In this document: piece after piece, positions 1-64,000 of the stretch
How positions within the stretch are numbered: position 1 is the first letter of the stretch
Layout of the letters: every line of letters starts with the position of its first letter
Assembly: GCF_004962245.1 (NCBI RefSeq)
Contig: NZ_SUHQ01000001.1
Coordinates: 130,549-194,548 of the forward strand
Direction: 5' to 3'
Length of the DNA: 64,000 bases
Source: Mesorhizobium sp.
Lineage (GTDB): Bacteria; Pseudomonadota; Alphaproteobacteria; Rhizobiales; Rhizobiaceae
Notes under the pieces: model-generated
The model's database searches: none
Told to the model about the DNA's origin: nothing
What the model saw: the letters and a program-made list of their open reading frames with translations, nothing else
Made by a program: the position numbers and the translations under genes

Positions 1-871
1 GGCTGGCAAAATCCTCGTCGGACTCATCCAAAACAGCCCGAACAGGCGCTGCAGGAACATCGACGGCGGCGTGCTCCGTCGGCGCATGGTCATCGAGCAT
101 CAGCTCGTCCTCGAGCGAGCTTGCGACCGCGTTGTCGAATTCATCGTCGAAGGCAGGCTCGGCGGCACGCGCGGAGACTTCAGCAGCTTCGGCGGCGCTC
201 TCCATCCGCACGTGTTCGTCCAGCATCAGCTCGTCTTCGAGCGAGCTTGCGACCGCGTTGTCGAATTCATCGTCCAAGGCGGGTTCTGCGCGCGACGCGG
301 AAACGTCGGCGGCGGCAGTATTCTGTTCAGCCTGGTCCGTCGCATCGTCGAGCAGGAAATCCTGTTCGAGCGACGCGGCAAGCTCGTCGTCTACCGCCAA
401 ATCATCTTCGAATGGCGAGACGTCTTCGAGCGAACTGGCGAGCGCATCATCGAAACCGTCATCGAAAGCAGATTCAACGGCCGGCGCGGATGCTTCGGCA
501 GCGCCAGAATGCACTTCGTCGGCAGCAACGGCATGGGCGGCTTCGTCCGCCGCATCGTCATACTGGGGGAAATCCAGGTCGAACGGCTCGTCGTCCACTG
601 CGTGAGTGGCAGCCGCGTTGAAAGCCGGCTCGCGAACCTCGGCGGCACGGTCATTGTCGTCGGCGCCGAATTCGCCCATCAACTCCTTCTCGAGGTCGAT
701 GTCGAAATCGCCCTCGTCCACCGGCTGGGTGGCGGGAGCCGCCTTCGGCTGGGCCTGCGGCTTGACCGGTTGGCGCGGGTCGAACCCCATGATCCTGGTC
801 AGTTCCGCGAACGGATCATCGTCGGCGATATCGTTTTGGGCGGCTGCTCTCAGCTGGGTTCTGTCTGCCAT
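1..871 (-). CDS. acidic N-terminal part of a probable SPOR-domain cell-envelope protein (3' end outside window)
   Basis: The leftward frame opens with MADRTQLRAAAQNDIADDDP at 871 and stays open to the window edge, so only about 290 N-terminal residues are seen. They are very acidic and Ala-rich with no recognisable fold. A segment around EFDNAVASSLEDELMLD occurs twice (DNA 99-160 and 227-290). In rhizobia the gene after argS usually encodes a long acidic protein with a C-terminal peptidoglycan-binding SPOR domain, followed by nagZ; that identity is from gene order, because the SPOR domain itself would lie outside. It follows argS by about 100 bases and probably belongs to the dgt-argS transcription unit. 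Confidence 0.6.
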   Translation of the reverse strand, partial: MADRTQLRAAAQNDIADDDPFAELTRIMGFDPRQPVKPQAQPKAAPATQPVDEGDFDIDLEKELMGEFGADDNDRAAEVREPAFNAAATHAVDDEPFDLDFPQYDDAADEAAHAVAADEVHSGAAEASAPAVESAFDDGFDDALASSLEDVSPFEDDLAVDDELAASLEQDFLLDDATDQAEQNTAAADVSASRAEPALDDEFDNAVASSLEDELMLDEHVRMESAAEAAEVSARAAEPAFDDEFDNAVASSLEDELMLDDHAPTEHAAVDVPAAPVRAVLDESDEDFAS

Positions 872-974
872 TATTGTTCCCGAACTCGCACTCATTCGGA
901 CGCCATGGACGTCGCGTAGGGTTGGCCCTTACCAGCGCAATGTGGGCAAAAGGTGACAGGTTTTTTAGACAAAC

Positions 975-2732
975 CTAACGCATTTCGGTGGGCGCATCTG
1001 CTCCGATCAGCGTCAGGCCGGACGTCAAAACGTCCGAAACAGCCTGCACCAGCCCTAGTCTGGCATGCGTCAATTGTCGGTCGTTAACCTTAACAAAACG
1101 TAAGTCGGGATTCTCGGTGCCGCGGTTCCAATGTCCGTGGAAGCTGGAGGCGAGATCGTAGAGGTAGAATGCCAGCCGGTGCGGCTCGAGCGCAAGTGCC
1201 GCGGATTCGATCAGCCGCGGGTATTCCGCAAGCTTGCGGATCAGGCCGATCTCGCCTTCGTCGGTCAGCGAAGCGGTCGCTGCGGCCAGCCGATTGCGGT
1301 CGAAATTGGCCTCGCCCAACTGTTCGCTCGCTTGCCGGAACACCGAATGGCAGCGCGCCGAGGCATACTGCACGTAGAACACCGGATTGTCCTTCGACTG
1401 CTCGGTCACCTTGGCGAAGTCGAAATCGAGCGGCGCATCGTTCTTGCGGTAGAGCATCATGAAACGGATCGGGTCGCGGCCGACCTCCTCCACCACTTCG
1501 CGCAGGGTTACGAAATCGCCCGACCGCTTCGACATGCGCACCGGCTCGCCATCGCGAAAAAGCCTCACCAACTGGCAAAGCAGGACGGTGAGCTTCACCT
1601 CGTCGCCTGCAATCGCCCGGGCGAGCGCTTCCAGGCGCTTCACATAGCCGCCATGATCGGCGCCAAGCACATAGATCAGCTCGACGAAGCCGCGATCGAC
1701 CTTGTCCTTCAAATAGGCGACGTCCGCGGCGAAATAGGTGAAGGTGCCGTCCGACTTGACCAGCGCCCGGTCCATGTCGTCGCCGACGGCCGTCGAGCGG
1801 AACAGCGTCTGCTCGCGGTCCTCCCAGTCGTCCGGCTTCTCGCCCTTGGGCGGCGGCAGCTTGCCCTTGTAGATATGCCCCTTGAGCGTCAGGTCGCTGA
1901 TGGCCGACCGGATTTTCCGGGCGTTGTCGGCATGCAGCGTGCGCTCCGAGAAAAAGACGTCGTGATGCACGTTGAGCAGCGCCAGATCCTCACGGATCAT
2001 CGCCATCATGGCATCGATCGTCCTGTCCTTGACGATGGCAAGCGCTTCCTCGTCGGGCATCTGCAGCAAGGAGCGGCCGAATTCGCCGGCCAACGCCTGG
2101 CCAACCGGGATCAGATAGTCGCCCGGATAAAGCCCGGCCGGTATTTCGCCGATGTCGTCGCCGAGCGCCTCGCGGTAGCGCAGCATGACCGATCGGCCGA
2201 GCACGTCGATCTGCGAACCGGCATCGTTGATGACATACTCCTTGGTCACGTCATAACCGGCGAAGGCCATCATGTTGGCGAGCGCATCGCCCACCACGGC
2301 GCCACGGCAATGGCCGACATGCATCGGTCCGGTTGGATTGGCCGAGACGTATTCGACATTGGCCTTCTTGCCGCCGCCGACCGTCGAGCGGCCGTAATTG
2401 CGGCCCTCGCCGAGCAGCGCCGTCAGATGCGCCTGCCAGAACGCGTCCTTGAGCCTGAGATTGACGAAGCCCGGACCGGCAATGTCGGCGGCGGCGATGT
2501 CGGTGTCGGCGCGCAGCGCTTGCGCCAGCCTTTCGGCCAGTGCGCGTGGATTCTGGCCGGTCGGCTTGGCCAGCACCATCGCCGCATTGGTCGCCAGGTC
2601 GCCATGGCTGGCGTCGCGCGGCGGCTCGACGGCGATGCGCGACAGGTCCAGCGAACCGCCGTCCTTGTCTTTCAAATCAAGCGCTTCGACAGCTCTGGTG
2701 ATTCGCGCGTTGAAATCGGCGAAGATGTTCAT
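975..2732 (-). CDS. argS: arginyl-tRNA synthetase
   Basis: Class I aminoacyl-tRNA synthetase that charges tRNA-Arg in the cytoplasm. At 585 residues it has the normal length. The N-terminal additional domain is followed by the HIGH-type motif PTGPMHVGH (near residues 133-141) and a KMSKS-type motif RMSKRSGDF near residue 400; the C-terminal DALR anticodon-binding domain ends with [11 protein letters not shown]. The gene lies 62 bases after dgt in the same direction. The Shine-Dalgarno before the ATG is weak, so readthrough or coupling from dgt is plausible. Confidence 0.97.
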
Positions 2733-2794
2733 TTGGTGTGGCTCTGGCGGCTTTGCAGGGATCCGGCTTGTTGGCCGGCAAAATCGAGCCCGCC

Positions 2795-4024
2795 CTAGCT
2801 TAATTCAGGCGTATGGTCAAACAAACGGCGGTGTTCTTTCAAAGCGTAGGTATCCGTCATGCCCGCCAGGAAATCGGCAACGCTGCGCGCCTTGATGCGA
2901 TCGTCGGCCCGGTCTAGCCCCTCGCGCCAGCCATCGGGCATGGCGCGCGGATCGGCGAAATAGACATCGAACAGGTTCTTGACGATCTGCTCGGCCTCGT
3001 TGCGCACGCGCAGGACCTCGCTGTGCCGGTAGAGATGCGTGTAGAGAAAGGCCTTCAATTCCTTTTCGAACGCGGCCATTTCGGCGGAAAAGGTCACCAT
3101 CGTCTCGCCTGCCGCCCTCACCGCGTCTGCACTGTCCGGCTTGATGCGGGCCAGATTGGCGCTGGTGGAAACGATCACATCCTCGACCATCATCGTGATC
3201 TGCCTGCGCATCAGTTCGTGGCCGGTGCGCACGTGGTCGAGCGCCGGATAGCGCTGACGCACGCCTTCGAGGATCGATCCAGGCAGCGAGACCTTTTCCA
3301 GCATGTCCAGCGTCAGGAAGCCTGATCTCAGGCCGTCGTCGATGTCATGGGTGTTGTAGGCGATGTCGTCGGCGATCGCTGCGCACTGTGCCTCGATGCC
3401 GGCGAAGCGGTCGAGTTCGAGGTCGTGCAGCTCCGAGTAGTCGCGGATCGCTTGCGGCACCGGCCCCTTCAGGCCCTTTCCGCGGGCGTCGGTCAACGGT
3501 CCGTTGTGCTTGACCAGCCCCTCCAATGTTTCCCAGGTGAGGTTCAGCCCGTCGAACTCGGCATAGCGGCTCTCCAGCCGCGTCACCACGCGCAGCGATT
3601 GCGCATTGTGGTCGAAGCCGCCCCAGGCGGCCATCTTCTCGTTCAGCGCGTCCTCGCCGGTATGGCCGAAGGGCGTGTGTCCGAAATCGTGCACGAGCGC
3701 CACCGCCTCGGCCAGGTCCTCGTCGCCGCGCAGCGCTCGCGCGAGGGCGCGCGCGATCTGCGCCACCTCGATCGAATGCGTCAGCCGGGTGCGGTAGTGG
3801 TCGCCCTCATGCGCGATGAACACCTGTGTCTTGTGCTTCAGCCGGCGAAAGGCCGTCGAATGGATGATGCGGTCGCGGTCGCGCTGGAACGGCGTTCGGG
3901 TCGGGCTCTCCACCTCGTCGAACAGCCGCCCGCGCGACTTTGCCGGATCGCAGGCATAGGCCGCGCGCGGCCGATAGCCGAATCCGATGTCGCCCAACTC
4001 GTTTGTCATGGCCCCAATTGTCAT
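2795..4024 (-). CDS. dgt: deoxyguanosinetriphosphate triphosphohydrolase-like protein
   Basis: HD-superfamily dNTP triphosphohydrolase, which removes tripolyphosphate from dNTPs and so affects nucleotide pools. The metal-binding HD motifs are visible as [12 protein letters not shown] and then [14 protein letters not shown], followed by FDHNAQSLR, all in the expected order in the N-terminal half. Length (409 residues from the first ATG) fits the bacterial Dgt-like family. A second ATG at 4009 ([12 protein letters not shown]) is the more usual N-terminus and may be the true start. Transcribed divergently from erpA with a very short shared promoter region. Confidence 0.93.
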
Positions 4025-4098
4025 AGCCTATGGCCGCAGTTGACTTGCCCCCTTGCGCTTCATACCTATCATGTGAAACCGAAAGCAAGGTGACGCCC

Positions 4099-4446
4099 AT
4101 GGGCGCTGATGCCAAGACTGCCATGAAAGTGGAGATGACCGACGCCGCCGCCAGGCGGATCGCGAAGATTGTATCTGGCGAACCCGGCAAGACGGCGCTG
4201 CGCGTTTCGGTCGAGGGCGGCGGCTGTTCCGGCTTTTCCTACAGGTTCGACCTGGTTGACACGCGCAACGACGATGACGTCGCTATCGAGAAGGACGGCG
4301 CCACCGTTCTGATCGACGACCTCTCGCTGGTCTATATGGGTGGCTCGGTGATCGATTTCGTCGACGATTTGATGGGCCAGTCGTTCCAGATCAAGAACCC
4401 GAATGCAGTCGCCTCATGCGGCTGCGGCACCAGCTTCAGTATTTGA
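4099..4446 (+). CDS. erpA: iron-sulfur cluster insertion protein (A-type carrier)
   Basis: HesB/IscA-family scaffold or carrier that delivers Fe-S clusters to apoproteins. The three conserved cysteines are present: GGCSGFSY near residue 45 and the C-terminal CGCGTSF. Start chosen at 4099 (MGADAKTAMKVEMTDAAARR), which has AAGG nine bases upstream and gives 115 residues, typical for the family; an in-frame start at 4030 would add an unlikely N-terminal tail overlapping the divergent dgt promoter. Whether it is ErpA or another A-type paralogue cannot be settled from sequence alone, but location beside dgt is typical of alphaproteobacterial erpA. Confidence 0.9.
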   Translation: MGADAKTAMKVEMTDAAARRIAKIVSGEPGKTALRVSVEGGGCSGFSYRFDLVDTRNDDDVAIEKDGATVLIDDLSLVYMGGSVIDFVDDLMGQSFQIKNPNAVASCGCGTSFSI

Positions 4447-4453
4447 AGATATT

Positions 4454-4966
4454 ATGAAGCCGCTCCTCGTGGGCCATGAGGATCCGAAGACGGCCCTTGT
4501 CGCCCGCGAAATAGAAGCGATTTCCGATGTCGATATCGCCGGTTGGGCCAACCGCCACACCGCGCCTCCGAGCTACGCCGAAGACGCTGCCTACGTGCAA
4601 CTCGCGCGATGCAACCCGCGGAACGCGGTTAACCTTGCGAAAGCCCAAGGCCTTTTGAGGTCGCTGATCGCGCGGTGTTTTCCCGATTTCAACGACAAGT
4701 CCGATGAAGCCAAGGAAATAGCACGTAAGCTGTTCCTTCGACGCATTCGGACTTACCTTGACGGCGAACTGGAACCCTTTCAGGTCTGCCGTATGGTGTC
4801 GCCGATTGAGGACAGATACGATTTTCCAGACTGGCTTGGAGACCTTTACAACGGCTGCGATTGGATGGACGAGAATGCAACGCGCGAGCAGGCATCGCAC
4901 CTACGATGGATGATTGAGCAAATACTCGCGAAAAATGCCGAATCTCAACCTTTCGGGAGTGAATGA
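4454..4966 (+). CDS. hypothetical protein, 170 aa
   Basis: Unrecognised soluble protein beginning MKPLLVGHEDPKTALVAREI. No signal peptide or membrane segment. It is rich in charged helices, with a middle part FNDKSDEAKEIARKLFLRRI and an acidic Trp-rich part DFPDWLGDLYNGCDWMDE. The start at 4454 follows the erpA stop by seven bases; an upstream in-frame start inside erpA is less likely. Its stop overlaps the next gene's ATG in an ATGA arrangement, so erpA, this gene and the VOC gene are probably one operon. Function unknown. Confidence 0.7.
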   Translation: MKPLLVGHEDPKTALVAREIEAISDVDIAGWANRHTAPPSYAEDAAYVQLARCNPRNAVNLAKAQGLLRSLIARCFPDFNDKSDEAKEIARKLFLRRIRTYLDGELEPFQVCRMVSPIEDRYDFPDWLGDLYNGCDWMDENATREQASHLRWMIEQILAKNAESQPFGSE

Positions 4967-5361
4967 ACATGCGCCGCGTCGGCGCGGTCCGTCAGGTCGC
5001 GCTTTCCGCCGGGCGCGATCTCGATGCAACGCTGGCGTTCTGGCACGACGTGCTCGGCATGACGGTGCACGTGCGCTTCGATCCGCCCGGCATCGCCTTC
5101 ATCATGGCGGGCGACGTGCGCCTGCTTTTCACGGACGGTCTGCCAGCCGGCACCGTCTATCTCGACATTTCAGACCTTGACGATTTCCATGCCTCGGCAA
5201 AAGCCGCCGGTGTTCCTTTCACCGCGCCGCCAATGCTCGTCCATCGCGACACAGAAGGCCTGTTCGGGCCGGCGGGGGAAAGCGAATGGATGGCCTTCCT
5301 AAAGGATCCGGCAGGCAATACGATCGGCCTCGTCGAACGTCATCCGCCGCAACAGCAATGA
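4963..5361 (+). CDS. VOC superfamily (glyoxalase/bleomycin-resistance fold) protein
   Basis: A 132-residue single-domain VOC protein. The N-terminal half shows the LDATLAFWHDVLGM pattern of the fold's first beta-alpha-beta unit and the C-terminal half ends FLKDPAGNTIGLVE, the standard VOC strand with a metal-ligand Glu. Substrate cannot be inferred. The ATG at 4963 overlaps the previous stop (ATGA), indicating translational coupling; an alternative ATG lies at 4969. The xthA-like locus follows after seven bases. Confidence 0.88.
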   Translation: MNMRRVGAVRQVALSAGRDLDATLAFWHDVLGMTVHVRFDPPGIAFIMAGDVRLLFTDGLPAGTVYLDISDLDDFHASAKAAGVPFTAPPMLVHRDTEGLFGPAGESEWMAFLKDPAGNTIGLVERHPPQQQ

Positions 5362-5368
5362 GGCCGTC

Positions 5369-6168
5369 ATGAAAATCGTCACCTGGAACATCAACGGCGT
5401 TCGGGCCCGCATCGGCAATTTGACCCATTGGCTGACGGAAAGCGCGCCTGACATCGCCTGTCTGCAGGAGATCAAGACCGTCGACGAGCAGTTTCCGCGC
5501 GCCGAGATCGAAGCGCTCGGCTACAATGTCGAAACCCATGGCCAGAAGGGTTTCAACGGCGTCGCCATCCCATCCTGTCGAAGCTGCGCTTCGACGAGGT
5601 CAATCGCGGCCTGCCGGGCGACGACGCCGACGAGCAGGCGCGTTTCATCGAGGGCGTGTTCTCGACCGACAAGGGCGCGTTGCGCGTCGTCTCGCTCTAC
5701 CTGCCGAACGGCAACCCGATCGATGACGAGAAGAAGTTTCCCTACAAGCTGTCCTGGATGGCGCGGCTGGAACGCTGGGCCGAGGCACGGCTTTTGCTCG
5801 AAGAGGCACTGGTGCTGGCCGGTGACTACAATGTCATCCCCGAACCGATCGATGCGAGATTCCCGGAGAACTGGCTGGGCGATGCGCTGTTCCAGCCCGA
5901 GACGAGGCAGGCGTTCCGCCGGCTGAAGCATCTCGGCTTCACCGAAGCGGTGCGTGCGGTCACCGACGCGCCGGACACTTACACTTTCTGGGATTATCAG
6001 GCCGGCGCCTGGCAGAAGAACAATGGCATCCGCATCGATCACTTGCTGCTCTCGCCCGAAGCCGCCAACCGCTTTTCCTCGGCCTCGATCGAAAAGCACG
6101 TGCGCGCCTGGGAAAAACCGTCCGACCACGTACCCGTGGCCATCGAACTGACTTTTGCGCCAAGCTGA
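5369..6168 (+). pseudogene. xthA: exodeoxyribonuclease III gene with a 5-bp frameshift
   Basis: Exonuclease III/AP endonuclease family (Mg-dependent repair of abasic sites). The first frame gives MKIVTWNINGVRARIGN, CLQEIKTVDEQFP and HGQKGFNGVAI, all canonical. Right after this, CATCC is present twice in tandem (5566-5570 and 5571-5575), shifting the frame; the remainder continues in the other frame from VFSTDKGALRVVSLYLPNGNP through LAGDYNVIP and IRIDHLLLS to DHVPVAIEL at 6168. Removing one CATCC restores a full-length protein of about 265 residues with every catalytic motif. Either a recent mutation, a slippage-reversible allele, or a sequencing error. Confidence 0.9.
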
Positions 6169-6295
6169 TCATTTCGAGGCCTGGACCGCCGGATCTTCTT
6201 ACTGCGCCGGACCTTCAGTTCGGGATCATGGCCCAGACCCTCATATCGCCACAATCGGGGGTTCGGTTGCAATCTCGGCTTGGCTGGGGTTCAGG

Positions 6296-6589
6296 ATGAC
6301 GATCAGGTTTGCGCTTTGCCCGTGCGCCGCGGCGCTTGCCCTCGCAGCGACGTCGGCTTTTGCCGGCCCGCACTGCCTGGCCAACGGAAAATCGTTCCAG
6401 ATCGGTCAGGTCGCCTGCTTGACGCTTGCCGGCCAGAGCCATCTCGCCCGCTGCGACACGGTGCTCAACAACACGTCGTGGAAAAAGATTCAGGGCGATT
6501 GTCCGGGAACACTGGCGCCGCGTCAGTCGGCCACGCCGATTTCAACACCGGAGCCCAGCCCCGTTCCGACGAAACCAACCGAGAACTGA
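6296..6589 (+). CDS. small secreted hypothetical protein, 97 aa
   Basis: Start at 6296 gives MTIRFALCPCAAALALAATS followed by AFAGPHC, a clean Sec signal peptide with cleavage after AFA. The mature part has four cysteines (HCLANGK, ACLTLAG, ARCDTVL, GDCPGTL), suggesting two disulfides in the periplasm, then a Pro/Thr/Ser-rich tail. No family recognised. Longer in-frame starts upstream would bury the signal peptide and are not used. Confidence 0.72.
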   Translation: MTIRFALCPCAAALALAATSAFAGPHCLANGKSFQIGQVACLTLAGQSHLARCDTVLNNTSWKKIQGDCPGTLAPRQSATPISTPEPSPVPTKPTEN

Positions 6590-6664
6590 TCTCGGCTGCC
6601 CGACTGGATTTTTCGGGGTACCCAATCTTCGTGGCTACTGGCTTCGTGACGACTGGCTTTGCGA

Positions 6665-7504
6665 CTACTGGTCGCCGCCGCCACCTTTGGTGAGGATATC
6701 ACCGGCCAGCGAAATCGCGGTGCGGCGGTCGGCCTCGCCGGCCGCGGCAAACGCCTCTTCCTGCATGCCGCGTATCCATGGCCGGTCGGCGGGTGAGGCC
6801 CGCTCAAGTGCTGCAGTCATCATCGCCAGCCCCCGAACGATCTTGCCGCTCTGGAAGAGCAGGTTGCCGAGCGTCGCTTGCGCACCGGCATGGCCCTTTT
6901 CCGCGGCGAGCTGGAACCAGCGTCCGGCCTGCTTGATGCTGGCCTTGACGCCGCCCTTGCCATTCAGGAACATCTGGCCCATCTCGAACTGGGCGTTCGG
7001 ATTGCGGTAGTTGGCGGCGGCGCGCATGTAATATTCCTGGGCCGCCACTTCGTCCTCTGTGATGGGGCTGCCGGGGATGCCCTTCCTCAGATAGTCGCCG
7101 AGCGCCACGAGCGCGTCCGATACATAGCTCTCTTCCGGCGAACCGGGCTCGACGTCCTGGTCGACGATCTCTGAGAAGAACTTGAACGCCGCGTAATCGT
7201 CGCGCTCCACGCCGTCACCCTCGGCATACATGCGCGCAAGCTTCCAGGTGGCGCCGATCTGGCCGTTTTCGGCCGCGTATTTGTAGGCCTCAGCGGCCTG
7301 CTCCTTGCGGCCGTTCTTGTAGGCGGAGAAGCCGAACTGGAACACTGCCCACGGGCTGGACTGCGGCTTCACGCCGGTCTTGTCGTCGAACACCTTGTCG
7401 TCGAAGGCCATGACCTGGCCAACGGCGCCCAAGGTCGCGCCAAAAGTGGCGATCGCGACCAGTGCCGAAAAGACAGACGACCTCAGCAACTCAGATATCC
7501 GCAT
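6665..7504 (-). CDS. exoR: ExoR-type periplasmic Sel1-repeat regulator
   Basis: In rhizobia ExoR is a periplasmic protein that binds and restrains the ExoS/ChvI two-component system, controlling exopolysaccharide and motility. The 279-residue product starts [20 protein letters not shown] with a signal peptide, then Sel1-like repeats: [60 protein letters not shown], and the ExoR-like ending [22 protein letters not shown] 7504 was chosen over GTG 7525; it overlaps the end of ilvD by 14 bases, so the two genes are likely cotranscribed. Identification is from remembered family sequence, not a search. Confidence 0.82.
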
Positions 7505-9215
7505 AACAGTGTGTTTCTTTCGCACCGCCGGGATGGGTGACCGCGCCGTCGCGCGCAGGCCCTACCGTTTGCGCATATTTCCAGATCGCGCCCGACTGAT
7601 AGTCGGTTGCGCGCGCCTTCCATGCCTTTGCCCTCGCCGCAAGTTCGGTGTCGGACAGCGCCACCTCGATCGTGCCGTTCACCGCATCGATCGAGATCAC
7701 ATCGCCGTTCTTCAGCAGCCCGATCGGACCGCCCACGGCGGCTTCCGGCCCGACATGGCCAATGCAGAAACCGCGTGTCGCGCCTGAAAAACGTCCGTCG
7801 GTGATGAGAGCCACCTTGCCGCCCATGCCCTGACCATACAGAGCCGCCGTCGTCGAAAGCATTTCCCGCATGCCCGGACCGCCGCGCGGACCCTCGTAAC
7901 GAATGACGAGGACCTCGCCTTCCCTGTAGCTGCGATCCGTAACCGCCTCGAAACATTCCTCTTCCGAATCGAAGCAGCGCGCCGGACCCGAGAATTTCAG
8001 CTCCGACATGCCCGCGACCTTCACGATCGCGCCTTCGGGGGCAAGGTTTCCCTTCAAGCCCACGACGCCACCCGTTTGGGTGATTGGTCGGTTGGCGGGA
8101 CGGACCACATCCTGGCTATCATTCCAGGCTACGTGCTCCATATTTTCGGCTAAAGTGCGGCCGGTCACTGTCAGGCAGTCGCCATGCAGATAGCCGTGGT
8201 CGAGCAACGTCTTCATCAAAAGCGGAATGCCACCGGCCTCGAACATGTCCTTGGCGACATATTTGCCGCCCGGCTTCAGGTCGGCGATATAGGGCGTCTT
8301 CTCGAATATCCTGGCCACGTCGAAGAGGTCGAACTTTATCCCGGCTTCATGCGCGATCGCGGGCAAATGCAACGCCGCGTTGGTCGACCCACCGGTGGCC
8401 GAAACCACGGTCGCCGCATTCTCCAGCGCCTTCAGCGTGACGATGTCGCGCGGGCGGATGTTCTTTTCGATCAATTCCATGATCTTTTCGCCCGAGGCGA
8501 AATTGAAGCGGTCGCGCATCTCGTAGGGCGCCGGCGCCCCGCAGGAATAGGGCAGTGCCAGGCCGATGGCCTCGGCGACGGTGGCCATGGTGTTGGCGGT
8601 GAACTGGGCGCCGCAAGAGCCGGCCGACGGACAGGCGGCTTGTTCGATTTCAAGAAGTTCGGCGTCATCGATCGTGCCGACCGAGTGCTGGCCGACGGCT
8701 TCGAATACGTCCTGGACGGTGATCTGTCGGCCCTTGTAGGAACCGGGCAGGATCGAGCCGCCATAGATGAAAATCGACGGCACGTTGAGCCGCACCATGG
8801 CCATCATCATGCCGGGCAGCGACTTGTCGCAACCGGCAAGGCCGACCAGCGCATCGTAGCAATGGCCGCGCATGGTGAGTTCGACCGAATCGGCAATGAC
8901 CTCGCGCGACACCAGCGACGATTTCATGCCCTGATGGCCCATGGCGATGCCGTCCGTGACGGTGATGGTGCAGAATTCGCGCGGCGTGCCGCTAGCCGCG
9001 GCGACGCCCTTCTTGACCACCTGCGCCTGGCGCATGAGCGAGATGTTGCAGGGTGCCGCCTCGTTCCAGCAGCTTGCGACGCCGACCAGCGGCTGCGCGA
9101 TCTCGGCCGCCGACAGTCCCATCGCGTAGAGATAGGAGCGGTGCGGCGCGCGCGCCGGACCGACGGTCACATAGCGGCTGGGCAGCTTGGCCTTGGAGAT
9201 GACTCTGGCGTCCAT
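7491..9215 (-). CDS. ilvD: dihydroxy-acid dehydratase
   Basis: Fe-S enzyme of branched-chain amino acid synthesis that dehydrates 2,3-dihydroxy-isovalerate or -methylvalerate. IlvD/Edd hallmarks are present: [45 protein letters not shown] and [13 protein letters not shown]. Start set at 9215 ([15 protein letters not shown]) because GAGGAAG lies just upstream and the resulting 574 residues match the family; the open frame extends further upstream without such support. Cysteines for the cluster are all there. Followed by overlapping exoR. Confidence 0.95.
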
Positions 9216-9443
9216 GCTCTTCCTCGCCGCGGGCGATGCGGCCTGCCCCATTGCCGAGCCTTTTGGCACGTGTCCCGAGACAAATTCGAGGTGCGCCGGG
9301 TTTATGGCGGGAAATAGGCAATGTCCCCTGCTGCCCTCGCAGCGCGAGCGTTGTTCAGAAACTGTTGCCAAAACGTCACGATCGCAGGAGGCAGAGAGGC
9401 GGTGTATTGCAACGCCAGACGGATGTCGGGAAAGCCTGTCATG

Positions 9444-9476
9444 CAAAAAAAGGCCGGGCAATGCCCGGCCTTTTTG
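9444..9476 (-). terminator. intrinsic terminator of the fadL-like gene
   Basis: Perfect 9-bp arms GGCCGGGCA (9452-9460) and TGCCCGGCC (9462-9470) flanked by seven A on the left and five T on the right. It lies just after the stop of the leftward fadL-like gene and before ilvD; read leftward the stem is followed by a T run. The symmetry means it could also work rightward. Confidence 0.85.
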
Positions 9477-9493
9477 CTATTGAAAACTTGCAC

Positions 9494-10702
9494 TTAAAAC
9501 TTGATCTTAACCGAAGCTGAGCCAGCAAGGAGCAGATCGTCGTCGTATGTGTAGGTAATGGCATTTGCCGTGTCGCCAACACCGGTGAAGGTCGACGACC
9601 CACTGGTCAGCACGCCGATCGAGCCGCCAAGTCTGACCTCGACCTTGTCATTCGGCGAATAGGAGATGCCGCTGGCCACGGACCAGGTGTCCGACTGATA
9701 GCCGGAGGTCGTCGAGGTTCCACGATCCCAGGTCAGCGAAACCGCGCCCGACAACTGGTCCGTGAACTTGTGAGCTATGCCGCCCGACACCGTCCAGCCG
9801 TCGCGATAAAGTAGGTCGAAAGAAACGTTCGAGGGTGTACCGAAAACCGGGTTAATCACACCATTAATCGGAACAATGCCAAGCTTGCTCCATTCCTGCC
9901 AGCGAACCGAGCCAAAGGCCAGCCAGCCAGGAGCTATACCGCTCTGCAGCTTGAATTCCACGGCCTGGGGAATCTCGGCGGATGCGGTCACCGGGAACAC
10001 TCCGGTAACATTTCCTAGCGGCCCACCTGCAAATCCGGTCGTGTCGACGGTTCCCGACAGTTCGTCATATTTGTAGCTCGAAGAGTACATCAAGCTCGCG
10101 CGCAAGGCGATTTCGGGAATTTCATAAGCGGCGCCCACGCGCCAACCCCATGCCTCATCGGAAAGCTTGAATTTTCCGAGGCCGGTATTGCCGAAGGCCA
10201 GCAGTGTCTGGCGGGACAGAAACGCATCGACCTCCTGGTAGGAGAGGCCGCCGATGAACCGGATCGCGCCCTTGCCGACATTTATCTTGTAGGAGCAGGT
10301 AAGGCCGAAATCATTTGTTTTGACATAGTATTTGACCGCCGTTGGCGAATAGGCGTTGTTCATTCCGAAGTCTGCCTCCGCACCATACGGTTCTGTATAA
10401 GACGCAAGGCAATCCACTGGTTCAAAGATGTTGGCCTTGAAGCCGATGCGCGGCACCACGTAGTCGCCACCAACGTCAATTTCCGACGTCGACATTCCCG
10501 AGCCATCCAGGCGCTGCACATTCTTCAGTGTGCGCTGCGGCGAAACATAGGTGACGCCGGCATCGAACGAATATGGCGCGGCATCAAACAACTGATCGAT
10601 GTTGACACCGCCCCGGTCGAAGCCGCCCGCGTTCGCAACGCCGAAAATCGATAGCGAAAAGCACCCTGCCCCCAGCAGCGCTTTCAGACGCAAAATACTC
10701 AT
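9494..10702 (-). CDS. OmpP1/FadL-family outer membrane transporter
   Basis: Predicted beta-barrel of the FadL/TodX family, which moves long-chain fatty acids or other hydrophobic compounds across the outer membrane. The 402-residue protein starts MSILRLKALLGAGCFSLSIF with a signal peptide ending near GVANA, has alternating amphipathic strands throughout (for example FKLQSGIAPGWLAFGSVRWQ) and ends LAGSASVKIKF with the C-terminal Phe typical of barrel insertion. Start at 10702 has GGGAGGG upstream; the ATG at 10732 does not. Monocistronic with its own terminator. Confidence 0.88.
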   Translation of the reverse strand: MSILRLKALLGAGCFSLSIFGVANAGGFDRGGVNIDQLFDAAPYSFDAGVTYVSPQRTLKNVQRLDGSGMSTSEIDVGGDYVVPRIGFKANIFEPVDCLASYTEPYGAEADFGMNNAYSPTAVKYYVKTNDFGLTCSYKINVGKGAIRFIGGLSYQEVDAFLSRQTLLAFGNTGLGKFKLSDEAWGWRVGAAYEIPEIALRASLMYSSSYKYDELSGTVDTTGFAGGPLGNVTGVFPVTASAEIPQAVEFKLQSGIAPGWLAFGSVRWQEWSKLGIVPINGVINPVFGTPSNVSFDLLYRDGWTVSGGIAHKFTDQLSGAVSLTWDRGTSTTSGYQSDTWSVASGISYSPNDKVEVRLGGSIGVLTSGSSTFTGVGDTANAITYTYDDDLLLAGSASVKIKF

Positions 10703-11128
10703 GAATGTCCCTCCCGAATACGAGTGGGCCAAGCTAGAGCCAATTCAGGTTAACGTCGCAACAACGAATTCTCGATGCGTACACGTACGCCTTCGCGGAT
10801 CGTATTCTGGACAAAGTGACAGCTTTCGCGGCACGGCCAAAAAACGGCCCATTGGGATGCAAATCGACGAGAAAATTCCGAAAAATGGCATGGAACGACG
10901 CAAAAACGGCCCATTTTGCGAAGACCAGGCCTCATTGTTACATTATGGCAACATAGGGCCAAAACATTCCGTTTACGTCAAGATTTACGCTGCGGAATGC
11001 CTATTTTCGTGGCAAGGAGCCCTTCCGAAAAGCAGATTCTGGACTGACGAATCCGATGAACCCAGAGCATCGGACTCGGAAGTAGAATCCGATTTTTGGG
11101 CCAATCCGATCTTCAAACAAAAGATAGC
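10703..11128. other. 426-bp gene-free region between the fadL-like gene and valS
   Basis: No convincing gene. It holds the promoter of the leftward fadL-like gene. A 14-mer AAAAACGGCCCATT occurs twice in the same orientation (about 10840-10853 and 10902-10915), and an imperfect inverted repeat TGTTACATTATGGCAACA is at about 10936-10953. Both could be regulator sites, but nothing proves it. Confidence 0.5.
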
Positions 11129-13912
11129 TCAACCGGCTTCGCGCACCCGCGTCAACGCCACCGAAAGCTTCTCTTGCGCCTCGCGGTACTCGCCGAGTTT
11201 TTCGCGCTCGGCTTCCACGACGTCTTCCGGCGCGTTGGCGACGAATTTCTCGTTGGACAGCTTCTTGTGCAGCCGGGCGATCTCCTCCGTCACCTTGACC
11301 AGTTCCTTCTGCAGCCGCGCCGCCTCCGCGGTGAGGTCGATCAGGCTGCCAAGCGGCAAGCAGATGGTCGCCTCGTTGAGCACGATCTGGGCGGAACCCT
11401 TGGGTGCTGCTTCGCCGAGTGAAATATCGCCGACCCGCGCCAGCCGCTTGATCGCCGAATCCTGGCGTTCGAGCCTGTCGCGCGTCGCTTCGTTGGCGCC
11501 GATCACCACCAGCGGGGCGATCGCCGCCGGCGGCACGTTCATCTCCGAGCGCACGGAGCGGATGCCGGAGACAAGATCGATCAGCCAGTTGATGTCGGCC
11601 GCCGCGGCCTCATCCTCGAAGTCGGGCGACGGCCATGCGGCATGGCAAAGCAGCGACGGCCGTTCCTTGCCCTCGCCGGCCGTCTGCGCCCACAGTTCTT
11701 CAGTCATGAACGGCATCATCGGGTGCAGCAGCTTGTAGATCTCGTCGAGCACGAAGGCGACGCAAGCCCGGCTTTCGGCCTTGGCGGCCTCGTCCGGACC
11801 TGTGAACACCGGCTTCAACAGTTCCAGGTACCAGTCGCAGAACTGGTTCCAGACGAAGCGGTAGGCCGCACCAGCCGCCTCGTTGAAGCGGTATGAGGTG
11901 ATGCCATCGGTGATTTCGCCCGCGGTGCGCGTCAGTTCGGTCAGGATCCAGCGGTTGACCGCCAGCTTGGCGTCGTTCAGCCAAAAATCGTCGTTTCTCG
12001 CGACGTCGTTCATTTCGGCGAAGCGCGTCGCGTTCCACAGCTTGGTGCCGAAATTGCGGTAGCCGGCGATGCGCGCCGGATCGAGCTTCACGTCGCGCCC
12101 TTGCGCCGCCATCACAGCCAGCGTGAAGCGCAGCGCGTCGGCGCCGTATTCGTCTATGAGATCGAGCGGGTCGATGACGTTGCCTTTCGACTTCGACATC
12201 TTCTGCCCGTTCTTGTCGCGCACCAGCGCATGCATATACACGGTATGGAACGGCTCCTCGTCCATGAAGTGCAGGCCCATCATCATCATGCGGGCGACCC
12301 AGAAGAAGATCAGGTCGAAGCCGGTCACCAGCACGTCGGTCTGGTAGTAGGTCTTCAGCTCCGGCGTCCGGTCCGGCCAGCCAAGCGTCGAGAACGGCCA
12401 CAGCGCCGACGAGAACCATGTGTCGAGCACATCCTCGTCGCGAGTCAGGATATCGCCCGGCTTGAAGTTCTCGAGCTTGTCCTCGACCCAGGCCTTCCAC
12501 GGCCCCTCCAGCGCCAGATAATATTCGACCGCGGCGGCGAGCGCTTCCTCCTCGGTCTTCTCGACGAAGACACGCCCGTCCGGCCCGTACCAGGCGGGGA
12601 TCTGGTGTCCCCACCAGAGTTGGCGCGAGATGCACCAGGGTTCGATGTTCTCCATCCACTGGAAGTAAGTCTTCTCCCAGCTACCGGGTATGATCTTGGT
12701 GCGGCCTTCGCGCACGGACGCGATCGCCGGCTTGGCGAGTTCGGCCGCGTTGACATACCACTGGTCGGTCAGGAGCGGCTCGATCGGCACACCGCCGCGA
12801 TCGCCATGCGGCACGGTGTGGCGATGCGGCTCGACCTTTTCAAGGAAACCGCCCGCCTCCATCAGTTCGACGATCTTCTTGCGCGCGACAAAACGATCGA
12901 GGCCGTCGAGTTCATCCCAGACGGCCTGCCGCTCGGGCGTCACCTCCAGCCCGGCGAGGAAGTCGTCATTGTCCGTGAGGGCCACCGCCGCCTCGACGGT
13001 GAGGATGTTGATCGCCGGCAGCTTATGGCGCTTGCCGACCTCGAAGTCGTTGAAATCATGCGCCGGCGTGATCTTGACCGCGCCGCTGCCCTTTTCCGGA
13101 TCGGAATAGTCGTCCGCCACCACCGGGATCTTGCGGCCGACGATCGGCAGGACGAGGTTCTTGCCAACCAGATGCCGAAAACGCTCGTCGTCGGGATGCA
13201 CCGCCACCGCCGTATCGCCCAGCATCGTCTCGGGGCGAGTCGTCGCCACGGTGATGAAGGTCTTCGGATTTTCCGGATCGAAGGCTTCGCCCTCGACCGG
13301 ATAGCGGAAATGCCAGAGATTGCCGTTGACCTCCTGCTGTTCGACCTCGAGGTCGGAGATGGCCGTGAGCAGCTTCGGGTCCCAGTTCACAAGGCGCTTG
13401 TCCTTGTAGATCAGCCCTTCCTTGTAGAGCGTGACGAACACTTCGAGCACCGCCTTGGACAGGCCCTCGTCCATGGTGAAGCGCTCTCGGCTCCAGTCGG
13501 CCGAGGCGCCCAGCCGCTTCAACTGGTTAAGGATCGCGCCGCCGGATTCGGCCTTCCACTCCCAGACTTTCTCGATGAACTCACCGCGCGTCAGGTCGCG
13601 GCGGTGGATCTGCTTCTCCATGAGCTGGCGCTCGACCACCATCTGCGTGGCGATGCCGGCATGGTCCATGCCGGGCTGCCACAGCACGTTCTTGCCGCGC
13701 ATGCGTTCGAAGCGCACCAGAATGTCCTGCAGGGTGTTGTTGAGCGCATGGCCCATATGCAGCGAGCCGGTGACGTTCGGCGGCGGGATGACGATGGTGA
13801 AGGCTTCCGCGCCCTCGTCGGCGCCCGCGCCAGCACGAAACGCGTCGGCCTCCTCCCAGATTTTGGCGATCTTCGGCTCGACGATTTTGGCGTCGTAGGT
13901 TTTTTCGAGCAT
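11129..13912 (-). CDS. valS: valyl-tRNA synthetase
   Basis: Class I synthetase for tRNA-Val, 927 residues. HIGH motif [17 protein letters not shown] is near residue 45, the editing (CP1) domain follows, and [15 protein letters not shown] is near residue 570. The C-terminal 70 residues form the ValRS tRNA-binding coiled coil ([20 protein letters not shown]). No strong Shine-Dalgarno before the ATG. Single gene with no close partner. Confidence 0.97.
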
Positions 13913-14193
13913 GAAAAGAGGTCCGAGCTGTCGGGATGTGTTGGGTTCGGTGTAAATCGGAAGGCAGTTGGCAAGTCAACCGCAAGCGAGCGGCAGATGG
14001 CAATGGCTCATAGATAGCGCCTGGGCGGCTTCAGGCAACCTACGGGATGCGATGCCGACGCGGCCGTCCCCTTGACCACAGACCGTAAACCACCATAGCT
14101 TGCCGGTGCTGCTGTAGGGCGCATCGGCTTTTGGCCGGAGGGGCATTGCCCGCCTACGACACCTTCAACCCTCAGTGCGCCCAATTTTCGAAC

Positions 14194-14838
14194 ATGCCGA
14201 ATCTCGAGACCTTCAGGAAACAGGCCAAGCTTTACCTGCGCTGGCATCGCGAGCGGTATTATCCCGTCGCGGATGCGATCGGTTCGATACTGCCGCGCTT
14301 CCGTAATCTGACCGATCGCCAAATCCTGGATCACGGCTTCAAGCTCGCCGATGCACAGGAGCTGGTCGCCAGGAGGGCAGGTTTCGAAAACTGGCAGGCG
14401 CTGAAGAAAGGCCTTCAAACCATGACCGACCGCACGCCCCCGGATGCAGAAAAACCCTTCCTCGCCTTTGCCGAGCCCCAGCTTTTCGTTTCCGATATAG
14501 ACGCAGCCTGCGCGTTCTATCGCCAAAAACTCGGTTTCCGGACGCGGTTCACCTATGGCGAACCGCCCTTCTACGCCCAGGTCATCCGCGATGGCGTACG
14601 CTTGAACCTGCGCCACGTCGACAAGCCTCTTTTCGACAAGAGCTCGAGGGCCGATGAGGATCTGCTGTCGGCGACGATCGTGCTCGACGCCATCAAGCCG
14701 CTGTTCCTGGAATATCAGGCGGCCGGGGTCAGCTTTCATCAGACATTGCGGACCGAGCCATGGGGCGCCCGCACCTTCATCGTGGCAGATCCCGACGGAA
14801 ACCTGATCGCCTTCGCCACATCGGTCCAGGGCGGCTGA
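14194..14838 (+). CDS. VOC-family protein with N-terminal helical extension
   Basis: The first 70 residues (MPNLETFRKQAKLYLRWHRE to FENWQALKKGL) form a small helical domain seen in front of several rhizobial proteins of this class. Residues 85-214 are a glyoxalase/bleomycin-resistance domain: FVSDIDAACAFYRQKLGF and FIVADPDGNLIAFAT. It may bind or detoxify a small electrophile; substrate unknown. Start 14194 is preferred because the conserved extension begins there, although the Shine-Dalgarno is weak. Convergent with popZ. Confidence 0.8.
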   Translation: MPNLETFRKQAKLYLRWHRERYYPVADAIGSILPRFRNLTDRQILDHGFKLADAQELVARRAGFENWQALKKGLQTMTDRTPPDAEKPFLAFAEPQLFVSDIDAACAFYRQKLGFRTRFTYGEPPFYAQVIRDGVRLNLRHVDKPLFDKSSRADEDLLSATIVLDAIKPLFLEYQAAGVSFHQTLRTEPWGARTFIVADPDGNLIAFATSVQGG

Positions 14839-14851
14839 GCCGCAGGCCAAC

Positions 14852-14875
14852 AAAAACGCCGCCAGCGGCGGCGTT
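14852..14875 (-). terminator. intrinsic terminator of popZ
   Basis: Arms AACGCCGCC (14855-14863) and GGCGGCGTT (14867-14875) with a 3-base loop; the five A at 14852-14856 become a T run when read leftward, just after the popZ stop. The VOC gene may share it from the other side. Confidence 0.8.
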
Positions 14876-14899
14876 CCATCCGTCGATCGTCAGAAATTG

Positions 14900-15817
14900 T
14901 TACTGCGCGCCACGCGCCACGCGTTCGATTTCCTCGCGCACCAGCCGCTCGACCAGCGTCGGCAGATTGTTGTCCAGCCAGTCCTGCAGCATGGGCCTGA
15001 GCATCTCCTCGGCCATCTCGTCGAAGGTTTTCTTGCTGCGGCTGGCGAAAGCATCGGAAAGCTCGCCGAAGGCGGCGGCAACCTGCCGGCCCGTATGCTC
15101 GGAAAGGATCGCCGGACGAGCCGGCGGTGCCCCGCTTGCCGCCGGACGCGCCAACTCATTTGGCGGCGGGGCCGGCTCGAAAGCGGATTCGGCCGCGTCC
15201 TCGAAAACCTCGGCCTTCGGTTCGGCGTCCGGTGTTTGCCTCACCTCGGCCCTGTCCGGCTTGGTCACGGTCATCGCCTCGCCGACTGCGGCGATCTCAC
15301 GCCGCCAATCGGCGACGATGCTATCGGTCGTCTCCACAACCCTTGCCGTCGCAGGCGCATCCGGCTTGACGGCCGGGACCGGCTCGGCAGCGGCTTTGTC
15401 ACCCGCAAGCGTCACTGGCGCTTCGACCGGAGTCGGATTGGAACGCACCGGCGGCTCCATGCGCGCAATCACAGGCTCGACGACCGATGGTTGCGCCTTC
15501 GCCTGTGTAGCCGGCTCTCTGGTGTCTGGTCCGGCACGCAGTTCGGCGCGAAAGTCATCCACCTCCGGCGGCGCCCAGCCTGCCTCAGGCGGCGCCCAGC
15601 CTGCCTCAGGCGGCGCCCAGCCTGCCTCCGGCGGCGCCCAGCCTGCCGCCGGTGCCGGCACCACCGCCGGCGTCGGCGTCGGCTCCAGATCCTGGCGCAG
15701 GTCTTCTGCTTCGTCCGGAAACTTGCGGCCGGAATCGCTGTCCTCGATGATCCTCCTGATGGAAGCCAGTATCTCTTCCATGGAAGGTTCGCGCTGCACG
15801 CTGCTTGCCGTAGCCAT
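14900..15817 (-). CDS. popZ: PopZ-like polar organizing protein (DUF2497)
   Basis: PopZ self-assembles at the cell pole of alphaproteobacteria and anchors the chromosome origin through ParB. The 305-residue protein has the conserved N-terminal helix SMEEILASIRRIIEDSDS, a long Pro/Ala/Glu-rich disordered linker, and the conserved C-terminal assembly helices DEMAEEMLRPMLQDWLDNNL and ERLVREEIERVARG. The linker contains four exact 7-residue repeats (PEAGWAP type). ATG 15817 is chosen over GTG 15823. Single gene with its own terminator. Confidence 0.88.
   Translation of the reverse strand: MATASSVQREPSMEEILASIRRIIEDSDSGRKFPDEAEDLRQDLEPTPTPAVVPAPAAGWAPPEAGWAPPEAGWAPPEAGWAPPEVDDFRAELRAGPDTREPATQAKAQPSVVEPVIARMEPPVRSNPTPVEAPVTLAGDKAAAEPVPAVKPDAPATARVVETTDSIVADWRREIAAVGEAMTVTKPDRAEVRQTPDAEPKAEVFEDAAESAFEPAPPPNELARPAASGAPPARPAILSEHTGRQVAAAFGELSDAFASRSKKTFDEMAEEMLRPMLQDWLDNNLPTLVERLVREEIERVARGAQ
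15567..15650 (-). repeat. four 21-bp tandem repeats inside popZ
   Basis: Units start at 15567, 15588, 15609 and 15630, nearly identical, each encoding seven residues of the GWAPPEA type in the disordered linker. Being a multiple of three, copy number can vary without breaking the frame. Confidence 0.9.
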
Positions 15818-16002
15818 CGTCACATCCGCCGCCCTTGTGACTCGTTGCAGATTTCCTGTCCGGCAAAAACCGGATTCGAATCATGGCGACAGCGTAACCG
15901 ACGGATCGCCCTGCGAGAATCCCCAATCTGAGAGCGGATTGGATTTCAACAGATTAGGGCATTTTGACATTCAGCCGTCTTGGCTTGAATCCCAACATAC
16001 AT

Positions 16003-16040
16003 TGAAACGCCGCGCGTCCTTTGGGACGCACGGCGTTTCA
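16003..16040 (-). terminator. long hairpin after the tolC-like gene
   Basis: Nearly perfect 17-bp arms (16003-16019 and 16024-16040) with a 4-base loop TTTG. It lies between the divergent end of popZ's promoter region and the stop of the leftward tolC-like gene, where a terminator is expected. There is no strong T run, so it may act as a processing or stabilising hairpin. Confidence 0.6.
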
Positions 16041-16080
16041 GCATAGCGAATCTGGGCGGAACTTGAAACTGCTGATGCGA

Positions 16081-17487
16081 TCAGCGGCCATCCGGCGTGC
16101 GCAGGCCGATCCACTTGTCCTTGACCGCATTGTAATGCTCTTCGGGCCTGTACTTCGTCACCTGAAGGGCGAGACGATCGACCGAAAGATGGCCGATCGC
16201 CGAGAGGATGGCATAGCTCGCCACCACCAAATCGCGTTCGGAACTGGCCTGGTTGATCTTGGCGGTGATGAGGGTGGCTTGGGCGTTAAGGACGTCGAGC
16301 GTTGTGCGCTGGCCGACATTGCGCTCCTCGATGACGCCGCTCAACGCAAGCTGCGCGGCGGCGATCACCTGCTTGTTGGCCACCACTGTTTGCTGGGCGG
16401 CGGTATATTGCGTCCACGCCGAGGTCACGGCTTGGCGCACTGTGTCGCGGCTGACGTCGACCTCGATCCGCGCCTGGCTGAGCGATTCCTTATTCTGGCG
16501 CACCGTCGCCGAGTTCCGCCCGCCGGAATAGATCGGCACGGTCAACGTGGCACCTATGCTGGCCGAATTGGTTGTGCCATCCGACTCCCCGGATACACCT
16601 GGCACGGTGTTGCGATAGGCGCTCGAAACGCCGGCGGAAGCCGAGAGCTGCGGCAGCAGCGCGCCTTCGGCCGATTTCACCGAAAACGCCGCCGCGTCGA
16701 CCAGATGCTGGGTGGCGAGGATGGCGGGGTGCTCGCTGGATGCGATCGCGACCGCCGCATCGAGGTTCCGCGGCAACAGCTTCGACAGTGGCGAAGCGCC
16801 CCTGAGCTTGCCCGGCTCGTCGCCGACGATCTGGCGATAGGTCGCAGCGCTCGCCAGCGCCTGCGCGCGGGCCGCGGCCAGTTCCGCCACGGCGGAGGAG
16901 CGCTCGGCATCGGCCTGCGCCACGTCGGTGCGGGTGCCTTCGCCGACCTCGAAACGCGAACGCGCCGCGCGCGCCTGCTCGGTCAGGAACTGCAGGTTCT
17001 GCTCCGTCAGCACCGCCACTTGCCGATCGCGAATCACGTCCATGTAGGCGCTTGCCGCGTTGAACAAAATGTTCTCTTCGGTGTTGCGCAGGCTCTCGAC
17101 CGAGGCGCGGACCCGCGATTCGGCGGCGGCGACATTGTTCTTGGTCTGAAAGCCGTCGAACAGGGTCTGGTCGATCTGGACGCCGAAGTTGCCGGTGGTT
17201 AACGCGAAGCTTCGATTCAGCCCGGGGACATTGCTACGGGCATCGAAATGGCTGCTGGAGTAGTCGATGTCAGCGGAACCGGTGATGGTCGGGCGCCAGC
17301 CCGACTTGGCGATGGCCACGCCCTCGTCGGTGACGCGGACACCGGCGCGGGCCGAATTGAGCGAGGAATTGTTCTGGTAGGCCTTCGAAAGTGCGCCGAG
17401 GATGGTTTCCGCCGAGGCGGCCACCGGAGAAAGCGCGGTCGCCGAAACAAGGATGGCGGCAAAAAGGCTCTTGCGTAAAGACGGCAC
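16081..17487 (-). CDS. tolC: TolC-family outer membrane efflux/secretion channel
   Basis: Outer membrane channel for type I secretion and drug efflux. The 468-residue protein has a signal peptide (MPSLRKSLFAAILVSATALS, cleavage after ASA), then the two internally similar halves of TolC with repeated long helices such as LRNTEENILFNAASAYMDVI and ARSRFEVGEGTRTDVAQADA. The start is GTG with GAGGGAA upstream. No inner membrane partners are adjacent, as is usual for a shared TolC in rhizobia. Confidence 0.92.
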   Translation of the reverse strand: MPSLRKSLFAAILVSATALSPVAASAETILGALSKAYQNNSSLNSARAGVRVTDEGVAIAKSGWRPTITGSADIDYSSSHFDARSNVPGLNRSFALTTGNFGVQIDQTLFDGFQTKNNVAAAESRVRASVESLRNTEENILFNAASAYMDVIRDRQVAVLTEQNLQFLTEQARAARSRFEVGEGTRTDVAQADAERSSAVAELAAARAQALASAATYRQIVGDEPGKLRGASPLSKLLPRNLDAAVAIASSEHPAILATQHLVDAAAFSVKSAEGALLPQLSASAGVSSAYRNTVPGVSGESDGTTNSASIGATLTVPIYSGGRNSATVRQNKESLSQARIEVDVSRDTVRQAVTSAWTQYTAAQQTVVANKQVIAAAQLALSGVIEERNVGQRTTLDVLNAQATLITAKINQASSERDLVVASYAILSAIGHLSVDRLALQVTKYRPEEHYNAVKDKWIGLRTPDGR

Positions 17488-17671
17488 GTTATTCCCTCAT
17501 TCGTTTTGCATGGGAACCACACCGCGCCGGCTTTCTCGCATTGAGCAGCCGGCGCGATGTGTTTCAGGTTCCCTGCTGTCAGCCCCCAAGAGTACCCCAG
17601 TCATGCGGATCAGCAACGATTGTTCAAGCCCAAGCGAACATGACAACGCCTCGGCTGCAAGCCAAAATCAC

Positions 17672-18340
17672 TCAGAACTCAAACGCACGAATACGTTCGA
17701 ATCCGGGTAGTGGCTTAATTGCCGCATTAAATGCGCCTCTTCCGGTTACAACCCCCCCTGTCTTAATAAATAATCGGGCGACGCCTGAATTCCCCTGCCC
17801 TTCGACGGCGACGAGACGACCGCCCTCCGCAAGCTGGTCGAGCAGCGAGCTCGGCACTTTCTCCACACTGCCGCCGATGAAAATGACGTTGTAGGGCGCC
17901 TGCGCGGCATGGCCTTCCGGCAGCGGTCCCTTGACCACGCTGACATTGTCGCAGCCCAGCGCCGACAGCGTCGACATGGCGGTCTCGGCCAAAGCCGGAT
18001 CGCTTTCCAGCGCGACGACCGACTTTGCCAGCCGCGACAGAATCGCCGCCGCATAGCCGGTGCCGCAGCCGACGTCGAGCGCCGAATCGCCGGGATCGAT
18101 CGCGGCCAGTTGCATCAGCTTGGCCAGCGGCGAAGGCTCCATGAGGTAGCGTGGGCCATCCGCTCCATTGGCAATGCGGATGTCCTCGTCGATATAGGCA
18201 AGATCGCGCTGAGCGGGGGCGACAAAGGCCTCGCGCGGCACGACAAGCATCGCCTCGAGCAGCGGCGCGCTGGTCACGTCGGTGGTGCGGACCTGGCCAT
18301 CGACCATTTTCACCCGACGTTCGGCAAAATCAGCGCTCAT
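17672..18340 (-). CDS. protein-L-isoaspartate O-methyltransferase family protein
   Basis: SAM-dependent methyltransferase of the Pcm family, 222 residues from ATG 18340 (MSADFAERRVKMVDGQVRTT). Motif I DVGCGTGYAAAILSRL is near residue 85, preceded by the Pcm-like AYIDEDIRIANGADGPRYLM. The alphaproteobacterial version often stands before tolC, as here, and its substrate is less certain than that of E. coli Pcm. Starts further upstream overlap tRNA-Cys and are rejected. Confidence 0.88.
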   Translation of the reverse strand: MSADFAERRVKMVDGQVRTTDVTSAPLLEAMLVVPREAFVAPAQRDLAYIDEDIRIANGADGPRYLMEPSPLAKLMQLAAIDPGDSALDVGCGTGYAAAILSRLAKSVVALESDPALAETAMSTLSALGCDNVSVVKGPLPEGHAAQAPYNVIFIGGSVEKVPSSLLDQLAEGGRLVAVEGQGNSGVARLFIKTGGVVTGRGAFNAAIKPLPGFERIRAFEF

Positions 18341-18446
18341 GTTCCAACCAATCCGCCCAAAACCAATTCGCTTGCCGCGCCAGGACCGCGACTCGTTTCG
18401 ACCGGAACTCGAGCCCCTGGCGCTGATGCGCGGGAGCTTGAGCATT

Positions 18447-18520
18447 TGGAGGCCTCGCCCGGAATCGAACCGGGGTGCAAGGATTTGCAGTCCTCTGCGT
18501 AACCACTCCGCCACGAGGCC
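18447..18520 (-). tRNA. tRNA-Cys (GCA)
   Basis: Read leftward: acceptor GGCCTCG pairs with CGAGGCC, anticodon loop CTGCAAA with anticodon GCA, T-arm GGTTCGAATCC, discriminator U (a Cys identity base) and an encoded CCA. 74 nt with CCA. Confidence 0.96.
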
Positions 18521-18850
18521 TCATTGCTCCCGGCGTTCCACCCGGTTCCAATAGGTTGCGGCGAAAATGTCGTCAAGCGGCCATGGTGCATTCCGGACGG
18601 TTTCCTCTGGGTCCACGATGCCACACGTCGAATCGTCGATACGTATGCTGCGATTAGCATGTTAGCGAACTCTTAAAATACGAAGTATGGCAACGGGAAG
18701 CCCTGGGCATGGACCTTACGTCGGGAGAAGCAGGAGGGCCGCCAAGAGATTTGTGAGCGCCTGGAAAAAGCACCGGCATTGGCCCAGATTGAGTCGAGCC
18801 GGAAAAACGCCCCTTCTCAGAGGCTTGCCAACCTGCCGCGCACAAACCTG
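18521..18850. other. 330-bp region without a gene
   Basis: Only the promoter region of tRNA-Cys (about 18530-18570, leftward) is expected here. No frame on either strand looks coding. Confidence 0.5.
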
Positions 18851-19111
18851 TCAGTTCGGCCGCCGCCGCCGTTCCCACCACACGACGAGCCGGCGCCGAT
18901 GGCGGCGCACCAAGGCAAACTCGTAGGAAAGCACCAGCAACCCAACCGGTATCATCCAGAAACCCAGGATTGGCAGGAAGCCAAGAATGCCGCCGAAGAT
19001 CAGCACGGCGCCGATCGCAATCCTGAGGCCGCGCGAGCGCGGCATGGTGAACTGACGGCCAAAGACCGATATCTTCCGCGCCGGTGGATGGTTGTGGCTC
19101 GCTGCGCTCAT
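18851..19111 (-). CDS. small inner membrane protein, 86 aa
   Basis: One or two closely packed hydrophobic segments (RIAIGAVLIFGGILGFLPIL and GFWMIPVGLLVLSYEFAL) followed by a very basic tail RRHRRRLVVWWERRRR that should stay in the cytoplasm. The pattern resembles the small PGPGW-type transmembrane proteins, but the PGPGW signature itself is replaced by LPILGFWMIP. Function unknown. No operon partner. Confidence 0.72.
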   Translation of the reverse strand: MSAASHNHPPARKISVFGRQFTMPRSRGLRIAIGAVLIFGGILGFLPILGFWMIPVGLLVLSYEFALVRRHRRRLVVWWERRRRPN

Positions 19112-19277
19112 GTCTGATCGGTGGTCCGTTCGGGCAAAGTAAAAACACCAGCTGGGGGAAGGCGCAACCGCGTTTTCGGTTCCGCGCTCCCCGCCAGACG
19201 GCTAATATGAGGGCGCCGGCGCACGATTGCGAGAAAGCGCCGCGCGAAAAAGCACCGAAAAAATACGAAATGCTTCT

Positions 19278-19305
19278 TTGCAAAGCCGAAACGGGTTTGC
19301 TATAG
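19278..19305 (+). promoter_or_regulatory. probable sigma-70 promoter of tRNA-Asn
   Basis: TTGCAA (19278-19283) and CTATAG (19300-19305) separated by 16 bases, about 30 bases before the tRNA. Inferred from consensus. Confidence 0.5.
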
Positions 19306-19333
19306 GCTGCGCCACTCACATGAGAGCCTCTGT

Positions 19334-19408
19334 TCCCCGGTAGCTCAGTGGTAGAGCAACCGGCTGTTAACCGGTTGGTCGCTGGTTCGAATCCGGCCCG
19401 GGGAGCCA
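19334..19408 (+). tRNA. tRNA-Asn (GTT)
   Basis: Acceptor TCCCCGG pairs with CCGGGGA, D-arm GCTCAGTGGTAGAGC, anticodon loop CTGTTAA with anticodon GTT, T-arm GGTTCGAATCC, discriminator G and encoded CCA. A common insertion site for islands; the DNA to its right changes to accessory genes. Confidence 0.97.
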
Positions 19409-19516
19409 ACATTTTCAAGCACTTAGCGAATGTTCGAGCATCGGCAAATTTGCCGACCCATGCCCGGGGCTACATCTGGGGCTACATTTCGAGTTCCCGC
19501 TGGCGAGTTCAGAATA

Positions 19517-20065
19517 ATGGACGACGAACTACAGATTGAGGAGATTTATCGGAAAAGCCCCCTCTTGGCCTTTTCAGTTTCCACCGTCGTTCAACTGCAG
19601 TCGCTCCAGCGGATGCGTTCGGAGATCGAGGCGGCTTTGTCCCGACAGGAGCCGGGGCCGGATCTTCTGAAAGCATATGACTTTTTCTGGTTTTGGACTT
19701 TGGGTGCCTATGAAATCGTCCGAACGATGGACGAAAACAGGTGTTGCTTTTCCAGCCTACTCGCGGAAAAAACCAATGCCTTGAAGCTGCGATTGGCCAT
19801 TATCAGAATGCCATTTGCCAAACAGCAGTTGGTCAAGCATCCGACACTCGGTAAGCGCCCTATCCGTGGCGAAAACAGCATTGCGGATGTGCGAGACAAA
19901 TCTCTGGTCTTCGAAATCGATGGCGAAACTTTCGATTCGCGCAGTCTTATGAGCGAAGTCGCAGAATTTTTCGCAGGCATAAAGCGCGAGGATGTCTTGT
20001 CCGAGCGATCTACCTTGAGAGCCAACGAAAAAGCCCGCCACCAGGCAGAGGCAGCGGGCCGCTAG
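19517..20065 (+). CDS. hypothetical protein, 182 aa
   Basis: Soluble protein of unknown family starting MDDELQIEEIYRKSPLLAFS. Aromatic stretch DFFWFWTLGAYEIVRTMDEN near residue 55 and basic helix ALKLRLAIIRMPFAKQQLVK. The C-terminal residues (KARHQAEAAGR) are encoded by a hairpin that reads as a terminator on the other strand. It is the first gene after tRNA-Asn and its lower GC and small-protein neighbourhood suggest an accessory island. No integrase features. Confidence 0.65.
   Translation: MDDELQIEEIYRKSPLLAFSVSTVVQLQSLQRMRSEIEAALSRQEPGPDLLKAYDFFWFWTLGAYEIVRTMDENRCCFSSLLAEKTNALKLRLAIIRMPFAKQQLVKHPTLGKRPIRGENSIADVRDKSLVFEIDGETFDSRSLMSEVAEFFAGIKREDVLSERSTLRANEKARHQAEAAGR
20028..20060 (-). 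terminator. leftward terminator, copy 1 of a repeated type
   Basis: GCCCGC (20033-20038) and GCGGGC (20054-20059) with inner CC/GG pairs; the preceding A-rich GAAAAA becomes a T run leftward. Nearly the same element ends the two leftward units at 20183-20213 and 20641-20670. This copy has no obvious leftward gene directly before it, implying a short transcript from about 20061-20182. Confidence 0.7.
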
Positions 20066-20182
20066 TTCGGGAGGAGAGCCCCCTTGGCCCTTGAACAAGG
20101 TACGCCTCGCTTAGCTGGATAATAAGCTCGCGCCGGTTGAATCTCTGCATATTCACGCTGCGTGACTTTTCTGCCACAAGAT
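20061..20182 (-). other. candidate short transcript or small gene between two leftward terminators
   Basis: The segment lies between two terminators facing the same way, so something leftward should be transcribed here. It contains the palindrome TCACGCTGCGTGA (20153-20165) and, from ATG 20150, a 46-residue frame MQRFNRRELIIQLSEAYLVQ that runs into the copy-1 terminator. There is no Shine-Dalgarno, so a small RNA is as likely as a peptide. Confidence 0.35.
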
Positions 20183-20213
20183 AAAGAAAGCCCGCCACCT
20201 TTCGGCAGCGGGC
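20183..20213 (-). terminator. leftward terminator, copy 2 of a repeated type
   Basis: GCCCGCCACC and GGCAGCGGGC (20190-20213) with AAAGAAA on the left, placed just after the DUF883-like gene on the same strand. Confidence 0.8.
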
Positions 20214-20241
20214 TCTGGCAACCTCCTTGGGCTTGTTAGAA

Positions 20242-20583
20242 CTAGCGATCCCGACGCGGGTCGCCGGCCACAAGAACGAGGCCCAACAACAAGCCTACCG
20301 CCGCGCCCAGTATGAAGGCGGACGACACCGTGCCAGGATTTTCTTGAACGGCACCGGAAACCGTAGACGCCCTGTTGCGAAGTGCTTGCGTGGTGCGAGA
20401 CGCGCTATCGGCCGCGCTCTCATACCAACCAGTGGCTTCCTCAACCACCTCTTCAGCGCGCTCCGCTAGCGTCCGATTGATCTTGCTGATCTCGCGCTTC
20501 AATTGCGCAACCTGCTTTTCCAAGGCTTCCTGAGCTTCGCGTTGCGTGCTCGGCATTGCGGCTTCGTTCGGGTCGTCGGCCAT
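20242..20583 (-). CDS. DUF883 (ElaB/YqjD-like) membrane-anchored protein
   Basis: Long charged helix (EALEKQVAQLKREISKINRT then AERAEEVVEEATGWYESAAD) followed by one C-terminal membrane segment FILGAAVGLLLGLVLVAG and a short basic tail. This is the layout of DUF883 proteins, which are C-tail-anchored in the inner membrane and in E. coli bind ribosomes in stationary phase. Start ATG 20583 has AAAGGAG upstream. Stand-alone unit ended by the copy-2 terminator. Confidence 0.82.
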   Translation of the reverse strand: MADDPNEAAMPSTQREAQEALEKQVAQLKREISKINRTLAERAEEVVEEATGWYESAADSASRTTQALRNRASTVSGAVQENPGTVSSAFILGAAVGLLLGLVLVAGDPRRDR

Positions 20584-20640
20584 TGTGATCTCCTTTGGTG
20601 GGCCTCAACGGCCAGCCGCGGCGTAAGGTTCCTCAGCGAC

Positions 20641-20670
20641 AAAAAAGCCCGCCACCGTGAGGCAGCGGGC
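20641..20670 (-). terminator. leftward terminator, copy 3 of a repeated type
   Basis: Six A then GCCCGCCACC and GGCAGCGGGC (20647-20670). Ends the three-gene leftward cassette 21941-20699. Confidence 0.85.
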
Positions 20671-20698
20671 GCTATCGGGCAAATTGCCTGATACGGGA

Positions 20699-20893
20699 TT
20701 AGTGCAACGTCGGCTGTTGGGACTCATCTCGATCCGCAGGACCCACAAGCCTTATCGGCTCTTCCCGGATCGACTTCATCAGCTCGCGCCAGTGATCATC
20801 CAAGATCGAATTGCACTGGCGCACCGCACGCCTGTCTCCGGCCATGAAGCCGACAACGAAGACAGCGGCAATGAGAACGGCTGTTGTCATCAT
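20699..20893 (-). CDS. small single-pass membrane protein, 64 aa
   Basis: Starts MMTTAVLIAAVFVVGFMAGD, a membrane segment, followed by a soluble tail with one Cys (RRAVRQCNSILDDHW). ATG 20893 overlaps the previous gene's stop (ATGA), so it is the third, translationally coupled gene of a cassette. No known family. Confidence 0.65.
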   Translation of the reverse strand: MMTTAVLIAAVFVVGFMAGDRRAVRQCNSILDDHWRELMKSIREEPIRLVGPADRDESQQPTLH

Positions 20894-21171
20894 AACCGCA
20901 CCAGCACTTCTTGCGACTTCAGGTCGTCGCGCCACATGACGATTTCGCCGTAGTCATCCGGACATGGTTCTGCGTCGTGCTGCTCTTCAAGGTCGCAGTC
21001 GTCCTGCTCCCGGTCATCGGTGCCGACGACTTCGGCGCCGCCCGCCAGCCAGGGCTCTAGATCCGGGTCGCCGTCGATCTCGTCGAGCAACGCAAGAAGG
21101 TTCTCGATCGTCGTTTCGATCCGCAGGCGTAGGGTCGGCGTCATGCCGATGAATACGGTCTGGCGCCTCAT
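20890..21171 (-). CDS. conserved small acidic protein, 93 aa
   Basis: LRIETTIENLLALLDEIDGDPDLEPWL is a motif I remember from small uncharacterised proteins common in rhizobial accessory and prophage-like regions (quoted in parts: LRIETTIENLLALLDEIDGD). The rest is very acidic (DDREQDDCDLEEQHDAE) with several Cys. ATG 21171 overlaps the preceding stop (ATGA) and its own stop overlaps the next ATG. Function unknown. Confidence 0.68.
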   Translation of the reverse strand: MRRQTVFIGMTPTLRLRIETTIENLLALLDEIDGDPDLEPWLAGGAEVVGTDDREQDDCDLEEQHDAEPCPDDYGEIVMWRDDLKSQEVLVRL

Positions 21172-21941
21172 GACGACGCCTCGCTAGCCATTCGAATAAC
21201 CGATGCCGCGAGTTGCGAACCCCAATCGAAGCCATCGACATTAAGCACTCGGTAGACACGGTCAGCTTTTTTCCATGTGGCCAGCGCCTGCGCCTTGATC
21301 ATGACGCCCTGCATGGACGTTCCCGGCTGCGCCATGATGGCTACGATCAAGCTGCTTAAGGCCTTGATTGCCGCGCAATGCCGCTCCGAGGCCTGCTCAT
21401 AACCTGAAGCCTCACGGATGCGTGCGGTTTCGGCAGCATACCTCTCGGCAATAGAGATTTTACGCTGCGTTTTCTTGATCTCCTTGCGGAGATGGGTGCG
21501 GCGCGCTTCCGACTTGATCCGCTTCGAAGCTAGCTGACGTTCAAGCGACTCTTTCCACCAGCGGAAGTCATTGGCGGTACCGACACGCAAGCAATCCTTG
21601 CGTCCGTCTCGATGTAATCCCGCGCCGGTAAGATTGCGCTCGATCTCGCACCCGTGTTCTATTATTTCGTCCGGCGCGAGAGGCCAGCGTGGCGACCATT
21701 CCGCGATCACCGCGCTTTTGGCGGCTTTGGCTGCGAGCATTTCCGCTTCCGCCGCCGGCAACTCATTTCCGAGCCGGACCGGTTCGGGGTTTTCATTCAC
21801 CGCGGCAGAGTGCGCGGCCGGCGCCACAGTAACAGCGGCGGCGGCAGTGGATGCAGCCGCGAGCCCCATCAGAAGGCGGCGGCGGTTTAGGTTGGCAGCG
21901 GGCATGCCTTCGGCGGCTGCCCGAACAGTGGTGTTCGGCAT
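21168..21941 (-). CDS. hypothetical protein with Tat-like signal, 257 aa
   Basis: Starts MPNTTVRAAAEGMPAANLNR, then RRRLLMGLAAAS and a long Ala/Val-rich stretch ending AAHSAA, which resembles a Tat or Sec signal peptide. The mature part carries a long basic coiled region (RRTHLRKEIKKTQRKISIAE) and ends in a helical domain. AGGAG stands before the ATG. First gene of a three-gene ATGA-linked cassette and divergent from the XRE regulator across an operator. The function is unknown; rhizobial prophage-like regions carry similar small cassettes. Confidence 0.68.
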   Translation of the reverse strand: MPNTTVRAAAEGMPAANLNRRRLLMGLAAASTAAAAVTVAPAAHSAAVNENPEPVRLGNELPAAEAEMLAAKAAKSAVIAEWSPRWPLAPDEIIEHGCEIERNLTGAGLHRDGRKDCLRVGTANDFRWWKESLERQLASKRIKSEARRTHLRKEIKKTQRKISIAERYAAETARIREASGYEQASERHCAAIKALSSLIVAIMAQPGTSMQGVMIKAQALATWKKADRVYRVLNVDGFDWGSQLAASVIRMASEASS

Positions 21942-21965
21942 TGTTGTTGCTCCTAGAGCGTTGTT

Positions 21966-22020
21966 GATGTAACATCATGCAAAATACATGACATCACCAT
22001 CAAGTCAATACATTTTGCAT
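21966..22020. promoter_or_regulatory. palindromic operator between the divergent cassette and XRE gene
   Basis: Inverted half-sites ATGCAAAATACAT (21977-21989) and ATACATTTTGCAT (22008-22020), plus a small palindrome GATGTAACATC (21966-21976). The layout is what an autoregulating XRE repressor would bind, covering both divergent promoters. Confidence 0.6.
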
Positions 22021-22033
22021 GAAGTTGGAGCCT

Positions 22034-22327
22034 ATGACGATCACAGCAAGTCAGTTGAGGGCAGCGCGCGGCCTGATTGGATGGTCGCAACAGGATCTTT
22101 CGGAGAAGGCCGAAGTTGGAAGGGCAACGATCGCAGACTTTGAGTCCGGGAAACGCGCACCTTACGCCACAACGCTTGCAAGGCTTCAAGAAACGCTGAT
22201 CGCGGCCGGTGTCGAGTTCATCCCGGAAAACGGCGGCGGCGCTGGTGTGAGGCTCAAGAAATCGCGGCCGTCCGCACCTCACCTGCCAGACGGCGAAGCC
22301 GGCATCATCGAAAACAACGAAATGTAG
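22034..22327 (+). CDS. XRE-family transcriptional regulator
   Basis: Small DNA-binding protein with a typical Cro/C1 helix-turn-helix: ASQLRAARGLIGWSQQDLSE, KAEVGRATIADFESGKRAP. The C-terminal GVEFIPENGGGAGVRLK is shared with a second regulator at 27103. Start 22034 (MTITASQLRAARG) has GGAG nearby; an ATG at 22019 lies inside the operator. Probably represses the divergent cassette and itself. Confidence 0.86.
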   Translation: MTITASQLRAARGLIGWSQQDLSEKAEVGRATIADFESGKRAPYATTLARLQETLIAAGVEFIPENGGGAGVRLKKSRPSAPHLPDGEAGIIENNEM

Positions 22328-22364
22328 TTGGCAGATCGTCAAGTGCCTTGCGGGGGCGAAGCTT

Positions 22365-22832
22365 TTGACGTCCATTGCGCGGAGGGGGAAATCACTCATA
22401 CGCAAACGCTATATTTTCGCGGCTCTGGCTATTGCTGGATGTCAGTCCACACCGGCTTATGTAGTCTTCAAGCCTGGTGTTGATCTCAACTCAACCCAGA
22501 CCGCGACCGATCAATGCAAGATTGCCTCGTTCAGAGAAATTCCGCAGTCGCTGGCCACGCAGATTAACCCCGGCTACAACAACCCCGGCACGATCCAATG
22601 CAATACGTATGGCACTATGACGACTTGCAACCGCGTCGGGGCCATCAACATCCCCGCCTCATCGACTACCTATGACGTGAATGCCGAACTGCGAGACCGC
22701 TACATTGTTCGCTGCCTGGAGGGCCAAGGATTCGGCGTCAAGCTTGCGAGGGCGTGCGCTACCAAATCCGAGGTAACGAAAGCTCTTGCGGATCGGGCCG
22801 CAGGTCAGTTCCCAACGTGCGCTGTTAGATAG
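22365..22832 (+). CDS. small lipoprotein, 155 aa
   Basis: N-terminus KSLIRKRYIFAALAIAGCQS gives a type II signal peptide with lipobox IAGC, so the mature protein should be a membrane-anchored lipoprotein. Four further Cys (DQCKIAS, IQCNTYG, TTCNRVG, VRCLEGQ) suggest disulfides. TTG 22365 is the best available start; AGGGGG lies further downstream without a usual start codon after it. Family not recognised. Confidence 0.65.
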   Translation: MTSIARRGKSLIRKRYIFAALAIAGCQSTPAYVVFKPGVDLNSTQTATDQCKIASFREIPQSLATQINPGYNNPGTIQCNTYGTMTTCNRVGAINIPASSTTYDVNAELRDRYIVRCLEGQGFGVKLARACATKSEVTKALADRAAGQFPTCAVR

Positions 22833-22843
22833 GACGGAAACCG

Positions 22844-23077
22844 ATGCCCGCTACGAAAGACCAGTGGAAGGCTTTCCGAGAAAAACTTAGCCAGCAGCTT
22901 GACGATGAGCGGCGGTTTATCGCCAATGCCGAAGCGGGGAAGACCGGCATTTGGACCGTTCAACCGGGCAAGGGAAAAGTCGACAACACGGCCGCTCATA
23001 TTGAGATTGCGAGGCGTGCAGTGCAGGCCCTTGAGGAGGTAATTGCCAAGATCGATCAGGACCATCTGGCTGAATAG
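22844..23077 (+). CDS. hypothetical protein, 77 aa
   Basis: Starts MPATKDQWKAFREKLSQQLD with GGA upstream, charged, with a helical C-terminus EIARRAVQALEEVIAKIDQD. No family known. Follows the lipoprotein gene by 11 bases and likely shares its transcript. Confidence 0.6.
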   Translation: MPATKDQWKAFREKLSQQLDDERRFIANAEAGKTGIWTVQPGKGKVDNTAAHIEIARRAVQALEEVIAKIDQDHLAE

Positions 23078-23086
23078 CGCCTTCCC

Positions 23087-23251
23087 CTAACGCTTCTTCG
23101 GCTTCGGCGTGATCTCTTCGATCTGCACCTTGTCGCCGATCTCCTTGGCCAGGGCTTCCGCCTTGGCCTTGTCCTTCGTGGTCAGCACTGTGCGCCAATG
23201 CGGCTTGTCGAACACGCTCACGATGTAGGTTGTTGCCGGCTTGTCGGTCAT
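23087..23251 (-). CDS. small basic hypothetical protein, 54 aa
   Basis: Leftward frame MTDKPATTYIVSVFDKPHWR to EEITPKPKKR. It has a two-strand beginning, a charged helix (KDKAKAEALAKEIGDKVQIE) and a Lys/Pro tail, with codon use like real genes. Convergent with the 77-aa gene, ten bases apart. No family known; it is short but looks protein-coding. Confidence 0.6.
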   Translation of the reverse strand: MTDKPATTYIVSVFDKPHWRTVLTTKDKAKAEALAKEIGDKVQIEEITPKPKKR

Positions 23252-23773
23252 TCGCTTGGATATCAATCCCTATTGGGCCGCACCTAAATTCCAGATGTCC
23301 CGATGCAGGCGCCGAAGCACCTCGCGCGTCCTGGCGCCCGCCTGTGACCAGCGCCATGCATCGCTGGGCCATACTGCGGGAAAGGCCTTCCTGCTTGTCG
23401 AGCCATGGCCCAAAATGACCACGCGGCAATGACGCGTTGTTGCGGCGCCGGAGGCGATGCGCCTGCCACAAGTCGGCCGCGCCCCTTGGGCGTTGCAGTC
23501 TTGAACCTCCAAATAGATGTCGGAACCTGACCTTCAGCGCAAGAGCATTCGGGAGTGCGCTCGCGTGAGGTCATTCATCACATTTGGCGGCGACCCGCAG
23601 ATGCTTTTTCGTGTTATGATGGGCTTGCAACGCGCGTAATCTCGACCTCGGCAATATGGCAGAGGTCGAAAGCTATTGCCTTGGCACAGGAAGCTTTCGC
23701 CCCCAGCACTTGATCGCCTCCGAAACGCTGGTGTGCTGCTTTCCCTGACTGACCCGGGGCGAGGAGGTTGTCC
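23252..23773. other. 522-bp region with at most a decayed gene fragment
   Basis: No intact gene. Leftward at about 23340-23441 a frame reads LPRGHFGPWLDKQEGLSRSM, which faintly resembles the DUF3102-type motif of phage or plasmid proteins (LPxGxFxPWL...S.x.A). Only this piece is seen, so it would be a remnant. Confidence 0.3.
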
Positions 23774-24415
23774 ATGTCCACGAGTAGTGTTGACCGCCCG
23801 CTGCAGCCGGGCGACCGGGCACCGAATGTTGTGCTCAATGCGATCTCACGCGAAGGCAAGATCGCGCTCGATGATTTTCGAGGCCGTAGCCCGTTGTTGA
23901 TCGGTTTGTTCCGAGGCCTGCACTGTCCGTTCTGCCGGCGCCATGTCGCGGCGATGGCGCAACTCAAGCCGGCCCTGCGTGAGAAAGGCGTCGAATGCCT
24001 GGCGGTGGTCAATACGCCGGTCGAGCGGGCGCGGCTCTATTTCCGTTACCACCCGGCACCCGATCTTCTCGCCGCATCCGACCCGGAGCGGGCCTCGCAC
24101 CGTGCTTTCGGCTTGCGCGAGGTCGGGATGGACACGGTCATGGCGATACCGTTCCATCTCCCAGGCGAGTTGCCCGAGCCTATGGACGTCATGGCAATGA
24201 ACGAATTTCTTAACAAGAAGGAAGGATATGAGATTACGGAAGCCGATCAGCAGGCGATGGCTTCCGGCCAGGCGCAGCTTGTCGGTCAGTTCCTAATCGA
24301 CCGGGCGGGCATCGTACGCTGGAACTTCACTGAAGTTCTGGAGGATGGCCTCAACACCTTCAGAGCGCCGAATCCCGAGGAATTGATGTCGGCAGCTTCC
24401 CAAGTTGCACATTAA
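23774..24415 (+). CDS. redoxin / peroxiredoxin-like thioredoxin-fold protein
   Basis: AhpC/TSA-type fold: RPLQPGDRAPNVVLNA at the start, then GLFRGLHCPFCRRHVAAM with a CxxC at the expected active-site place (near residue 50), and the cis-Pro region later. Because it has CxxC rather than a lone peroxidatic Cys it may be a disulfide reductase or atypical peroxidase. ATG 23774 follows GAGGAGG by seven bases. Stand-alone gene of 213 residues. Confidence 0.85.
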   Translation: MSTSSVDRPLQPGDRAPNVVLNAISREGKIALDDFRGRSPLLIGLFRGLHCPFCRRHVAAMAQLKPALREKGVECLAVVNTPVERARLYFRYHPAPDLLAASDPERASHRAFGLREVGMDTVMAIPFHLPGELPEPMDVMAMNEFLNKKEGYEITEADQQAMASGQAQLVGQFLIDRAGIVRWNFTEVLEDGLNTFRAPNPEELMSAASQVAH

Positions 24416-24667
24416 TAGGCTGCGGAAATGGGCTGCTGAAAACTCGCTCGACGGCCACCGTCCTGTGGTGATTCTTTGGATTTAACAATCATCGAAATGC
24501 TCAGCGCGGGAGGCTAAGGTCTGCCCGTGGGCTTCGTAGCGATTTCGATTCAACGGTCTGCGGACCGCCCGGACGCTAGAGTGAGCAAGCCGCATAGGCG
24601 GATTATCTTAGGTTCCAAAAATACACGGTGCGGGCAACAAAACCGGCATCGTCAACGTTGCAGGTCA

Positions 24668-24961
24668 ATGAAGCTCCGCACGGACAACGAAGCCACTGGC
24701 TACATGGGAAGGCCGCACGACAGGGAGCCGAGAGCTGAAGCCGAGCACTTCGTGCAATGTCCCATCTGCAAGCAGATGATCGACATGCGCGACCTTGGCC
24801 AGGTTCTTCACCATGCCGATGAAGCAGCCAGTGAATTGAAAGCAAGAAGCCCGCGCCTCTGGCGGAGAGCGCGGGCCCGATCGGGTTCGGGTCCCGATCT
24901 GCAGCAGGCAGCGGAGGGGAGCGTGCCCACTGCTCACAGAAAAATAATCAGAACCTTCTAA
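24668..24961 (+). CDS. small zinc-ribbon-like protein, 97 aa
   Basis: Core EHFVQCPICKQMIDMRDLGQ with CPIC followed by VLHHADE, a pattern known to me from small uncharacterised rhizobial proteins with an isolated CxxC and His. The usual family members end soon after HADE; here the frame runs on through a leftward terminator hairpin to 24961, so the C-terminal 45 residues may be spurious or an extension. Start 24668 (MKLRTDNEATGYMG) chosen by AGG upstream. Confidence 0.55.
   Translation: MKLRTDNEATGYMGRPHDREPRAEAEHFVQCPICKQMIDMRDLGQVLHHADEAASELKARSPRLWRRARARSGSGPDLQQAAEGSVPTAHRKIIRTF
24849..24876 (-). terminator. GC-rich hairpin, leftward terminator
   Basis: GCCCGCGC (24849-24856) and GCGCGGGC (24869-24876); leftward it is followed by a T-rich tract (TTCTTGCTTTC). 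Likely ends the decayed leftward gene that starts at 25304. Confidence 0.6.
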
Positions 24962-25045
24962 TGTTCCACGGGAGTGGCTTGGAGGGATGCCATGCTGGCC
25001 GCATTGTTTCCTGCGGCTGCGTTCGACACGTCTCATGTGTAGCCA

Positions 25046-25084
25046 GGGCGGCGAACCTCGGGACTGGGGTTCGCCGCCCCTTTC
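25046..25084 (+). terminator. strong hairpin with short T tract
   Basis: Twelve-bp perfect arms (25046-25057 and 25068-25079) then CTTTC. Probably ends rightward transcripts of the zinc-ribbon gene and shields the groEL promoter region. Confidence 0.65.
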
Positions 25085-25204
25085 GCGCCAATGAGGGAAA
25101 GTTGGCCCTCAAGGTAGCGATATCGGCTTGGAAAGCGGGCCATACGCGCTGGTACGGATTTCGCGCGGCATGTCGCCGTGGCGCAGCTTCGCCCTGCTGC
25201 AGGC

Positions 25205-25304
25205 GATGCAGCGAGGTCGCGTCCCAACCTGCGGGATTGAATTTGGGGCAGCAACCGGTCGTGTTGACACTGGCGTCGTATCGAGGCGTTTCATTCGTCT
25301 TCAT
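25205..25304 (-). pseudogene. 5' remnant of a conserved rhizobial gene
   Basis: From ATG 25304, with GGGGAA upstream, the frame reads MKTNETPRYDASVNTTGCCP and KFNPAGWDATSLH, the N-terminus of a roughly 150-residue rhizobial protein I remember from stress clusters. After SLH the expected HFRDK-type continuation is missing and the frame turns into unrelated sequence. So it is truncated. A FixK-type site lies 57 bases upstream. Confidence 0.45.
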
Positions 25305-25360
25305 GGCTGTTCCCCAAAATTGCATCGACGGCACCCAACAGAAAACGGGGCCAGCCATCA

Positions 25361-25374
25361 TTGATCCTGGTCAA
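25361..25374. promoter_or_regulatory. FixK/FNR-type box TTGATCCTGGTCAA
   Basis: Matches TTGA-N6-TCAA exactly. Lies between the truncated leftward gene (25304) and groEL (25462). Confidence 0.65.
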
Positions 25375-25392
25375 CATGGCTCTGGAACGCGA

Positions 25393-25406
25393 TTGATGCG
25401 TGTCAA
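25393..25406 (+). promoter_or_regulatory. FixK/FNR-type box TTGATGCGTGTCAA
   Basis: Second exact match, 32 bases after the first. If the activator works at -41.5, transcription would start near 25441, 21 bases before the groEL ATG. Confidence 0.7.
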
Positions 25407-25461
25407 AGCGGGCTGAACGCACGCCTGTTAGGCAAATACGCAAAGAAGTTTGGAGACGGTC

Positions 25462-27084
25462 ATGGCCCACAAACAGGTATTGTTTCGTTCCGCTGCACGC
25501 GAAAAAATTCTTCGTGGCGCAACCCAGCTCGCCGACGCCGTGCGTGTGACGCTCGGGCCGCGCTCCAAGTCGGTCCTGATCGAAAAGAAATGGGGCGCGC
25601 CCATTGTCTGCAATGATGGAGTGACCATAGCCAAGGAATTCGACCTGAAGGACTCCGAGGAGAATCTTGGCGCGCGGATGCTCAGGCAGGCGGCCGAGAA
25701 AACCGGAGACATGGTCGGTGACGGCACCAGCACGTCGACAGTTCTGGCCCATGCGATGTTCGCCGATGGGGTACGCAACGTCGTCGCCGGCGCCAGTGCG
25801 ATCGACATCAAGAAGGGCCTCGATCGTGCAACAAAACGCGCGATCGAGACGCTCAAGCAGATATCGCGACCGGTCTCGACCCGCCGCGAGAAAGAGCAGG
25901 TGGCGACGATCTCCGCGCACAACGATCCGCTCATCGGCCAGTTGGTCGGCGAGGCAATGGAGAAGGTCGGCGGCGAAGGCGTCATCACGGTCGAAGAGTC
26001 GAAGACCACCGAAACCGTTCTGGACGTCGTCGAAGGCATGCAGTTCGATCGCGGGTTCCTCTCCCCCTACTTCGTCACCGATGCCGAGAAGATGGAGGCG
26101 GTCCTGGAAGACGCGCTGGTGCTGATCGTCGAGAAGAAGATCGCGTCGCTGAACGATCTCATCAAGTTGCTGGAGGCCGTGGCAAAGTCTGGCTCGCCTT
26201 TGCTGGTTGTCGCCGAAGAAGTCGAAGGCGAGGCGCTTGCGACGCTCATCGTCAATCAGATCCGGGGCACCTTCAAGAATTGTGCTGTCAAGGCACCGGG
26301 CTTCGGCGATCGTCGCAAGGCCATGCTGCAGGACATCGCCATCCTGACCGGCGGACAGGTCATCTCCGAAGACCTTGGGCTCAAACTGGAAAATGTCACG
26401 ATGGAGCAGTTGGGGCGTGCGAAGCGGATAGTCATCGACAAGGACAACACGACGATCATCGGCGGTGGCGGAGACGCCAAGGCGATCAAGGGTCGCGTGG
26501 AACAGATCCGGCGCGAGATCGACAATACGACGAGCGACTATGATCGCGAAAAGCTGCAGGAGCGGCTGGCCAAGCTTGCGGGCGGCGTCGCCGTCATCAA
26601 GGTCGGCGCGCCGACCGAGGCCGAGATGAAATCGAAAAAGGAAGCGCTCGATGATGCCATCAGCGCCACCAAGGCCGCGGTCGCCGAAGGCATCGTTCCT
26701 GGTGGAGGCCTTGCCCTGTTGCGCTGCATTGCGACAGTGGCTGACGAGGAGCAGCATTGCGAAGGCGACGAGCGGACCGGCGTGCAGATCCTCAAGCGTG
26801 CGCTGGAAGCACCGGTCAGGCAGATCGCAGAGAATTCAGCAGTCGACGGCGGGGTCGTCATTGCCAAGATGATTGAAGGCACCGGCAACTTCGGATTCGA
26901 TGCCGGACGCAAAGAATACGTCGACCTCGTCGAGGCCGGCATCATCGACCCGACCAAAGTGGTGCGCATCGCTTTGGAAAACGCCGTCTCGGTCGCCAGT
27001 GTTCTGCTCTTGACGGAAGCGACCATGACCGAAATTCCGGAACCCGCGAAAGAACGCGCTCTCGAACCGGAAATGACGATGTAG
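25462..27084 (+). CDS. groEL: chaperonin GroEL, stress-island paralogue
   Basis: 60-kDa chaperonin subunit that folds proteins in an ATP-driven double ring. The 540 residues contain [14 protein letters not shown] (nucleotide site), [14 protein letters not shown] and [13 protein letters not shown]. Start 25462 follows GGAG; the TTG at 25450 is unlikely. Odd points: no groES next to it, and the C-terminus ends EPEMTM instead of the Gly-Met tail common in main GroELs. Two FixK-type boxes stand upstream. Probably a specialised copy induced in low oxygen; the housekeeping groESL should be elsewhere. Confidence 0.95.
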
Positions 27085-27102
27085 CTGACCTGGGGGCCTG
27101 AT

Positions 27103-27426
27103 ATGGTGGAAACACACAACTCGATGATTTCGCCGCAACAGTGCCGCGCTGCGCGCATTCTCATCCAGGTCGACCGTCCTCTCTTGGCTGCCGCGTCCGG
27201 CGTTTCGGCACAGGCTATCCTGTCTTTCGAAAGGTCCGGCCGCAGTTTACCCGACGCCGAGATGCTCGCCCTGCGGCAAGCTTTGGAGGGATTGGGCGCG
27301 GAATTCATTCGCGAAGACGCCATGGGCGGCGCCGGAGTCAGGCTTCGCTTCGATGCTGACCAATCCCGCAAGATCTCGGATTGGGAGGCGGAAGGCGGCA
27401 GGGTCGGCGATGACGATGTGCCCTGA
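27103..27426 (+). CDS. small XRE-like regulator, degenerate HTH
   Basis: 107 residues, similar in layout to the regulator at 22034: SPQQCRAARILIQVDRPLLA, SGVSAQAILSFERSGRS and the shared ending GAEFIREDAMGGAGVRLRF. The usual WSQ..LA of the HTH is replaced by VDRPLLAAASG, so DNA binding may be altered. It lies 18 bases after groEL and likely rides on the same transcript. Confidence 0.72.
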   Translation: MVETHNSMISPQQCRAARILIQVDRPLLAAASGVSAQAILSFERSGRSLPDAEMLALRQALEGLGAEFIREDAMGGAGVRLRFDADQSRKISDWEAEGGRVGDDDVP

Positions 27427-27449
27427 CGAACTGGCAAAGTATGCATGCT

Positions 27450-27463
27450 TTGATGCGCATCAA
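27450..27463 (+). promoter_or_regulatory. FixK/FNR-type box TTGATGCGCATCAA
   Basis: Perfect palindrome; predicted start of transcription (-41.5 rule) near 27498, 21 bases before the universal stress protein ATG at 27519. Confidence 0.75.
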
Positions 27464-27518
27464 GGCGCAGCATCTGACCTGCGGTGATCCTGCGATAAAT
27501 CCTATCGGAGGCACGAAA

Positions 27519-28340
27519 ATGATCTTCAACACTATTCTCGTTCAACTCGACCTCGATTCTCCGGCAGCGCCGCGAACGACCTATGCGCTGGAGTTGGCGC
27601 GACGCTTCGAAGCTACGCTGATCGGTTTCGCCGCGGCCGATTCATATGTGTTTGTTCCTGGCAACGATGGCGGCATGGCGGCGGCGGAAATCATGCGTCA
27701 ACGCCGGACCGAGATCGAGGATCGCCTGAAGGTCCTGAAGGAAGAATTCCTGAGTGTCGTCGGAGACGATGCCTCCTGGCGCGAAGAGATCGGCGATCCG
27801 ACACGTCTGCTCGCGGTGCATGCCCGCGCAGCAGATCTCATCGTGACCGGAACGCCGGCCTCGGGTGTTGCCGGTGATCACCACCGGGTGGTCGATATAG
27901 GAACGCTAGTGCTGTCGGCCGGACGGCCCGTGCTGGTTGCGGCCGACCAACTTGCTCCGCCCGACCCCAAGAAGGTTCTGGTGGCGTGGAAGGATACTCG
28001 CGAGGCTCGGCGCGCAGTCACCGATGCACTGCCCTTTTTGACCGGCGCACAAGATGTGCTCGTGGCGACGATCGAGGAACAGAACCAGAGGGATGCGCGC
28101 GAAAGTGTCAGCGACGTCGTGCGGTTCCTGATGAGGCATGGCGTGAAGGCGAGATCGGAGGTCCTAGGCGCCGGTCATGCGGACGCTTGCGAAACCGTCA
28201 CCGAACTCGCTCGCGGCATGGGTGCTGAACTTGTGGTCGCTGGCGGCTACGGTCACAGCCGGATCCGTGAATGGGCCTTTGGAGGCATGACCCGCTCCCT
28301 GCTCAAGCAAAGCTCAATCAACCGATTGTTTTCGAACTGA
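27519..28340 (+). CDS. universal stress protein, tandem USP domains
   Basis: 273 residues with two UspA folds: the first starts MIFNTILVQLDLDSPAAPRT and contains DLIVTGTPASG; the second starts KKVLVAWKDTREARRAVTDA and ends ELVVAGGYGHSRIREWAFGG with the G-2x-G-9x-type nucleotide motif. GGAGG precedes ATG 27519. UspA proteins support survival in starvation and low oxygen; a box for FixK/FNR directly upstream fits that role. Confidence 0.93.
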   Translation: MIFNTILVQLDLDSPAAPRTTYALELARRFEATLIGFAAADSYVFVPGNDGGMAAAEIMRQRRTEIEDRLKVLKEEFLSVVGDDASWREEIGDPTRLLAVHARAADLIVTGTPASGVAGDHHRVVDIGTLVLSAGRPVLVAADQLAPPDPKKVLVAWKDTREARRAVTDALPFLTGAQDVLVATIEEQNQRDARESVSDVVRFLMRHGVKARSEVLGAGHADACETVTELARGMGAELVVAGGYGHSRIREWAFGGMTRSLLKQSSINRLFSN

Positions 28341-28524
28341 CGCTACCGCTGAATACAAGGCTGTTCGCCGGCTGATTGGGCGAGCGACAGGCTAATAAGG
28401 GTCGCATCGTTCGGGACGGCGGCGAAATCCTGCTTTCGTTCAAGCTCGATCGCTTCGAAAAAACCGAAGTCCCGCAGGGCGCGCCTCGCGCTTCCTGATC
28501 TGGAAATGCAGCTGAGGTATCGAG

Positions 28525-29121
28525 ATGAAGGAACTGCCGCTTGCCGAGGTCTATCGGCTGATCGAGCCTGGTCCCGTTGTTCTCCTGACAACCCGGGCCA
28601 GAGGACGCGCCAACGTCATGACCCTGTCGTGGCACACAATGGTGGAGTTCACACCCCCAACGATTGCCTGTGTCGTATCGAGCGGCGACTTCTCTTTTGC
28701 CGCACTGCGCGACACGAAGGAGTGCGTGATCGCGATCCCGGCCGTAGGTCTGGCAGAAAAAGTCGTGGAGGTAGGCAACTGTTCAGGCCGGGACAAAGAC
28801 AAGTTCGCGACGATTTGGCTGACACCGCTGCCCGCCGAGCACGTGGCGGCACCCTTGGTCGCTGAATGCTTCGCCAATCTCGAATGTCGCGTCGTCGATA
28901 CCCGCCTGGTCAACAAATACAATCTTTTCGTTCTGGAAGTTGTGAAGGCTTGGGTTGATCCGGGGCAGCCAAAGCCGAAGACCATCCACCATATTGGAAA
29001 GGGAGCCTTCGTATGGACGGAGAGATCATCCATTTCGAGTCGGCTATGCCTTGAGGTCGGCCGCTTGATACGGATCAAGGTCGTGGCATCCAATCTCTGT
29101 TCTGGTGGCGGCAGAGCCTGA
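28525..29121 (+). CDS. flavin reductase family protein, C-terminus frameshifted
   Basis: FMN-binding split-barrel (flavin reductase/DIM6-NTAB) protein: EPGPVVLLTTRARGRANVMT, FSFAALRDTKECVIAIP, ECFANLECRVVDTRLVNKYN, GKGAFV. Family members end with a strand such as DGEIIHFESAMP; here that string occurs in the next frame (about 29014-29054, stop TGA 29052) after a single-base loss near 29012, so the encoded protein instead carries an unrelated tail to 29121. The core domain is intact and may still bind FMN. Confidence 0.85.
   Translation: MKELPLAEVYRLIEPGPVVLLTTRARGRANVMTLSWHTMVEFTPPTIACVVSSGDFSFAALRDTKECVIAIPAVGLAEKVVEVGNCSGRDKDKFATIWLTPLPAEHVAAPLVAECFANLECRVVDTRLVNKYNLFVLEVVKAWVDPGQPKPKTIHHIGKGAFVWTERSSISSRLCLEVGRLIRIKVVASNLCSGGGRA
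29065..29078 (+). promoter_or_regulatory. FixK/FNR-type box TTGATACGGATCAA
   Basis: Lies in the spurious tail of the flavin reductase frame, i.e. in the original intergenic space. Predicted transcription start near 29113, 23 bases before the ATG at 29136. Confidence 0.7.
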
Positions 29122-29135
29122 ATGGAGTCATCAAA

Positions 29136-29795
29136 ATGGTTGGCATTACACTCAGCCCTGAACAGATTCGGTCCGCTCCACCGGAAGTGCGGCAGTGGCT
29201 CGAGCAGGAGATCGCCCGTTCGCTGGGCCTGCATCCGCAATCCGAGACAGTCGTGGCCGATGCGCCGCATCTGGCCGCCTGCAGTCCTCAGGAAGCAATG
29301 GCGATCTATACGTCGATCAGGGGCCTGCTGCCTGTGGTCAACGTCTTCTTCGAACTTGGCCGCGATACGGCGAGGAACAGCGAAGACGGCATTGAAGTCT
29401 TCCGGCTTGCCGACATGCTGCGCCACACCCGCCTCCCGGACTTGGAGCGACTGGTCGCCTGCCTGCAAGTCATCGACAACGCTTTCCACCAGATTCGGAA
29501 TGAAGATGACGAGGCGCTCTTCATCTTGGATCCCCGAGGCTACTGCATCGTCACGGTCACGACCCAGCAGAGCGTTCTTGCCGTCTGGACGCAGGAAATA
29601 GCCGCAAAACAATTTGTCACAGGCGATGCCGCGGCGGACACCAGTACAGATTTGTCGCCGGCAGGGCCTTTCTCGATCTCGGGTACGGTACCGCAGACAT
29701 CCATCCACCTCGGGAAACCCTTCTCGGTGCCAGCCAGTCCGAAGGTCGCCGGCGCTGCCAGCGCTGCGGCCTCCATAGCCGGACAGGAAAGCTGA
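29136..29795 (+). CDS. conserved hypothetical protein of the stress island, 219 aa
   Basis: Soluble protein starting MVGITLSPEQIRSAPPEVRQ. The first 60 residues are helical; the middle part (EVFRLADMLRHTRLPDLERL, DEALFILDPRGYCIVTVTTQ) looks like an alpha/beta domain; the end is Pro/Ala/Ser-rich and probably disordered. I recall relatives in other rhizobia but no function. GGAG lies 11 bases before the ATG and a FixK-type box before that. Confidence 0.75.
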   Translation: MVGITLSPEQIRSAPPEVRQWLEQEIARSLGLHPQSETVVADAPHLAACSPQEAMAIYTSIRGLLPVVNVFFELGRDTARNSEDGIEVFRLADMLRHTRLPDLERLVACLQVIDNAFHQIRNEDDEALFILDPRGYCIVTVTTQQSVLAVWTQEIAAKQFVTGDAAADTSTDLSPAGPFSISGTVPQTSIHLGKPFSVPASPKVAGAASAAASIAGQES

Positions 29796-29803
29796 TCGTC
29801 GGT

Positions 29804-29952
29804 GTGACCTACAAAGTGATTCAGGAAGCACTCCGCGCAGCGGGAATTGTGATGAGCAAGAGGGGCGAGACCCATCGCATAAACTTCCTAGCGGCCTCGA
29901 CGATACCGCTCAGTACACGACGAGCGCCGCATCCCCATCGCCTGTTGGCTAG
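29804..29952 (+). pseudogene. small conserved gene broken by a one-base frameshift
   Basis: The first frame gives VTYKVIQEALRAAGIVMSKR then GETHRINF; the family I remember continues FGGxxDTAYYTxSLxDA. That continuation appears in the next frame as GGLDDTAQYTTS (from 29893, stop TAG 29950). So a base is missing near 29888. Without a search the family claim is from memory. Confidence 0.45.
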
Positions 29953-30084
29953 ACTCTCCCCCGAGCCAATGTGGAATTCTTCAGCACGTAGCGCGGCTAA
30001 TGAAGAACGCCCAACCACGACAGGCTCCACAACGCAATCGACGCTGTCAGGTTCAGATGCGACCCAGAGCTGATGGAGGATCCT

Positions 30085-30387
30085 ATGAGCGATAGACGTT
30101 TTGATCGACCCGTTCTGGTCAGGAATGGGCAGTTCCTGATCGAGGAGATTGGATGCCTGGCTGAAGCATTCGAGTTTCTTGAGGGGTGGCCGAAAGATCG
30201 CAGGGGACCGATCTATAAAACTGCCTTTCGTGCCTGTGAACGGGCCCATGCCGGTGGCGTTCCGCTTTCTGTCGCGCACGATGCATTCGCGAGCTTCGCC
30301 AGATCTGCCAAGATTCTGGAAGGCGCATCCGCCGCTATGCCCTGCGCCATGGGGGCGAAGTCGAGTCGTGGTAGCAAATCGACCTAA
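30085..30387 (+). CDS. DUF982 family protein
   Basis: 100 residues starting MSDRRFDRPVLVRNGQFLIE with GGAGGAT upstream. The DUF982 pattern is clear: AFEFLEGWPKDRRGPIYKTA, FRACERAHAGGVPLSVAHDA, FASFARSAKIL. Small rhizobial family of unknown role, usually multicopy. Two paralogues are at 43180 and 43769. Confidence 0.85.
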   Translation: MSDRRFDRPVLVRNGQFLIEEIGCLAEAFEFLEGWPKDRRGPIYKTAFRACERAHAGGVPLSVAHDAFASFARSAKILEGASAAMPCAMGAKSSRGSKST

Positions 30388-30548
30388 GCCTCGGGGCGCG
30401 AGAGCGTCCTCCGGTTAGCCCACCAAGCCAGGTCGCCTCAAACTGATCCGCGCCACTGCGACAAGGCGATGTCGTCGCTTTGTCGCGACGAAGCTCTCGG
30501 TTCCGCGTCAACACCCCTGTGGTTGAGCGCTTCAAGTACTGGAACGAT

Positions 30549-30953
30549 TCACGCCATCGTCAACGTGTTCTCGATGGCTTCGGTGGAATGTTTCGCAAGG
30601 TCCTTGGCCAGCTCGCCCACCAGCTTTGCTCTCAACGGTGCCTGAAAGTGCCTACGCAGCTCGCCCAGCGTCCGCGGATCGGCGATCACTACCACATGCT
30701 CGAACGCTTCCGTCAGCGCCTCGCGATTGAGATAGGCAGCCACGGCCGCAGCAAAGTCGTCTTCCCGCAGGCGGGAGTCGTCGGGATTAGCGGTGGAACT
30801 GCGATGCCTGCCGCCCGAGCCCGTGTTCGCCAGGTGCAACCCCGGCTCGGGCATTTCGACCAGGTCGATCCGAGGTTCGTGACCTTTGTTGCGGAACAAG
30901 CGCAGCTTATCGCCGTCGATTACCGCGACGAGGGTACCGTTAGCCAGAATCAT
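30549..30953 (-). CDS. host attachment family protein
   Basis: Family named after an Agrobacterium protein needed for attachment to host cells; it belongs to an RNase E-like/eRF1 fold group. Starts MILANGTLVAVIDGDKLRLF, then GSGGRHRSSTANPDDSRLRE and the C-terminal VVIADPRTLGELRRHFQAPL, LVGELAKDLAKHS. GGGAGAAA precedes ATG 30953. Lies leftward after the BON-domain gene and may be in the same transcript, 107 bases downstream. Confidence 0.85.
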   Translation of the reverse strand: MILANGTLVAVIDGDKLRLFRNKGHEPRIDLVEMPEPGLHLANTGSGGRHRSSTANPDDSRLREDDFAAAVAAYLNREALTEAFEHVVVIADPRTLGELRRHFQAPLRAKLVGELAKDLAKHSTEAIENTLTMA

Positions 30954-31060
30954 GTTGTTTCTCCCGCGACATGGTTGGACCGAGATCCAGCGCACTCTCT
31001 AGCCATCGTTGGCGACGCGGCGGCCACTGACGAAGCCGCCGCTTCCAACTCATAGGCCCA

Positions 31061-31708
31061 TCAGATTATGGAAATACGATCTTCCACAGTTCGGACGCCT
31101 GGCGACGACCAGGCGGCGCGTTCCGCAGCCTGGCGCTCTGACCAGGCCCTGACCTTGCCTTCCAGGGTCACCTTGCCATTCAGAACGTGGACGCGGATCG
31201 CCTGTGCTTCGGTTTCCGCGTCACGCTTCAGCGCATCCTCGATGCGCTTCTTGATGTCGGCTCCTGATGCACGGGGGGTGATTTCGATCTGGTTGGCTAC
31301 GCCGACAACGCCTGCCAGGCCGCGTACGGCCTCAGCTGCGGCATTCTTCTGATACTGCCATTCGAGTTTGCCCATTAGCGTGATCCATCCGTCCTGTACC
31401 TTGACCTGCACCTTGTCCCTCGGGATGGAGACATTCCAGGTGATCGCATCGACCGCGCGTTTGGCGATCTCGTCGTCGGCGGTCCCTTTCAGGCCAACCA
31501 ACCGAACTTCGATTTCCTCGGCGATGCCCTTCACTCCCTTGATCCGCTTGACTACATCTTCGGCAGTCGTCTTTTCCCAATAGGAAGAAACATGCCCGGT
31601 AAGTGTGACGATGCCGTCTTCCACGGCGACACCGATGTGGGCAGCGTCGATGCTCGGCTCGAATTCCAACTCATCGAGAATGTTCTGACGCAACGTTATA
31701 TCCGTCAT
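31061..31708 (-). CDS. triple BON-domain protein
   Basis: Three consecutive BON domains (about residues 1-70, 75-145 and 150-215), each with the G-hyd-V-T-L-x-G pattern: VEDGIVTLTGHVSSYWEK, VQDGWITLMGKLEWQYQK, VLNGKVTLEGKVRAWSER. No signal peptide, so cytoplasmic. BON domains bind phospholipids or surfaces and are common in stress-induced proteins. Start 31708 has AGGAGA upstream; a FixK-type box lies 74 bases before it. Confidence 0.92.
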   Translation of the reverse strand: MTDITLRQNILDELEFEPSIDAAHIGVAVEDGIVTLTGHVSSYWEKTTAEDVVKRIKGVKGIAEEIEVRLVGLKGTADDEIAKRAVDAITWNVSIPRDKVQVKVQDGWITLMGKLEWQYQKNAAAEAVRGLAGVVGVANQIEITPRASGADIKKRIEDALKRDAETEAQAIRVHVLNGKVTLEGKVRAWSERQAAERAAWSSPGVRTVEDRISII

Positions 31709-31781
31709 GGTCTGTCTCCTGTTTGTTGAGCGGGATTTTCTCCCGCAGCCAAGCAAAGAGCATCTTTTGCGCCATTCCTCA

Positions 31782-31795
31782 TTGATCCGGCTCAA
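31782..31795 (-). promoter_or_regulatory. FixK/FNR-type box TTGATCCGGCTCAA
   Basis: Exact TTGA-N6-TCAA between the PPOX-fold gene and the BON gene. Predicted leftward start near 31747, 39 bases before the BON ATG. Confidence 0.7.
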
Positions 31796-31821
31796 TGCCG
31801 GGCTGACTGGCTGAAGGACTG

Positions 31822-32340
31822 TCATGAAGTGGCGGACGTGCCCACAAGCCAATGGTGTCGCATGCTGTCCAGGGTCTCGGCGATGTCATCGGCCTCGATC
31901 TTGACGAGATCGGTGTGACCAAAACCCAGGGAATAGTCGAGAACAGAGATGATCGTGGGCCGTACTCTGAACAGCTTCACGGGTGTGGCCTCACTGGGCT
32001 GGATAACCGAAATCTGAGGGAAGCGCTGCACCATCATGCGTCCAATTTCTGTGAGTTCGGACGGCAACACGACCTCCGTGGCGGTCGCTGCCATCGACAA
32101 TCCCTGAATCTCCAGCCAGTTCGCATAGGGCGCAGTCATGGCGACCGAAACGCGCGGATCGCGAGAAATATTCATAGCCTTCTGCGAGCCGGCTCCGCAG
32201 CCGAAATAGAGCAACAGACCGTCATGGACGAACGAGACGACCGTCGCCTGCGGCGAGCCGTCGGAGCGGGTCGTTGCAATGGTCATGTCCATGCAACGCG
32301 CCAGGATGTTGATCATCTTCTGCTGAAGCTTGTGTTTCAT
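31822..32340 (-). CDS. PPOX-fold (pyridoxamine 5'-phosphate oxidase family) protein
   Basis: 172 residues. MTIATTRSDGSPQATVVSFV then GLLLYFGCGAGSQKAMNISR and DPRVSVAMTAPY are the typical split-barrel flavin/heme-binding pattern of general-stress PPOX proteins. Cofactor and reaction unknown. It follows ftsH by 47 bases on the same strand and probably shares its promoter. Confidence 0.86.
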   Translation of the reverse strand: MKHKLQQKMINILARCMDMTIATTRSDGSPQATVVSFVHDGLLLYFGCGAGSQKAMNISRDPRVSVAMTAPYANWLEIQGLSMAATATEVVLPSELTEIGRMMVQRFPQISVIQPSEATPVKLFRVRPTIISVLDYSLGFGHTDLVKIEADDIAETLDSMRHHWLVGTSATS

Positions 32341-32387
32341 GACACTCCCTCATTCAAGAATGGTCGGTATCTCGGTCGGCGTCGCCT

Positions 32388-34208
32388 TCACGCCGCCGGG
32401 GCCAGCACCGCGGTTCGCCGCAACGGCGCGAACTCGTCGGGCGTCAATGTTTCTTTCTCGAGCAGCAGTTTCGCGCCGGCGCGTAGGTCGGTGATCCTCT
32501 CCCGAAGCACATCCCTGGCAATAGCAAAGGCCTGGTCGATCATGCCGCGCACTGCCAGGTCGACTTCCCGCGCCGTAGCCTCCGAATAGTCTTTCTTGCT
32601 CGGTAGGCCAGGGCCGTCACCCAGCCATTGCAGGCGCTGCTCTTCGAGAACGGCCTGCCCCACCGTCGAATCCATTCCGAAGCGGGTGACACATTGACGG
32701 GCTACATCCGTGACCTTCGCGAGGTCGTCGGCCGCCCCGGTCGAGACTTCGCCGAATATGACTTCCTCCGCCGCGCGGCCGCCCATCAGGACGACCATGC
32801 GGTCCTTCAACTCACCGACGGTGATCAGAAACCGATCCTCCGTCGGGCGCTGCATGGTGAACCCGAGTGCGCCGATCGAGCACGGGATGATGGATACCTT
32901 GTGCACCGGATCGGCGCTTGGCGTCGCGACCGCCACCAGGGCATGCCCCATTTCGTGAAAGGCGACACGCTCACGCTCCTGCGGTTTCAGCAATCGGCTT
33001 TTACGTTCCGACCCTTCGACGATGCGCTCGACCGCATTGGTAAAGTCATCCATCGTTACCTTGTCGGCGCCACGCCGCGTGGCGATGATGGCCGCCTCGT
33101 TGACCAGATTGGCAAGGTCCGCGCCGGTGAACCCGGGCGTTATCGCGGCAATCTCGTCCGCTCTGACGCCAGGCGCGATTGAAACGTTCTTGATGTGGAC
33201 CTTGACGATGGCCTCCCTGCCCTTGCGGTCAGGCCGGTCCAGAACGACCTGCCGGTCGAAGCGCCCGGCGCGCAGCAAGGCCGGGTCCAGGATTTCGGGC
33301 CGATTGGTGGCGGCAAGCAGCACGATACCAACGCGCGGATCGAAACCGTCGAGTTCCGACAGCAGTTGGTTCAATGTCTGCTCTTTCTCATCACCGCCGC
33401 CATAACCCGCGAATGGGCTGCGGGCGCGGCCGAGCGCGTCGAGTTCATCGATGAAGATAATGCAGGGCGCGGCCTGCCGGGCCTGCTCGAACAGATCACG
33501 CACCCGGGCCGCCCCCACGCCGACGAACATCTCGACAAATTCCGAGCCGGAGATGGAGAAGAAGGGCACCCCCGCCTCGCCGGCGACGGCGCGCGCCATC
33601 AGCGTCTTCCCTGTGCCAGGTGGGCCGACAAGCAGGATGCCCTTAGGGATACGCGCGCCGAGGCGGCCGTATTTGTCCTTGTCCTTGAGGAAGGAGACGA
33701 TTTCCTGCAGTTCCGCCTTGGCTTCGTCGACGCCCGCCACATCTTCGAAAGTGACCCCCGTCTTGCGCTCCAGATAGACCTTCGCCTTCGACTTGCCGAT
33801 ATTGATCAGACCACCCATGCCCTGGCGATTGGCGAAGCCTCGGAACAGGAAAGCCCACAGACCAAAAAAGAGAAGCGTCGGCAGCACCCAGGACAGGATC
33901 GTGGTCAGCCAGTTGCTGTCGGTGGCTCCGGTGATTTGGACGCCGGCTTTCTCGAACAGCTCGGCCATGGCGGGATCGACACGATTGGTGACGAAGTATT
34001 GCTTTCCGTCCTGCGGCGCCGAGAAGCGACCCTGGATGGTCGTCTCGGTCACCGTGACTGACGCGACCTTGCCATCCGCAACATAGCGAATGAGATCGCT
34101 GTAGGAAATCGAAGCCAGATCGCGATACCCGAACCAAAGCTGAAAAAGCGCCATGAAGACCATAGCGGCGATAACGTAGCCGATGTTAAAAGTGTGTTTG
34201 CGATCCAT
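32388..34208 (-). CDS. ftsH: ATP-dependent zinc metalloprotease FtsH, paralogue
   Basis: Membrane AAA+ protease that degrades misfolded membrane and regulatory proteins. 606 residues: first membrane segment [20 protein letters not shown], periplasmic FtsH_ext domain, second segment [18 protein letters not shown], Walker A GPPGTGKT near residue 190, Walker [12 protein letters not shown], zinc site HEMGH near residue 416. Differs from main FtsH by the shorter C-terminus (ends [10 protein letters not shown]). ATG 34208 ([11 protein letters not shown]) is chosen. Likely a second, stress-linked FtsH under the box at 34267. Confidence 0.95.
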
Positions 34209-34266
34209 AGCGTTCCGCCCGTCGACTTTGCTTGTCTGCAAAATGTCATGCCCTGCGGGCGCGTCC

Positions 34267-34280
34267 TTGATGCGCATCAA
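34267..34280. promoter_or_regulatory. FixK/FNR-type box TTGATGCGCATCAA
   Basis: Identical to the box at 27450. Sits between divergent ftsH and the kinase-like gene. Leftward start would be near 34232 (24-base leader for ftsH); rightward near 34315, at the ATG 34316, i.e. almost leaderless. Confidence 0.7.
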
Positions 34281-34315
34281 AGTGACAGCCGTCGCCGGCT
34301 ACCATTGTGCCGGCG

Positions 34316-35377
34316 ATGGCGAGACAGCGACAAATTGCAAACCTGGCAGCGAAGGTACGCTTTCTGAGCGATCCGGCGGCATACGGGAGCGGAACGACAC
34401 ATGTGGAGGCCCGCGAGACGCATATGTCCTGGGTCTTCCTCACGGACGAACTGGTCTACAAGCTCAAGAAACCGGTCAGGCACGCGTTCCTGGATTTCAG
34501 CACGATCAGGAAGCGGCAGTTTTACTGCGGCGAGGAACTGCGGCTGAACGCTCGCCTTGCCGCTGAAACTTATCGGCGGGTCCTTTCTCTTCGCCGTGAC
34601 GCATCGGGCCGCTTAACCCTCGGCGGCAGCGGCCGCGTCGTCGACTGGCTGGTCGAAATGAAACGCCTGCCGCAAGGCGACATGCTGGACGAGCGCATCG
34701 CTTGCGGTCGCCTGGCCGCGGCGCAGATCGACGACGTCGCGAACACGCTGGCGGTCTTTTATGCGCAACGTCAGGCCGAAATTGACGGCGGCGGCGCCTA
34801 TCTGCGCCACCTCACCGGAGAGCAGCGGATCAACCGCGCCATCCTGCTCCGGCCGGAATTGGCGTTGGCGGATATCGCTTCTGGCGCGCTGGACATGGTG
34901 GATGGACTGCTGCAGCGATTGAAGCCGCGGATCGAAGCGCGCATTCTTGGCGGCGCGATCGTCGAAGGGCATGGCGACCTGCGCCCCGAACACGTCTGTC
35001 TTTGCCAGCCGCCCCAGATCATCGACTGCCTCGAGTTCAACCGGTCGATGCGCGTCATCGATCCCTATGACGAGATCAACTATCTAGGCATGGAATGCGA
35101 GATGCTGGGCGCGCCATGGATTCGGCCGCTGCTGGTCAAGGCTCTGCAAAGTCGGCTGCCGGATAGCCCCGATGCCGAGCTGCTGGCGCTCTACGGCGGT
35201 TTCAGAGCATTGCTGAAGGCCCGTCTCGGGGTCGCTCATCTCTTCGAGACGCCGATCCGTCATCCGGAAAAATGGCGCCCGCAGGCAATCCGCTACATCA
35301 GGCAGGCGGAGCGCGAGATGTTCAGTGTTCGATCCCGATCAATTCGGAAATCGACCCCTGTGTGTGGAGACGCCTGA
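34316..35377 (+). CDS. COG2187-type aminoglycoside-phosphotransferase-like kinase
   Basis: 353 residues. The catalytic loop VEGHGDLRPEHVCL (HGD with later D in IIDCLEFNRS) is that of the APH/choline-kinase fold, and the N-terminal ETHMSWVFLTDELVYKLKKP is typical of COG2187. Many COG2187 proteins are fused to a second P-loop kinase domain; here only the first part is present. Substrate unknown. The 3' end overlaps the convergent PRPP synthetase gene by 56 bases. ATG 34316 preferred to GTG 34307. Confidence 0.8.
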   Translation: MARQRQIANLAAKVRFLSDPAAYGSGTTHVEARETHMSWVFLTDELVYKLKKPVRHAFLDFSTIRKRQFYCGEELRLNARLAAETYRRVLSLRRDASGRLTLGGSGRVVDWLVEMKRLPQGDMLDERIACGRLAAAQIDDVANTLAVFYAQRQAEIDGGGAYLRHLTGEQRINRAILLRPELALADIASGALDMVDGLLQRLKPRIEARILGGAIVEGHGDLRPEHVCLCQPPQIIDCLEFNRSMRVIDPYDEINYLGMECEMLGAPWIRPLLVKALQSRLPDSPDAELLALYGGFRALLKARLGVAHLFETPIRHPEKWRPQAIRYIRQAEREMFSVRSRSIRKSTPVCGDA

Positions 35378-36302
35378 TCGCTTTGCCTATCAGACGGCCG
35401 ACCGGCACAATTTCCAAGCGCGCCTCAGTGTAACGAGCTTTGGCGGCTGCAGCCGAGTCCACGCTGTCAGTGACGATGATGCGGTCTATCGCCTGGCTGC
35501 CGAACAGCACGTCGGCGCCCTTGCCAAACAGTCCGTGCGTGGCGATCGCTTGAACGGCGCTGGCACCGCGTTCACGACAGGCAAGTGCTGCGCGCAGCAT
35601 AGTGCCACCCGTGCTGATCAGATCATCGACAATGAAAACGGCACTGTCCGCGACGTCGCCTGCAAACAGTTCGCCGGAAACTACATTCCGGCTGCGGCGC
35701 TTTTCCATGAAGCCGAAGCCGATTTGCTTCCCAGTTTCCGCCTCCAGGGCCTCCTTGAGCAATTGCGCGCGCTTTACGCCGCCGCTGTCGGGTGAGAAAA
35801 TGGTGATCGGCAGATCGCCGGCCAGCTTGCCCATGAGGGGAGCGAAGAGCTTTCGCGTGTCGAGGTGCACGCTCACGCAGCGAAAGGCGTTCTGGAACGC
35901 CGCGAAATTATGGACGTCGAGCGTCACAATCCGGTTCGTACCCATAGCCTCGAAGAGTTGCGCGACATAGCGCGTGGTGACGGGGTCGCGCGCCTTTGTC
36001 TGCCGGTCCTTGCGCGCGTAGGCTAGATAGGGAACGACCGCTGTTACTCGCGCGGCGCCGTTTTCCTTGCATGTCGCCAGGAAGAACAGGAGTTTGCACA
36101 GCTTGTCGTTGGCGGACACGCCGCCACTTCCACCAAGGCTGTGCAGTACATAGACGTCCCTGCCGCGCACGCTGACAAGCGGGCGCGCCTTATGCTCCCC
36201 GTCCTCGAAATCTCGCTCTTCATGCGGATCGAGTTCGATCGAAAGCGCCCGCGCCGCGGCCGCGCCGAGTTGTTCCGAGCCTTTGAGTGCGAAGAAACGC
36301 AT
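35322..36302 (-). CDS. divergent ribose-phosphate diphosphokinase (PRPP synthetase)
   Basis: Makes 5-phosphoribosyl-1-pyrophosphate from ribose-5-phosphate and ATP. 326 residues: KGSEQLGAAAARALSIELDP, YLAYARKDRQTKARDPVTTR, DVHNFAAFQNAF and the PRPP loop FIVDDLISTGGTML. It differs from housekeeping Prs: Q-D-R is K-D-R, and the flexible loop is changed, so kinetics or regulation may differ. ATG 36302 has AGGA upstream. A FixK-type box is 34 bases before the start, too near for activation at -41.5. Confidence 0.88.
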   Translation of the reverse strand: MRFFALKGSEQLGAAAARALSIELDPHEERDFEDGEHKARPLVSVRGRDVYVLHSLGGSGGVSANDKLCKLLFFLATCKENGAARVTAVVPYLAYARKDRQTKARDPVTTRYVAQLFEAMGTNRIVTLDVHNFAAFQNAFRCVSVHLDTRKLFAPLMGKLAGDLPITIFSPDSGGVKRAQLLKEALEAETGKQIGFGFMEKRRSRNVVSGELFAGDVADSAVFIVDDLISTGGTMLRAALACRERGASAVQAIATHGLFGKGADVLFGSQAIDRIIVTDSVDSAAAAKARYTEARLEIVPVGRLIGKAIRRLHTQGSISELIGIEH

Positions 36303-36335
36303 GTTTCCTGTTATCCAGTTTCGGGCACGGATGGA

Positions 36336-36349
36336 TTGATCCGCATCAA
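36336..36349 (+). promoter_or_regulatory. FixK/FNR-type box TTGATCCGCATCAA
   Basis: Between the divergent PRPP synthetase and HHH genes. Rightward start predicted near 36384, 34 bases before ATG 36418; leftward it would fall on the PRPP synthetase ATG. So it probably activates the rightward operon and might block the leftward one. Confidence 0.68.
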
Positions 36350-36417
36350 GGATGCGGGCCTGCGAATGGCTTAGGGGCACTAATCGACAATCTTGAAGTC
36401 CTGCGCTGGGGGAAGCC

Positions 36418-37329
36418 ATGCCGGAGCTGCTTCGGACCACGACGCCGGACACAGGCGTCAAGCCAATGATGACATTGGCGACTAAACCACTCCCTGAGAA
36501 CATCGGCGTGGCAGCAAAACTCCGCGATTTTGCCGATCTGCTAGACAGCCAGGGCGCGGACGGTTTCCGCGCGCGGGCTTACAGATCGGCGGCCGATGTA
36601 GTCGCCAAACTGGAGCGGCCCTTGGGCGAAATCCTGGCAAAGGAGGGACGCGACGGCCTCGTCGCCCTTCCGGCAATCGGAACAGGCATAGCCGGCGCGA
36701 TTGCCGAGATCATCGCGACGGGACGGTGGTCCCAACTGGAACGGCTGCGCGGCGAGATGGAGCCGGAAGCGTTGTTTCGGTCGATCCCCGGCATCGGCCC
36801 ACAATACGCGCACCGCCTCGCCGACGAGGCACAGCTCGAGAGCCTCGAAGACCTCGAGAACGCCCTCCATAGCGGCGCGCTTCATATCAAGGGGATTGGC
36901 CACCGGCGCAAGGAGATGCTGGCTGCGACCCTCGCCGAGCGGCTCGGCAGAGTTCGGCTGAGAACGACACATCAGCCTCAACCCTTACCGCCGGTGTCCA
37001 TGCTGCTCGATGTCGATCGCATGTACCGCGAAAAAGCAGCTGCCGGCGAGCTTCGCAAAATCGCCCCAAAGCGCTTCAATCCCAAGGGCGAGGCCTGGCT
37101 GCCGGTCCTGCACGCGCGACACGACAACTGGCATTTCACCGCGTTCTTCTCGAACACCAGGCTGGCGCACGAATTGGCGAAGACGCGCGACTGGGTCGTG
37201 ATCTATTTCCAGGCCGAGGGTCAGCCGGAAGGGCGCTGCACAGTCGTCACCGAAACACGTGGGCCGATGGCGGGCAAGCGCGTCGTCCGGGGACGGGAAG
37301 ACGAAAAGCAACTGAAGGAACCAGCATGA
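36418..37329 (+). CDS. helix-hairpin-helix protein, PolX-like N-terminus with a distinct C-terminal domain
   Basis: Residues 25-185 resemble the 8-kDa and fingers part of DNA polymerase X/beta: FADLLDSQGADGFRARAYRS, ALPAIGTGIAGAIAEIIATG, SIPGIGPQYAHRLADEAQLE, HIKGIGHRRKEML (two HhH motifs). There is no polymerase palm or PHP domain; instead residues 195-303 form another conserved domain (DREYR-like RMYREKAAAGELRKIAPKRF, WHFTAFFSNTRLAHEL, TVVTETRGPMAG). DNA binding is likely, activity unknown. Start 36418 has GGGGGAAG upstream. Coupled to the DUF3775 gene. Confidence 0.8.
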   Translation: MPELLRTTTPDTGVKPMMTLATKPLPENIGVAAKLRDFADLLDSQGADGFRARAYRSAADVVAKLERPLGEILAKEGRDGLVALPAIGTGIAGAIAEIIATGRWSQLERLRGEMEPEALFRSIPGIGPQYAHRLADEAQLESLEDLENALHSGALHIKGIGHRRKEMLAATLAERLGRVRLRTTHQPQPLPPVSMLLDVDRMYREKAAAGELRKIAPKRFNPKGEAWLPVLHARHDNWHFTAFFSNTRLAHELAKTRDWVVIYFQAEGQPEGRCTVVTETRGPMAGKRVVRGREDEKQLKEPA

Positions 37330-37772
37330 TGAAAAGAGCGGCGACCAGGATTGGTGACGGCGAGACGGAACTCGAAGTTCCGCTCGAAACCGTATGCTTC
37401 ATTATCATCAAGGCGCGCGAATTCGATGCCAAGGATCCGGTTACCGAACCCAGCCCCGCCTCCAATCCGTCCGACGATCATTCCGCCGCGATCCTCGAGG
37501 ATCATGACGACGACCCGGTCCTTGAGGAACTGCGGTCGCTGATTTCCGATCTTTCCATTGACGCACAGATCGACCTAGTGGCCCTGATGTGGCTGGGCCG
37601 CGACGATCATTCCGCCGACGAATGGCAGAGTGTCCGCTCGCAGGCGGCTGACGCGCACAATGAGCATACGGCTGATTATCTTTGCGGGACACCCCTGCTT
37701 GCTGACCATCTCGCCGATGGTCTGTCGACACTCGGCTACTCCTGCGCCGAGTATGAGGGCGAGCACCTTTAG
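37326..37772 (+). CDS. DUF3775 family protein
   Basis: 148 residues. The start overlaps the previous stop (ATGA at 37326-37329). DUF3775 features: ETVCFIIIKAREFDAKDPVT, then DDPVLEELRSLISDLSIDAQ, LVALMWLGRDD and a helical end. Uncharacterised rhizobial family; the coupling suggests it works with the HHH protein. Confidence 0.84.
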   Translation: MMKRAATRIGDGETELEVPLETVCFIIIKAREFDAKDPVTEPSPASNPSDDHSAAILEDHDDDPVLEELRSLISDLSIDAQIDLVALMWLGRDDHSADEWQSVRSQAADAHNEHTADYLCGTPLLADHLADGLSTLGYSCAEYEGEHL

Positions 37773-38141
37773 CCATTGCAGCGCCCTGCGCTTGCTGACG
37801 GATTGCGTTTCGCGCGGCGACGATCGCCGTTGCGCTATCCCTTGATGTTCGAGCATCTCCATCGCTCTAGCGGAAAACATTTTCTGTCGCCTTTGATGTC
37901 AATCAATGAGCCTGCTCCCTGCATCGGCTTTGATGCAATTCTCGTCAGGCCGAGCCGAACTTGGTGACGCGGGCGCGATGGACCGTGGCAAAACGCGGAT
38001 TCGCGAAGCAATGGACTAGTCCGGCAGCGATACCTGGCGAGCGGGTCCGCTGGCCTCCAACTCTAGCGCCTCTTGGGAGACCTAAAGGTGGAAGGGTAGG
38101 CCGCGGTACCTGTCGATCAACCCACTTTCGAGGATAAAGCC
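37773..38141. other. 369-bp region with a FixK-type box before hsp20
   Basis: No gene seen. Holds the box at 37893 and a long leader (about 200 bases) for hsp20. I looked for the UUGCU/AGGAG pairing of a ROSE-type thermometer next to the Shine-Dalgarno GAGGA and did not find a clear one. Confidence 0.5.
37893..37906 (+). promoter_or_regulatory. FixK/FNR-type box TTGATGTCAATCAA
   Basis: Exact TTGA-N6-TCAA. Predicted start near 37941, about 200 bases before hsp20. Confidence 0.65.
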
Positions 38142-38681
38142 ATGGCCGAAGCTGCCACCAAACTGCCTGTGAAATCCGAAAAAACTGCCGCCCCTGCCCG
38201 GTCCGACAGCTGGACTGCCCCGTTCGAGAGCCTGCGTCGCGAAATCGACCGTCTGTTCGATGACTTCCATCCGTTCGATTTTCGCCTGCCGTCGGCACGC
38301 TCCCTGTTCGGCCGCGAATTGCCAACGCTGCGCTACGCGGATTGGCAGATCGCGCCGGCGATGGATCTTGTCGAAAAGGGCGAGGAATATGAGATCACGG
38401 CCGAACTGCCCGGCATCGACGAAAAGAATGTCGAGATCAAACTCGCCAACCGGACGCTGACGATCAAGGGCGAGAAGACGGAAGAGAAGGAAGAGAAGGA
38501 CAAGGACTACTATCTGTCCGAGCGCCGTTACGGCTCCTTCCAGCGTTCGTTCCAGCTGCCCGAAGGGGTCGACGCCGACAAGATCGACGCGAGTTTCGCC
38601 AAGGGTGTATTGACGGTGAAGCTGCCGAAGACCGCCGAAGCTCAGAAGGCCGAGAAGAAGATCACGGTCAAGGCGGCGTAA
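38142..38681 (+). CDS. Hsp20 / alpha-crystallin small heat shock protein
   Basis: Holdase chaperone that keeps unfolded proteins soluble. 179 residues: variable N-terminal arm, then the crystallin domain AMDLVEKGEEYEITAELPGI to ASFAKGVLTVKLPK (conserved A-x-x-x-G-V-L), and a Lys/Ala-rich end. GAGGA precedes ATG. Hsp20, GroEL and Usp in one cluster is common for low-oxygen stress loci in rhizobia and other proteobacteria. Confidence 0.94.
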   Translation: MAEAATKLPVKSEKTAAPARSDSWTAPFESLRREIDRLFDDFHPFDFRLPSARSLFGRELPTLRYADWQIAPAMDLVEKGEEYEITAELPGIDEKNVEIKLANRTLTIKGEKTEEKEEKDKDYYLSERRYGSFQRSFQLPEGVDADKIDASFAKGVLTVKLPKTAEAQKAEKKITVKAA

Positions 38682-38699
38682 TAGGCGTGACCACTGATC

Positions 38700-38736
38700 G
38701 TCTCAGCGCGTCTGTTCGGCGCGCTGAGACCTTCTA
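38700..38736 (+). terminator. terminator of hsp20
   Basis: Perfect 11-bp arms GTCTCAGCGCG (38700-38710) and CGCGCTGAGAC (38720-38730) followed by CTTCT, twenty bases after the hsp20 stop. Confidence 0.8.
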
Positions 38737-38828
38737 AGAGAAGACGATTTGCAAGCTGCGCTTATTTGAGACCTGGGTCGCGGAACGAGCAACATTTCGA
38801 CCTAGGGCTGTGTTGCCCCCGCGCCATA

Positions 38829-39026
38829 TCAACGCGATGGTCTGGCAATACTTCCTGGGCTGCCAGGTTCGCGGGACTGATCGCGTGCTTGGCCTTCGGC
38901 TATCTCGAGCTTCTTCTGCTCCAACGCCAACAAGCCTTCGATGACGCGCCGTTGTTCCGGATCGGTCTCGCATGCGAGCAGATCCCGAAAATGGGCGATA
39001 TTGGCACGCGCAATGAACCGGTCCAT
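38829..39026 (-). CDS. small conserved rhizobial protein, 65 aa
   Basis: MDRFIARANIAHFRDLLACE followed by TDPEQRRVIEGLLALEQKKL is the pattern of a widespread rhizobial family of 50-70 residue all-helical proteins of unknown role. A related gene is at 40147. A near-consensus FixK-type site TTGATGCATGTCGA (39071-39084, one mismatch) is 45 bases upstream. Confidence 0.75.
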   Translation of the reverse strand: MDRFIARANIAHFRDLLACETDPEQRRVIEGLLALEQKKLEIAEGQARDQSREPGSPGSIARPSR

Positions 39027-39119
39027 GACAGCAGCATCCTACACCCAAGCTCGGGCCGCCCAAAGCTATTTTGATGCATGTCGATGCTGCGACTCGCGCT
39101 TTCGGTCGCCCCTCGGTCT

Positions 39120-39472
39120 CGTCAGGCGCGAGTGATTTCATCGAGAAGCCCTTCGAGGATGAAGTCCTGATCAACGCCATTAAACGAGCGGCGAACCGGT
39201 TCGATACCGACACCGAGGAGGCCCACGACCTGGCGGCGATCCGCTCCCGGCTCGATCAACTTTCAGAGAGGGAACGTCAGGTTCTGACGGGCGTTGTGGC
39301 CGGATTGCCGAACAAGACAATCGCCGATGACCTGAGCATCGGTTTGCGGACGGTCGAAGTTCACCGCGCCGACATCACGTCCAAAATGCAAGCGAGCAAC
39401 TTGCCAGAGCTGGTACGGATTTCAATGGCTTTGGAGCTGGCCGACAAGGGATATCCGGGGAGCCGGAGCTGA
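39120..39472 (+). pseudogene. fixJ: truncated FixJ-type response regulator
   Basis: Only the last part of the receiver domain remains (ASDFIEKPFEDEVLINAIKR, with the conserved Lys-Pro), then the linker and complete LuxR/FixJ HTH: LSERERQVLTGVVAGLPNKT, DLSIGLRTVEVHRADI. The phospho-acceptor Asp and most of the receiver are missing; sequence before about 39120 is unrelated. It closely resembles rhizobial FixJ as I remember it. Without a start signal it is probably not expressed, though a lone HTH could act constitutively. No fixL is nearby. Confidence 0.8.
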
Positions 39473-39933
39473 TTGCAGGACATCACCCAAAGCTACCTCC
39501 ACACCCCTTTCGACCGCCCGTCCGGGGCTTGCTGATATTGCAGCGATGCGGACAGGCATGGCAGGTCTGCTGAAGCAGTCTAGGTGGAATCCCATAAGGA
39601 CCAAACCGGATTTCGTAATTTCAGATATTGCGCCATTGATCTCATAAGCAGAGGCAGAATGTCGTCTCGATCTGGTGACGTCAGCTTCACCATCGAGACT
39701 ATCTTCCCCGTGCGTCTCTACCCCCAAGCAGAAGGCACAATCCACATGCCGGGCCTGCGCAGCAGCGAGATGATGAAATGGCAGACCTTGCGGAACGTGG
39801 CGGCCCAATAACAGGAAACTCGACTGCTGACTGCCGTTCGGAAGGCATTCCCGTGCCCGGCAGGCAAGATGCCCGATCGTCAGATTTGACCTGCGTCAAG
39901 GATGCCTTTTCCTTTCCGTCCAAAAATAAACCT
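39473..39933. other. 461-bp region with one FixK-type box
   Basis: No recognisable gene; one short rightward frame (39655-39811) has no family. Holds the box at 39886 before the 64-aa gene. Confidence 0.45.
39886..39899 (+). promoter_or_regulatory. FixK/FNR-type box TTGACCTGCGTCAA
   Basis: Exact TTGA-N6-TCAA, 34 bases before ATG 39934; at -41.5 the transcript would begin at the ATG. Confidence 0.6.
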
Positions 39934-40128
39934 ATGTGGCAACCAATATCGACTGCCCCTTTTGATCGGGATTTGGAATTGGCCGTCATGGACAGGGACG
40001 GCGCTCACGCCCTCGTTTTTCCCTGCAGGCGTATACTGACAGGCTGGATCAAATCGGCCACGAAGGAGCGGGTCGATATCTCACCCACCCATTGGAGAAT
40101 ATGGGAACCTGCCAACAAGGAGGTTTAG
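39934..40128 (+). CDS. small conserved WQPIST-type protein, 64 aa
   Basis: MWQPISTAPFDRDLELAVMD, then HALVFPCRRILTGWIKSATK and THWRIWEP. This compact protein is, from memory, frequent in rhizobia; the WQPIxTAP start also occurs in DUF551. Role unknown. Directly preceded by a FixK-type box. Confidence 0.75.
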   Translation: MWQPISTAPFDRDLELAVMDRDGAHALVFPCRRILTGWIKSATKERVDISPTHWRIWEPANKEV

Positions 40129-40146
40129 CGGCGTTGCCGCGTTTCT

Positions 40147-40317
40147 CTATTTATTATTGTGCCTGTTTATTCCCCTATCGGCCTCCTCGGCTTTCCTGAG
40201 CTTTTCCTCTTCTTTCACGAGCAGATCAAGCAGGGTCTTCCGCTTGACCTCATCTTGCTCCTCGGCCAAGAGCTGTCGAAAATGCTCGATATTTAAGCGA
40301 GCGATCTGCTTATCCAC
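40147..40317 (-). CDS. small conserved rhizobial protein, 56 aa
   Basis: Leftward frame from GTG 40317: MDKQIARLNIEHFRQLLAEE, QDEVKRKTLLDLLVKEEEKL. Clear relative of the 65-aa protein at 38829 (shared IAR-N-I-x-HF-x-LL). Convergent with the 64-aa gene, 18 bases apart. The start codon has no strong Shine-Dalgarno. Confidence 0.65.
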   Translation of the reverse strand: MDKQIARLNIEHFRQLLAEEQDEVKRKTLLDLLVKEEEKLRKAEEADRGINRHNNK

Positions 40318-40554
40318 TCATCACATAAGCAGCCGCAGCGGCTTCCCTGTTCATTGTGTACCAACATAGCACAGCCAGATTTGCAGGTATCGCGACAAAA
40401 TTCAGTCGCACATCGGGTAGCCGCAGTTCGATCTCTTCGAACTCGCCCACGTCTGATCCCGCCCACAAACGTCAGCTCCACCAAAGGAACGCGGCAGATG
40501 GCGCGGGACCCCGGTAGCTTTGGAACGGCGCGATCCCGCAGCGACGGCTTCGAC

Positions 40555-40824
40555 CTTCACGAGCAAGCCTTGGCCACACATCCGGTGAGCGACTGCCTTC
40601 GACCGGAAGGACTCGTCGCTGCCGCCTGTGCCTTGATGGTGAGGCGGGTAACCGTCAGCACGTGGTCATACGGCACCGCCGTCGCGGTGCGGTTGCGCAC
40701 TTCGGCGAGAAAGTTGCGGAAGTAGGTGAGCGGCTCACCGCTGGCGCCGATGTAGCGGGTGCCGGCGCGATTGGATGTAGCGATGATCCAGCCCGATTGC
40801 TGCGAAACGCAACGGGCGGCTCAT
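40555..40824 (-). pseudogene. Gfo/Idh/MocA oxidoreductase gene with internal deletion
   Basis: Starts with ATG 40824 (ATGA overlap with the stop of the upstream gene): MSRPLRFAAIGLDHRYI, a typical Rossmann start, and then in another frame the family's C-terminal end (GEPLTYFRNFLAEVRNR, VPYDHVLTVTRLTIKAQAAA). About 250 central residues are missing. Second NAD-dependent sugar oxidoreductase of a decayed locus. Confidence 0.65.
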
Positions 40825-41858
40825 GCTTCCGCCCCGGCAACGCGGACAGAACCGCCCGACCTGCCGGCCTCGATCAGCGCATCGATCAGCCGATGCACCT
40901 TGAGCGCCTCCTCGCCGGTCACCTTCGGCTCGCGGCCGGCGCGGATCGCCTCGACGAAGTCGGCCATCACGGCACGGTGGTAGTCGTGTGGAAAGGCCAT
41001 CGGATCGGCGCCGGTGCCACCAGCCGATCGGTCCGGCTCGATCGCGATCTTTCGGCCGTTTTGGAACTGCACTAAGAGTTCGGTGCCGCGCACCAGGGCC
41101 GTGCCTTTCGCGTAGGTTAGCACGATCTCCTCGAGAAAGCCGGGATAGGCGGCCGTCGTCGCGTCGATTGTGCCGAAGGCGCCGTTGGCGAAGCGCGCCG
41201 CGGCGCAGACCATGTCCTCTGTCTCCATGCTGTGGACGGGCGTGGTCGCCGCGAATCCCCTCACCTCGGCGATCGGTCCAGCCAGGCTCAGCATTAGGTC
41301 GAGCGTGTGGATGCCTTGCGAGATCAGCACGCCGCCGCCGTCCCGCGCGAACGAACCCCGCCCCGGCTCGTCGTAGTAGCTCTGCGGCCGCCAAAGGCGG
41401 ATCACCGTCGAGCAGCCGACGATCGCGCCGAGTTCGCCGGACGCGAGAATCTCGGCCAGCCTCACCCCCGCCGGCCGGAAGCGGTGCTGCAGGACGACGC
41501 CGAGCTTGACACCGGCCTTACGGCAGGCGGCGACGAGTTGTTCGGCGCGGGCGGTCGTGATGTCGAGCGGCTTTTCCATCAGCACATGTTTGCCCGCCTC
41601 GGCGCAGCGGATCGCGATGTCGCGATGCGTGTTGGCGGGCGTGAAGACGGCGACCGCCTCGACGCTGCCGTCATTCAGGATGGTGTCCAGACTGTCGCAG
41701 AGCGGGAACGGGAACGTCTCGCCGAAAGCACGTCTGCGCGCCTCGCTCGGAGCGAAGGCGTGGATCACCTCGACCCTGTCCGACAGGTCCATCAAGCCGC
41801 GGGCATGCGGCGTCACCGCCATGCCGAGGCCCACGATTGCGATGCGCGTCTTCTTCAC
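40821..41858 (-). CDS. Gfo/Idh/MocA family oxidoreductase
   Basis: NAD(P)-dependent sugar or inositol dehydrogenase fold, 345 residues. Rossmann start RIAIVGLGMAVTPHARGLMD, EKPLDI (EKP motif) near residue 95, GGGVLISQGIHTLDLMLSL with the catalytic His region. Start is GTG 41858, overlapping the end of the TRAP remnant. The neighbours (TRAP binding protein remnant, second oxidoreductase remnant) suggest it once worked in uptake and oxidation of a sugar acid or polyol. Itself looks intact. Confidence 0.9.
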   Translation of the reverse strand: MKKTRIAIVGLGMAVTPHARGLMDLSDRVEVIHAFAPSEARRRAFGETFPFPLCDSLDTILNDGSVEAVAVFTPANTHRDIAIRCAEAGKHVLMEKPLDITTARAEQLVAACRKAGVKLGVVLQHRFRPAGVRLAEILASGELGAIVGCSTVIRLWRPQSYYDEPGRGSFARDGGGVLISQGIHTLDLMLSLAGPIAEVRGFAATTPVHSMETEDMVCAAARFANGAFGTIDATTAAYPGFLEEIVLTYAKGTALVRGTELLVQFQNGRKIAIEPDRSAGGTGADPMAFPHDYHRAVMADFVEAIRAGREPKVTGEEALKVHRLIDALIEAGRSGGSVRVAGAEA

Positions 41859-42029
41859 GGGAGGATCCTTGTTTCGATACGGCGAGGCCTGCCGATGCCC
41901 TCGGTGTGGGCGATCTTGAAGACGAACTTATCTTGCGCGAACGCGGCCGGCGATTGCCGGCATGGCGAGTGCCGCTGCGCCAGCCTTGACGAAAATGCGG
42001 CGGCTCAAAGCGAATATTCCGGATTTCAT
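41855..42029 (-). pseudogene. 5' remnant of a TRAP (DctP-type) substrate-binding protein
   Basis: ATG 42029 with GGGAGGAA upstream: MKSGIFALSRRIFVKAGAAA, a Tat-like signal, ending AIAGRVRA. Then a frameshift; the next frame gives AQDKFVFKIAHTEGIG, the usual start of a mature DctP protein, and stops at 41855. The rest of the gene is gone. Confidence 0.6.
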
Positions 42030-42135
42030 GTCGGTTCCTCCCGTTGAAACCCTGATTGCGCGACCGCGTCGAAGCTTGCGGTACGGCACCATGCCGGTGA
42101 CCGGCGGAACTGTTCTGCACCGAAAGGAGCGCCCA

Positions 42136-42237
42136 ATGCCTCGTCTCGTCACCTGGATTGTGATTATATTGGTGGTGATAATATCCAACGGCAACGAAAG
42201 CCAGCCGGCGCCTCATGCGATAGACCAGAGCGAATGA
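42136..42237 (+). CDS. tiny membrane protein, 33 aa
   Basis: AAAGGAGCGCCCA then ATG is a near-ideal ribosome binding site. The peptide MPRLVTWIVIILVVIISNGN is one hydrophobic segment followed by a short polar tail. Likely a real small inner membrane protein of unknown role. Confidence 0.55.
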   Translation: MPRLVTWIVIILVVIISNGNESQPAPHAIDQSE

Positions 42238-42267
42238 GGCGAACGGCCGGGTGGCCGCGATCTTCCC

Positions 42268-42774
42268 CTACCCCGAAGATGATCTGCTGTTATTCTCAGC
42301 CGCCTGCTCTCGCTGTTTTTTCAGGACTTCGTCAGTCCCGACCAGCTTTTTCGACCCGCCGGATATCGTTGTGGACACCACGGCAGGCGGGTCGCTCGCG
42401 GGGAAGGAATCCTCAAGGCCGGCCTGCAACTGATCTTCCAGGATTTCCGGCTCTTCCGACCGACCGGCTGTCCTTCGGGTTTTTGTTTCCTTCAGAGGCT
42501 GTTTCAGCTTCGGTGAAGACTTGACCTCTCGAACACAGGCATAAAGCTGTTCGATGGCAAATTCCTTCAGTGCATCGAAGTCGGCTCTACCGTCATCATG
42601 CATTGCCTCGATCTGATCGACCGTTGTTTTCTCGAACTGGTCAAGGCTATCGCTTCCGCAAGCCTGGCAAAGGCGCAACAATGCTTCATTGAGCATTTTC
42701 GGGCCAAAGTAAGCCGACGCCTCGAGCTTTAGCCGCTGCAACTGCTCTGGAGTTGCCGCCTGAAGTTTTGACAT
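42268..42774 (-). CDS. hypothetical protein, 168 aa, with SFPASDPPA motif
   Basis: Helical N-terminal domain (MSKLQAATPEQLQRLKLEAS to AFEQLYACVREV region) with two Cys, then a charged linker and EDQLQAGLEDSFPASDPPAV. The last motif (LxxxFPASDPPA) recurs in many rhizobial small stress proteins. Function unknown. Stand-alone. Confidence 0.72.
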   Translation of the reverse strand: MSKLQAATPEQLQRLKLEASAYFGPKMLNEALLRLCQACGSDSLDQFEKTTVDQIEAMHDDGRADFDALKEFAIEQLYACVREVKSSPKLKQPLKETKTRRTAGRSEEPEILEDQLQAGLEDSFPASDPPAVVSTTISGGSKKLVGTDEVLKKQREQAAENNSRSSSG

Positions 42775-43179
42775 ATGCAGCCCTTTCGCCTGATGAGCAT
42801 ATCAACGGCAATTATCGGCAGATGTTCCATCCGCCGGCACTGATGCATCGCTCTTGTTCAGCAAGCCGCCGCCAATCGCCGGGCTACCAAAGCGTCTTGC
42901 GATCTTGATTTAACGCTTATGAGCCGGCGCAACGGCACAGCGTTATGCAACGGCTATCTGTGGCGCAGGGCAAATCCGACAGTGCAAGGCGATCGTACCG
43001 AGCCTAAGACGTTAATCGGCCGATTTCTTTGGCGGGGTCCCGGATCGCTTGCGTGATGCTGGAAGATCACCTTCGTGACGTCACCTTGCACAGGGCAGTT
43101 GCAAGTCCGACGGCAATTAACATTTGGGGTGGCGAAAAAGATCGGACGCAGCTAACGTATCGTTGCTTTGGAGAGTGTC
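42775..43179. other. 405-bp region without a gene
   Basis: No coding frame, RNA or clear hairpin recognised; probable promoter space for the leftward 168-aa gene and rightward DUF982 gene. Confidence 0.45.
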
Positions 43180-43434
43180 GTGCGTACGAGACGTTTCAGA
43201 AAGCCGATAGTCGTTCAACCAGGCCGGATCGATCGCGACCGGGTTGTTTTGTCGGTGTCCGACGCGGCTAAAGTGTTGCTGAGGGACTGGCCGGCGCCAG
43301 CCTCCGAGACGCGGCTCGCTGCGATCGAAGCCTGCCTTGCTGTTTTCCGCGGCGAGAAGCCGCCAAGGGTCGCGCGCCAAGCGTTCATCGTCGCGGCCAA
43401 GGATGCGAGGATCCTGCTCGGCGAACAAATCTAG
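43180..43434 (+). CDS. DUF982 family protein
   Basis: 84 residues from GTG 43180, with GGAGAG upstream. VQPGRIDRDRVVLSVSDAAK, LLRDWPAPASETRLAAIEAC and RVARQAFIVAAKDARIL follow the DUF982 pattern, though less like the other two copies. TTG 43168 is an alternative start. Confidence 0.7.
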   Translation: MRTRRFRKPIVVQPGRIDRDRVVLSVSDAAKVLLRDWPAPASETRLAAIEACLAVFRGEKPPRVARQAFIVAAKDARILLGEQI

Positions 43435-43768
43435 ACCGGCGCCGTCAAGCCGAGCCTCGTTCAGACAATCGCTCGAGCGAAAGTTTAATAATCGATTCCC
43501 TATAGCAAATATTGCGGGATACCCCGGCCACGGCTCACCGTGCACACCACCGCAATCGGCGGCCATCGTCCGACGTCATAAGGGATCGAGATGCGCCTGC
43601 TATGTGTAGGCCAGGCGAACTTCCGCGATCACGCCATAATCAATCCGGCGAATTTTGCTATTCTTTCTTCGCGGCGAATCCCAACGCCGCTTGGCCGGCG
43701 CCACCTAGGCAACCCCACCTTCCCCCGCCCCTGCGGCGCCGGCCATCCTTCGCCAGGTACTACATCGG
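43435..43768. other. 334-bp region without a gene
   Basis: Nothing recognised except an AT-rich patch near 43480-43520. Lies between two DUF982 genes facing each other. Confidence 0.45.
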
Positions 43769-44074
43769 TTACGCTGACACGCCCCCGCGACCGGTTTTCG
43801 GCTCCGTCATCCAGGGCATAGCTGCAGAGATGTCCTCAAGGATTTTGGCCGATCTCGCAAAGCCGGCGAAAGCGTCACGTGCAACCGAAATGGGAACTTG
43901 ACCATCGTAGGCGCGCTGGCAAGCTCGGAACGCTGCGTTAAAGATTGGCCCTCTGCGATCCTTCGGCCATTCCTGCAGGAATTCGAAAGCATCAGCCAAG
44001 CATCCGATTTCCCCCACCATGACCCCTCCTCCTTTCTTGACAAAAACAGGTCGGTCGAAAGTCCTGTCGTTCAT
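43769..44074 (-). CDS. DUF982 family protein
   Basis: 101 residues from ATG 44074 (GGAGGAT upstream). Close paralogue of the gene at 30085: MNDRTFDRPVFVKKGGGVMV, AFEFLQEWPKDRRGPIFNAA, FRACQRAYDGQVPISVARDA, FAGFARSAKIL. Divergent from the DUF1236 repeat protein. Confidence 0.85.
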   Translation of the reverse strand: MNDRTFDRPVFVKKGGGVMVGEIGCLADAFEFLQEWPKDRRGPIFNAAFRACQRAYDGQVPISVARDAFAGFARSAKILEDISAAMPWMTEPKTGRGGVSA

Positions 44075-44308
44075 TAGATCCTCCATTCAACTGAACGAGT
44101 GTTTGAGCTTCCATGAGAGAGCCGTGAGCGACGGCTGCGGGAAATATGTGAAGAGCATTTTTTGCCGTCAAGGAGATCAATTCGAAATGCCGAGGACTGC
44201 TCGTTCCACAAGCTCTGACCGCATCCACCCGGTCAATTCGCCTGGAACAAAATTTTCCAGAGGTGGTTCTCCCCATGAAGGGACACACTTTTTCGAAGGA
44301 GATGTCTC

Positions 44309-45103
44309 ATGATGAGAAAAGTTCTGATCACCAGCATGCTGGCCATCGGCGTTGGCTGTGGAGCAGCGTTCGCTCAGGAACAGCAGCCGGCCGAAAGCCA
44401 ATCGGGCGGCACCAGCTGCGCACCCGGCACGGCTGATTGCCCGAACGGTTCAAAGATGGGCGGACAGGCCCAGGGCGAGACCGGCAGCACGACCGAGGAG
44501 CAGGCTCAAGGCAAGGCGAAGATCCAGACCGATGAGCAAGCTCAGGGCAAAGCCGGCGCAACCACCGATCAGCAGGCGCAAGACAAGATGAAGGTCAAGC
44601 CCGAGGATCAAGCCGAAGGCAAGGCGGGCGCCTCAACCGAGCGACAGGCCCAGGACGAGATGAAGGTCAAGCCGGAGGATCAGGCCGAAGGCAAGGCCAG
44701 TGCTACCACCGAGCAGCAGGCGCAGGACAAGGCGAAGGTCCAGACCGAGCAGCAGACCCAGGGCGAGGCCGGTGCCGCCACCGAGCAGCAAACTCAGGGC
44801 AAGACCTCTGCTGAGCCACAGGACGAGACTTCGACCGGCTCGATCGAAAATGTGAGCGTTGAACAGAAAACGGAAATCACTCAGATCCTGAAGGAGGAGA
44901 AGGTCGAACCGGTCGCGAGCATCGATTTTGACATCTCCGTGGGCGTCGAGGTTCCGCGCGACAAGGTCAGACTGTATCGTCTGCCACCGCGTATCGTCAA
45001 AATCGTCCCAGCTTACGAATCCTATGAGTATTTCGTGTTGGCTGACGGCCGGATCGTTATCGTCGACCCGGATACGCTCGAGATCGTGCTTATTCTGACC
45101 TGA
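44309..45103 (+). CDS. secreted repeat protein with C-terminal DUF1236
   Basis: Signal peptide MRKVLITSMLAIGVGCGAAF, cleavage near AFA. Residues 50-165 are an Ala/Gln/Lys/Glu-rich array of imperfect 13- to 26-residue repeats (TEQQAQGKAGA, DEMKVKPEDQAEGKA), probably extended in the periplasm. The last 80 residues are DUF1236: VGVEVPRDKVRLYRLPPRIV, YFVLADGRIVIVDPDTLEIV. GAAGGAG precedes ATG. Role unknown, perhaps wall- or membrane-linked. Paralogous end at 48709. Confidence 0.8.
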   Translation: MMRKVLITSMLAIGVGCGAAFAQEQQPAESQSGGTSCAPGTADCPNGSKMGGQAQGETGSTTEEQAQGKAKIQTDEQAQGKAGATTDQQAQDKMKVKPEDQAEGKAGASTERQAQDEMKVKPEDQAEGKASATTEQQAQDKAKVQTEQQTQGEAGAATEQQTQGKTSAEPQDETSTGSIENVSVEQKTEITQILKEEKVEPVASIDFDISVGVEVPRDKVRLYRLPPRIVKIVPAYESYEYFVLADGRIVIVDPDTLEIVLILT

Positions 45104-45410
45104 GGTCCTTGTTAGCGTGAAGGGGTTCGCCTCACCCACGGCGGACCTCTTCAACACTCATCGACCGACGTCGGAGGGCAATCTCCATTCATCGAACGGC
45201 GACAGCCATTTACGCCGCTGTTCTCATGGTGTCCTTCCTATCCAAAAAAACCCAGGATAGGACTTCAGTCTGCCCCTTGGCCGACCATGGGCTGGCGCAG
45301 GCAGTGCTTTGGTCCCGGACTGCCATCGCAAAAGCCCTAGTTGGGGCGTTTTCAGGAACCGAGTTCCTGCAGGCGTCGTTGCGATGCCGAACCTGTGACT
45401 GGAGGCTGCA
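45104..45410. other. 307-bp region without a recognised gene
   Basis: Contains inverted repeat TCCTATCC...GGATAGGA (about 45235-45262) around an A-rich loop, and AGGAACCGAGTTCCT (45354-45368). Neither is an obvious terminator. Confidence 0.4.
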
Positions 45411-45503
45411 ATGGACCTTAGCATTCACCAAGCACTTTGGCTGCCTTTTCCGTTACTTGGCTTGGTGTTCGGGGTCGCGTCCGTCGGGCTTGTTGTCGGC
45501 TGA
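45411..45503 (+). CDS. tiny hydrophobic peptide, 30 aa
   Basis: GGAGG six bases before ATG 45411. The peptide MDLSIHQALWLPFPLLGLVF ends GVASVGLVVG, a single membrane segment. Good ribosome site and composition support translation; function unknown. Confidence 0.45.
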   Translation: MDLSIHQALWLPFPLLGLVFGVASVGLVVG

Positions 45504-45562
45504 TTGAGCCTGATCGTTGAAGCTACACACTTGCGCAGTAATTAGTCCCTTCCTGCGCCAGC

Positions 45563-45604
45563 TAGACCCACCGGTTTCTCCCCCCATGAGACTGGTGGGT
45601 CTTG
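45563..45604. terminator. long hairpin, possible terminator
   Basis: Arms AGACCCACC and GGTGGGTCT with a roughly 22-base inner part that can pair further. Lies between the tiny peptide gene and the next gene. Confidence 0.45.
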
Positions 45605-45700
45605 ACACCACCTGATGGTGAAGGAAGCGTGTCAGCAGGGCACAGAAGATGGCTCGGGCGAATTCGAAACAGCAGGCAGAATACGAGGCGCGCTGTGACG

Positions 45701-45718
45701 GTTAGAGGATATTCTAAC
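45701..45718 (+). promoter_or_regulatory. hairpin overlapping the ribosome binding site
   Basis: GTTAGA (45701-45706) and TCTAAC (45713-45718) surround GGATAT and end directly at ATG 45719, so AGAGGA is inside the stem-loop. Could limit translation of the next gene. Confidence 0.5.
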
Positions 45719-46252
45719 ATGCTGTTGACGGCACCGGCCATACGGCGACCAAGGCTTCGCATTGCCATCTGCCTTACTGCGCTGACCTTCATTCTCACCG
45801 TGAGCCCCTACCGTGTGGCACAAGACGGATTGTCACTGACGATCAGCCCGCAGGCCGCCTGGGCAAAGGATGGCGGCCAGGGAAACTCTGGGAATTCCGG
45901 AAATTCTGGGAATTCCGGAAACGCTGGGAATTCTGGAAATGCTGGGAACTCTGAAAACGCCGGGAATCCGAACTCCACCGGCAAGGACAAAGCAAAATCA
46001 TCGGAAGACAATCCCCCCCAAAATCCGGTCATGGCGGTAAACCCCAAGGCCAAACCAAAACTGTACATCAACGCGACCACGGGAGACCGGATTGAGGTGC
46101 GCGGATCGAGCCTTGATGTGGTGCATTCCAACGGGCTCAGCGAGCGCATCGATGGCGGCCACTATGAAATGCGCGATGCCAAGGGCCGCACCATCATTCG
46201 GCGCGTGGCAACGCGCTCCGACCGGTCAAGACTGCTCGCCATGATCGAGTAG
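45719..46252 (+). CDS. membrane-anchored or secreted Asn-Gly-repeat protein
   Basis: 177 residues. N-terminal hydrophobic segment RIAICLTALTFILTVSPYRV, then AAWAKDGGQG followed by a Gly-Asn-Ser repeat (GNSGNSGNSGNSGNAGN), and a small C-terminal domain RIEVRGSSLDVVHSNGLSER, DAKGRTIIRRVATRSDRSRL. I recall this C-terminal part from uncharacterised rhizobial proteins. Located next to a NarL-type two-component system, convergent. Confidence 0.72.
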   Translation: MLLTAPAIRRPRLRIAICLTALTFILTVSPYRVAQDGLSLTISPQAAWAKDGGQGNSGNSGNSGNSGNAGNSGNAGNSENAGNPNSTGKDKAKSSEDNPPQNPVMAVNPKAKPKLYINATTGDRIEVRGSSLDVVHSNGLSERIDGGHYEMRDAKGRTIIRRVATRSDRSRLLAMIE

Positions 46253-46290
46253 GTTTCACAAGCGGCGAGCCATCCGGCCGCACCGCAACT

Positions 46291-46968
46291 TCATGCAGGG
46301 TGGCGGACAGGCGACTGCTGACGCTCGGTCGCGTCGCGCAATGTCATCGCGGCTTCGGTCCGGTTGCTCACATTAAGCTTGGCGAGAATGCGCGTCATGT
46401 GATGCTTTATGGTTTTCTCGTGCAGGTTCAGCTGAAGACCGATCCGCTTGTTGCTCAATCCCGCGGCAACGAGGGTCAGGATCTCTCTTTCACGACTGGT
46501 GAGTTCGGCCAGCACGTCAACTTTCGCGGTCGCGGTTGACTGGGTGGACAAGTCGACCAGCACACGCGCCGACAATTGCGGGCAAACATACCGTTCGCCC
46601 AACGCCACCGTGCGCAATATGGCGGCCAGTGTTCTCGACCCGACACCCTTCAGGACATAGCCTCTTGCCCCGCTCTGCAAGGCGGTCATGACGTCCTGGT
46701 TTTCCTCCGAGACGGTTAGCATCACGATTTTCAGATCCGGGTTCCGCTGCAGAGCCGGCTCGATCGCGCTCAGGCCCCCTCCAGGCACCGAAATGTCCAT
46801 CAGAAGGATATCGAGCTGCAGGTCTTCCGATATCCGCAAGGCGTCATCCCTGCTGCTGCCTTGGGCGACGATCTCGAACCCGCCGATCTGGTCGAGAGTG
46901 CGCACGACGCCCTCCCTGAACAGCGGATGGTCGTCGATGACGGCGAGCTTTATGGCCGCTGGCATCAT
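46291..46968 (-). CDS. NarL/FixJ-type response regulator
   Basis: 225 residues. Receiver: LAVIDDHPLFREGVVRTLDQ, ILLMDISVPGGG with phospho-Asp near residue 58, and Lys in VLKGVG. C-terminal LuxR HTH: LTSREREILTLVAAGLSNKR, HEKTIKHHMTRILAKLNVS. ATG overlaps the stop of the kinase gene (ATGA). Partner of the kinase at 46965. Confidence 0.93.
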   Translation of the reverse strand: MMPAAIKLAVIDDHPLFREGVVRTLDQIGGFEIVAQGSSRDDALRISEDLQLDILLMDISVPGGGLSAIEPALQRNPDLKIVMLTVSEENQDVMTALQSGARGYVLKGVGSRTLAAILRTVALGERYVCPQLSARVLVDLSTQSTATAKVDVLAELTSREREILTLVAAGLSNKRIGLQLNLHEKTIKHHMTRILAKLNVSNRTEAAMTLRDATERQQSPVRHPA

Positions 46969-48374
46969 GCCTGTCCCATTTCAGCTATGTTGAGAACCAT
47001 TTTCACCACTGTACCATTCTGTGAAGATGTTACGGCAAATTGGCCGCCGAGGCTTTCTACCCGCTCACGCAACCCGACGAGCCCCAGCCTTTCAGGATGG
47101 ACGATCTTTGGGTCGAAACCTTGGCCGGTATCTGAAACCTCGATACAAACGCGCTCCCCGTCGAAATGTTTCGCGACCGATTGACCGGCACCTCCGGCGT
47201 GGTGGAAGCCGTTGTTCAGCGCCTCCTGGATAAAGCGAAAGATGCAGATCTTGGCCGCTGGAGACAAGGGTGTGTGCCCCCCGGTCATGGACAGCATTAC
47301 TTTGACGCCGGTCCGCTCTTCGTGCGCTCGCACGGCAAGCTCGAGGATTTCCGTCAACTCCGCATTCTCGACATGCGGCAGCACAAGGCCCTTGCTGATG
47401 TTCCTGATTTCGCGCATGGCGTCGTCCAGATTGGCTTTGACGGTCCGCAGTTCCCGTGCGCGCGCCGCAGCCGGCGTGGCAGGATCGGCAAGCACAGGGC
47501 TGTCGATCCCTAGCGCAGCGAGGGCAACCAGTTGCGCCGGCCCGTCGTGCAGATCCGCACCGATGCGCCTGAGGTAACGTTCGTTGAGCGCCGTGGCGCG
47601 CTGCGAAGCGCGCTGCACCCGCAACCTCAACATTCTGTTTTGAGCAAGCAGATTGGAAAGTTCGGCAATGCGCTGCTTCAATGAGCGGCTCTGGGAGTCA
47701 ATCGTACGGCTGCCACGAAAAACGATCGCGGAAAGCCCGAGGAAGAAAATTGCGGTAACCGCAGCGACATCGAACCATGTTCGAACGAGTGCCCGCCGGA
47801 GATCCTTTTCAAAATCGGTGGCGATCTCGTAGAATTCCAAAACAGCCACGACTTCGCCCGACCACGGCTGAAGCACCGGATTGTAGATTTCTAGAAGATG
47901 CAAACCACTGTCTCTCTCAGCCTGGCTCTCCAGGTCATCGAGCTTGTCGAACTCCGAGACCATGTGACCTGCGAACGCGGTCCGAAGGTTGTCGCTGGGT
48001 GGAAAGCGCTTCCCGGTCAATTTCTTGTCGGTTGAATAGAGGATGGTTCCGTCGCGGCGCCAGAGCTTGAAGGATTGGAGCCTTGTGCCGAGTGCGCCTT
48101 GTCCCAGCGTTTCATCCAGCGCATGGGCAACGCTCTCCTCCAGCACCTCGCTCCTGCGCATGTCGGGGAGCAGCGGCGCAATAACGCTGTCGACGTAAAG
48201 AGCGGTGGCGGAAGCCGAGTTCCGGGTGACCGCGGCTTCTATCTGGCTTGTCATGGACATGCCCACCACGATCATCGCCGACAGCGAGAATAGCCCGCCC
48301 GCGAGCAGAAACTGAGTGGCCAGCGACAGTGCATTCCATCGATCGACCAGTCTTGTCGCTCTATATGGCGCCAT
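46965..48374 (-). CDS. sensor histidine kinase (HisKA_3 type)
   Basis: 469 residues. Membrane segment near residues 20-42, periplasmic sensor domain of about 150 residues, second segment FDVAAVTAIFFLGLSAIVF, coiled coil, then the phospho-His motif RIGADLHDGPAQLVALAALG and an ATP-binding domain with N box EALNNGFHHA and G box DTGQGFDP. Signal unknown. Encodes, with the overlapping regulator, a NarX/DegS-like pair. Confidence 0.92.
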   Translation of the reverse strand: MAPYRATRLVDRWNALSLATQFLLAGGLFSLSAMIVVGMSMTSQIEAAVTRNSASATALYVDSVIAPLLPDMRRSEVLEESVAHALDETLGQGALGTRLQSFKLWRRDGTILYSTDKKLTGKRFPPSDNLRTAFAGHMVSEFDKLDDLESQAERDSGLHLLEIYNPVLQPWSGEVVAVLEFYEIATDFEKDLRRALVRTWFDVAAVTAIFFLGLSAIVFRGSRTIDSQSRSLKQRIAELSNLLAQNRMLRLRVQRASQRATALNERYLRRIGADLHDGPAQLVALAALGIDSPVLADPATPAAARARELRTVKANLDDAMREIRNISKGLVLPHVENAELTEILELAVRAHEERTGVKVMLSMTGGHTPLSPAAKICIFRFIQEALNNGFHHAGGAGQSVAKHFDGERVCIEVSDTGQGFDPKIVHPERLGLVGLRERVESLGGQFAVTSSQNGTVVKMVLNIAEMGQA

Positions 48375-48708
48375 ATCCCAGCGAACCGGCCAATCTGTTG
48401 TCGAGCGACGCTAAGCGACGCCATCTTTGATCTGCACAGATCAATTGCTAGGGAACTTAGCGCTTACGGACCAGACGGAAAACCGCACCCGACGATTTTT
48501 TTGCGTAAGTTCCACCGCTCATGTTGAGCGCGGTTCCGGACGGCTCGATATCCGGACCCATTGCGCGCAGCAGGTCAGACTTAAGTCCAACGACAGGACG
48601 TCTCGGATCGGACCGAAGCCCGGCCAAGGAACATTTGCGGCGGTCTCATGTTTGAGTGCGTCTGGCGCGAAGATGATGCCAAGAGAGATCACATACAAGG
48701 AGGCAACT
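48375..48708. other. 334-bp region with an 18-bp palindrome
   Basis: No gene. TTGATCTGCACAGATCAA at 48427-48444 is a perfect palindrome in front of the kinase gene (leftward). Its 10-base spacing differs from the FixK pattern, so another dimeric regulator is likely. Confidence 0.5.
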
Positions 48709-49008
48709 ATGACAATGCGTCTTTCCACTGCGGCCGCGGGGTTTTTGCTGCTCGCAGGTGTCGGCGCCGCTGCCGCTCAGGACGTGATCATCGCGCCTGA
48801 ACAGGAGACCGTCATCAAGGAATATGTGGAAAAGCAGCCGCTCGCATCGGTGAAAATCCCTGGAGTGGAGCTCAATATCGGCTCAACGCTGCCCGATACG
48901 GTCGAGCTTTATGAAGTCCCCGACGTCGAATACCGCTACGTCGTCATCGACGATCAGACCGTTATCGTTGATCCAGGCACTCGCAGGATCGTCAAAATCA
49001 TTCAATGA
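48709..49008 (+). CDS. secreted DUF1236 protein, 99 aa
   Basis: AAGGAGG before ATG 48709. Signal peptide MRLSTAAAGFLLLAGVGAAA, cleavage near AAA-Q. The mature part is just the DUF1236 domain: VELNIGSTLPDTVELYEVPD, YRYVVIDDQTVIVDPGTRRI. Paralogue of the C-terminal domain at 44309. Confidence 0.85.
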   Translation: MTMRLSTAAAGFLLLAGVGAAAAQDVIIAPEQETVIKEYVEKQPLASVKIPGVELNIGSTLPDTVELYEVPDVEYRYVVIDDQTVIVDPGTRRIVKIIQ

Positions 49009-49081
49009 CCTGAACGCGAGGGAGGAGGAGCCCGCCGCTTCGAAACGAGCGGCGGGCGACGTTTGTGCTATGGGCCGTCAA

Positions 49082-49525
49082 ATGCGAACAATCAGCAAGC
49101 TTTTCGATTCCCGCGACCAGGCAGCGCGGGCCATTGCCGCGCTTCAGGCGGCAGGAGTTTCTCACGAACAGATCAGCGTCATCGGACCCTACGACGACGA
49201 AATCGGCGCTGCCTTGCGCGGCCCGGGCGGTACCGCTTTTGGCGCGGCGGCTGGTCTGGTAATCGGTCTGGGTGCTTTTGGTGCCACCGGCATTGATCCT
49301 GTCGGAGCGGCGGCTGGCATGGTCCTCGTCGGCGCAGCCTGCGGCGGCTTTGCTGGCAGGCTTCTCCGGGCATCCGCCGATCCTGCCAAAAAGCCGGATG
49401 AGCCGAACATTGCACAAGGCGTCATTTTCGTGATGGTGCACGTCGATGAAAAGCAGGCCGACACCGCGCAGGCAGCGCTCGAACGTCCCGTTCGCGCAAC
49501 GCAACTCGTGGCCACGGCCGGGTGA
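49082..49525 (+). CDS. general stress protein 17M-like membrane protein
   Basis: 147 residues from ATG 49082: MRTISKLFDSRDQAARAIAA, AGVSHEQISVIGP, then a Gly/Ala-rich pair of membrane helices (AFGAAAGLVIGLGAFGATGI, GAAAGMVLVGAACGGFAGRL) and a C-terminal VIFVMVHVDEKQADTAQAAL domain. This ferredoxin-like/transmembrane layout is typical of DUF1269/GSP17M-like stress proteins. GTG/ATG 49070 is an alternative start. Confidence 0.8.
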   Translation: MRTISKLFDSRDQAARAIAALQAAGVSHEQISVIGPYDDEIGAALRGPGGTAFGAAAGLVIGLGAFGATGIDPVGAAAGMVLVGAACGGFAGRLLRASADPAKKPDEPNIAQGVIFVMVHVDEKQADTAQAALERPVRATQLVATAG

Positions 49526-49657
49526 GATACGCCGCGCTGGTGCCCGCGAGACCGGCGTTTGCCATGCGAAGCCTGTATTTCCCAGCCTGTGGCCACCAAG
49601 CGCATTCAGCTCGGCACGTCTCGCTGAACCATCAGTCTTCCCTTCGGAACTGACGGT

Positions 49658-50830
49658 TCACAAGGCGGGAAGCGTCTGTTCGACCAGATTGACGTAGTAG
49701 CGCATCACGGTCGGCACGATCTCGTCATTGAAGACGTAGCGATCACCATGCAGACCCTCGCCTGGGCCGACATCGCCGGCGCCGATCCACGCGTAGCAGC
49801 CGCCTGCCTCGCGGGTCATGAACGCGAAATCCTCGCAGCCGAGGCTGGGGCTGAACTCGGTCAAAACGTTCTCCCTCCCAACGGTGGCGGCGGCCGCCTC
49901 GACGGCGCGGGCCGTGGCGTCAGCCGTGTTGATGAGCGGCGGATAACCCTTCTTGTAATCGAGCGTGGCCTTGAGCGCATGGGCCGCGGCAATGCCTCGA
50001 GCGATCTCGCCGATCAGATTCTCGCAGTGATCGGAATGACCGGGCTCGAAAAAGCGGCAGGTGCCTTGCAGCCAGACCTTGCCGGGCACGATGTTGCCGA
50101 CATTGCCGCCATGGATCTGCGTGAGACTGACGACCAGCGCGGTTTGCGGATCGACCGAACGGCTGACGATGCGCTGGACCGCCTGGACAAAGGCCCCCGC
50201 GGCCAGGATCGGATCGTCGCCGAGCTGGGGCATGGCGGCATGCGCGCCAAGCCCCTCGAAGGTCAGCTCAAAATTGTCGACGGCCGCCATCTGCGCTCCG
50301 ACGCGGGCGGCGATCGTGCCGAGCTTGACGCCCGGCCAGTTGTGGACGGCATACACCGTCTCGGCCGGGAAGCGCTCGAACACGCCGTCTTCGATCATGC
50401 GCAGGCTGCCCCCTTCGTTTTCTTCGGCTGGCTGGAAGATGAAGTAGACGATGCCCTCGAAGGCGCGCGATTGGCTGAGCAGCCTGGCGGCGCCGAGCAG
50501 CATGGCGGTATGGCCGTCGTGACCGCAGGCGTGCATCACCCCCTCGTTTCGAGACGCATAGGGCAAGCCGGTCTTCTCCACCACCGGAAGCGCGTCCAGT
50601 TCGGCGCGAAGACCGATGGCGCGTGTGCCCGTGCCGCTGCGCAAGACACCCACAACCCCGGTGCCGCCGATCCCCTCATGTACCTCGTCGAAGCCGAAGG
50701 AGCGCAGTTTCTCAACAACGAAACGCGCCGTTTCGTTCTCATTGAATCCGAGTTCGGGATTGGAGTGGATGTGGTGGCGCCAGGCTATGACCTCTGGCGT
50801 CAGCGCGGCGATAGGGTCATTATGCAGCAT
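49658..50830 (-). CDS. M20 family amidohydrolase (hippurate hydrolase-like)
   Basis: Zinc-dependent amidohydrolase of the HipO/IAA-amino acid hydrolase group, 390 residues. WRHHIHSNPELGF, GLRAELDALPV, MHACGHDGHTAMLLGAARL (CGHDGH), PAEENEGG, HGG and the dimerisation domain follow in order. The second motif has Glu (RAELDA) where many have RADMDA. Divergent from the AraC regulator, which may control it. Confidence 0.93.
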   Translation of the reverse strand: MLHNDPIAALTPEVIAWRHHIHSNPELGFNENETARFVVEKLRSFGFDEVHEGIGGTGVVGVLRSGTGTRAIGLRAELDALPVVEKTGLPYASRNEGVMHACGHDGHTAMLLGAARLLSQSRAFEGIVYFIFQPAEENEGGSLRMIEDGVFERFPAETVYAVHNWPGVKLGTIAARVGAQMAAVDNFELTFEGLGAHAAMPQLGDDPILAAGAFVQAVQRIVSRSVDPQTALVVSLTQIHGGNVGNIVPGKVWLQGTCRFFEPGHSDHCENLIGEIARGIAAAHALKATLDYKKGYPPLINTADATARAVEAAAATVGRENVLTEFSPSLGCEDFAFMTREAGGCYAWIGAGDVGPGEGLHGDRYVFNDEIVPTVMRYYVNLVEQTLPAL

Positions 50831-50927
50831 GATGCTTTCCTTTCGGCCGATAAGGAGCGGTTTGATCCGGAATCAGGATTAGAAAGTCGCACAACAGGCG
50901 TCTTGAACCAGATTGACCGCAGCAGGG

Positions 50928-51755
50928 ATGAAAGACGTGCACGCGACAGAGACCAGGACATACTGGCGCCATCCCTGCTTTCCTGACCTTGGCCTGTTCA
51001 AGGCGCGCTTCACGCAGCATCGCTACGAGCTGCATACGCATCCAACCTATGTGATCGCGCTGATTACGGCTGGCTGCGAACGCATTCGCATCGGCCGCCA
51101 GACCGTTGTCGCTCCGGCAGGCACCATTGCCATCGTCAATCCCGAGGAGTGGCATGACGGGGAACAAGGCGCGGACGAAGGCTGGGCCTACCGCACGTTT
51201 TATCCCTCGGTGCCGCTGATGACGGCGGTCGCCCGCGAGCTGGGCCAGGACCGCGCTCCAGTCTTCTCACGCGCGATCATCGAAGACAGCGGCCTCGCCG
51301 CCGCGTTGGCGGCAGCCCATGAAGGTTCGACGTCCCAGGATACGACGAAAGCCGAGGCGTCGCTTCTCGTCGCATTGAGGCGCCTCATCGTTCGGCATGG
51401 CGATTGGAGCGGGCGGGCCGAGGAGGTCGAAAGCTCGGGATCACGACAGAGGTTTTCGCTCTACGAGGACCTTGTCGAACGCGGACTTGGCTCGCAGCTC
51501 GACCTGCAGCGACTTGCCGACGCCGCGCGCGTCACCCGGTTCCAGGTCATCCGGGATTTCAAGAAGGCGATTGGCCTGACGCCCGCCGCCTATATCCGCG
51601 ACCGGAGATTGCGTCGCGCCAGTTCCTTGATCGAACAGGGCCTCGGCCTCGCCGACGCCGCCATGGCAGCGGGTTTCGCCGACCAGAGCCATCTGTCCCG
51701 AACGTTCCGGGCTACGCGCGGCATGACGCCTGGCATGTTCAGGAGGGGCGGCTAG
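50928..51755 (+). CDS. AraC-family transcriptional regulator
   Basis: 275 residues. N-terminal cupin sensor (RYELHTHPTYVIALITAGCE, IVNPEEWHDGE) and C-terminal double HTH (LDLQRLADAARVTRFQVIRD, GLGLADAAMAAGFADQSHLS, FRATRGMTPGMF). Probably activates the divergent amidohydrolase gene in response to an amide or amino acid. ATG 50928 preferred to TTG 50913. Confidence 0.9.
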   Translation: MKDVHATETRTYWRHPCFPDLGLFKARFTQHRYELHTHPTYVIALITAGCERIRIGRQTVVAPAGTIAIVNPEEWHDGEQGADEGWAYRTFYPSVPLMTAVARELGQDRAPVFSRAIIEDSGLAAALAAAHEGSTSQDTTKAEASLLVALRRLIVRHGDWSGRAEEVESSGSRQRFSLYEDLVERGLGSQLDLQRLADAARVTRFQVIRDFKKAIGLTPAAYIRDRRLRRASSLIEQGLGLADAAMAAGFADQSHLSRTFRATRGMTPGMFRRGG

Positions 51756-51774
51756 GCGCTCACCAGCCGGCTGC

Positions 51775-52323
51775 TCATTCCTTCCCTGCGCTCACCCGGT
51801 CCGCAGCGGCAGCCAGCACGGCACGGTCGCCCTCCTCGTACAAGCGATGGATGGCGATGGCGCTGACGCGCCAGCCTTCCGGCGTGCGCACCAGCCGGTG
51901 GAGATAGCTCGCGCCGACCGTCCAGAACCGGGTGTCGATCCAGTGGGTCGCGCGGACATGGCTGCGCGCAATCGCCTCGTTGCCCGCGCCTTCGACAACG
52001 ATGTTGGTGATGAGATGCTGGGTAGCGTCGAAGCCCGGCAGCAGGCCTTGCCACTGGGCAATCAACGCGTCGCGGTCGCCAGTCGCGACCTCGCCGCCGA
52101 AAAGGCTGGTGTAGTCGGTCGTCACGCGGGCCGCGAAATAGGACCTGACGCGGTTCCATTCGCGCAGGTCGGCATAGAGGCCGATCCCGGCAACTGCCTC
52201 GGCGATGGCGATCCTGTCTTCGACCGTCAGCGCAGCCCCCGAGGCGCTCAAGGCGGGTGCAGCGGCAATCGACGCGGCGAAAACTGCCGAGGCCAAGACG
52301 TGCCGGCGGGTGACGGGGCTCAT
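51775..52323 (-). CDS. exported SnoaL/NTF2-like protein
   Basis: 182 residues. Twin-arginine start RRHVLASAVFAASIAAAP, then an NTF2-like domain (VEDRIAIAEAVAGIGLYADL, THWIDTRFWTVGASYLHRLV). Small cone-shaped fold used for ligand binding or catalysis. ATG overlaps the stop of the hydrolase gene (ATGA). The two exported proteins may act on one substrate. Confidence 0.82.
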   Translation of the reverse strand: MSPVTRRHVLASAVFAASIAAAPALSASGAALTVEDRIAIAEAVAGIGLYADLREWNRVRSYFAARVTTDYTSLFGGEVATGDRDALIAQWQGLLPGFDATQHLITNIVVEGAGNEAIARSHVRATHWIDTRFWTVGASYLHRLVRTPEGWRVSAIAIHRLYEEGDRAVLAAAADRVSAGKE

Positions 52324-53300
52324 TGTCCCGCCTCCCCTGCACTGTCCAGCGTGGCGCGGAAATGCGCGGCGACGGCGTCGCTCGCGGCTTTGACCGGCGC
52401 GGCGCCGTCGTAGAAATCGAACTGGGTGACGTCATCGAGCCACAGCTCCTGCTTCGGCCCGCTCAGCCGCGCGTAAAATTTGTGGGCGCCCTGCGGGATG
52501 GCAGCCGCCTCGCTATGCACCATCATAAAGGGCTGATGCAGGCGCGGAGCAGCTTGGATCGCATCGAACGTCAGCCAGCCGTGCCAGAAGGCCGGATCGG
52601 CCTCGTTGCGCCAGGCCGGGATCATCCCACGATCGGTCTCGGTGTAATAAGGCACCTTGAACATGATCGCGCGGTCGTCGGTCAGGCTGGCGGCGGGCAG
52701 GAAGGCCTGTTTGCCGGTGCTGCGATACGCGGCCTCGGCCGCATCGCCCACAGCTTCGAGTTGGGCGACGCCGTCCTTACCGCCATAGGTCTGCTCGACC
52801 ACCTCGGCATCGTGCAGCCACGGCGCGACGAGGGCGACCGACTTGATCGCGGCATCTTTGGCGGCGGTGACCATATAGCCGGAGCTGGCGCAAATGCCGA
52901 GCCCGCCGATGCGGTTCTTGCTGGTCTCGGGCCGGGTCGCGAGATAGGCGACCGCCGCTTCGATATCGGCGATCTTGGCGTCGGGATCTTCATACTGGCG
53001 ACGTGCGCCGCCGCTCTCGCCCCAGCCGCGGAAGTCGAAGGTCAAGGCGACGAACCCGCGGTCGGCCATCTCGCGGGCGTAGCGGGCCGGCATCTGCTCC
53101 TTCACCGTCATCCAAGCGCCGGTCACGACCAGCGCGGGCCGAGGTTTAGCCGCGTCCAAATCCTCGGGCAGATAGAGGTCGCCGACGATCTGCTCGCCAT
53201 GTGCGCCGAAAGTGACGCGTTCGACGCGCGGTCCGGCGACGACATCTGAGGCAGCGAACGCGACGGCGGTCATCGCGGCCAGCGTCAGGGTTTTCAGCAT
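52320..53300 (-). CDS. exported alpha/beta hydrolase
   Basis: 326 residues. Signal peptide MLKTLTLAAMTAVAFAASDV. Alpha/beta hydrolase core: FVALTFDFRGWGESGGA, nucleophile elbow GLGICASSGYM (Ser), C-terminal His region. Resembles dienelactone-hydrolase or acetyl-xylan-esterase-like proteins. Middle gene of a leftward three-gene exported cluster. Confidence 0.88.
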   Translation of the reverse strand: MLKTLTLAAMTAVAFAASDVVAGPRVERVTFGAHGEQIVGDLYLPEDLDAAKPRPALVVTGAWMTVKEQMPARYAREMADRGFVALTFDFRGWGESGGARRQYEDPDAKIADIEAAVAYLATRPETSKNRIGGLGICASSGYMVTAAKDAAIKSVALVAPWLHDAEVVEQTYGGKDGVAQLEAVGDAAEAAYRSTGKQAFLPAASLTDDRAIMFKVPYYTETDRGMIPAWRNEADPAFWHGWLTFDAIQAAPRLHQPFMMVHSEAAAIPQGAHKFYARLSGPKQELWLDDVTQFDFYDGAAPVKAASDAVAAHFRATLDSAGEAGQ

Positions 53301-53361
53301 CGCAAGTCTCCTTTAGCTTGAAGCGAGAAGCGCGGCGCGACCGGTTGAGAAAGTCGCCGTC

Positions 53362-53865
53362 TCAACGGTCATCCGCCAGCCGGCCGGGAAGCGGCTTCAG
53401 CGGGTAGTGCGCCCAGTAGAAGGCGTCGGATTGGTACATGTCGGTCAAGAAATTCTGGGCTTCGGCGATCTTGCCATCCTTGATGCGAAACATCAGGGCG
53501 TAGAGCTGGTCGATCTCGGGCGCTGAGCCGACGTTCGACCAGCCGCGATGGATGTCGACGACGAGGTCGCCCTGCGCCTGGAAGAAGATCGGCTCGGCCT
53601 TGAATTTGCCGTCGGCTAGGCCACGGAAGAAGGCGACCACTTCCTCCGGCCCGCGCTTGTCGCCGGCGAGCGGATGATGGCCGGGAATGTGCCACACGAT
53701 GTCGGCCGCAAGGAAGGACCGGACGGCCTCAGGATTCCCGGTCGCATAAGCTGCGTAATAGTCCTTGATGAGCTGGATGTTTCGGTCTTCTTGCGGACCG
53801 CCGTTCGCGGGGGCGGCAGACACCGCCAGGAGAGCACCGGCGGCGAGCGAAGCGAGCCTGGTCAT
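53362..53865 (-). CDS. exported SnoaL-like polyketide cyclase family protein
   Basis: 167 residues. Signal peptide MTRLASLAAGALLAVSAAPA, then LIKDYYAAYATGNPEAVRSF, ADIVWHIPGHHPLAGDKRG and VDIHRGWSN, the common SnoaL fold. First gene of the cluster, divergent from the LysR regulator. Confidence 0.87.
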   Translation of the reverse strand: MTRLASLAAGALLAVSAAPANGGPQEDRNIQLIKDYYAAYATGNPEAVRSFLAADIVWHIPGHHPLAGDKRGPEEVVAFFRGLADGKFKAEPIFFQAQGDLVVDIHRGWSNVGSAPEIDQLYALMFRIKDGKIAEAQNFLTDMYQSDAFYWAHYPLKPLPGRLADDR

Positions 53866-53992
53866 TGGCCTTGTCTCCTTGCCTTTCGAGCCGTCGCAAC
53901 AAGCGAGGCTCGTTCGTCGGACCTAACATGAGGCTTTTTGTTCACCGGAAAAACCCGTATGGTTCGATAAGGCTGTTCGGAATATCCTCACA

Positions 53993-54901
53993 ATGCGTCT
54001 CGACCAATTCAGCGGCATCGTCGCCTTCGTCAGGGTCGCGGAGGCCAAGAGCTTCACCCGCGCCGCCGCCGAGCTCGGCGTCGCTCCGGCCTCGTTGAGC
54101 GAGGCCGTCAAGGGGCTCGAGGAGCGTCTGGGAGTGCGGCTCCTCAACCGCACGACCCGCAGCGTCGGTTTGACCGAAGCAGGCGCCTATTACCTCGACC
54201 ACGTGCGCCCGGCGGCCGAAGAGGTCTGGGCGGCAGGCGCGGCGCTGCGCGAAAACCGCGATCGCCCCGCCGGCACGCTGCGCCTGAGCCTGCCGTGGAT
54301 CGCCGCGCCGCTGCTGATCGAGCCGCTGATGAGACCGTTCATGGACGCTTACCCGGAAGTGCGCCTTAGCCTGATCTTCGACGACAGCTTCGTCGATATC
54401 GCCGCCCAGGGCTTCGATGCCGGTCTGCGGATCGGCGAGCTTCTCGATAAGGATATGATAGGCGCGCGTCTGGGCAGGCCGCTGCAGACCGTTGTGTTGG
54501 GCAGCCCGGACTATCTGGCGCGGAACAGCGCGCCCAAGCAGCCCGCCGATCTCGCCGCCCACTGCTGCATCGCGTTCGCCTTCACCCGCAACCGCGCCAT
54601 CTCGCCCTGGGAGTTCGTCGTGGATGGACGCCAGGTCGAGTTCACGCCCGACGCCCGTCTGATCGTGAATACGCTTCCGCTCTGCATCACCGCCGCCGCG
54701 CAAGGGCTTGGCCTTGCCTTCGCCGTCGAAGGCCTCGCCGCGCCGCTTCTCGCCTCGGGCGCGCTGGTCAAGGTGCTGGAGCCTTTCTGTCCCACTTACG
54801 AGCCGCTCCACCTCTATTATCCCAGTCGCCGGCTCGTGCCGCCGAAGCTGCGGGCCTTCATCGACTTCGTGCGCGCGAACGCTCACAGTTTGCGGATCTG
54901 A
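53993..54901 (+). CDS. LysR-family transcriptional regulator
   Basis: 302 residues. N-terminal winged HTH (FVRVAEAKSFTRAAAELGVA, SEAVKGLEERLGVRLLNRTT) and the periplasmic-binding-like effector domain. Divergent from the exported SnoaL/hydrolase cluster, which it most likely controls. Confidence 0.93.
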   Translation: MRLDQFSGIVAFVRVAEAKSFTRAAAELGVAPASLSEAVKGLEERLGVRLLNRTTRSVGLTEAGAYYLDHVRPAAEEVWAAGAALRENRDRPAGTLRLSLPWIAAPLLIEPLMRPFMDAYPEVRLSLIFDDSFVDIAAQGFDAGLRIGELLDKDMIGARLGRPLQTVVLGSPDYLARNSAPKQPADLAAHCCIAFAFTRNRAISPWEFVVDGRQVEFTPDARLIVNTLPLCITAAAQGLGLAFAVEGLAAPLLASGALVKVLEPFCPTYEPLHLYYPSRRLVPPKLRAFIDFVRANAHSLRI

Positions 54902-54986
54902 CGTGTCGTTGCGCTGCCGCCGATCGCGAGCCGGTTCCACTCAAGCCAAAGCGCCGGCTGAGCCAACAGTTCCGGCTTTCACGACA

Positions 54987-55802
54987 ATGGACTCCAATGC
55001 TAGGGCAGGATCAGCCGAATCGACCGATGGATCGCCCGTGACCGACGCCGAACGCCCTCGCCTGCCCCTAGTCGAAATCTGTGTCGAAGGCATAGACGGC
55101 CTGCTGGCCGCGCAGGCAGCCGGCGCCGATCGCGTCGAGCTCTGTGCCAGCCTCGTCGAGGGCGGCATCACGCCGAGTTTTGGCACAGTGCGCGCGGCCC
55201 TCGAGCTGGCGACGATCCCGTTCCACGTCATCGTGCGGCCGCGCGGCGGCGATTTTCTCTACAGCGACGCCGAGTACAGTTCGATGCTCGCCGATGTCGC
55301 CGCGCTGAGCGAGCTTGGTGTGGCCGGTGTCGTCTTCGGTTGCCTGAACGCCGACGGCACCATCGACGAAAGGCGCATGAGCGAGTTGGTGCAGGCGGCG
55401 GGGTCCTTGAACGTGACCTGCCACCGTGCCTTCGACATGACGCGCGATCCGGCCGAGGCGCTGGAAGCGCTGATCCGCTGCAGGGTTGGTCGCGTGCTGA
55501 CCAGCGGCCAGCGCGATACGGCACTGGAGGGCGTGGCCCTGCTGGCGGACCTCGTCCGGCAGGCCGGCAAGCGCATCATCATCCTCGGTTGCGGCGGGCT
55601 CGACCCCAGGAATATCGCCGAGGTGCGGGAAAGAACCGGACTGACCGAAATGCATTTCGCCGCACTCAAGGACGTGCCGAGCGCCATGCGCTACCGCAAT
55701 CCGCAGGTTGGGATGGGCGGCACCGACCTCGATCGCGAGTACCGCAACACCGTGACCGACGCGGCGCTGGTGGCGACGACGATTGCGGCGGCGAGAGCAT
55801 GA
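54987..55802 (+). CDS. cutC: CutC family protein
   Basis: TIM-barrel protein once linked with copper homeostasis; true reaction is unsettled. VEICVEGIDGLLAAQAAGAD, RVELCASLVEGGITPSFGTV, VIVRPRGGDFLYSDAE, TCHRAFDMTRDPAEALE and LTSGQ are all typical. 271 residues from ATG 54987; a GTG at 55038 (MTDAERPRLPLVEI) is an alternative that gives the family's common N-terminus. Followed by a GNAT gene 19 bases later. Confidence 0.9.
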   Translation: MDSNARAGSAESTDGSPVTDAERPRLPLVEICVEGIDGLLAAQAAGADRVELCASLVEGGITPSFGTVRAALELATIPFHVIVRPRGGDFLYSDAEYSSMLADVAALSELGVAGVVFGCLNADGTIDERRMSELVQAAGSLNVTCHRAFDMTRDPAEALEALIRCRVGRVLTSGQRDTALEGVALLADLVRQAGKRIIILGCGGLDPRNIAEVRERTGLTEMHFAALKDVPSAMRYRNPQVGMGGTDLDREYRNTVTDAALVATTIAAARA

Positions 55803-55821
55803 TCCCGAAGGAAGAAAACAC

Positions 55822-56319
55822 GTGACGGAAGTACGCTTGCCGATCGACCGGGTCTCGCCGCAGGACGAGCCCGCCATCCTCGCCCTCAACAACGAGCACG
55901 CGGCCGAACTGTCGTGGCTTGAGCCGGAGCGCCTGTCCTTCCTGCTTGGCGAGGCGTTTTACACGCGCCGCATCGGTGCGCTCGAAGCCTTCATCATGAC
56001 GTTCGACCAGAACGCCCGCTACGACAGTCCGAATTTCCTGTGGTTCCGCGAGCGCTATCAGCGCTTCGTTTATGTCGACCGTGTCGTCGTCGCGGGAGAA
56101 GCGCGTGGCCGCGGCCATGCCCGCAGGCTCTATGAGGATCTGTTCGACCATGTCTCGCGTGCCGGCCAGACCATCGTCACTTGCGAGGTGAATGCCGACC
56201 CGCCCAATCCGGCCTCGGATGCCTTTCACGCCGCACTCGGCTTTGTCGAGGTCGGCGACGCGGTGATTCACGGCGGCAAGAAGGCAGTGCGCTACTATAC
56301 CAGGCAGATCACGGCCTGA
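55822..56319 (+). CDS. GNAT family N-acetyltransferase
   Basis: 165 residues from GTG 55822 with GAAGGAAG upstream. Contains RFVYVDRVVVAGEARGRGHA with the acetyl-CoA loop R-G-x-G-x-A and later DAFHAALGFVEVGDAVIHGG. Family members often sit next to cutC. Substrate unknown. Confidence 0.88.
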   Translation: MTEVRLPIDRVSPQDEPAILALNNEHAAELSWLEPERLSFLLGEAFYTRRIGALEAFIMTFDQNARYDSPNFLWFRERYQRFVYVDRVVVAGEARGRGHARRLYEDLFDHVSRAGQTIVTCEVNADPPNPASDAFHAALGFVEVGDAVIHGGKKAVRYYTRQITA

Positions 56320-56329
56320 GGCGACAGCC

Positions 56330-57352
56330 CTACCAGTTGCGGTTCAGCCAGGCGCGGGCCGGCTTTTCGACAATGTAATAGCTGCACAGGGCGCAAGCGA
56401 ACGCGCCTGCCAGCATCAGCAGCGGCGAACTGCCCTGCGAATAGACGAATTTGTAGAACGGCTGCTGCCACAGATAGAGCGAATACGACCACAGTCCCAG
56501 CATCGCCATCGGCCGGGAGGACAGGAATCCGGTCAGGTAACGAGCGCTGAAGCCGAGCGAATTGACGGCCAGCGCCAACAGCGGCACCGCGACCAGATAG
56601 TGGATCGGCGTCGGCACCGAATTCAGGAACAGAAGAACCGCCCCGACGGACGCGGCAACCGCGACATGCGGCCCCTTGAACAAGGCCGGCAGCCTGTCGT
56701 CGGCCTTGAGCAGGCATATCACCGCCGACAGCAGGATCGAGGCGATGTGCACATCGGTTCGCCAATAGGTGCTCTCATAGTCCATTCCGAGGACCCAGTA
56801 CGAAATGGCGCCGTTCGCCATGGCCAGCACCGACAGCGCGCTGAGCAGCATGACGACGCGGGCACGCCCCGAAACAACAAAGCTGATCAATGCCAGGATG
56901 ACATAGGCGTGTTCCTCGACGCACAGCGACCAGATATGGTCCAGCGCGCCGACGCGGTCGATGAGAATTCCGGCATAATTGTAGGTGAATGTCAGCGCCG
57001 TCAGCGCCGCCTTCCATTTGAAGGCGACAAACGTGCCTGACAAGGCAACCATCGAAACGACGACGAAAGCCAGCAGCGCCGGATAGATGCGGGAGAAGCG
57101 GCGCTTGAAGAACGCCTTGAGCGGATAGCGGTCGACAAAGAGAATCTCGGCCATGAGCCGGCCGCTGAGCACGAAGAAGAACTCGACGCCCATGACGCCG
57201 AGGCTGATTCCGGGAACCGGAAAGAAGTGGCCGATCAGCACCAGTGCGATCGACAGGCCGCGCCATCCGTCGAGATAGGCCAGCCTTGTTCTTGACGATG
57301 TGCCGGCGGCGGACCGGGGCACGACAAGCTGCGTCGCGGAAATATCCGTCAT
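56330..57352 (-). CDS. acyltransferase 3 family membrane protein
   Basis: 340 residues with about ten membrane segments. Acyltransferase-3 start RLAYLDGWRGLSIALVLIGH (catalytic His) and SRIYPALLAFVVV. Such proteins transfer acetyl or other acyl groups to polysaccharides or lipids; OafA/NodX-like. Start 57352 has GAGGGGG upstream. Stand-alone. Confidence 0.9.
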   Translation of the reverse strand: MTDISATQLVVPRSAAGTSSRTRLAYLDGWRGLSIALVLIGHFFPVPGISLGVMGVEFFFVLSGRLMAEILFVDRYPLKAFFKRRFSRIYPALLAFVVVSMVALSGTFVAFKWKAALTALTFTYNYAGILIDRVGALDHIWSLCVEEHAYVILALISFVVSGRARVVMLLSALSVLAMANGAISYWVLGMDYESTYWRTDVHIASILLSAVICLLKADDRLPALFKGPHVAVAASVGAVLLFLNSVPTPIHYLVAVPLLALAVNSLGFSARYLTGFLSSRPMAMLGLWSYSLYLWQQPFYKFVYSQGSSPLLMLAGAFACALCSYYIVEKPARAWLNRNW

Positions 57353-57516
57353 GCCGGCCCCCTCGCATTTGAACGATGCGAAAGGGCTGTAGGCCAAGAC
57401 TGTGCGCTTCGAGCCCCCGCTCGCATTCTTCAGGCATATTGCAGTGCAATAGAGCGCGGCGCAAGGGCGAGATTGGCCGCACCCTCGTCTGTCCGGCCGT
57501 CAGAACCGAGAGTGAC

Positions 57517-57541
57517 GAAAAAGGGGCCGCGAAGGCCCCTT
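57517..57541 (-). terminator. terminator of the cox-type operon
   Basis: AAGGGGCC (57521-57528) and GGCCCCTT (57534-57541), preceded by an A run that becomes a T run leftward, downstream of the FAD subunit gene. Confidence 0.75.
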
Positions 57542-57551
57542 CCTCAAAACT

Positions 57552-57605
57552 GGCAATCCCAAAATCGGCAATCCCAAAAACCGGCAATCCCAAAATCGGC
57601 AATCG
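57552..57605. repeat. 15/16-bp tandem repeat, 3.5 copies
   Basis: Units GGCAATCCCAAAATC at 57552, 57567 (one base longer), 57583 and a partial copy at 57598, directly after the stop of the FAD subunit gene. Confidence 0.9.
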
Positions 57606-57611
57606 ATGCCG

Positions 57612-58409
57612 TCAGGCATTGGCGGCGGTCACCGCGCGCTTGGCCATCACCGCGATCAGGTTGGCCCGGTAGTCGGCCGACGCGTGGATATCGCTCATCA
57701 AATTCTTCGCCGAAATCTTCATGCCGTCGAGCGCGGCGGCCGTGAAGCTTTTGGTCAACGCTGCCTCGATTTCCTTCGAACGGAAGACGCCGTCGTCGCC
57801 GGCTCCGGTGACGGCGACCCTGACGCCGTCCTTGCCCTTGGCCACGAACACCCCGACAATGGCGTAGCGCGAGGCGGGATTGCGGAACTTTTCATAGGCC
57901 GCCTTGGCCGGCGCGGTAAAGCTTACCGCTGTGATGATCTCGCCGTCCTTCAGCGCCGTCTCGAACAGGCCCGTGAAGAACTTGCCGGCCGCGATCTCAC
58001 GCTTGTTGGTGACGATGGTGGCGTCGAGAGCAAGGAGTGCCGCCGGATAGTCGGCCGCCGGATCGTTGTTGGCGATCGAACCGCCGATCGTGCCCTTGTG
58101 ACGCACCGCCGGATCGCCGATCAGGGACGCCATATGGGCGAGCGCCGGACAGGCTTTCTTCAGCTTCTCGTCACTGGCGACATCGTAATGCGTGGTGGCG
58201 GCGCCGATGGTGACGGTCTTGCCCGACACCTTGACGCCCTGCAGTTCCTTGATCCGCAACAGGTCGACAAGGTCGGAAGGTGCGGCAAGCCGCGTCTTCA
58301 TGGCAGGGATCAGCGTCATGCCGCCCGACAAGAGTTTTGCATCGCCACTCTTGAGCAGCTTGGCGGCCTCGGTGACAGAGGCGGCGCGGTGATAGTTGAC
58401 CGAGTACAT
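57612..58409 (-). CDS. coxM: FAD-binding subunit of a CoxM-type molybdenum hydroxylase
   Basis: 265 residues. [20 protein letters not shown] and the second FAD motif [20 protein letters not shown] are those of CoxM/xanthine dehydrogenase medium subunits. Passes electrons from the 2Fe-2S subunit to the acceptor. Third gene of the S-L-M operon. Confidence 0.9.
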
Positions 58410-58517
58410 GTGTCTTTCTCCATTCGGGGAAAGAGCGAACAGGGACTGGCAAGCAGGGATTTCTACCCCGATGCACCGCTCTTCCCTATTCGCTACTCCC
58501 TATTCGCTATTCGTTTG

Positions 58518-60869
<2,352 letters not shown>

Positions 60870-60915
60870 CGCAGAAATCCCTCCCGAATTGCCGAACGTA
60901 GGTGAGTAGGGAAAT

Positions 60916-60990
60916 AGGGCAGTAAGGGAGTAGGGATTTAGGGGGCCAATTTTCCCCTATTCCCTTACTGCCCTACTCCCTTACTGCCCT
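60916..60990. repeat. 20-bp perfect inverted repeat between coxS and coxL genes
   Basis: 60916-60935 and its exact complement at 60971-60990, built from short AGGG/AGTAAGGG words repeated several times. Similar CCCTATTCGCT words fill the gap at 58485-58510. Confidence 0.85.
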
Positions 60991-60998
60991 CATATCTC

Positions 60999-61499
60999 TC
61001 AAGCAGCCTTCTTCGTCTTGCCCCTCGCCCCCTTGGCCATCGTCTTCGATGCGGCGAGGATCGCTTTCACGATGTTGTGGTAGCCGGTGCAGCGGCAGAT
61101 GTTGCCTTCGAGTTCGGCGCGCACCGTGGCCTCGTCGAGGCCTTCGGGATGGCGGGCGATCATATCCGTCGCCGCCATGATCATGCCCGGCGTGCAGAAA
61201 CCGCACTGCAGCCCGTGATGTTCCTTGAACGCCGCCTGCACCGGATGCAGGTCGGCGCCATTGGCCAGACCTTCGATCGTCAGCACGGTCGACCCGGAGG
61301 CTTGCACAGCCAGCATCGTGCAGGATTTTACCGCCTTGCCGTCGACATGGACCACACAGGCGCCGCATTGCGAGGTGTCGCAGCCGACATGCGTCCCGGT
61401 CAGGCCGAGATTCTCCCTCAAGAAATGAACCAGAAGCGTACGGTCTTCGGCCGCGCCGCTGACCCGCTTTCCGTTCACCGTCAACGATATGTCCGACAT
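60999..61499 (-). CDS. coxS: 2Fe-2S subunit of the CoxS-type dehydrogenase
   Basis: 166 residues. First cluster ligands [15 protein letters not shown] and KSC, second cluster CGFCTPGM and CRCTGYHNI. First gene of the leftward operon in the order S-L-M that is usual for form II enzymes. The end is Lys-rich ([12 protein letters not shown]). Confidence 0.93.
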
Positions 61500-61761
61500 G
61501 AAACCTCCCTGGGTGCTACCTTGGTCGTTTTGGCGTCGGTGTTGCCCGAGCCGTCTGTCTGTCCGCCATTCTTATACTGCATTATGCACGGGAAAAAGTG
61601 CCGCGAAATGCCGGGATTGCGAGAATGCAGTTCGCCCCAGAATCCGCATATTGTACTTTCGGTCACGCAAAGACTGGGAAACGGGGCGATGAGGCGAGAA
61701 ACTTCGATCGCTGTGCGATGCCCCTTCCCGGCCATGACCGGCTGACGGCGGCGAGCCGATC

Positions 61762-62193
61762 TCAGCCGATGCCGTGTTTCCTGAGAACCTCCTGTTCGTC
61801 GCCTGACACCCACCCAAATATCTTGGGCTCTCCGCCCAGCTTCTGCACGAGGTAGTGGACGTCAAAATCTATCGTGACGTCCGGCTGGCCTTTACGGGCA
61901 TAGCTCGCCGTCCAGGCGACATGGGCAACGCAATGATGCTCGTCTATCGGCGAGATGCGAACATCCCGTTTCCGCACCGCCTTCGTGCCGATCGCTCGAT
62001 AATGAGCATAGCCTTGTTCCATAACCTGCTTGAGCTGGTCGTCGTTCTTCCCGACCATGACGCCGGCAGGCGACGCCGCGATGAAGGCGGAGGCATAGAC
62101 CGATACGACTTCATCCATGTCGGCATCGCCGGCGAGGGATTTCTGGAAAAGCTGCTCGTACCTTTCGAACAGCTTCTGGACCTGTGCTTCCAT
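61762..62193 (-). CDS. NTF2/SnoaL-like hypothetical protein
   Basis: 143 residues. MEAQVQKLFERYEQLFQKSL and VSVYASAFIAASPAGVMVGK, then DEHHCVAHVAWTASYARKG, consistent with a SnoaL-like fold. Divergent from the FIST gene. No known partner. Confidence 0.72.
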   Translation of the reverse strand: MEAQVQKLFERYEQLFQKSLAGDADMDEVVSVYASAFIAASPAGVMVGKNDDQLKQVMEQGYAHYRAIGTKAVRKRDVRISPIDEHHCVAHVAWTASYARKGQPDVTIDFDVHYLVQKLGGEPKIFGWVSGDEQEVLRKHGIG

Positions 62194-62315
62194 GGATCAG
62201 CTCCCTTCCCGTCTGGTTTTGGGGTTGAAGTTTCTGAGCACCGATGCCGTCAAAATAGCGGAAACTTCAAATCCATCATGTTGGCTCATTGCCAAACCAG
62301 CACTTGAAGACAACA

Positions 62316-63566
62316 ATGACGTCGACGCCGGCGCGCCAGGAGCACAAAAAAGGGCCGCGCACAAAAAGAGCGTTGGAGGAATGGAGGAGGAAGCCGCTGG
62401 CCAGTTCACGGACGCGCTATGCATGCGGCCTGTCGGTGCTCACCACGGATGAGCCCGACGCCAATGCCTTCACCCAAGCGATCGCGGCCGAAGCCGCGGC
62501 TATCGATGCCGGCTTCGCCCTGCTGTTTTTCTCCCAGAGCCTCGTCGATGCGGCAGCCCTGTCGGACGCTCTGAAGATCAACGCGCCGGCACTTGCCTAT
62601 GCCGGCTGCTCCACCGCCGGCGAAATCACGCCGCGCGGTCTGGAGGAAGGCCAGATCCTCGCGCTGCTGCTTCCGTCGGCGTCGTTTTCAGTCGCAAGCA
62701 CCATGGTCGACAGCCTCTCTTCGTCGGGCATGGACAGGATCACCGATGAAGTCGGGGCGCTGCGGCGCTCGCTGCAGGGCCGCGTCGGGTACGAACGAAC
62801 CAACACCACCTTCGCGCTCTGCTTCATCGACGGGCTGTCCTATGCCGAGGAAGCGGTGACCTCGGCTATCCACTGGGGCCTCGACGACATTCCATTGATC
62901 GGCGGATCGGCCGGAGACGATCTGAAGTTCGAGACGACGCGGCTGATCTCGAACGGCAAGGTTACCTCCGACAGTGCCATCATCGTCCTGATCACCACGG
63001 AAATTCCCTTCCACGTGTTCAAGACCGACAATTTCGTTCCCACCGACGAGAAGCTGGTGGTGACCGCGTCCGATCCCGATCACCGCACCGTGCGCGAATT
63101 CAACGCCACCAATGCCGCCGAGGAATATGCCGCCTCGGTCGGCGTCATCCCGCAGATGCTGACGCCGCTGAGTTTCGCTTCGCACCCGGTGGTGGTGAAA
63201 GTGGGTGGCGAATTCTACTGCCGCTCGATCCAGAAGATGCATACGGACGGCTCGCTGTCGTTCTTCTGCGCCATCGACGATGGCGTCGTCCTTTCCATCG
63301 CCCAGCCCAAGGGCATGGTTGAATCGACACGTGCCGCTCTTAAGGACGTCGAGGACAGGCTTGGCGGCATCGACATGATCCTCGGCTTCGACTGCGTGCT
63401 GCGCCGGCTCGACGCGCGCAACCGGCAGGTCTTTCGCGAGATTTCGGAACTCTACAAGGTCAACAACGTCATCGGCTTCGGCACCTATGGCGAACAGTAC
63501 CGGTCGATGCATCTGAACCAGACTTTCACCGGCATCGCCTTCGGAGAGCGGCAGGCGGCGGAGTAG
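62316..63566 (+). CDS. FIST-domain (NosP-like) sensor protein
   Basis: 416 residues with FIST N-terminal (ACGLSVLTTDEPDANAFTQA, YAGCSTAGEITPRG, LCFIDGLSYAEEAV) and FIST_C domain to FGERQAAE. Stand-alone FIST proteins next to a histidine kinase are known in several bacteria as NosP, heme proteins that sense nitric oxide and change the kinase's activity. The next gene, 9 bases on, is such a kinase. Heme binding here is inferred. Start 62316 is chosen over TTG 62289. Confidence 0.82.
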   Translation: MTSTPARQEHKKGPRTKRALEEWRRKPLASSRTRYACGLSVLTTDEPDANAFTQAIAAEAAAIDAGFALLFFSQSLVDAAALSDALKINAPALAYAGCSTAGEITPRGLEEGQILALLLPSASFSVASTMVDSLSSSGMDRITDEVGALRRSLQGRVGYERTNTTFALCFIDGLSYAEEAVTSAIHWGLDDIPLIGGSAGDDLKFETTRLISNGKVTSDSAIIVLITTEIPFHVFKTDNFVPTDEKLVVTASDPDHRTVREFNATNAAEEYAASVGVIPQMLTPLSFASHPVVVKVGGEFYCRSIQKMHTDGSLSFFCAIDDGVVLSIAQPKGMVESTRAALKDVEDRLGGIDMILGFDCVLRRLDARNRQVFREISELYKVNNVIGFGTYGEQYRSMHLNQTFTGIAFGERQAAE

Positions 63567-63575
63567 GAGGTTCTT

Positions 63576-64000
63576 ATGCCGCTCAGGGACATCAACGACC
63601 TGGAGAAGCTGAAGAAGATCAACGCGGCTCTTGTCAGCCGCGTCGAGCGCTCGATGGACCAGCAGGGCAACGCGTTCTCGCTGTTCCAGACCGCGATTTC
63701 GCTCGAGAATCGAGTGCGCACGCGCACTGAGGAACTGCACTCGACACTGCGTAGATTGGAACAGTCCAACATCGATCTCAGCGCGGCCAAGGAAAACGCC
63801 GAGCTGGCGAACCTGTCCAAGACCAGGTTCCTGGCGGCCGCCAGCCACGACGTGCTGCAGCCGCTCAACGCCGCGCATCTCTCCGTCTCGGCGCTGGCCG
63901 AGGTGCAGACCAGCGACGAGGGCAAGAAGCTGGTCCGGCAGGTCGAGCGGTCGCTGGAGACGATGGAGGATCTGCTCCGCACCCTGCTCGACATTTCCAA
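63576..64000 (+). CDS. histidine kinase, N-terminal part (continues beyond window)
   Basis: TAGGAGG before ATG 63576. About 142 residues visible: a coiled coil (ENRVRTRTEELHSTLRRLEQ) and the HisKA motif KTRFLAAASHDVLQPLNAAH with phospho-His near residue 90. The rest is outside. No sensor domain precedes it, so the adjacent FIST protein probably supplies the signal, as in the NosP-NahK pairs. Confidence 0.88.
   Translation, partial: MPLRDINDLEKLKKINAALVSRVERSMDQQGNAFSLFQTAISLENRVRTRTEELHSTLRRLEQSNIDLSAAKENAELANLSKTRFLAAASHDVLQPLNAAHLSVSALAEVQTSDEGKKLVRQVERSLETMEDLLRTLLDIS

Follow-up and report, generated by a model that had tools for sequence, protein, structure and literature searches.

Nine exact copies of the palindrome TTGA-N6-TCAA lie within 14.5 kb of a Mesorhizobium sp. 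genome, and we read them, with a probability of about 0.86, as predicted sites of an FnrN/FixK-type low-oxygen stress regulon. The stretch of DNA analyzed, referred to here as the window, is 64,000 nucleotides long. A first-pass annotation of the window had proposed one oxygen-responsive regulon, and this proposal is supported by the density of the boxes, by conservation of their half-sites, by the association between boxes and genes for most of the boxed genes, and by apparent class-II promoter spacing at the level of the compared loci. Control of this kind is already known, and similar regulons have been published (the lxa locus, the FixK2 regulon and an FnrN-controlled small heat-shock protein); among such cases the island stands out for how densely packed and how well conserved its boxes are. 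Three members of the predicted regulon were less expected: a GroEL that lacks a groES partner gene, a PolX-like protein accompanied by DUF3775, and an APH-fold kinase that occurs with PRPP synthetase.

Results

A pattern scan found all nine boxes at exactly the coordinates given by the first-pass annotation, and the window holds no tenth site. In 100 shuffles the mean number of matches was 0.61 and the maximum 4, with 0/100 reaching nine or more. Genome-wide, there were 112 sites compared to 25 matches of a reversed-pattern control. The rest of the genome holds 103 sites in 6.89 Mb, or one per 67 kb, which gives an expectation of 0.22 per 14.5 kb and a Poisson probability of 2.5e-12 for nine or more. 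When 112 sites were placed at random 2000 times, the fullest 14.5-kb stretch never contained more than six. The strong excess claimed earlier is thus upheld, and a similar density everywhere is ruled out. The density is not unique to the island: stretches on contigs C40, C47, C66 and C93 of the same genome carry 4, 12, 4 and 4 boxes, respectively. Furthermore, box sites outnumbered each genome's own control in 41/41 genus genomes searched.

The boxes are also conserved. We aligned the boxes with eight Mesorhizobium relatives, which gave 43 alignments. Half-sites had changed at 2/344 positions, compared to 60/258 in the spacer and 987/4277 in the flanks (23% in both), and 41/43 aligned boxes were intact; P-values are only indicative, because the relatives are not independent. 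For comparison, we followed the three single-mismatch look-alikes present within 24-41 kb. Unlike the true boxes, the look-alike at 35329 was within one mismatch in only 1/8 relatives and that at 37398 in 2/6, whereas the one at 39071 was within one mismatch in 2/2 relatives, one of which has an exact box there. As sites, the nine palindromes are both conserved and not random.

We then placed each box relative to the genes of the island, giving boxes without a strand and distances from the box centre to the likely start codon. Boxes 1 (25361..25374, TTGATCCTGGTCAA) and 2 (25393..25406, TTGATGCGTGTCAA) form a pair before the gene for a GroEL chaperonin (25462..27084, plus strand, TIGR02348); the distal box is centred 94.5 bp from the GroEL ATG and intact in 3/4 aligned relatives, the proximal one 62.5 bp away and intact in 4/4. 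This GroEL lacks a GGM tail and has no adjoining groES; this genome was found to have four groES genes, and these adjoin four other groELs. Directly 3' of groEL, and probably co-transcribed with it, is a gene for a 107-aa protein (27103..27426, plus strand) that matched neither a Pfam nor an NCBIfam family at E 0.01. Box 3 (27450..27463, TTGATGCGCATCAA; intact in 5/5) falls within a mechanical ORF (27441-28337, on which PF00582 was matched), yet is centred 62.5 bp upstream of the likely ATG of the universal stress protein Usp (27519..28340, plus strand). The gene for a flavin-reductase-like protein (28525..29121, plus strand, PF01613) follows and has no box of its own.

The first-pass annotation had placed every box in an intergenic space or promoter, which is correct, judged by likely start codons, for eight of them and wrong for box 4 (29065..29078, TTGATACGGATCAA), which overlaps the flavin-reductase ORF at its 3' end. 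This 3' end is altered compared to locus L001, and the ORF overruns the stop used in Mesorhizobium Root102, whose equivalent box is intergenic. Box 4 had no alignment in the footprint count, and L001, L003 and L008 each have an exact box at the corresponding position. Its centre is 64.5 bp from the next ATG, that of a 219-aa protein without family match (orf29136, 29136..29795, plus strand); the sole homologue found among 80 loci (L032) likewise has a box 64.5 bp upstream.

On the minus strand, box 5 (31782..31795, TTGATCCGGCTCAA; intact in 3/4) is centred 80.5 bp from the ATG of a protein with three BON stretches (31061..31708; PF04972 on 31061-31852), downstream of which, on the same strand and without its own box, is a baeRF12 or host-attachment-like gene (30549..30953; PF18856 and PF10116 on 30549-30995). 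Box 6 (34267..34280, TTGATGCGCATCAA; intact in 8/8) lies between the divergent genes for an FtsH-type membrane protease (32388..34208, minus strand, TIGR01241 and PF01434; 65.5 bp) and a kinase-like protein (34316..35377, plus strand; 42.5 bp). A PNPOx-like (PPOX) gene (31822..32340, minus strand, PF01243), again without its own box, follows ftsH in the same orientation. The 34316 product has an APH/choline-kinase fold, no Pfam match, and a structure model of pLDDT 90.5 with PDB matches; HGDLRxxH is invariant in 26 sequences, and the protein, which is COG2187-like, is predicted to be a small-molecule kinase.

Box 7 (36336..36349, TTGATCCGCATCAA; intact in 8/8) separates a divergent ribose-phosphate diphosphokinase (PRPP synthetase) gene (35322..36302, minus strand, TIGR01251; 40.5 bp) from one for a PolX-like HHH protein (36418..37329, plus strand, PF14716; 75.5 bp), which has the lyase/fingers part of PolX-family polymerases, no polymerase palm, and a C-terminal part of its own. 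Its PDB sequence matches were confined to residues 23-173, and the fold search used a weak model (pLDDT 72.5, pTM 0.39). The HHH gene overlaps that of a DUF3775 protein (37326..37772, plus strand, PF12616). Box 8 (37893..37906, TTGATGTCAATCAA; intact in 7/7) is centred 242.5 bp from the ATG of an Hsp20 small heat-shock protein (38142..38681, plus strand, PF00011), and box 9 (39886..39899, TTGACCTGCGTCAA; intact in 3/3) 41.5 bp from that of a 64-aa protein with no assigned function (orf39934, 39934..40128, plus strand). The spacing between box and start is therefore variable, from 40.5 to 242.5 bp. If the box sits at -41.5, almost no leader is left at 39886, at 36336 towards the PRPP synthetase, and at 34267 towards the kinase gene. 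The gene list of the first-pass annotation left unnamed the kinase-like gene, the flavin reductase and the baeRF/host-attachment protein.

We next asked how often homologues of these genes carry a box. In loci L009-L037, a box was present upstream of GroEL in 11/12 cases, Usp in 17/19, Hsp20 in 9/9, BON in 5/5, FtsH in 4/5, HHH in 6/8, DUF3775 in 6/11, PRPP synthetase in 14/28 and the kinase-like gene in 10/28, compared to 51/400 other ORFs. Some of the loci that hold the 34316 gene are box-poor (one box each in L013, L014 and L024, none in L021). The link was weaker in L038-L080, about half of which are beta- or gamma-proteobacteria by title: 17/44 for the kinase-like gene and 8/37 for PRPP synthetase, against 51/747 other ORFs. 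In L001-L008 other ORFs were also boxed (15/56), because their neighbours are partly boxed genes. The box of orf39934 was kept in 3/3 copies in L001-L008 and in 0/4 in L009-L037; both this gene and orf29136 have few homologues. Throughout L001-L037, own boxes were found for PPOX in 0/5, baeRF12 in 0/7 and flavin reductase in 1/5 copies, and regulon membership of these three therefore rests on assumed co-transcription (for PPOX, with ftsH).

These missing boxes, together with the few homologues of orf39934 and orf29136 and the 242.5 bp between Hsp20 and its box, favour a narrower form of the main reading, which we consider rather unlikely: the boxes would be functional without the island being one regulon, oxygen would govern only groEL, usp, hsp20, BON, ftsH and HHH, and the remaining genes would simply lie nearby or answer to something else, for example heat shock. 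However, the same-strand adjacency of the unboxed genes is compatible with operons, the distant box 37893 is intact in all seven relatives while hsp20 is boxed in 16/16 copies in L001-L037, and an Rfam scan of 22-45 kb returned no family (such as the ROSE thermometer) at its cut-off.

To look at promoter architecture, we examined 412 box flanks, drawn from 37 loci as well as from the window and two further stretches of its own genome. The motif TANNNT peaked at offsets of 21 and 22 bases past the box, in 26 and 23 flanks, compared to 0-7 per offset from 30 to 99. These peaks fit the positions of -32 to -34 reported for activating anaeroboxes of R. leguminosarum (PMC7888657). The window's own -10 elements were weak, with 4/18 box flanks in the top 10% of background; on the plus side of box 6, TACCAT stands at offset 19. 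Judged from sequence, the boxes across loci appear to have class-II spacing to a -10-like element, and the window's own nine are weak in this respect.

The FixK/FNR-type identity of the boxes, also proposed earlier, is borne out by the rest of the genome. It encodes two FnrN-type proteins with CxxC...C cysteine clusters, one FixK type, and FixJ. The best NCBIfam matches of the C64 FnrN and the C92 FixK type are the models for FnrL of Rhodobacter and FixK of Caulobacter, both below the 300-bit cut-offs, and FixJ scores above its cut-off. The same palindrome precedes ccoN, ccoG and an arginine-ornithine antiporter gene and also lies between fnrN and hemN, and the contig carrying fixJ has four. 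A second fixNOQP-fnrN-hemN cluster, on C64, has no exact box; thus, either some sites escape a search for exact matches or some operons of this type do without them.

CRP/FNR-type regulators recognise similar palindromes, and with 18 HTH_Crp_2 matches over cut-off in the genome (at least three of them, L094-L096, resembling other helix-turn-helix proteins by eye) the boxes could mainly serve another family member, for example an NnrR/Dnr-type NO regulator responding to nitrogen oxides rather than oxygen. We consider this improbable, since the boxes at ccoN, ccoG and fnrN/hemN and the four on the fixJ contig are all oxygen-linked, and since the strict form TTGAT-N4-ATCAA, which 5/9 boxes have (27450, 29065, 34267, 36336 and 37893), is the FixK/FnrN anaerobox (PMC7888657). 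It is next to impossible that the cluster arose by chance or from base composition, or that the palindromes belong to a repeat element present in several copies: TTGA and TCAA are short and the reversed pattern matches the genome 25 times by chance, but 0/100 shuffles and 0/2000 placements matched the island, and half-sites are conserved while spacers drift, with eight distinct spacers among nine boxes.

Discussion

In an FnrN/FixK-type regulon, the FnrN- and FixK-type activators of this genome would bind the boxes at low oxygen, FnrN presumably sensing oxygen directly via its cysteine cluster and the level of FixK presumably being raised by FixLJ. From DNA alone, the acting regulator may be FnrN, FixK or both. 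A dimer on a box centred near -41.5 would recruit RNA polymerase, and the nine boxes would drive about ten transcription units: groEL-27103, usp-flavin reductase, orf29136, BON-baeRF12, ftsH-PPOX, the kinase-like gene, PRPP synthetase, HHH-DUF3775, hsp20 and orf39934, with boxes 34267 and 36336 each serving a divergent pair. The output would be protein protection and turnover, and ribose-phosphate and DNA upkeep, during oxygen-stalled growth in soil or nodule.

More tentatively, Mesorhizobium and its kin may possess a dedicated hypoxia proteostasis-and-repair module, whose oxygen control would extend to genera that are not known to nodulate, making it an ancestral soil-hypoxia programme that later became useful in the nodule. 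If so, its parts would include an anaerobox-driven groES-less chaperonin, FtsH, Hsp20, Usp and a DNA-binding protein of PolX type that lacks the polymerase and goes with DUF3775, while the kinase-PRPP-synthetase pair would return ribose phosphates to nucleotide synthesis. A tie of little-studied proteins (HHH-DUF3775, the APH-fold kinase with PRPP synthetase, and the groES-less GroEL) to oxygen limitation would provide a condition under which to seek their phenotypes. Nitrogen fixation persists in fixK and fixJ mutants of Mesorhizobium loti R7A (PMC3538637). For the FixK/FnrN regulon of this genus, the island offers a concrete, conserved list of targets outside nitrogenase, namely a chaperonin and a protease together with small heat-shock and universal stress proteins.

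Among published regulons, the FixK2 targets of Bradyrhizobium diazoefficiens include, as we read the last column of the table, two Usps, an Hsp20, a host-attachment protein and cbb3 oxidase subunits, and GroEL copies, PEP synthase and glucokinase are microoxia-induced there; in contrast to the island, neither groEL2 nor groEL3 carries a FixK2 mark in the regulon passages, groEL3 being marked NifA/RpoN, and HHH-DUF3775 and the kinase-PRPP pair are absent from these passages (PMC6515984). In Rhizobium leguminosarum RLV_1399, the same anaerobox precedes hsp20, and microaerobic induction is about 50-fold and needs FnrN; however, this is a single-gene study, and the box centre is 87.5 bp before the start codon (a second, imperfect box 143.5 bp) compared to 242.5 bp in the island (PMC11784457). 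The FnrN/FixK regulon reconstruction in 50 Alphaproteobacteria shares motif and regulators, and its Rhizobiales targets extend beyond redox genes, whereas its main text, as far as available, has 0 matches for chaperon, usp and GroEL (PMC4999443).

The Burkholderia lxa locus (BCAM0275-BCAM0323), as described in the available part of its report, similarly clusters stress genes raised at low oxygen (Usp, Hsp20, a BON protein, a flavin/nitro-compound reductase and phosphofructokinase), with the FNR-type regulator BCAM0049 as candidate controller. It differs in having six Usps and 50 genes, and that text has 0 matches for FtsH and FNR. The likeness drawn here is one of gene types, and induction was measured for lxa whereas it is predicted for the island. 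Of the lxa-type gene set, Usp, Hsp20 and BON are present in the island, and PfkB and PPDK-like genes are found on another contig, C47.

Exact boxes are concentrated in the stress island

A pattern scan of the window for the exact FixK/FNR-type box, TTGA-N6-TCAA, returned the nine matches that the first-pass annotation had picked out by eye, at 25361, 25393, 27450, 29065, 31782, 34267, 36336, 37893 and 39886, and none elsewhere in the window. Dinucleotide shuffles gave an expectation of 0.61 matches, and 0 of 100 shuffles contained nine or more. The whole 6.9-Mb assembly, in which the window lies on contig 37, contains 112 sites compared to 25 for the reversed pattern; at the density of the remaining genome, 14.5 kb would contain 0.22 sites, and when the 112 sites were placed at random in 2000 runs, the fullest 14.5-kb stretch contained at most six. 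The restricted form TTGAY-N4-RTCAA was found at 57 genome sites compared to 8 in the control, and sites exceeded the control in 41 of 41 genomes of the genus, this one included (18-132 versus 8-36). The looser motif TTG-N8-CAA occurred 22 times in the window compared to 13 expected and added only three sites to the nine within 25.4-39.9 kb (27937, 30886 and 34228), so the signal resides in the exact boxes. Single-mismatch sites numbered 12 in the window, 3 of them in 24-41 kb.

The half-sites are conserved among close relatives

Each box was extended by 200 bp in both directions for alignment to the corresponding loci of eight close Mesorhizobium relatives (L001-L008), and 43 of 72 possible alignments covered the box. 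Across these 43, the eight half-site positions were changed in 2 of 344 cells, compared to 60 of 258 for the six spacer positions and 987 of 4277 for the flanks 7-60 bp from the box. Substitutions in the spacer bases adjoining the half-sites were T/C and A/G exchanges, which leave the preferred form in place. Box 29065 had no alignment in this test because homology stops at the box; an exact box nevertheless stands at the equivalent place in L001, L003 and L008. As a control, two single-mismatch look-alikes were within one mismatch in just 1 of 8 and 2 of 6 aligned relatives, while a third, at 39071, aligned in two relatives, with no more than one mismatch in both and an exact box in one. Chance, base composition or a repeat element as the source of the boxes is thus ruled out by the shuffles, the random placements and the conservation of the half-sites.

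Boxes recur before homologues of most boxed island genes in further loci

We compared 80 loci, the best 80 of 364 stretches confirmed by homology to the kinase-like gene at 34316, a sample that is therefore biased towards islands holding this gene, and counted an ORF as boxed if a box lay within 300 bp upstream. In L009-L037 (29 loci: more divergent Mesorhizobium copies, Chelativorans, Pseudaminobacter, Ensifer/Sinorhizobium, Phyllobacterium, Devosia and others), homologues of most boxed island genes were boxed more often than the other ORFs of the same loci (51/400). This was so for GroEL (11/12), Usp (17/19), Hsp20 (9/9), BON (5/5), FtsH (4/5), HHH (6/8), PRPP synthetase (14/28), DUF3775 (6/11) and the kinase-like gene (10/28). 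No upstream box was found for PPOX (0/1 in L009-L037, 0/4 in L001-L008), baeRF12 (0/2 and 0/5) or the 107-aa protein (0/2 and 0/1), and orf39934 was boxed in 0 of 4 cases in L009-L037 but in 3 of 3 in L001-L008. The association was weaker in L038-L080, about half of which are beta- or gamma-proteobacterial by title and the remainder mostly other alphaproteobacteria: the kinase-like gene was boxed in 17/44 and PRPP synthetase in 8/37, compared to 51/747 other ORFs. Some loci are nearly devoid of boxes, with one each in L013, L014 and L024 and none in L021.

Box spacing across loci fits an activator site, weakly so in the window

The TTGAY-N4-RTCAA boxes of loci L001-L037, of the window and of two further stretches in its own genome were examined on both sides for -10-like elements; removal of near-identical flanks left 412 of 474. 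TANNNT started 21 or 22 bases past the box in 26 and 23 of the 412 flanks, compared to 0-7 per offset at 30-99. This spacing is that of a class-II activator site; in R. leguminosarum, activating anaeroboxes are reported at positions -32 to -34 relative to mapped starts (PMC7888657). Around the window's own nine boxes the -10 elements were mostly weak: just 4 of their 18 flanks scored within the top 10% of background, and the best element was TACCAT after box 34267. The box lies 62.5-65.5 bp before the start codon for GroEL (25462), Usp (27519), orf29136 and FtsH (32388), and 80.5 bp for BON (31061), which would give leaders of about 21-39 bases; the remaining box-gene pairs are separated by 40.5-42.5, 75.5, 94.5 and 242.5 bp. 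A search of 22-45 kb for an RNA thermometer or another known RNA ahead of hsp20 (38142) gave no Rfam match at gathering score.

The genome encodes candidate regulators and further boxed clusters

Two FnrN-type proteins, encoded on contigs C40 and C64, carry a CxxC and a further N-terminal cysteine; that of C40 matches FixK2 (4i2o), and its cysteine region matches FNR (PDB 9qlt and relatives). C92 encodes a FixK-type protein lacking the cysteine cluster, C93 a FixJ above the family cut-off, and the genome holds one nifH above its family cut-off. On C40, exact boxes precede ccoN, ccoG and a Usp gene, and one lies between fnrN and hemN. On C66, an exact box precedes the gene for an arginine-ornithine antiporter, and OTCase and an amino-acid-kinase-family gene come next on the contig; this set, an arginine-deiminase-type pathway, would also be oxygen-controlled. 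The fixJ contig C93 (5.75 kb) has four exact boxes. C47 bears a second, larger cluster of at least 12 across 26 kb (20.7-46.5 kb), near genes for DUF2267, PPDK-like, PfkB, CBS-BON and host-attachment proteins and for a cytochrome c-like protein that falls short of the Pfam cut-off; dehydrogenase-like genes, named by eye, also occur there. Boxed DUF2267-like and ABC-transporter genes like those of C47 lie directly downstream of the island in Mesorhizobium Root102, so that the island is probably split in the present genome. Together with the island, these four contig stretches hold 33 of the 112 genome sites. The second fixNOQP-fnrN-hemN cluster, on C64 (fix genes named by eye), contains no exact TTGA-N6-TCAA, so that either exact matching is incomplete or this copy is controlled otherwise.

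The oxygen-responsive FixK/FNR-type regulon proposed in the first-pass annotation is thus supported, as a prediction from sequence, and the predicted mechanism is that of FnrN/FixK. An R. leguminosarum hsp20 with the same box depends on FnrN (PMC11784457), FixK2 targets of B. diazoefficiens include Usp, Hsp20 and host-attachment proteins (PMC6515984), and the Burkholderia low-oxygen stress locus lxa, required for anoxic persistence, contains Usp, Hsp20 and BON genes (PMC6127331). Given this mechanism and these cases, the island joins an already known kind of regulon, and stands out by how densely its boxes lie, by how well it is conserved and by three or four members that were not expected. 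In M. loti, mutants in fixK and in fixJ are reported to retain nitrogen fixation (PMC3538637), and the text of an M. huakuii bacteroid transcriptome, with 0 mentions of GroEL or FixK, speaks neither for nor against the regulon (PMC3973600). No description of the island appeared in the titles and abstracts searched, a set outside which most subscription journals fall, and we make no claim of a first report.

Individual island genes

GroEL 25462 is 56-57% identical to four other GroELs of the genome, each with an adjacent groES; it has no groES on its contig and no GGM tail. The other groELs have no box nearby among the sites listed, C48 and C75 being covered for the restricted form only. M. loti MAFF303099 is described as carrying four groESL operons on the chromosome and a further one on pMLa, of which just one is induced by heat (PMC3989490). 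Another divergent GroEL, at 249941-251503 of C92, is 42% identical to the island copy and likewise lacks a groES on its contig and a GGM tail.

The nearest named relatives of gene 34316, in a list that may omit entries from this genome itself, are from Mesorhizobium (81-90% protein identity in the eight loci L001-L008), which makes it very likely that the genome is Mesorhizobium too. The product of 34316 has no Pfam match. It is nevertheless likely a small-molecule kinase, given an invariant HGDLRxxH motif, a model of high confidence (pLDDT 90.5) and PDB matches, at 9-17% identity, among aminoglycoside, choline, methylthioribose and hexosamine kinases. A PRPP synthetase homologue (35322 in the window) accompanies it in 73 of the 80 loci, themselves the best 80 of 364. 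The HHH protein (36418) matches PolX polymerases in their lyase and fingers part, within residues 23-173; the palm is absent, and the model of the protein is poor overall (pTM 0.39). A literature search on DUF3775 (37326) returned nothing related.

The flavin-reductase ORF at 28525-29121 extends beyond the stop used in Root102, where the protein has 178 aa. Behind the equivalent of box 29065 lies a Usp-like gene in Root102 and an unrelated 219-aa gene (29136-29795) in the window; this box would thus represent one promoter with differing cargo. A fragment at 39071-39472 resembles the C-terminal part of FixJ and shares 54% identity with the C93 protein; it lacks a receiver domain, a stop lies upstream of it, and it is likely what remains, within the island, of a lost fixJ copy. 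Three DUF982 genes lie within a 14-kb part of the window, at 30073-30387, 43168-43434 and 43769-44086.
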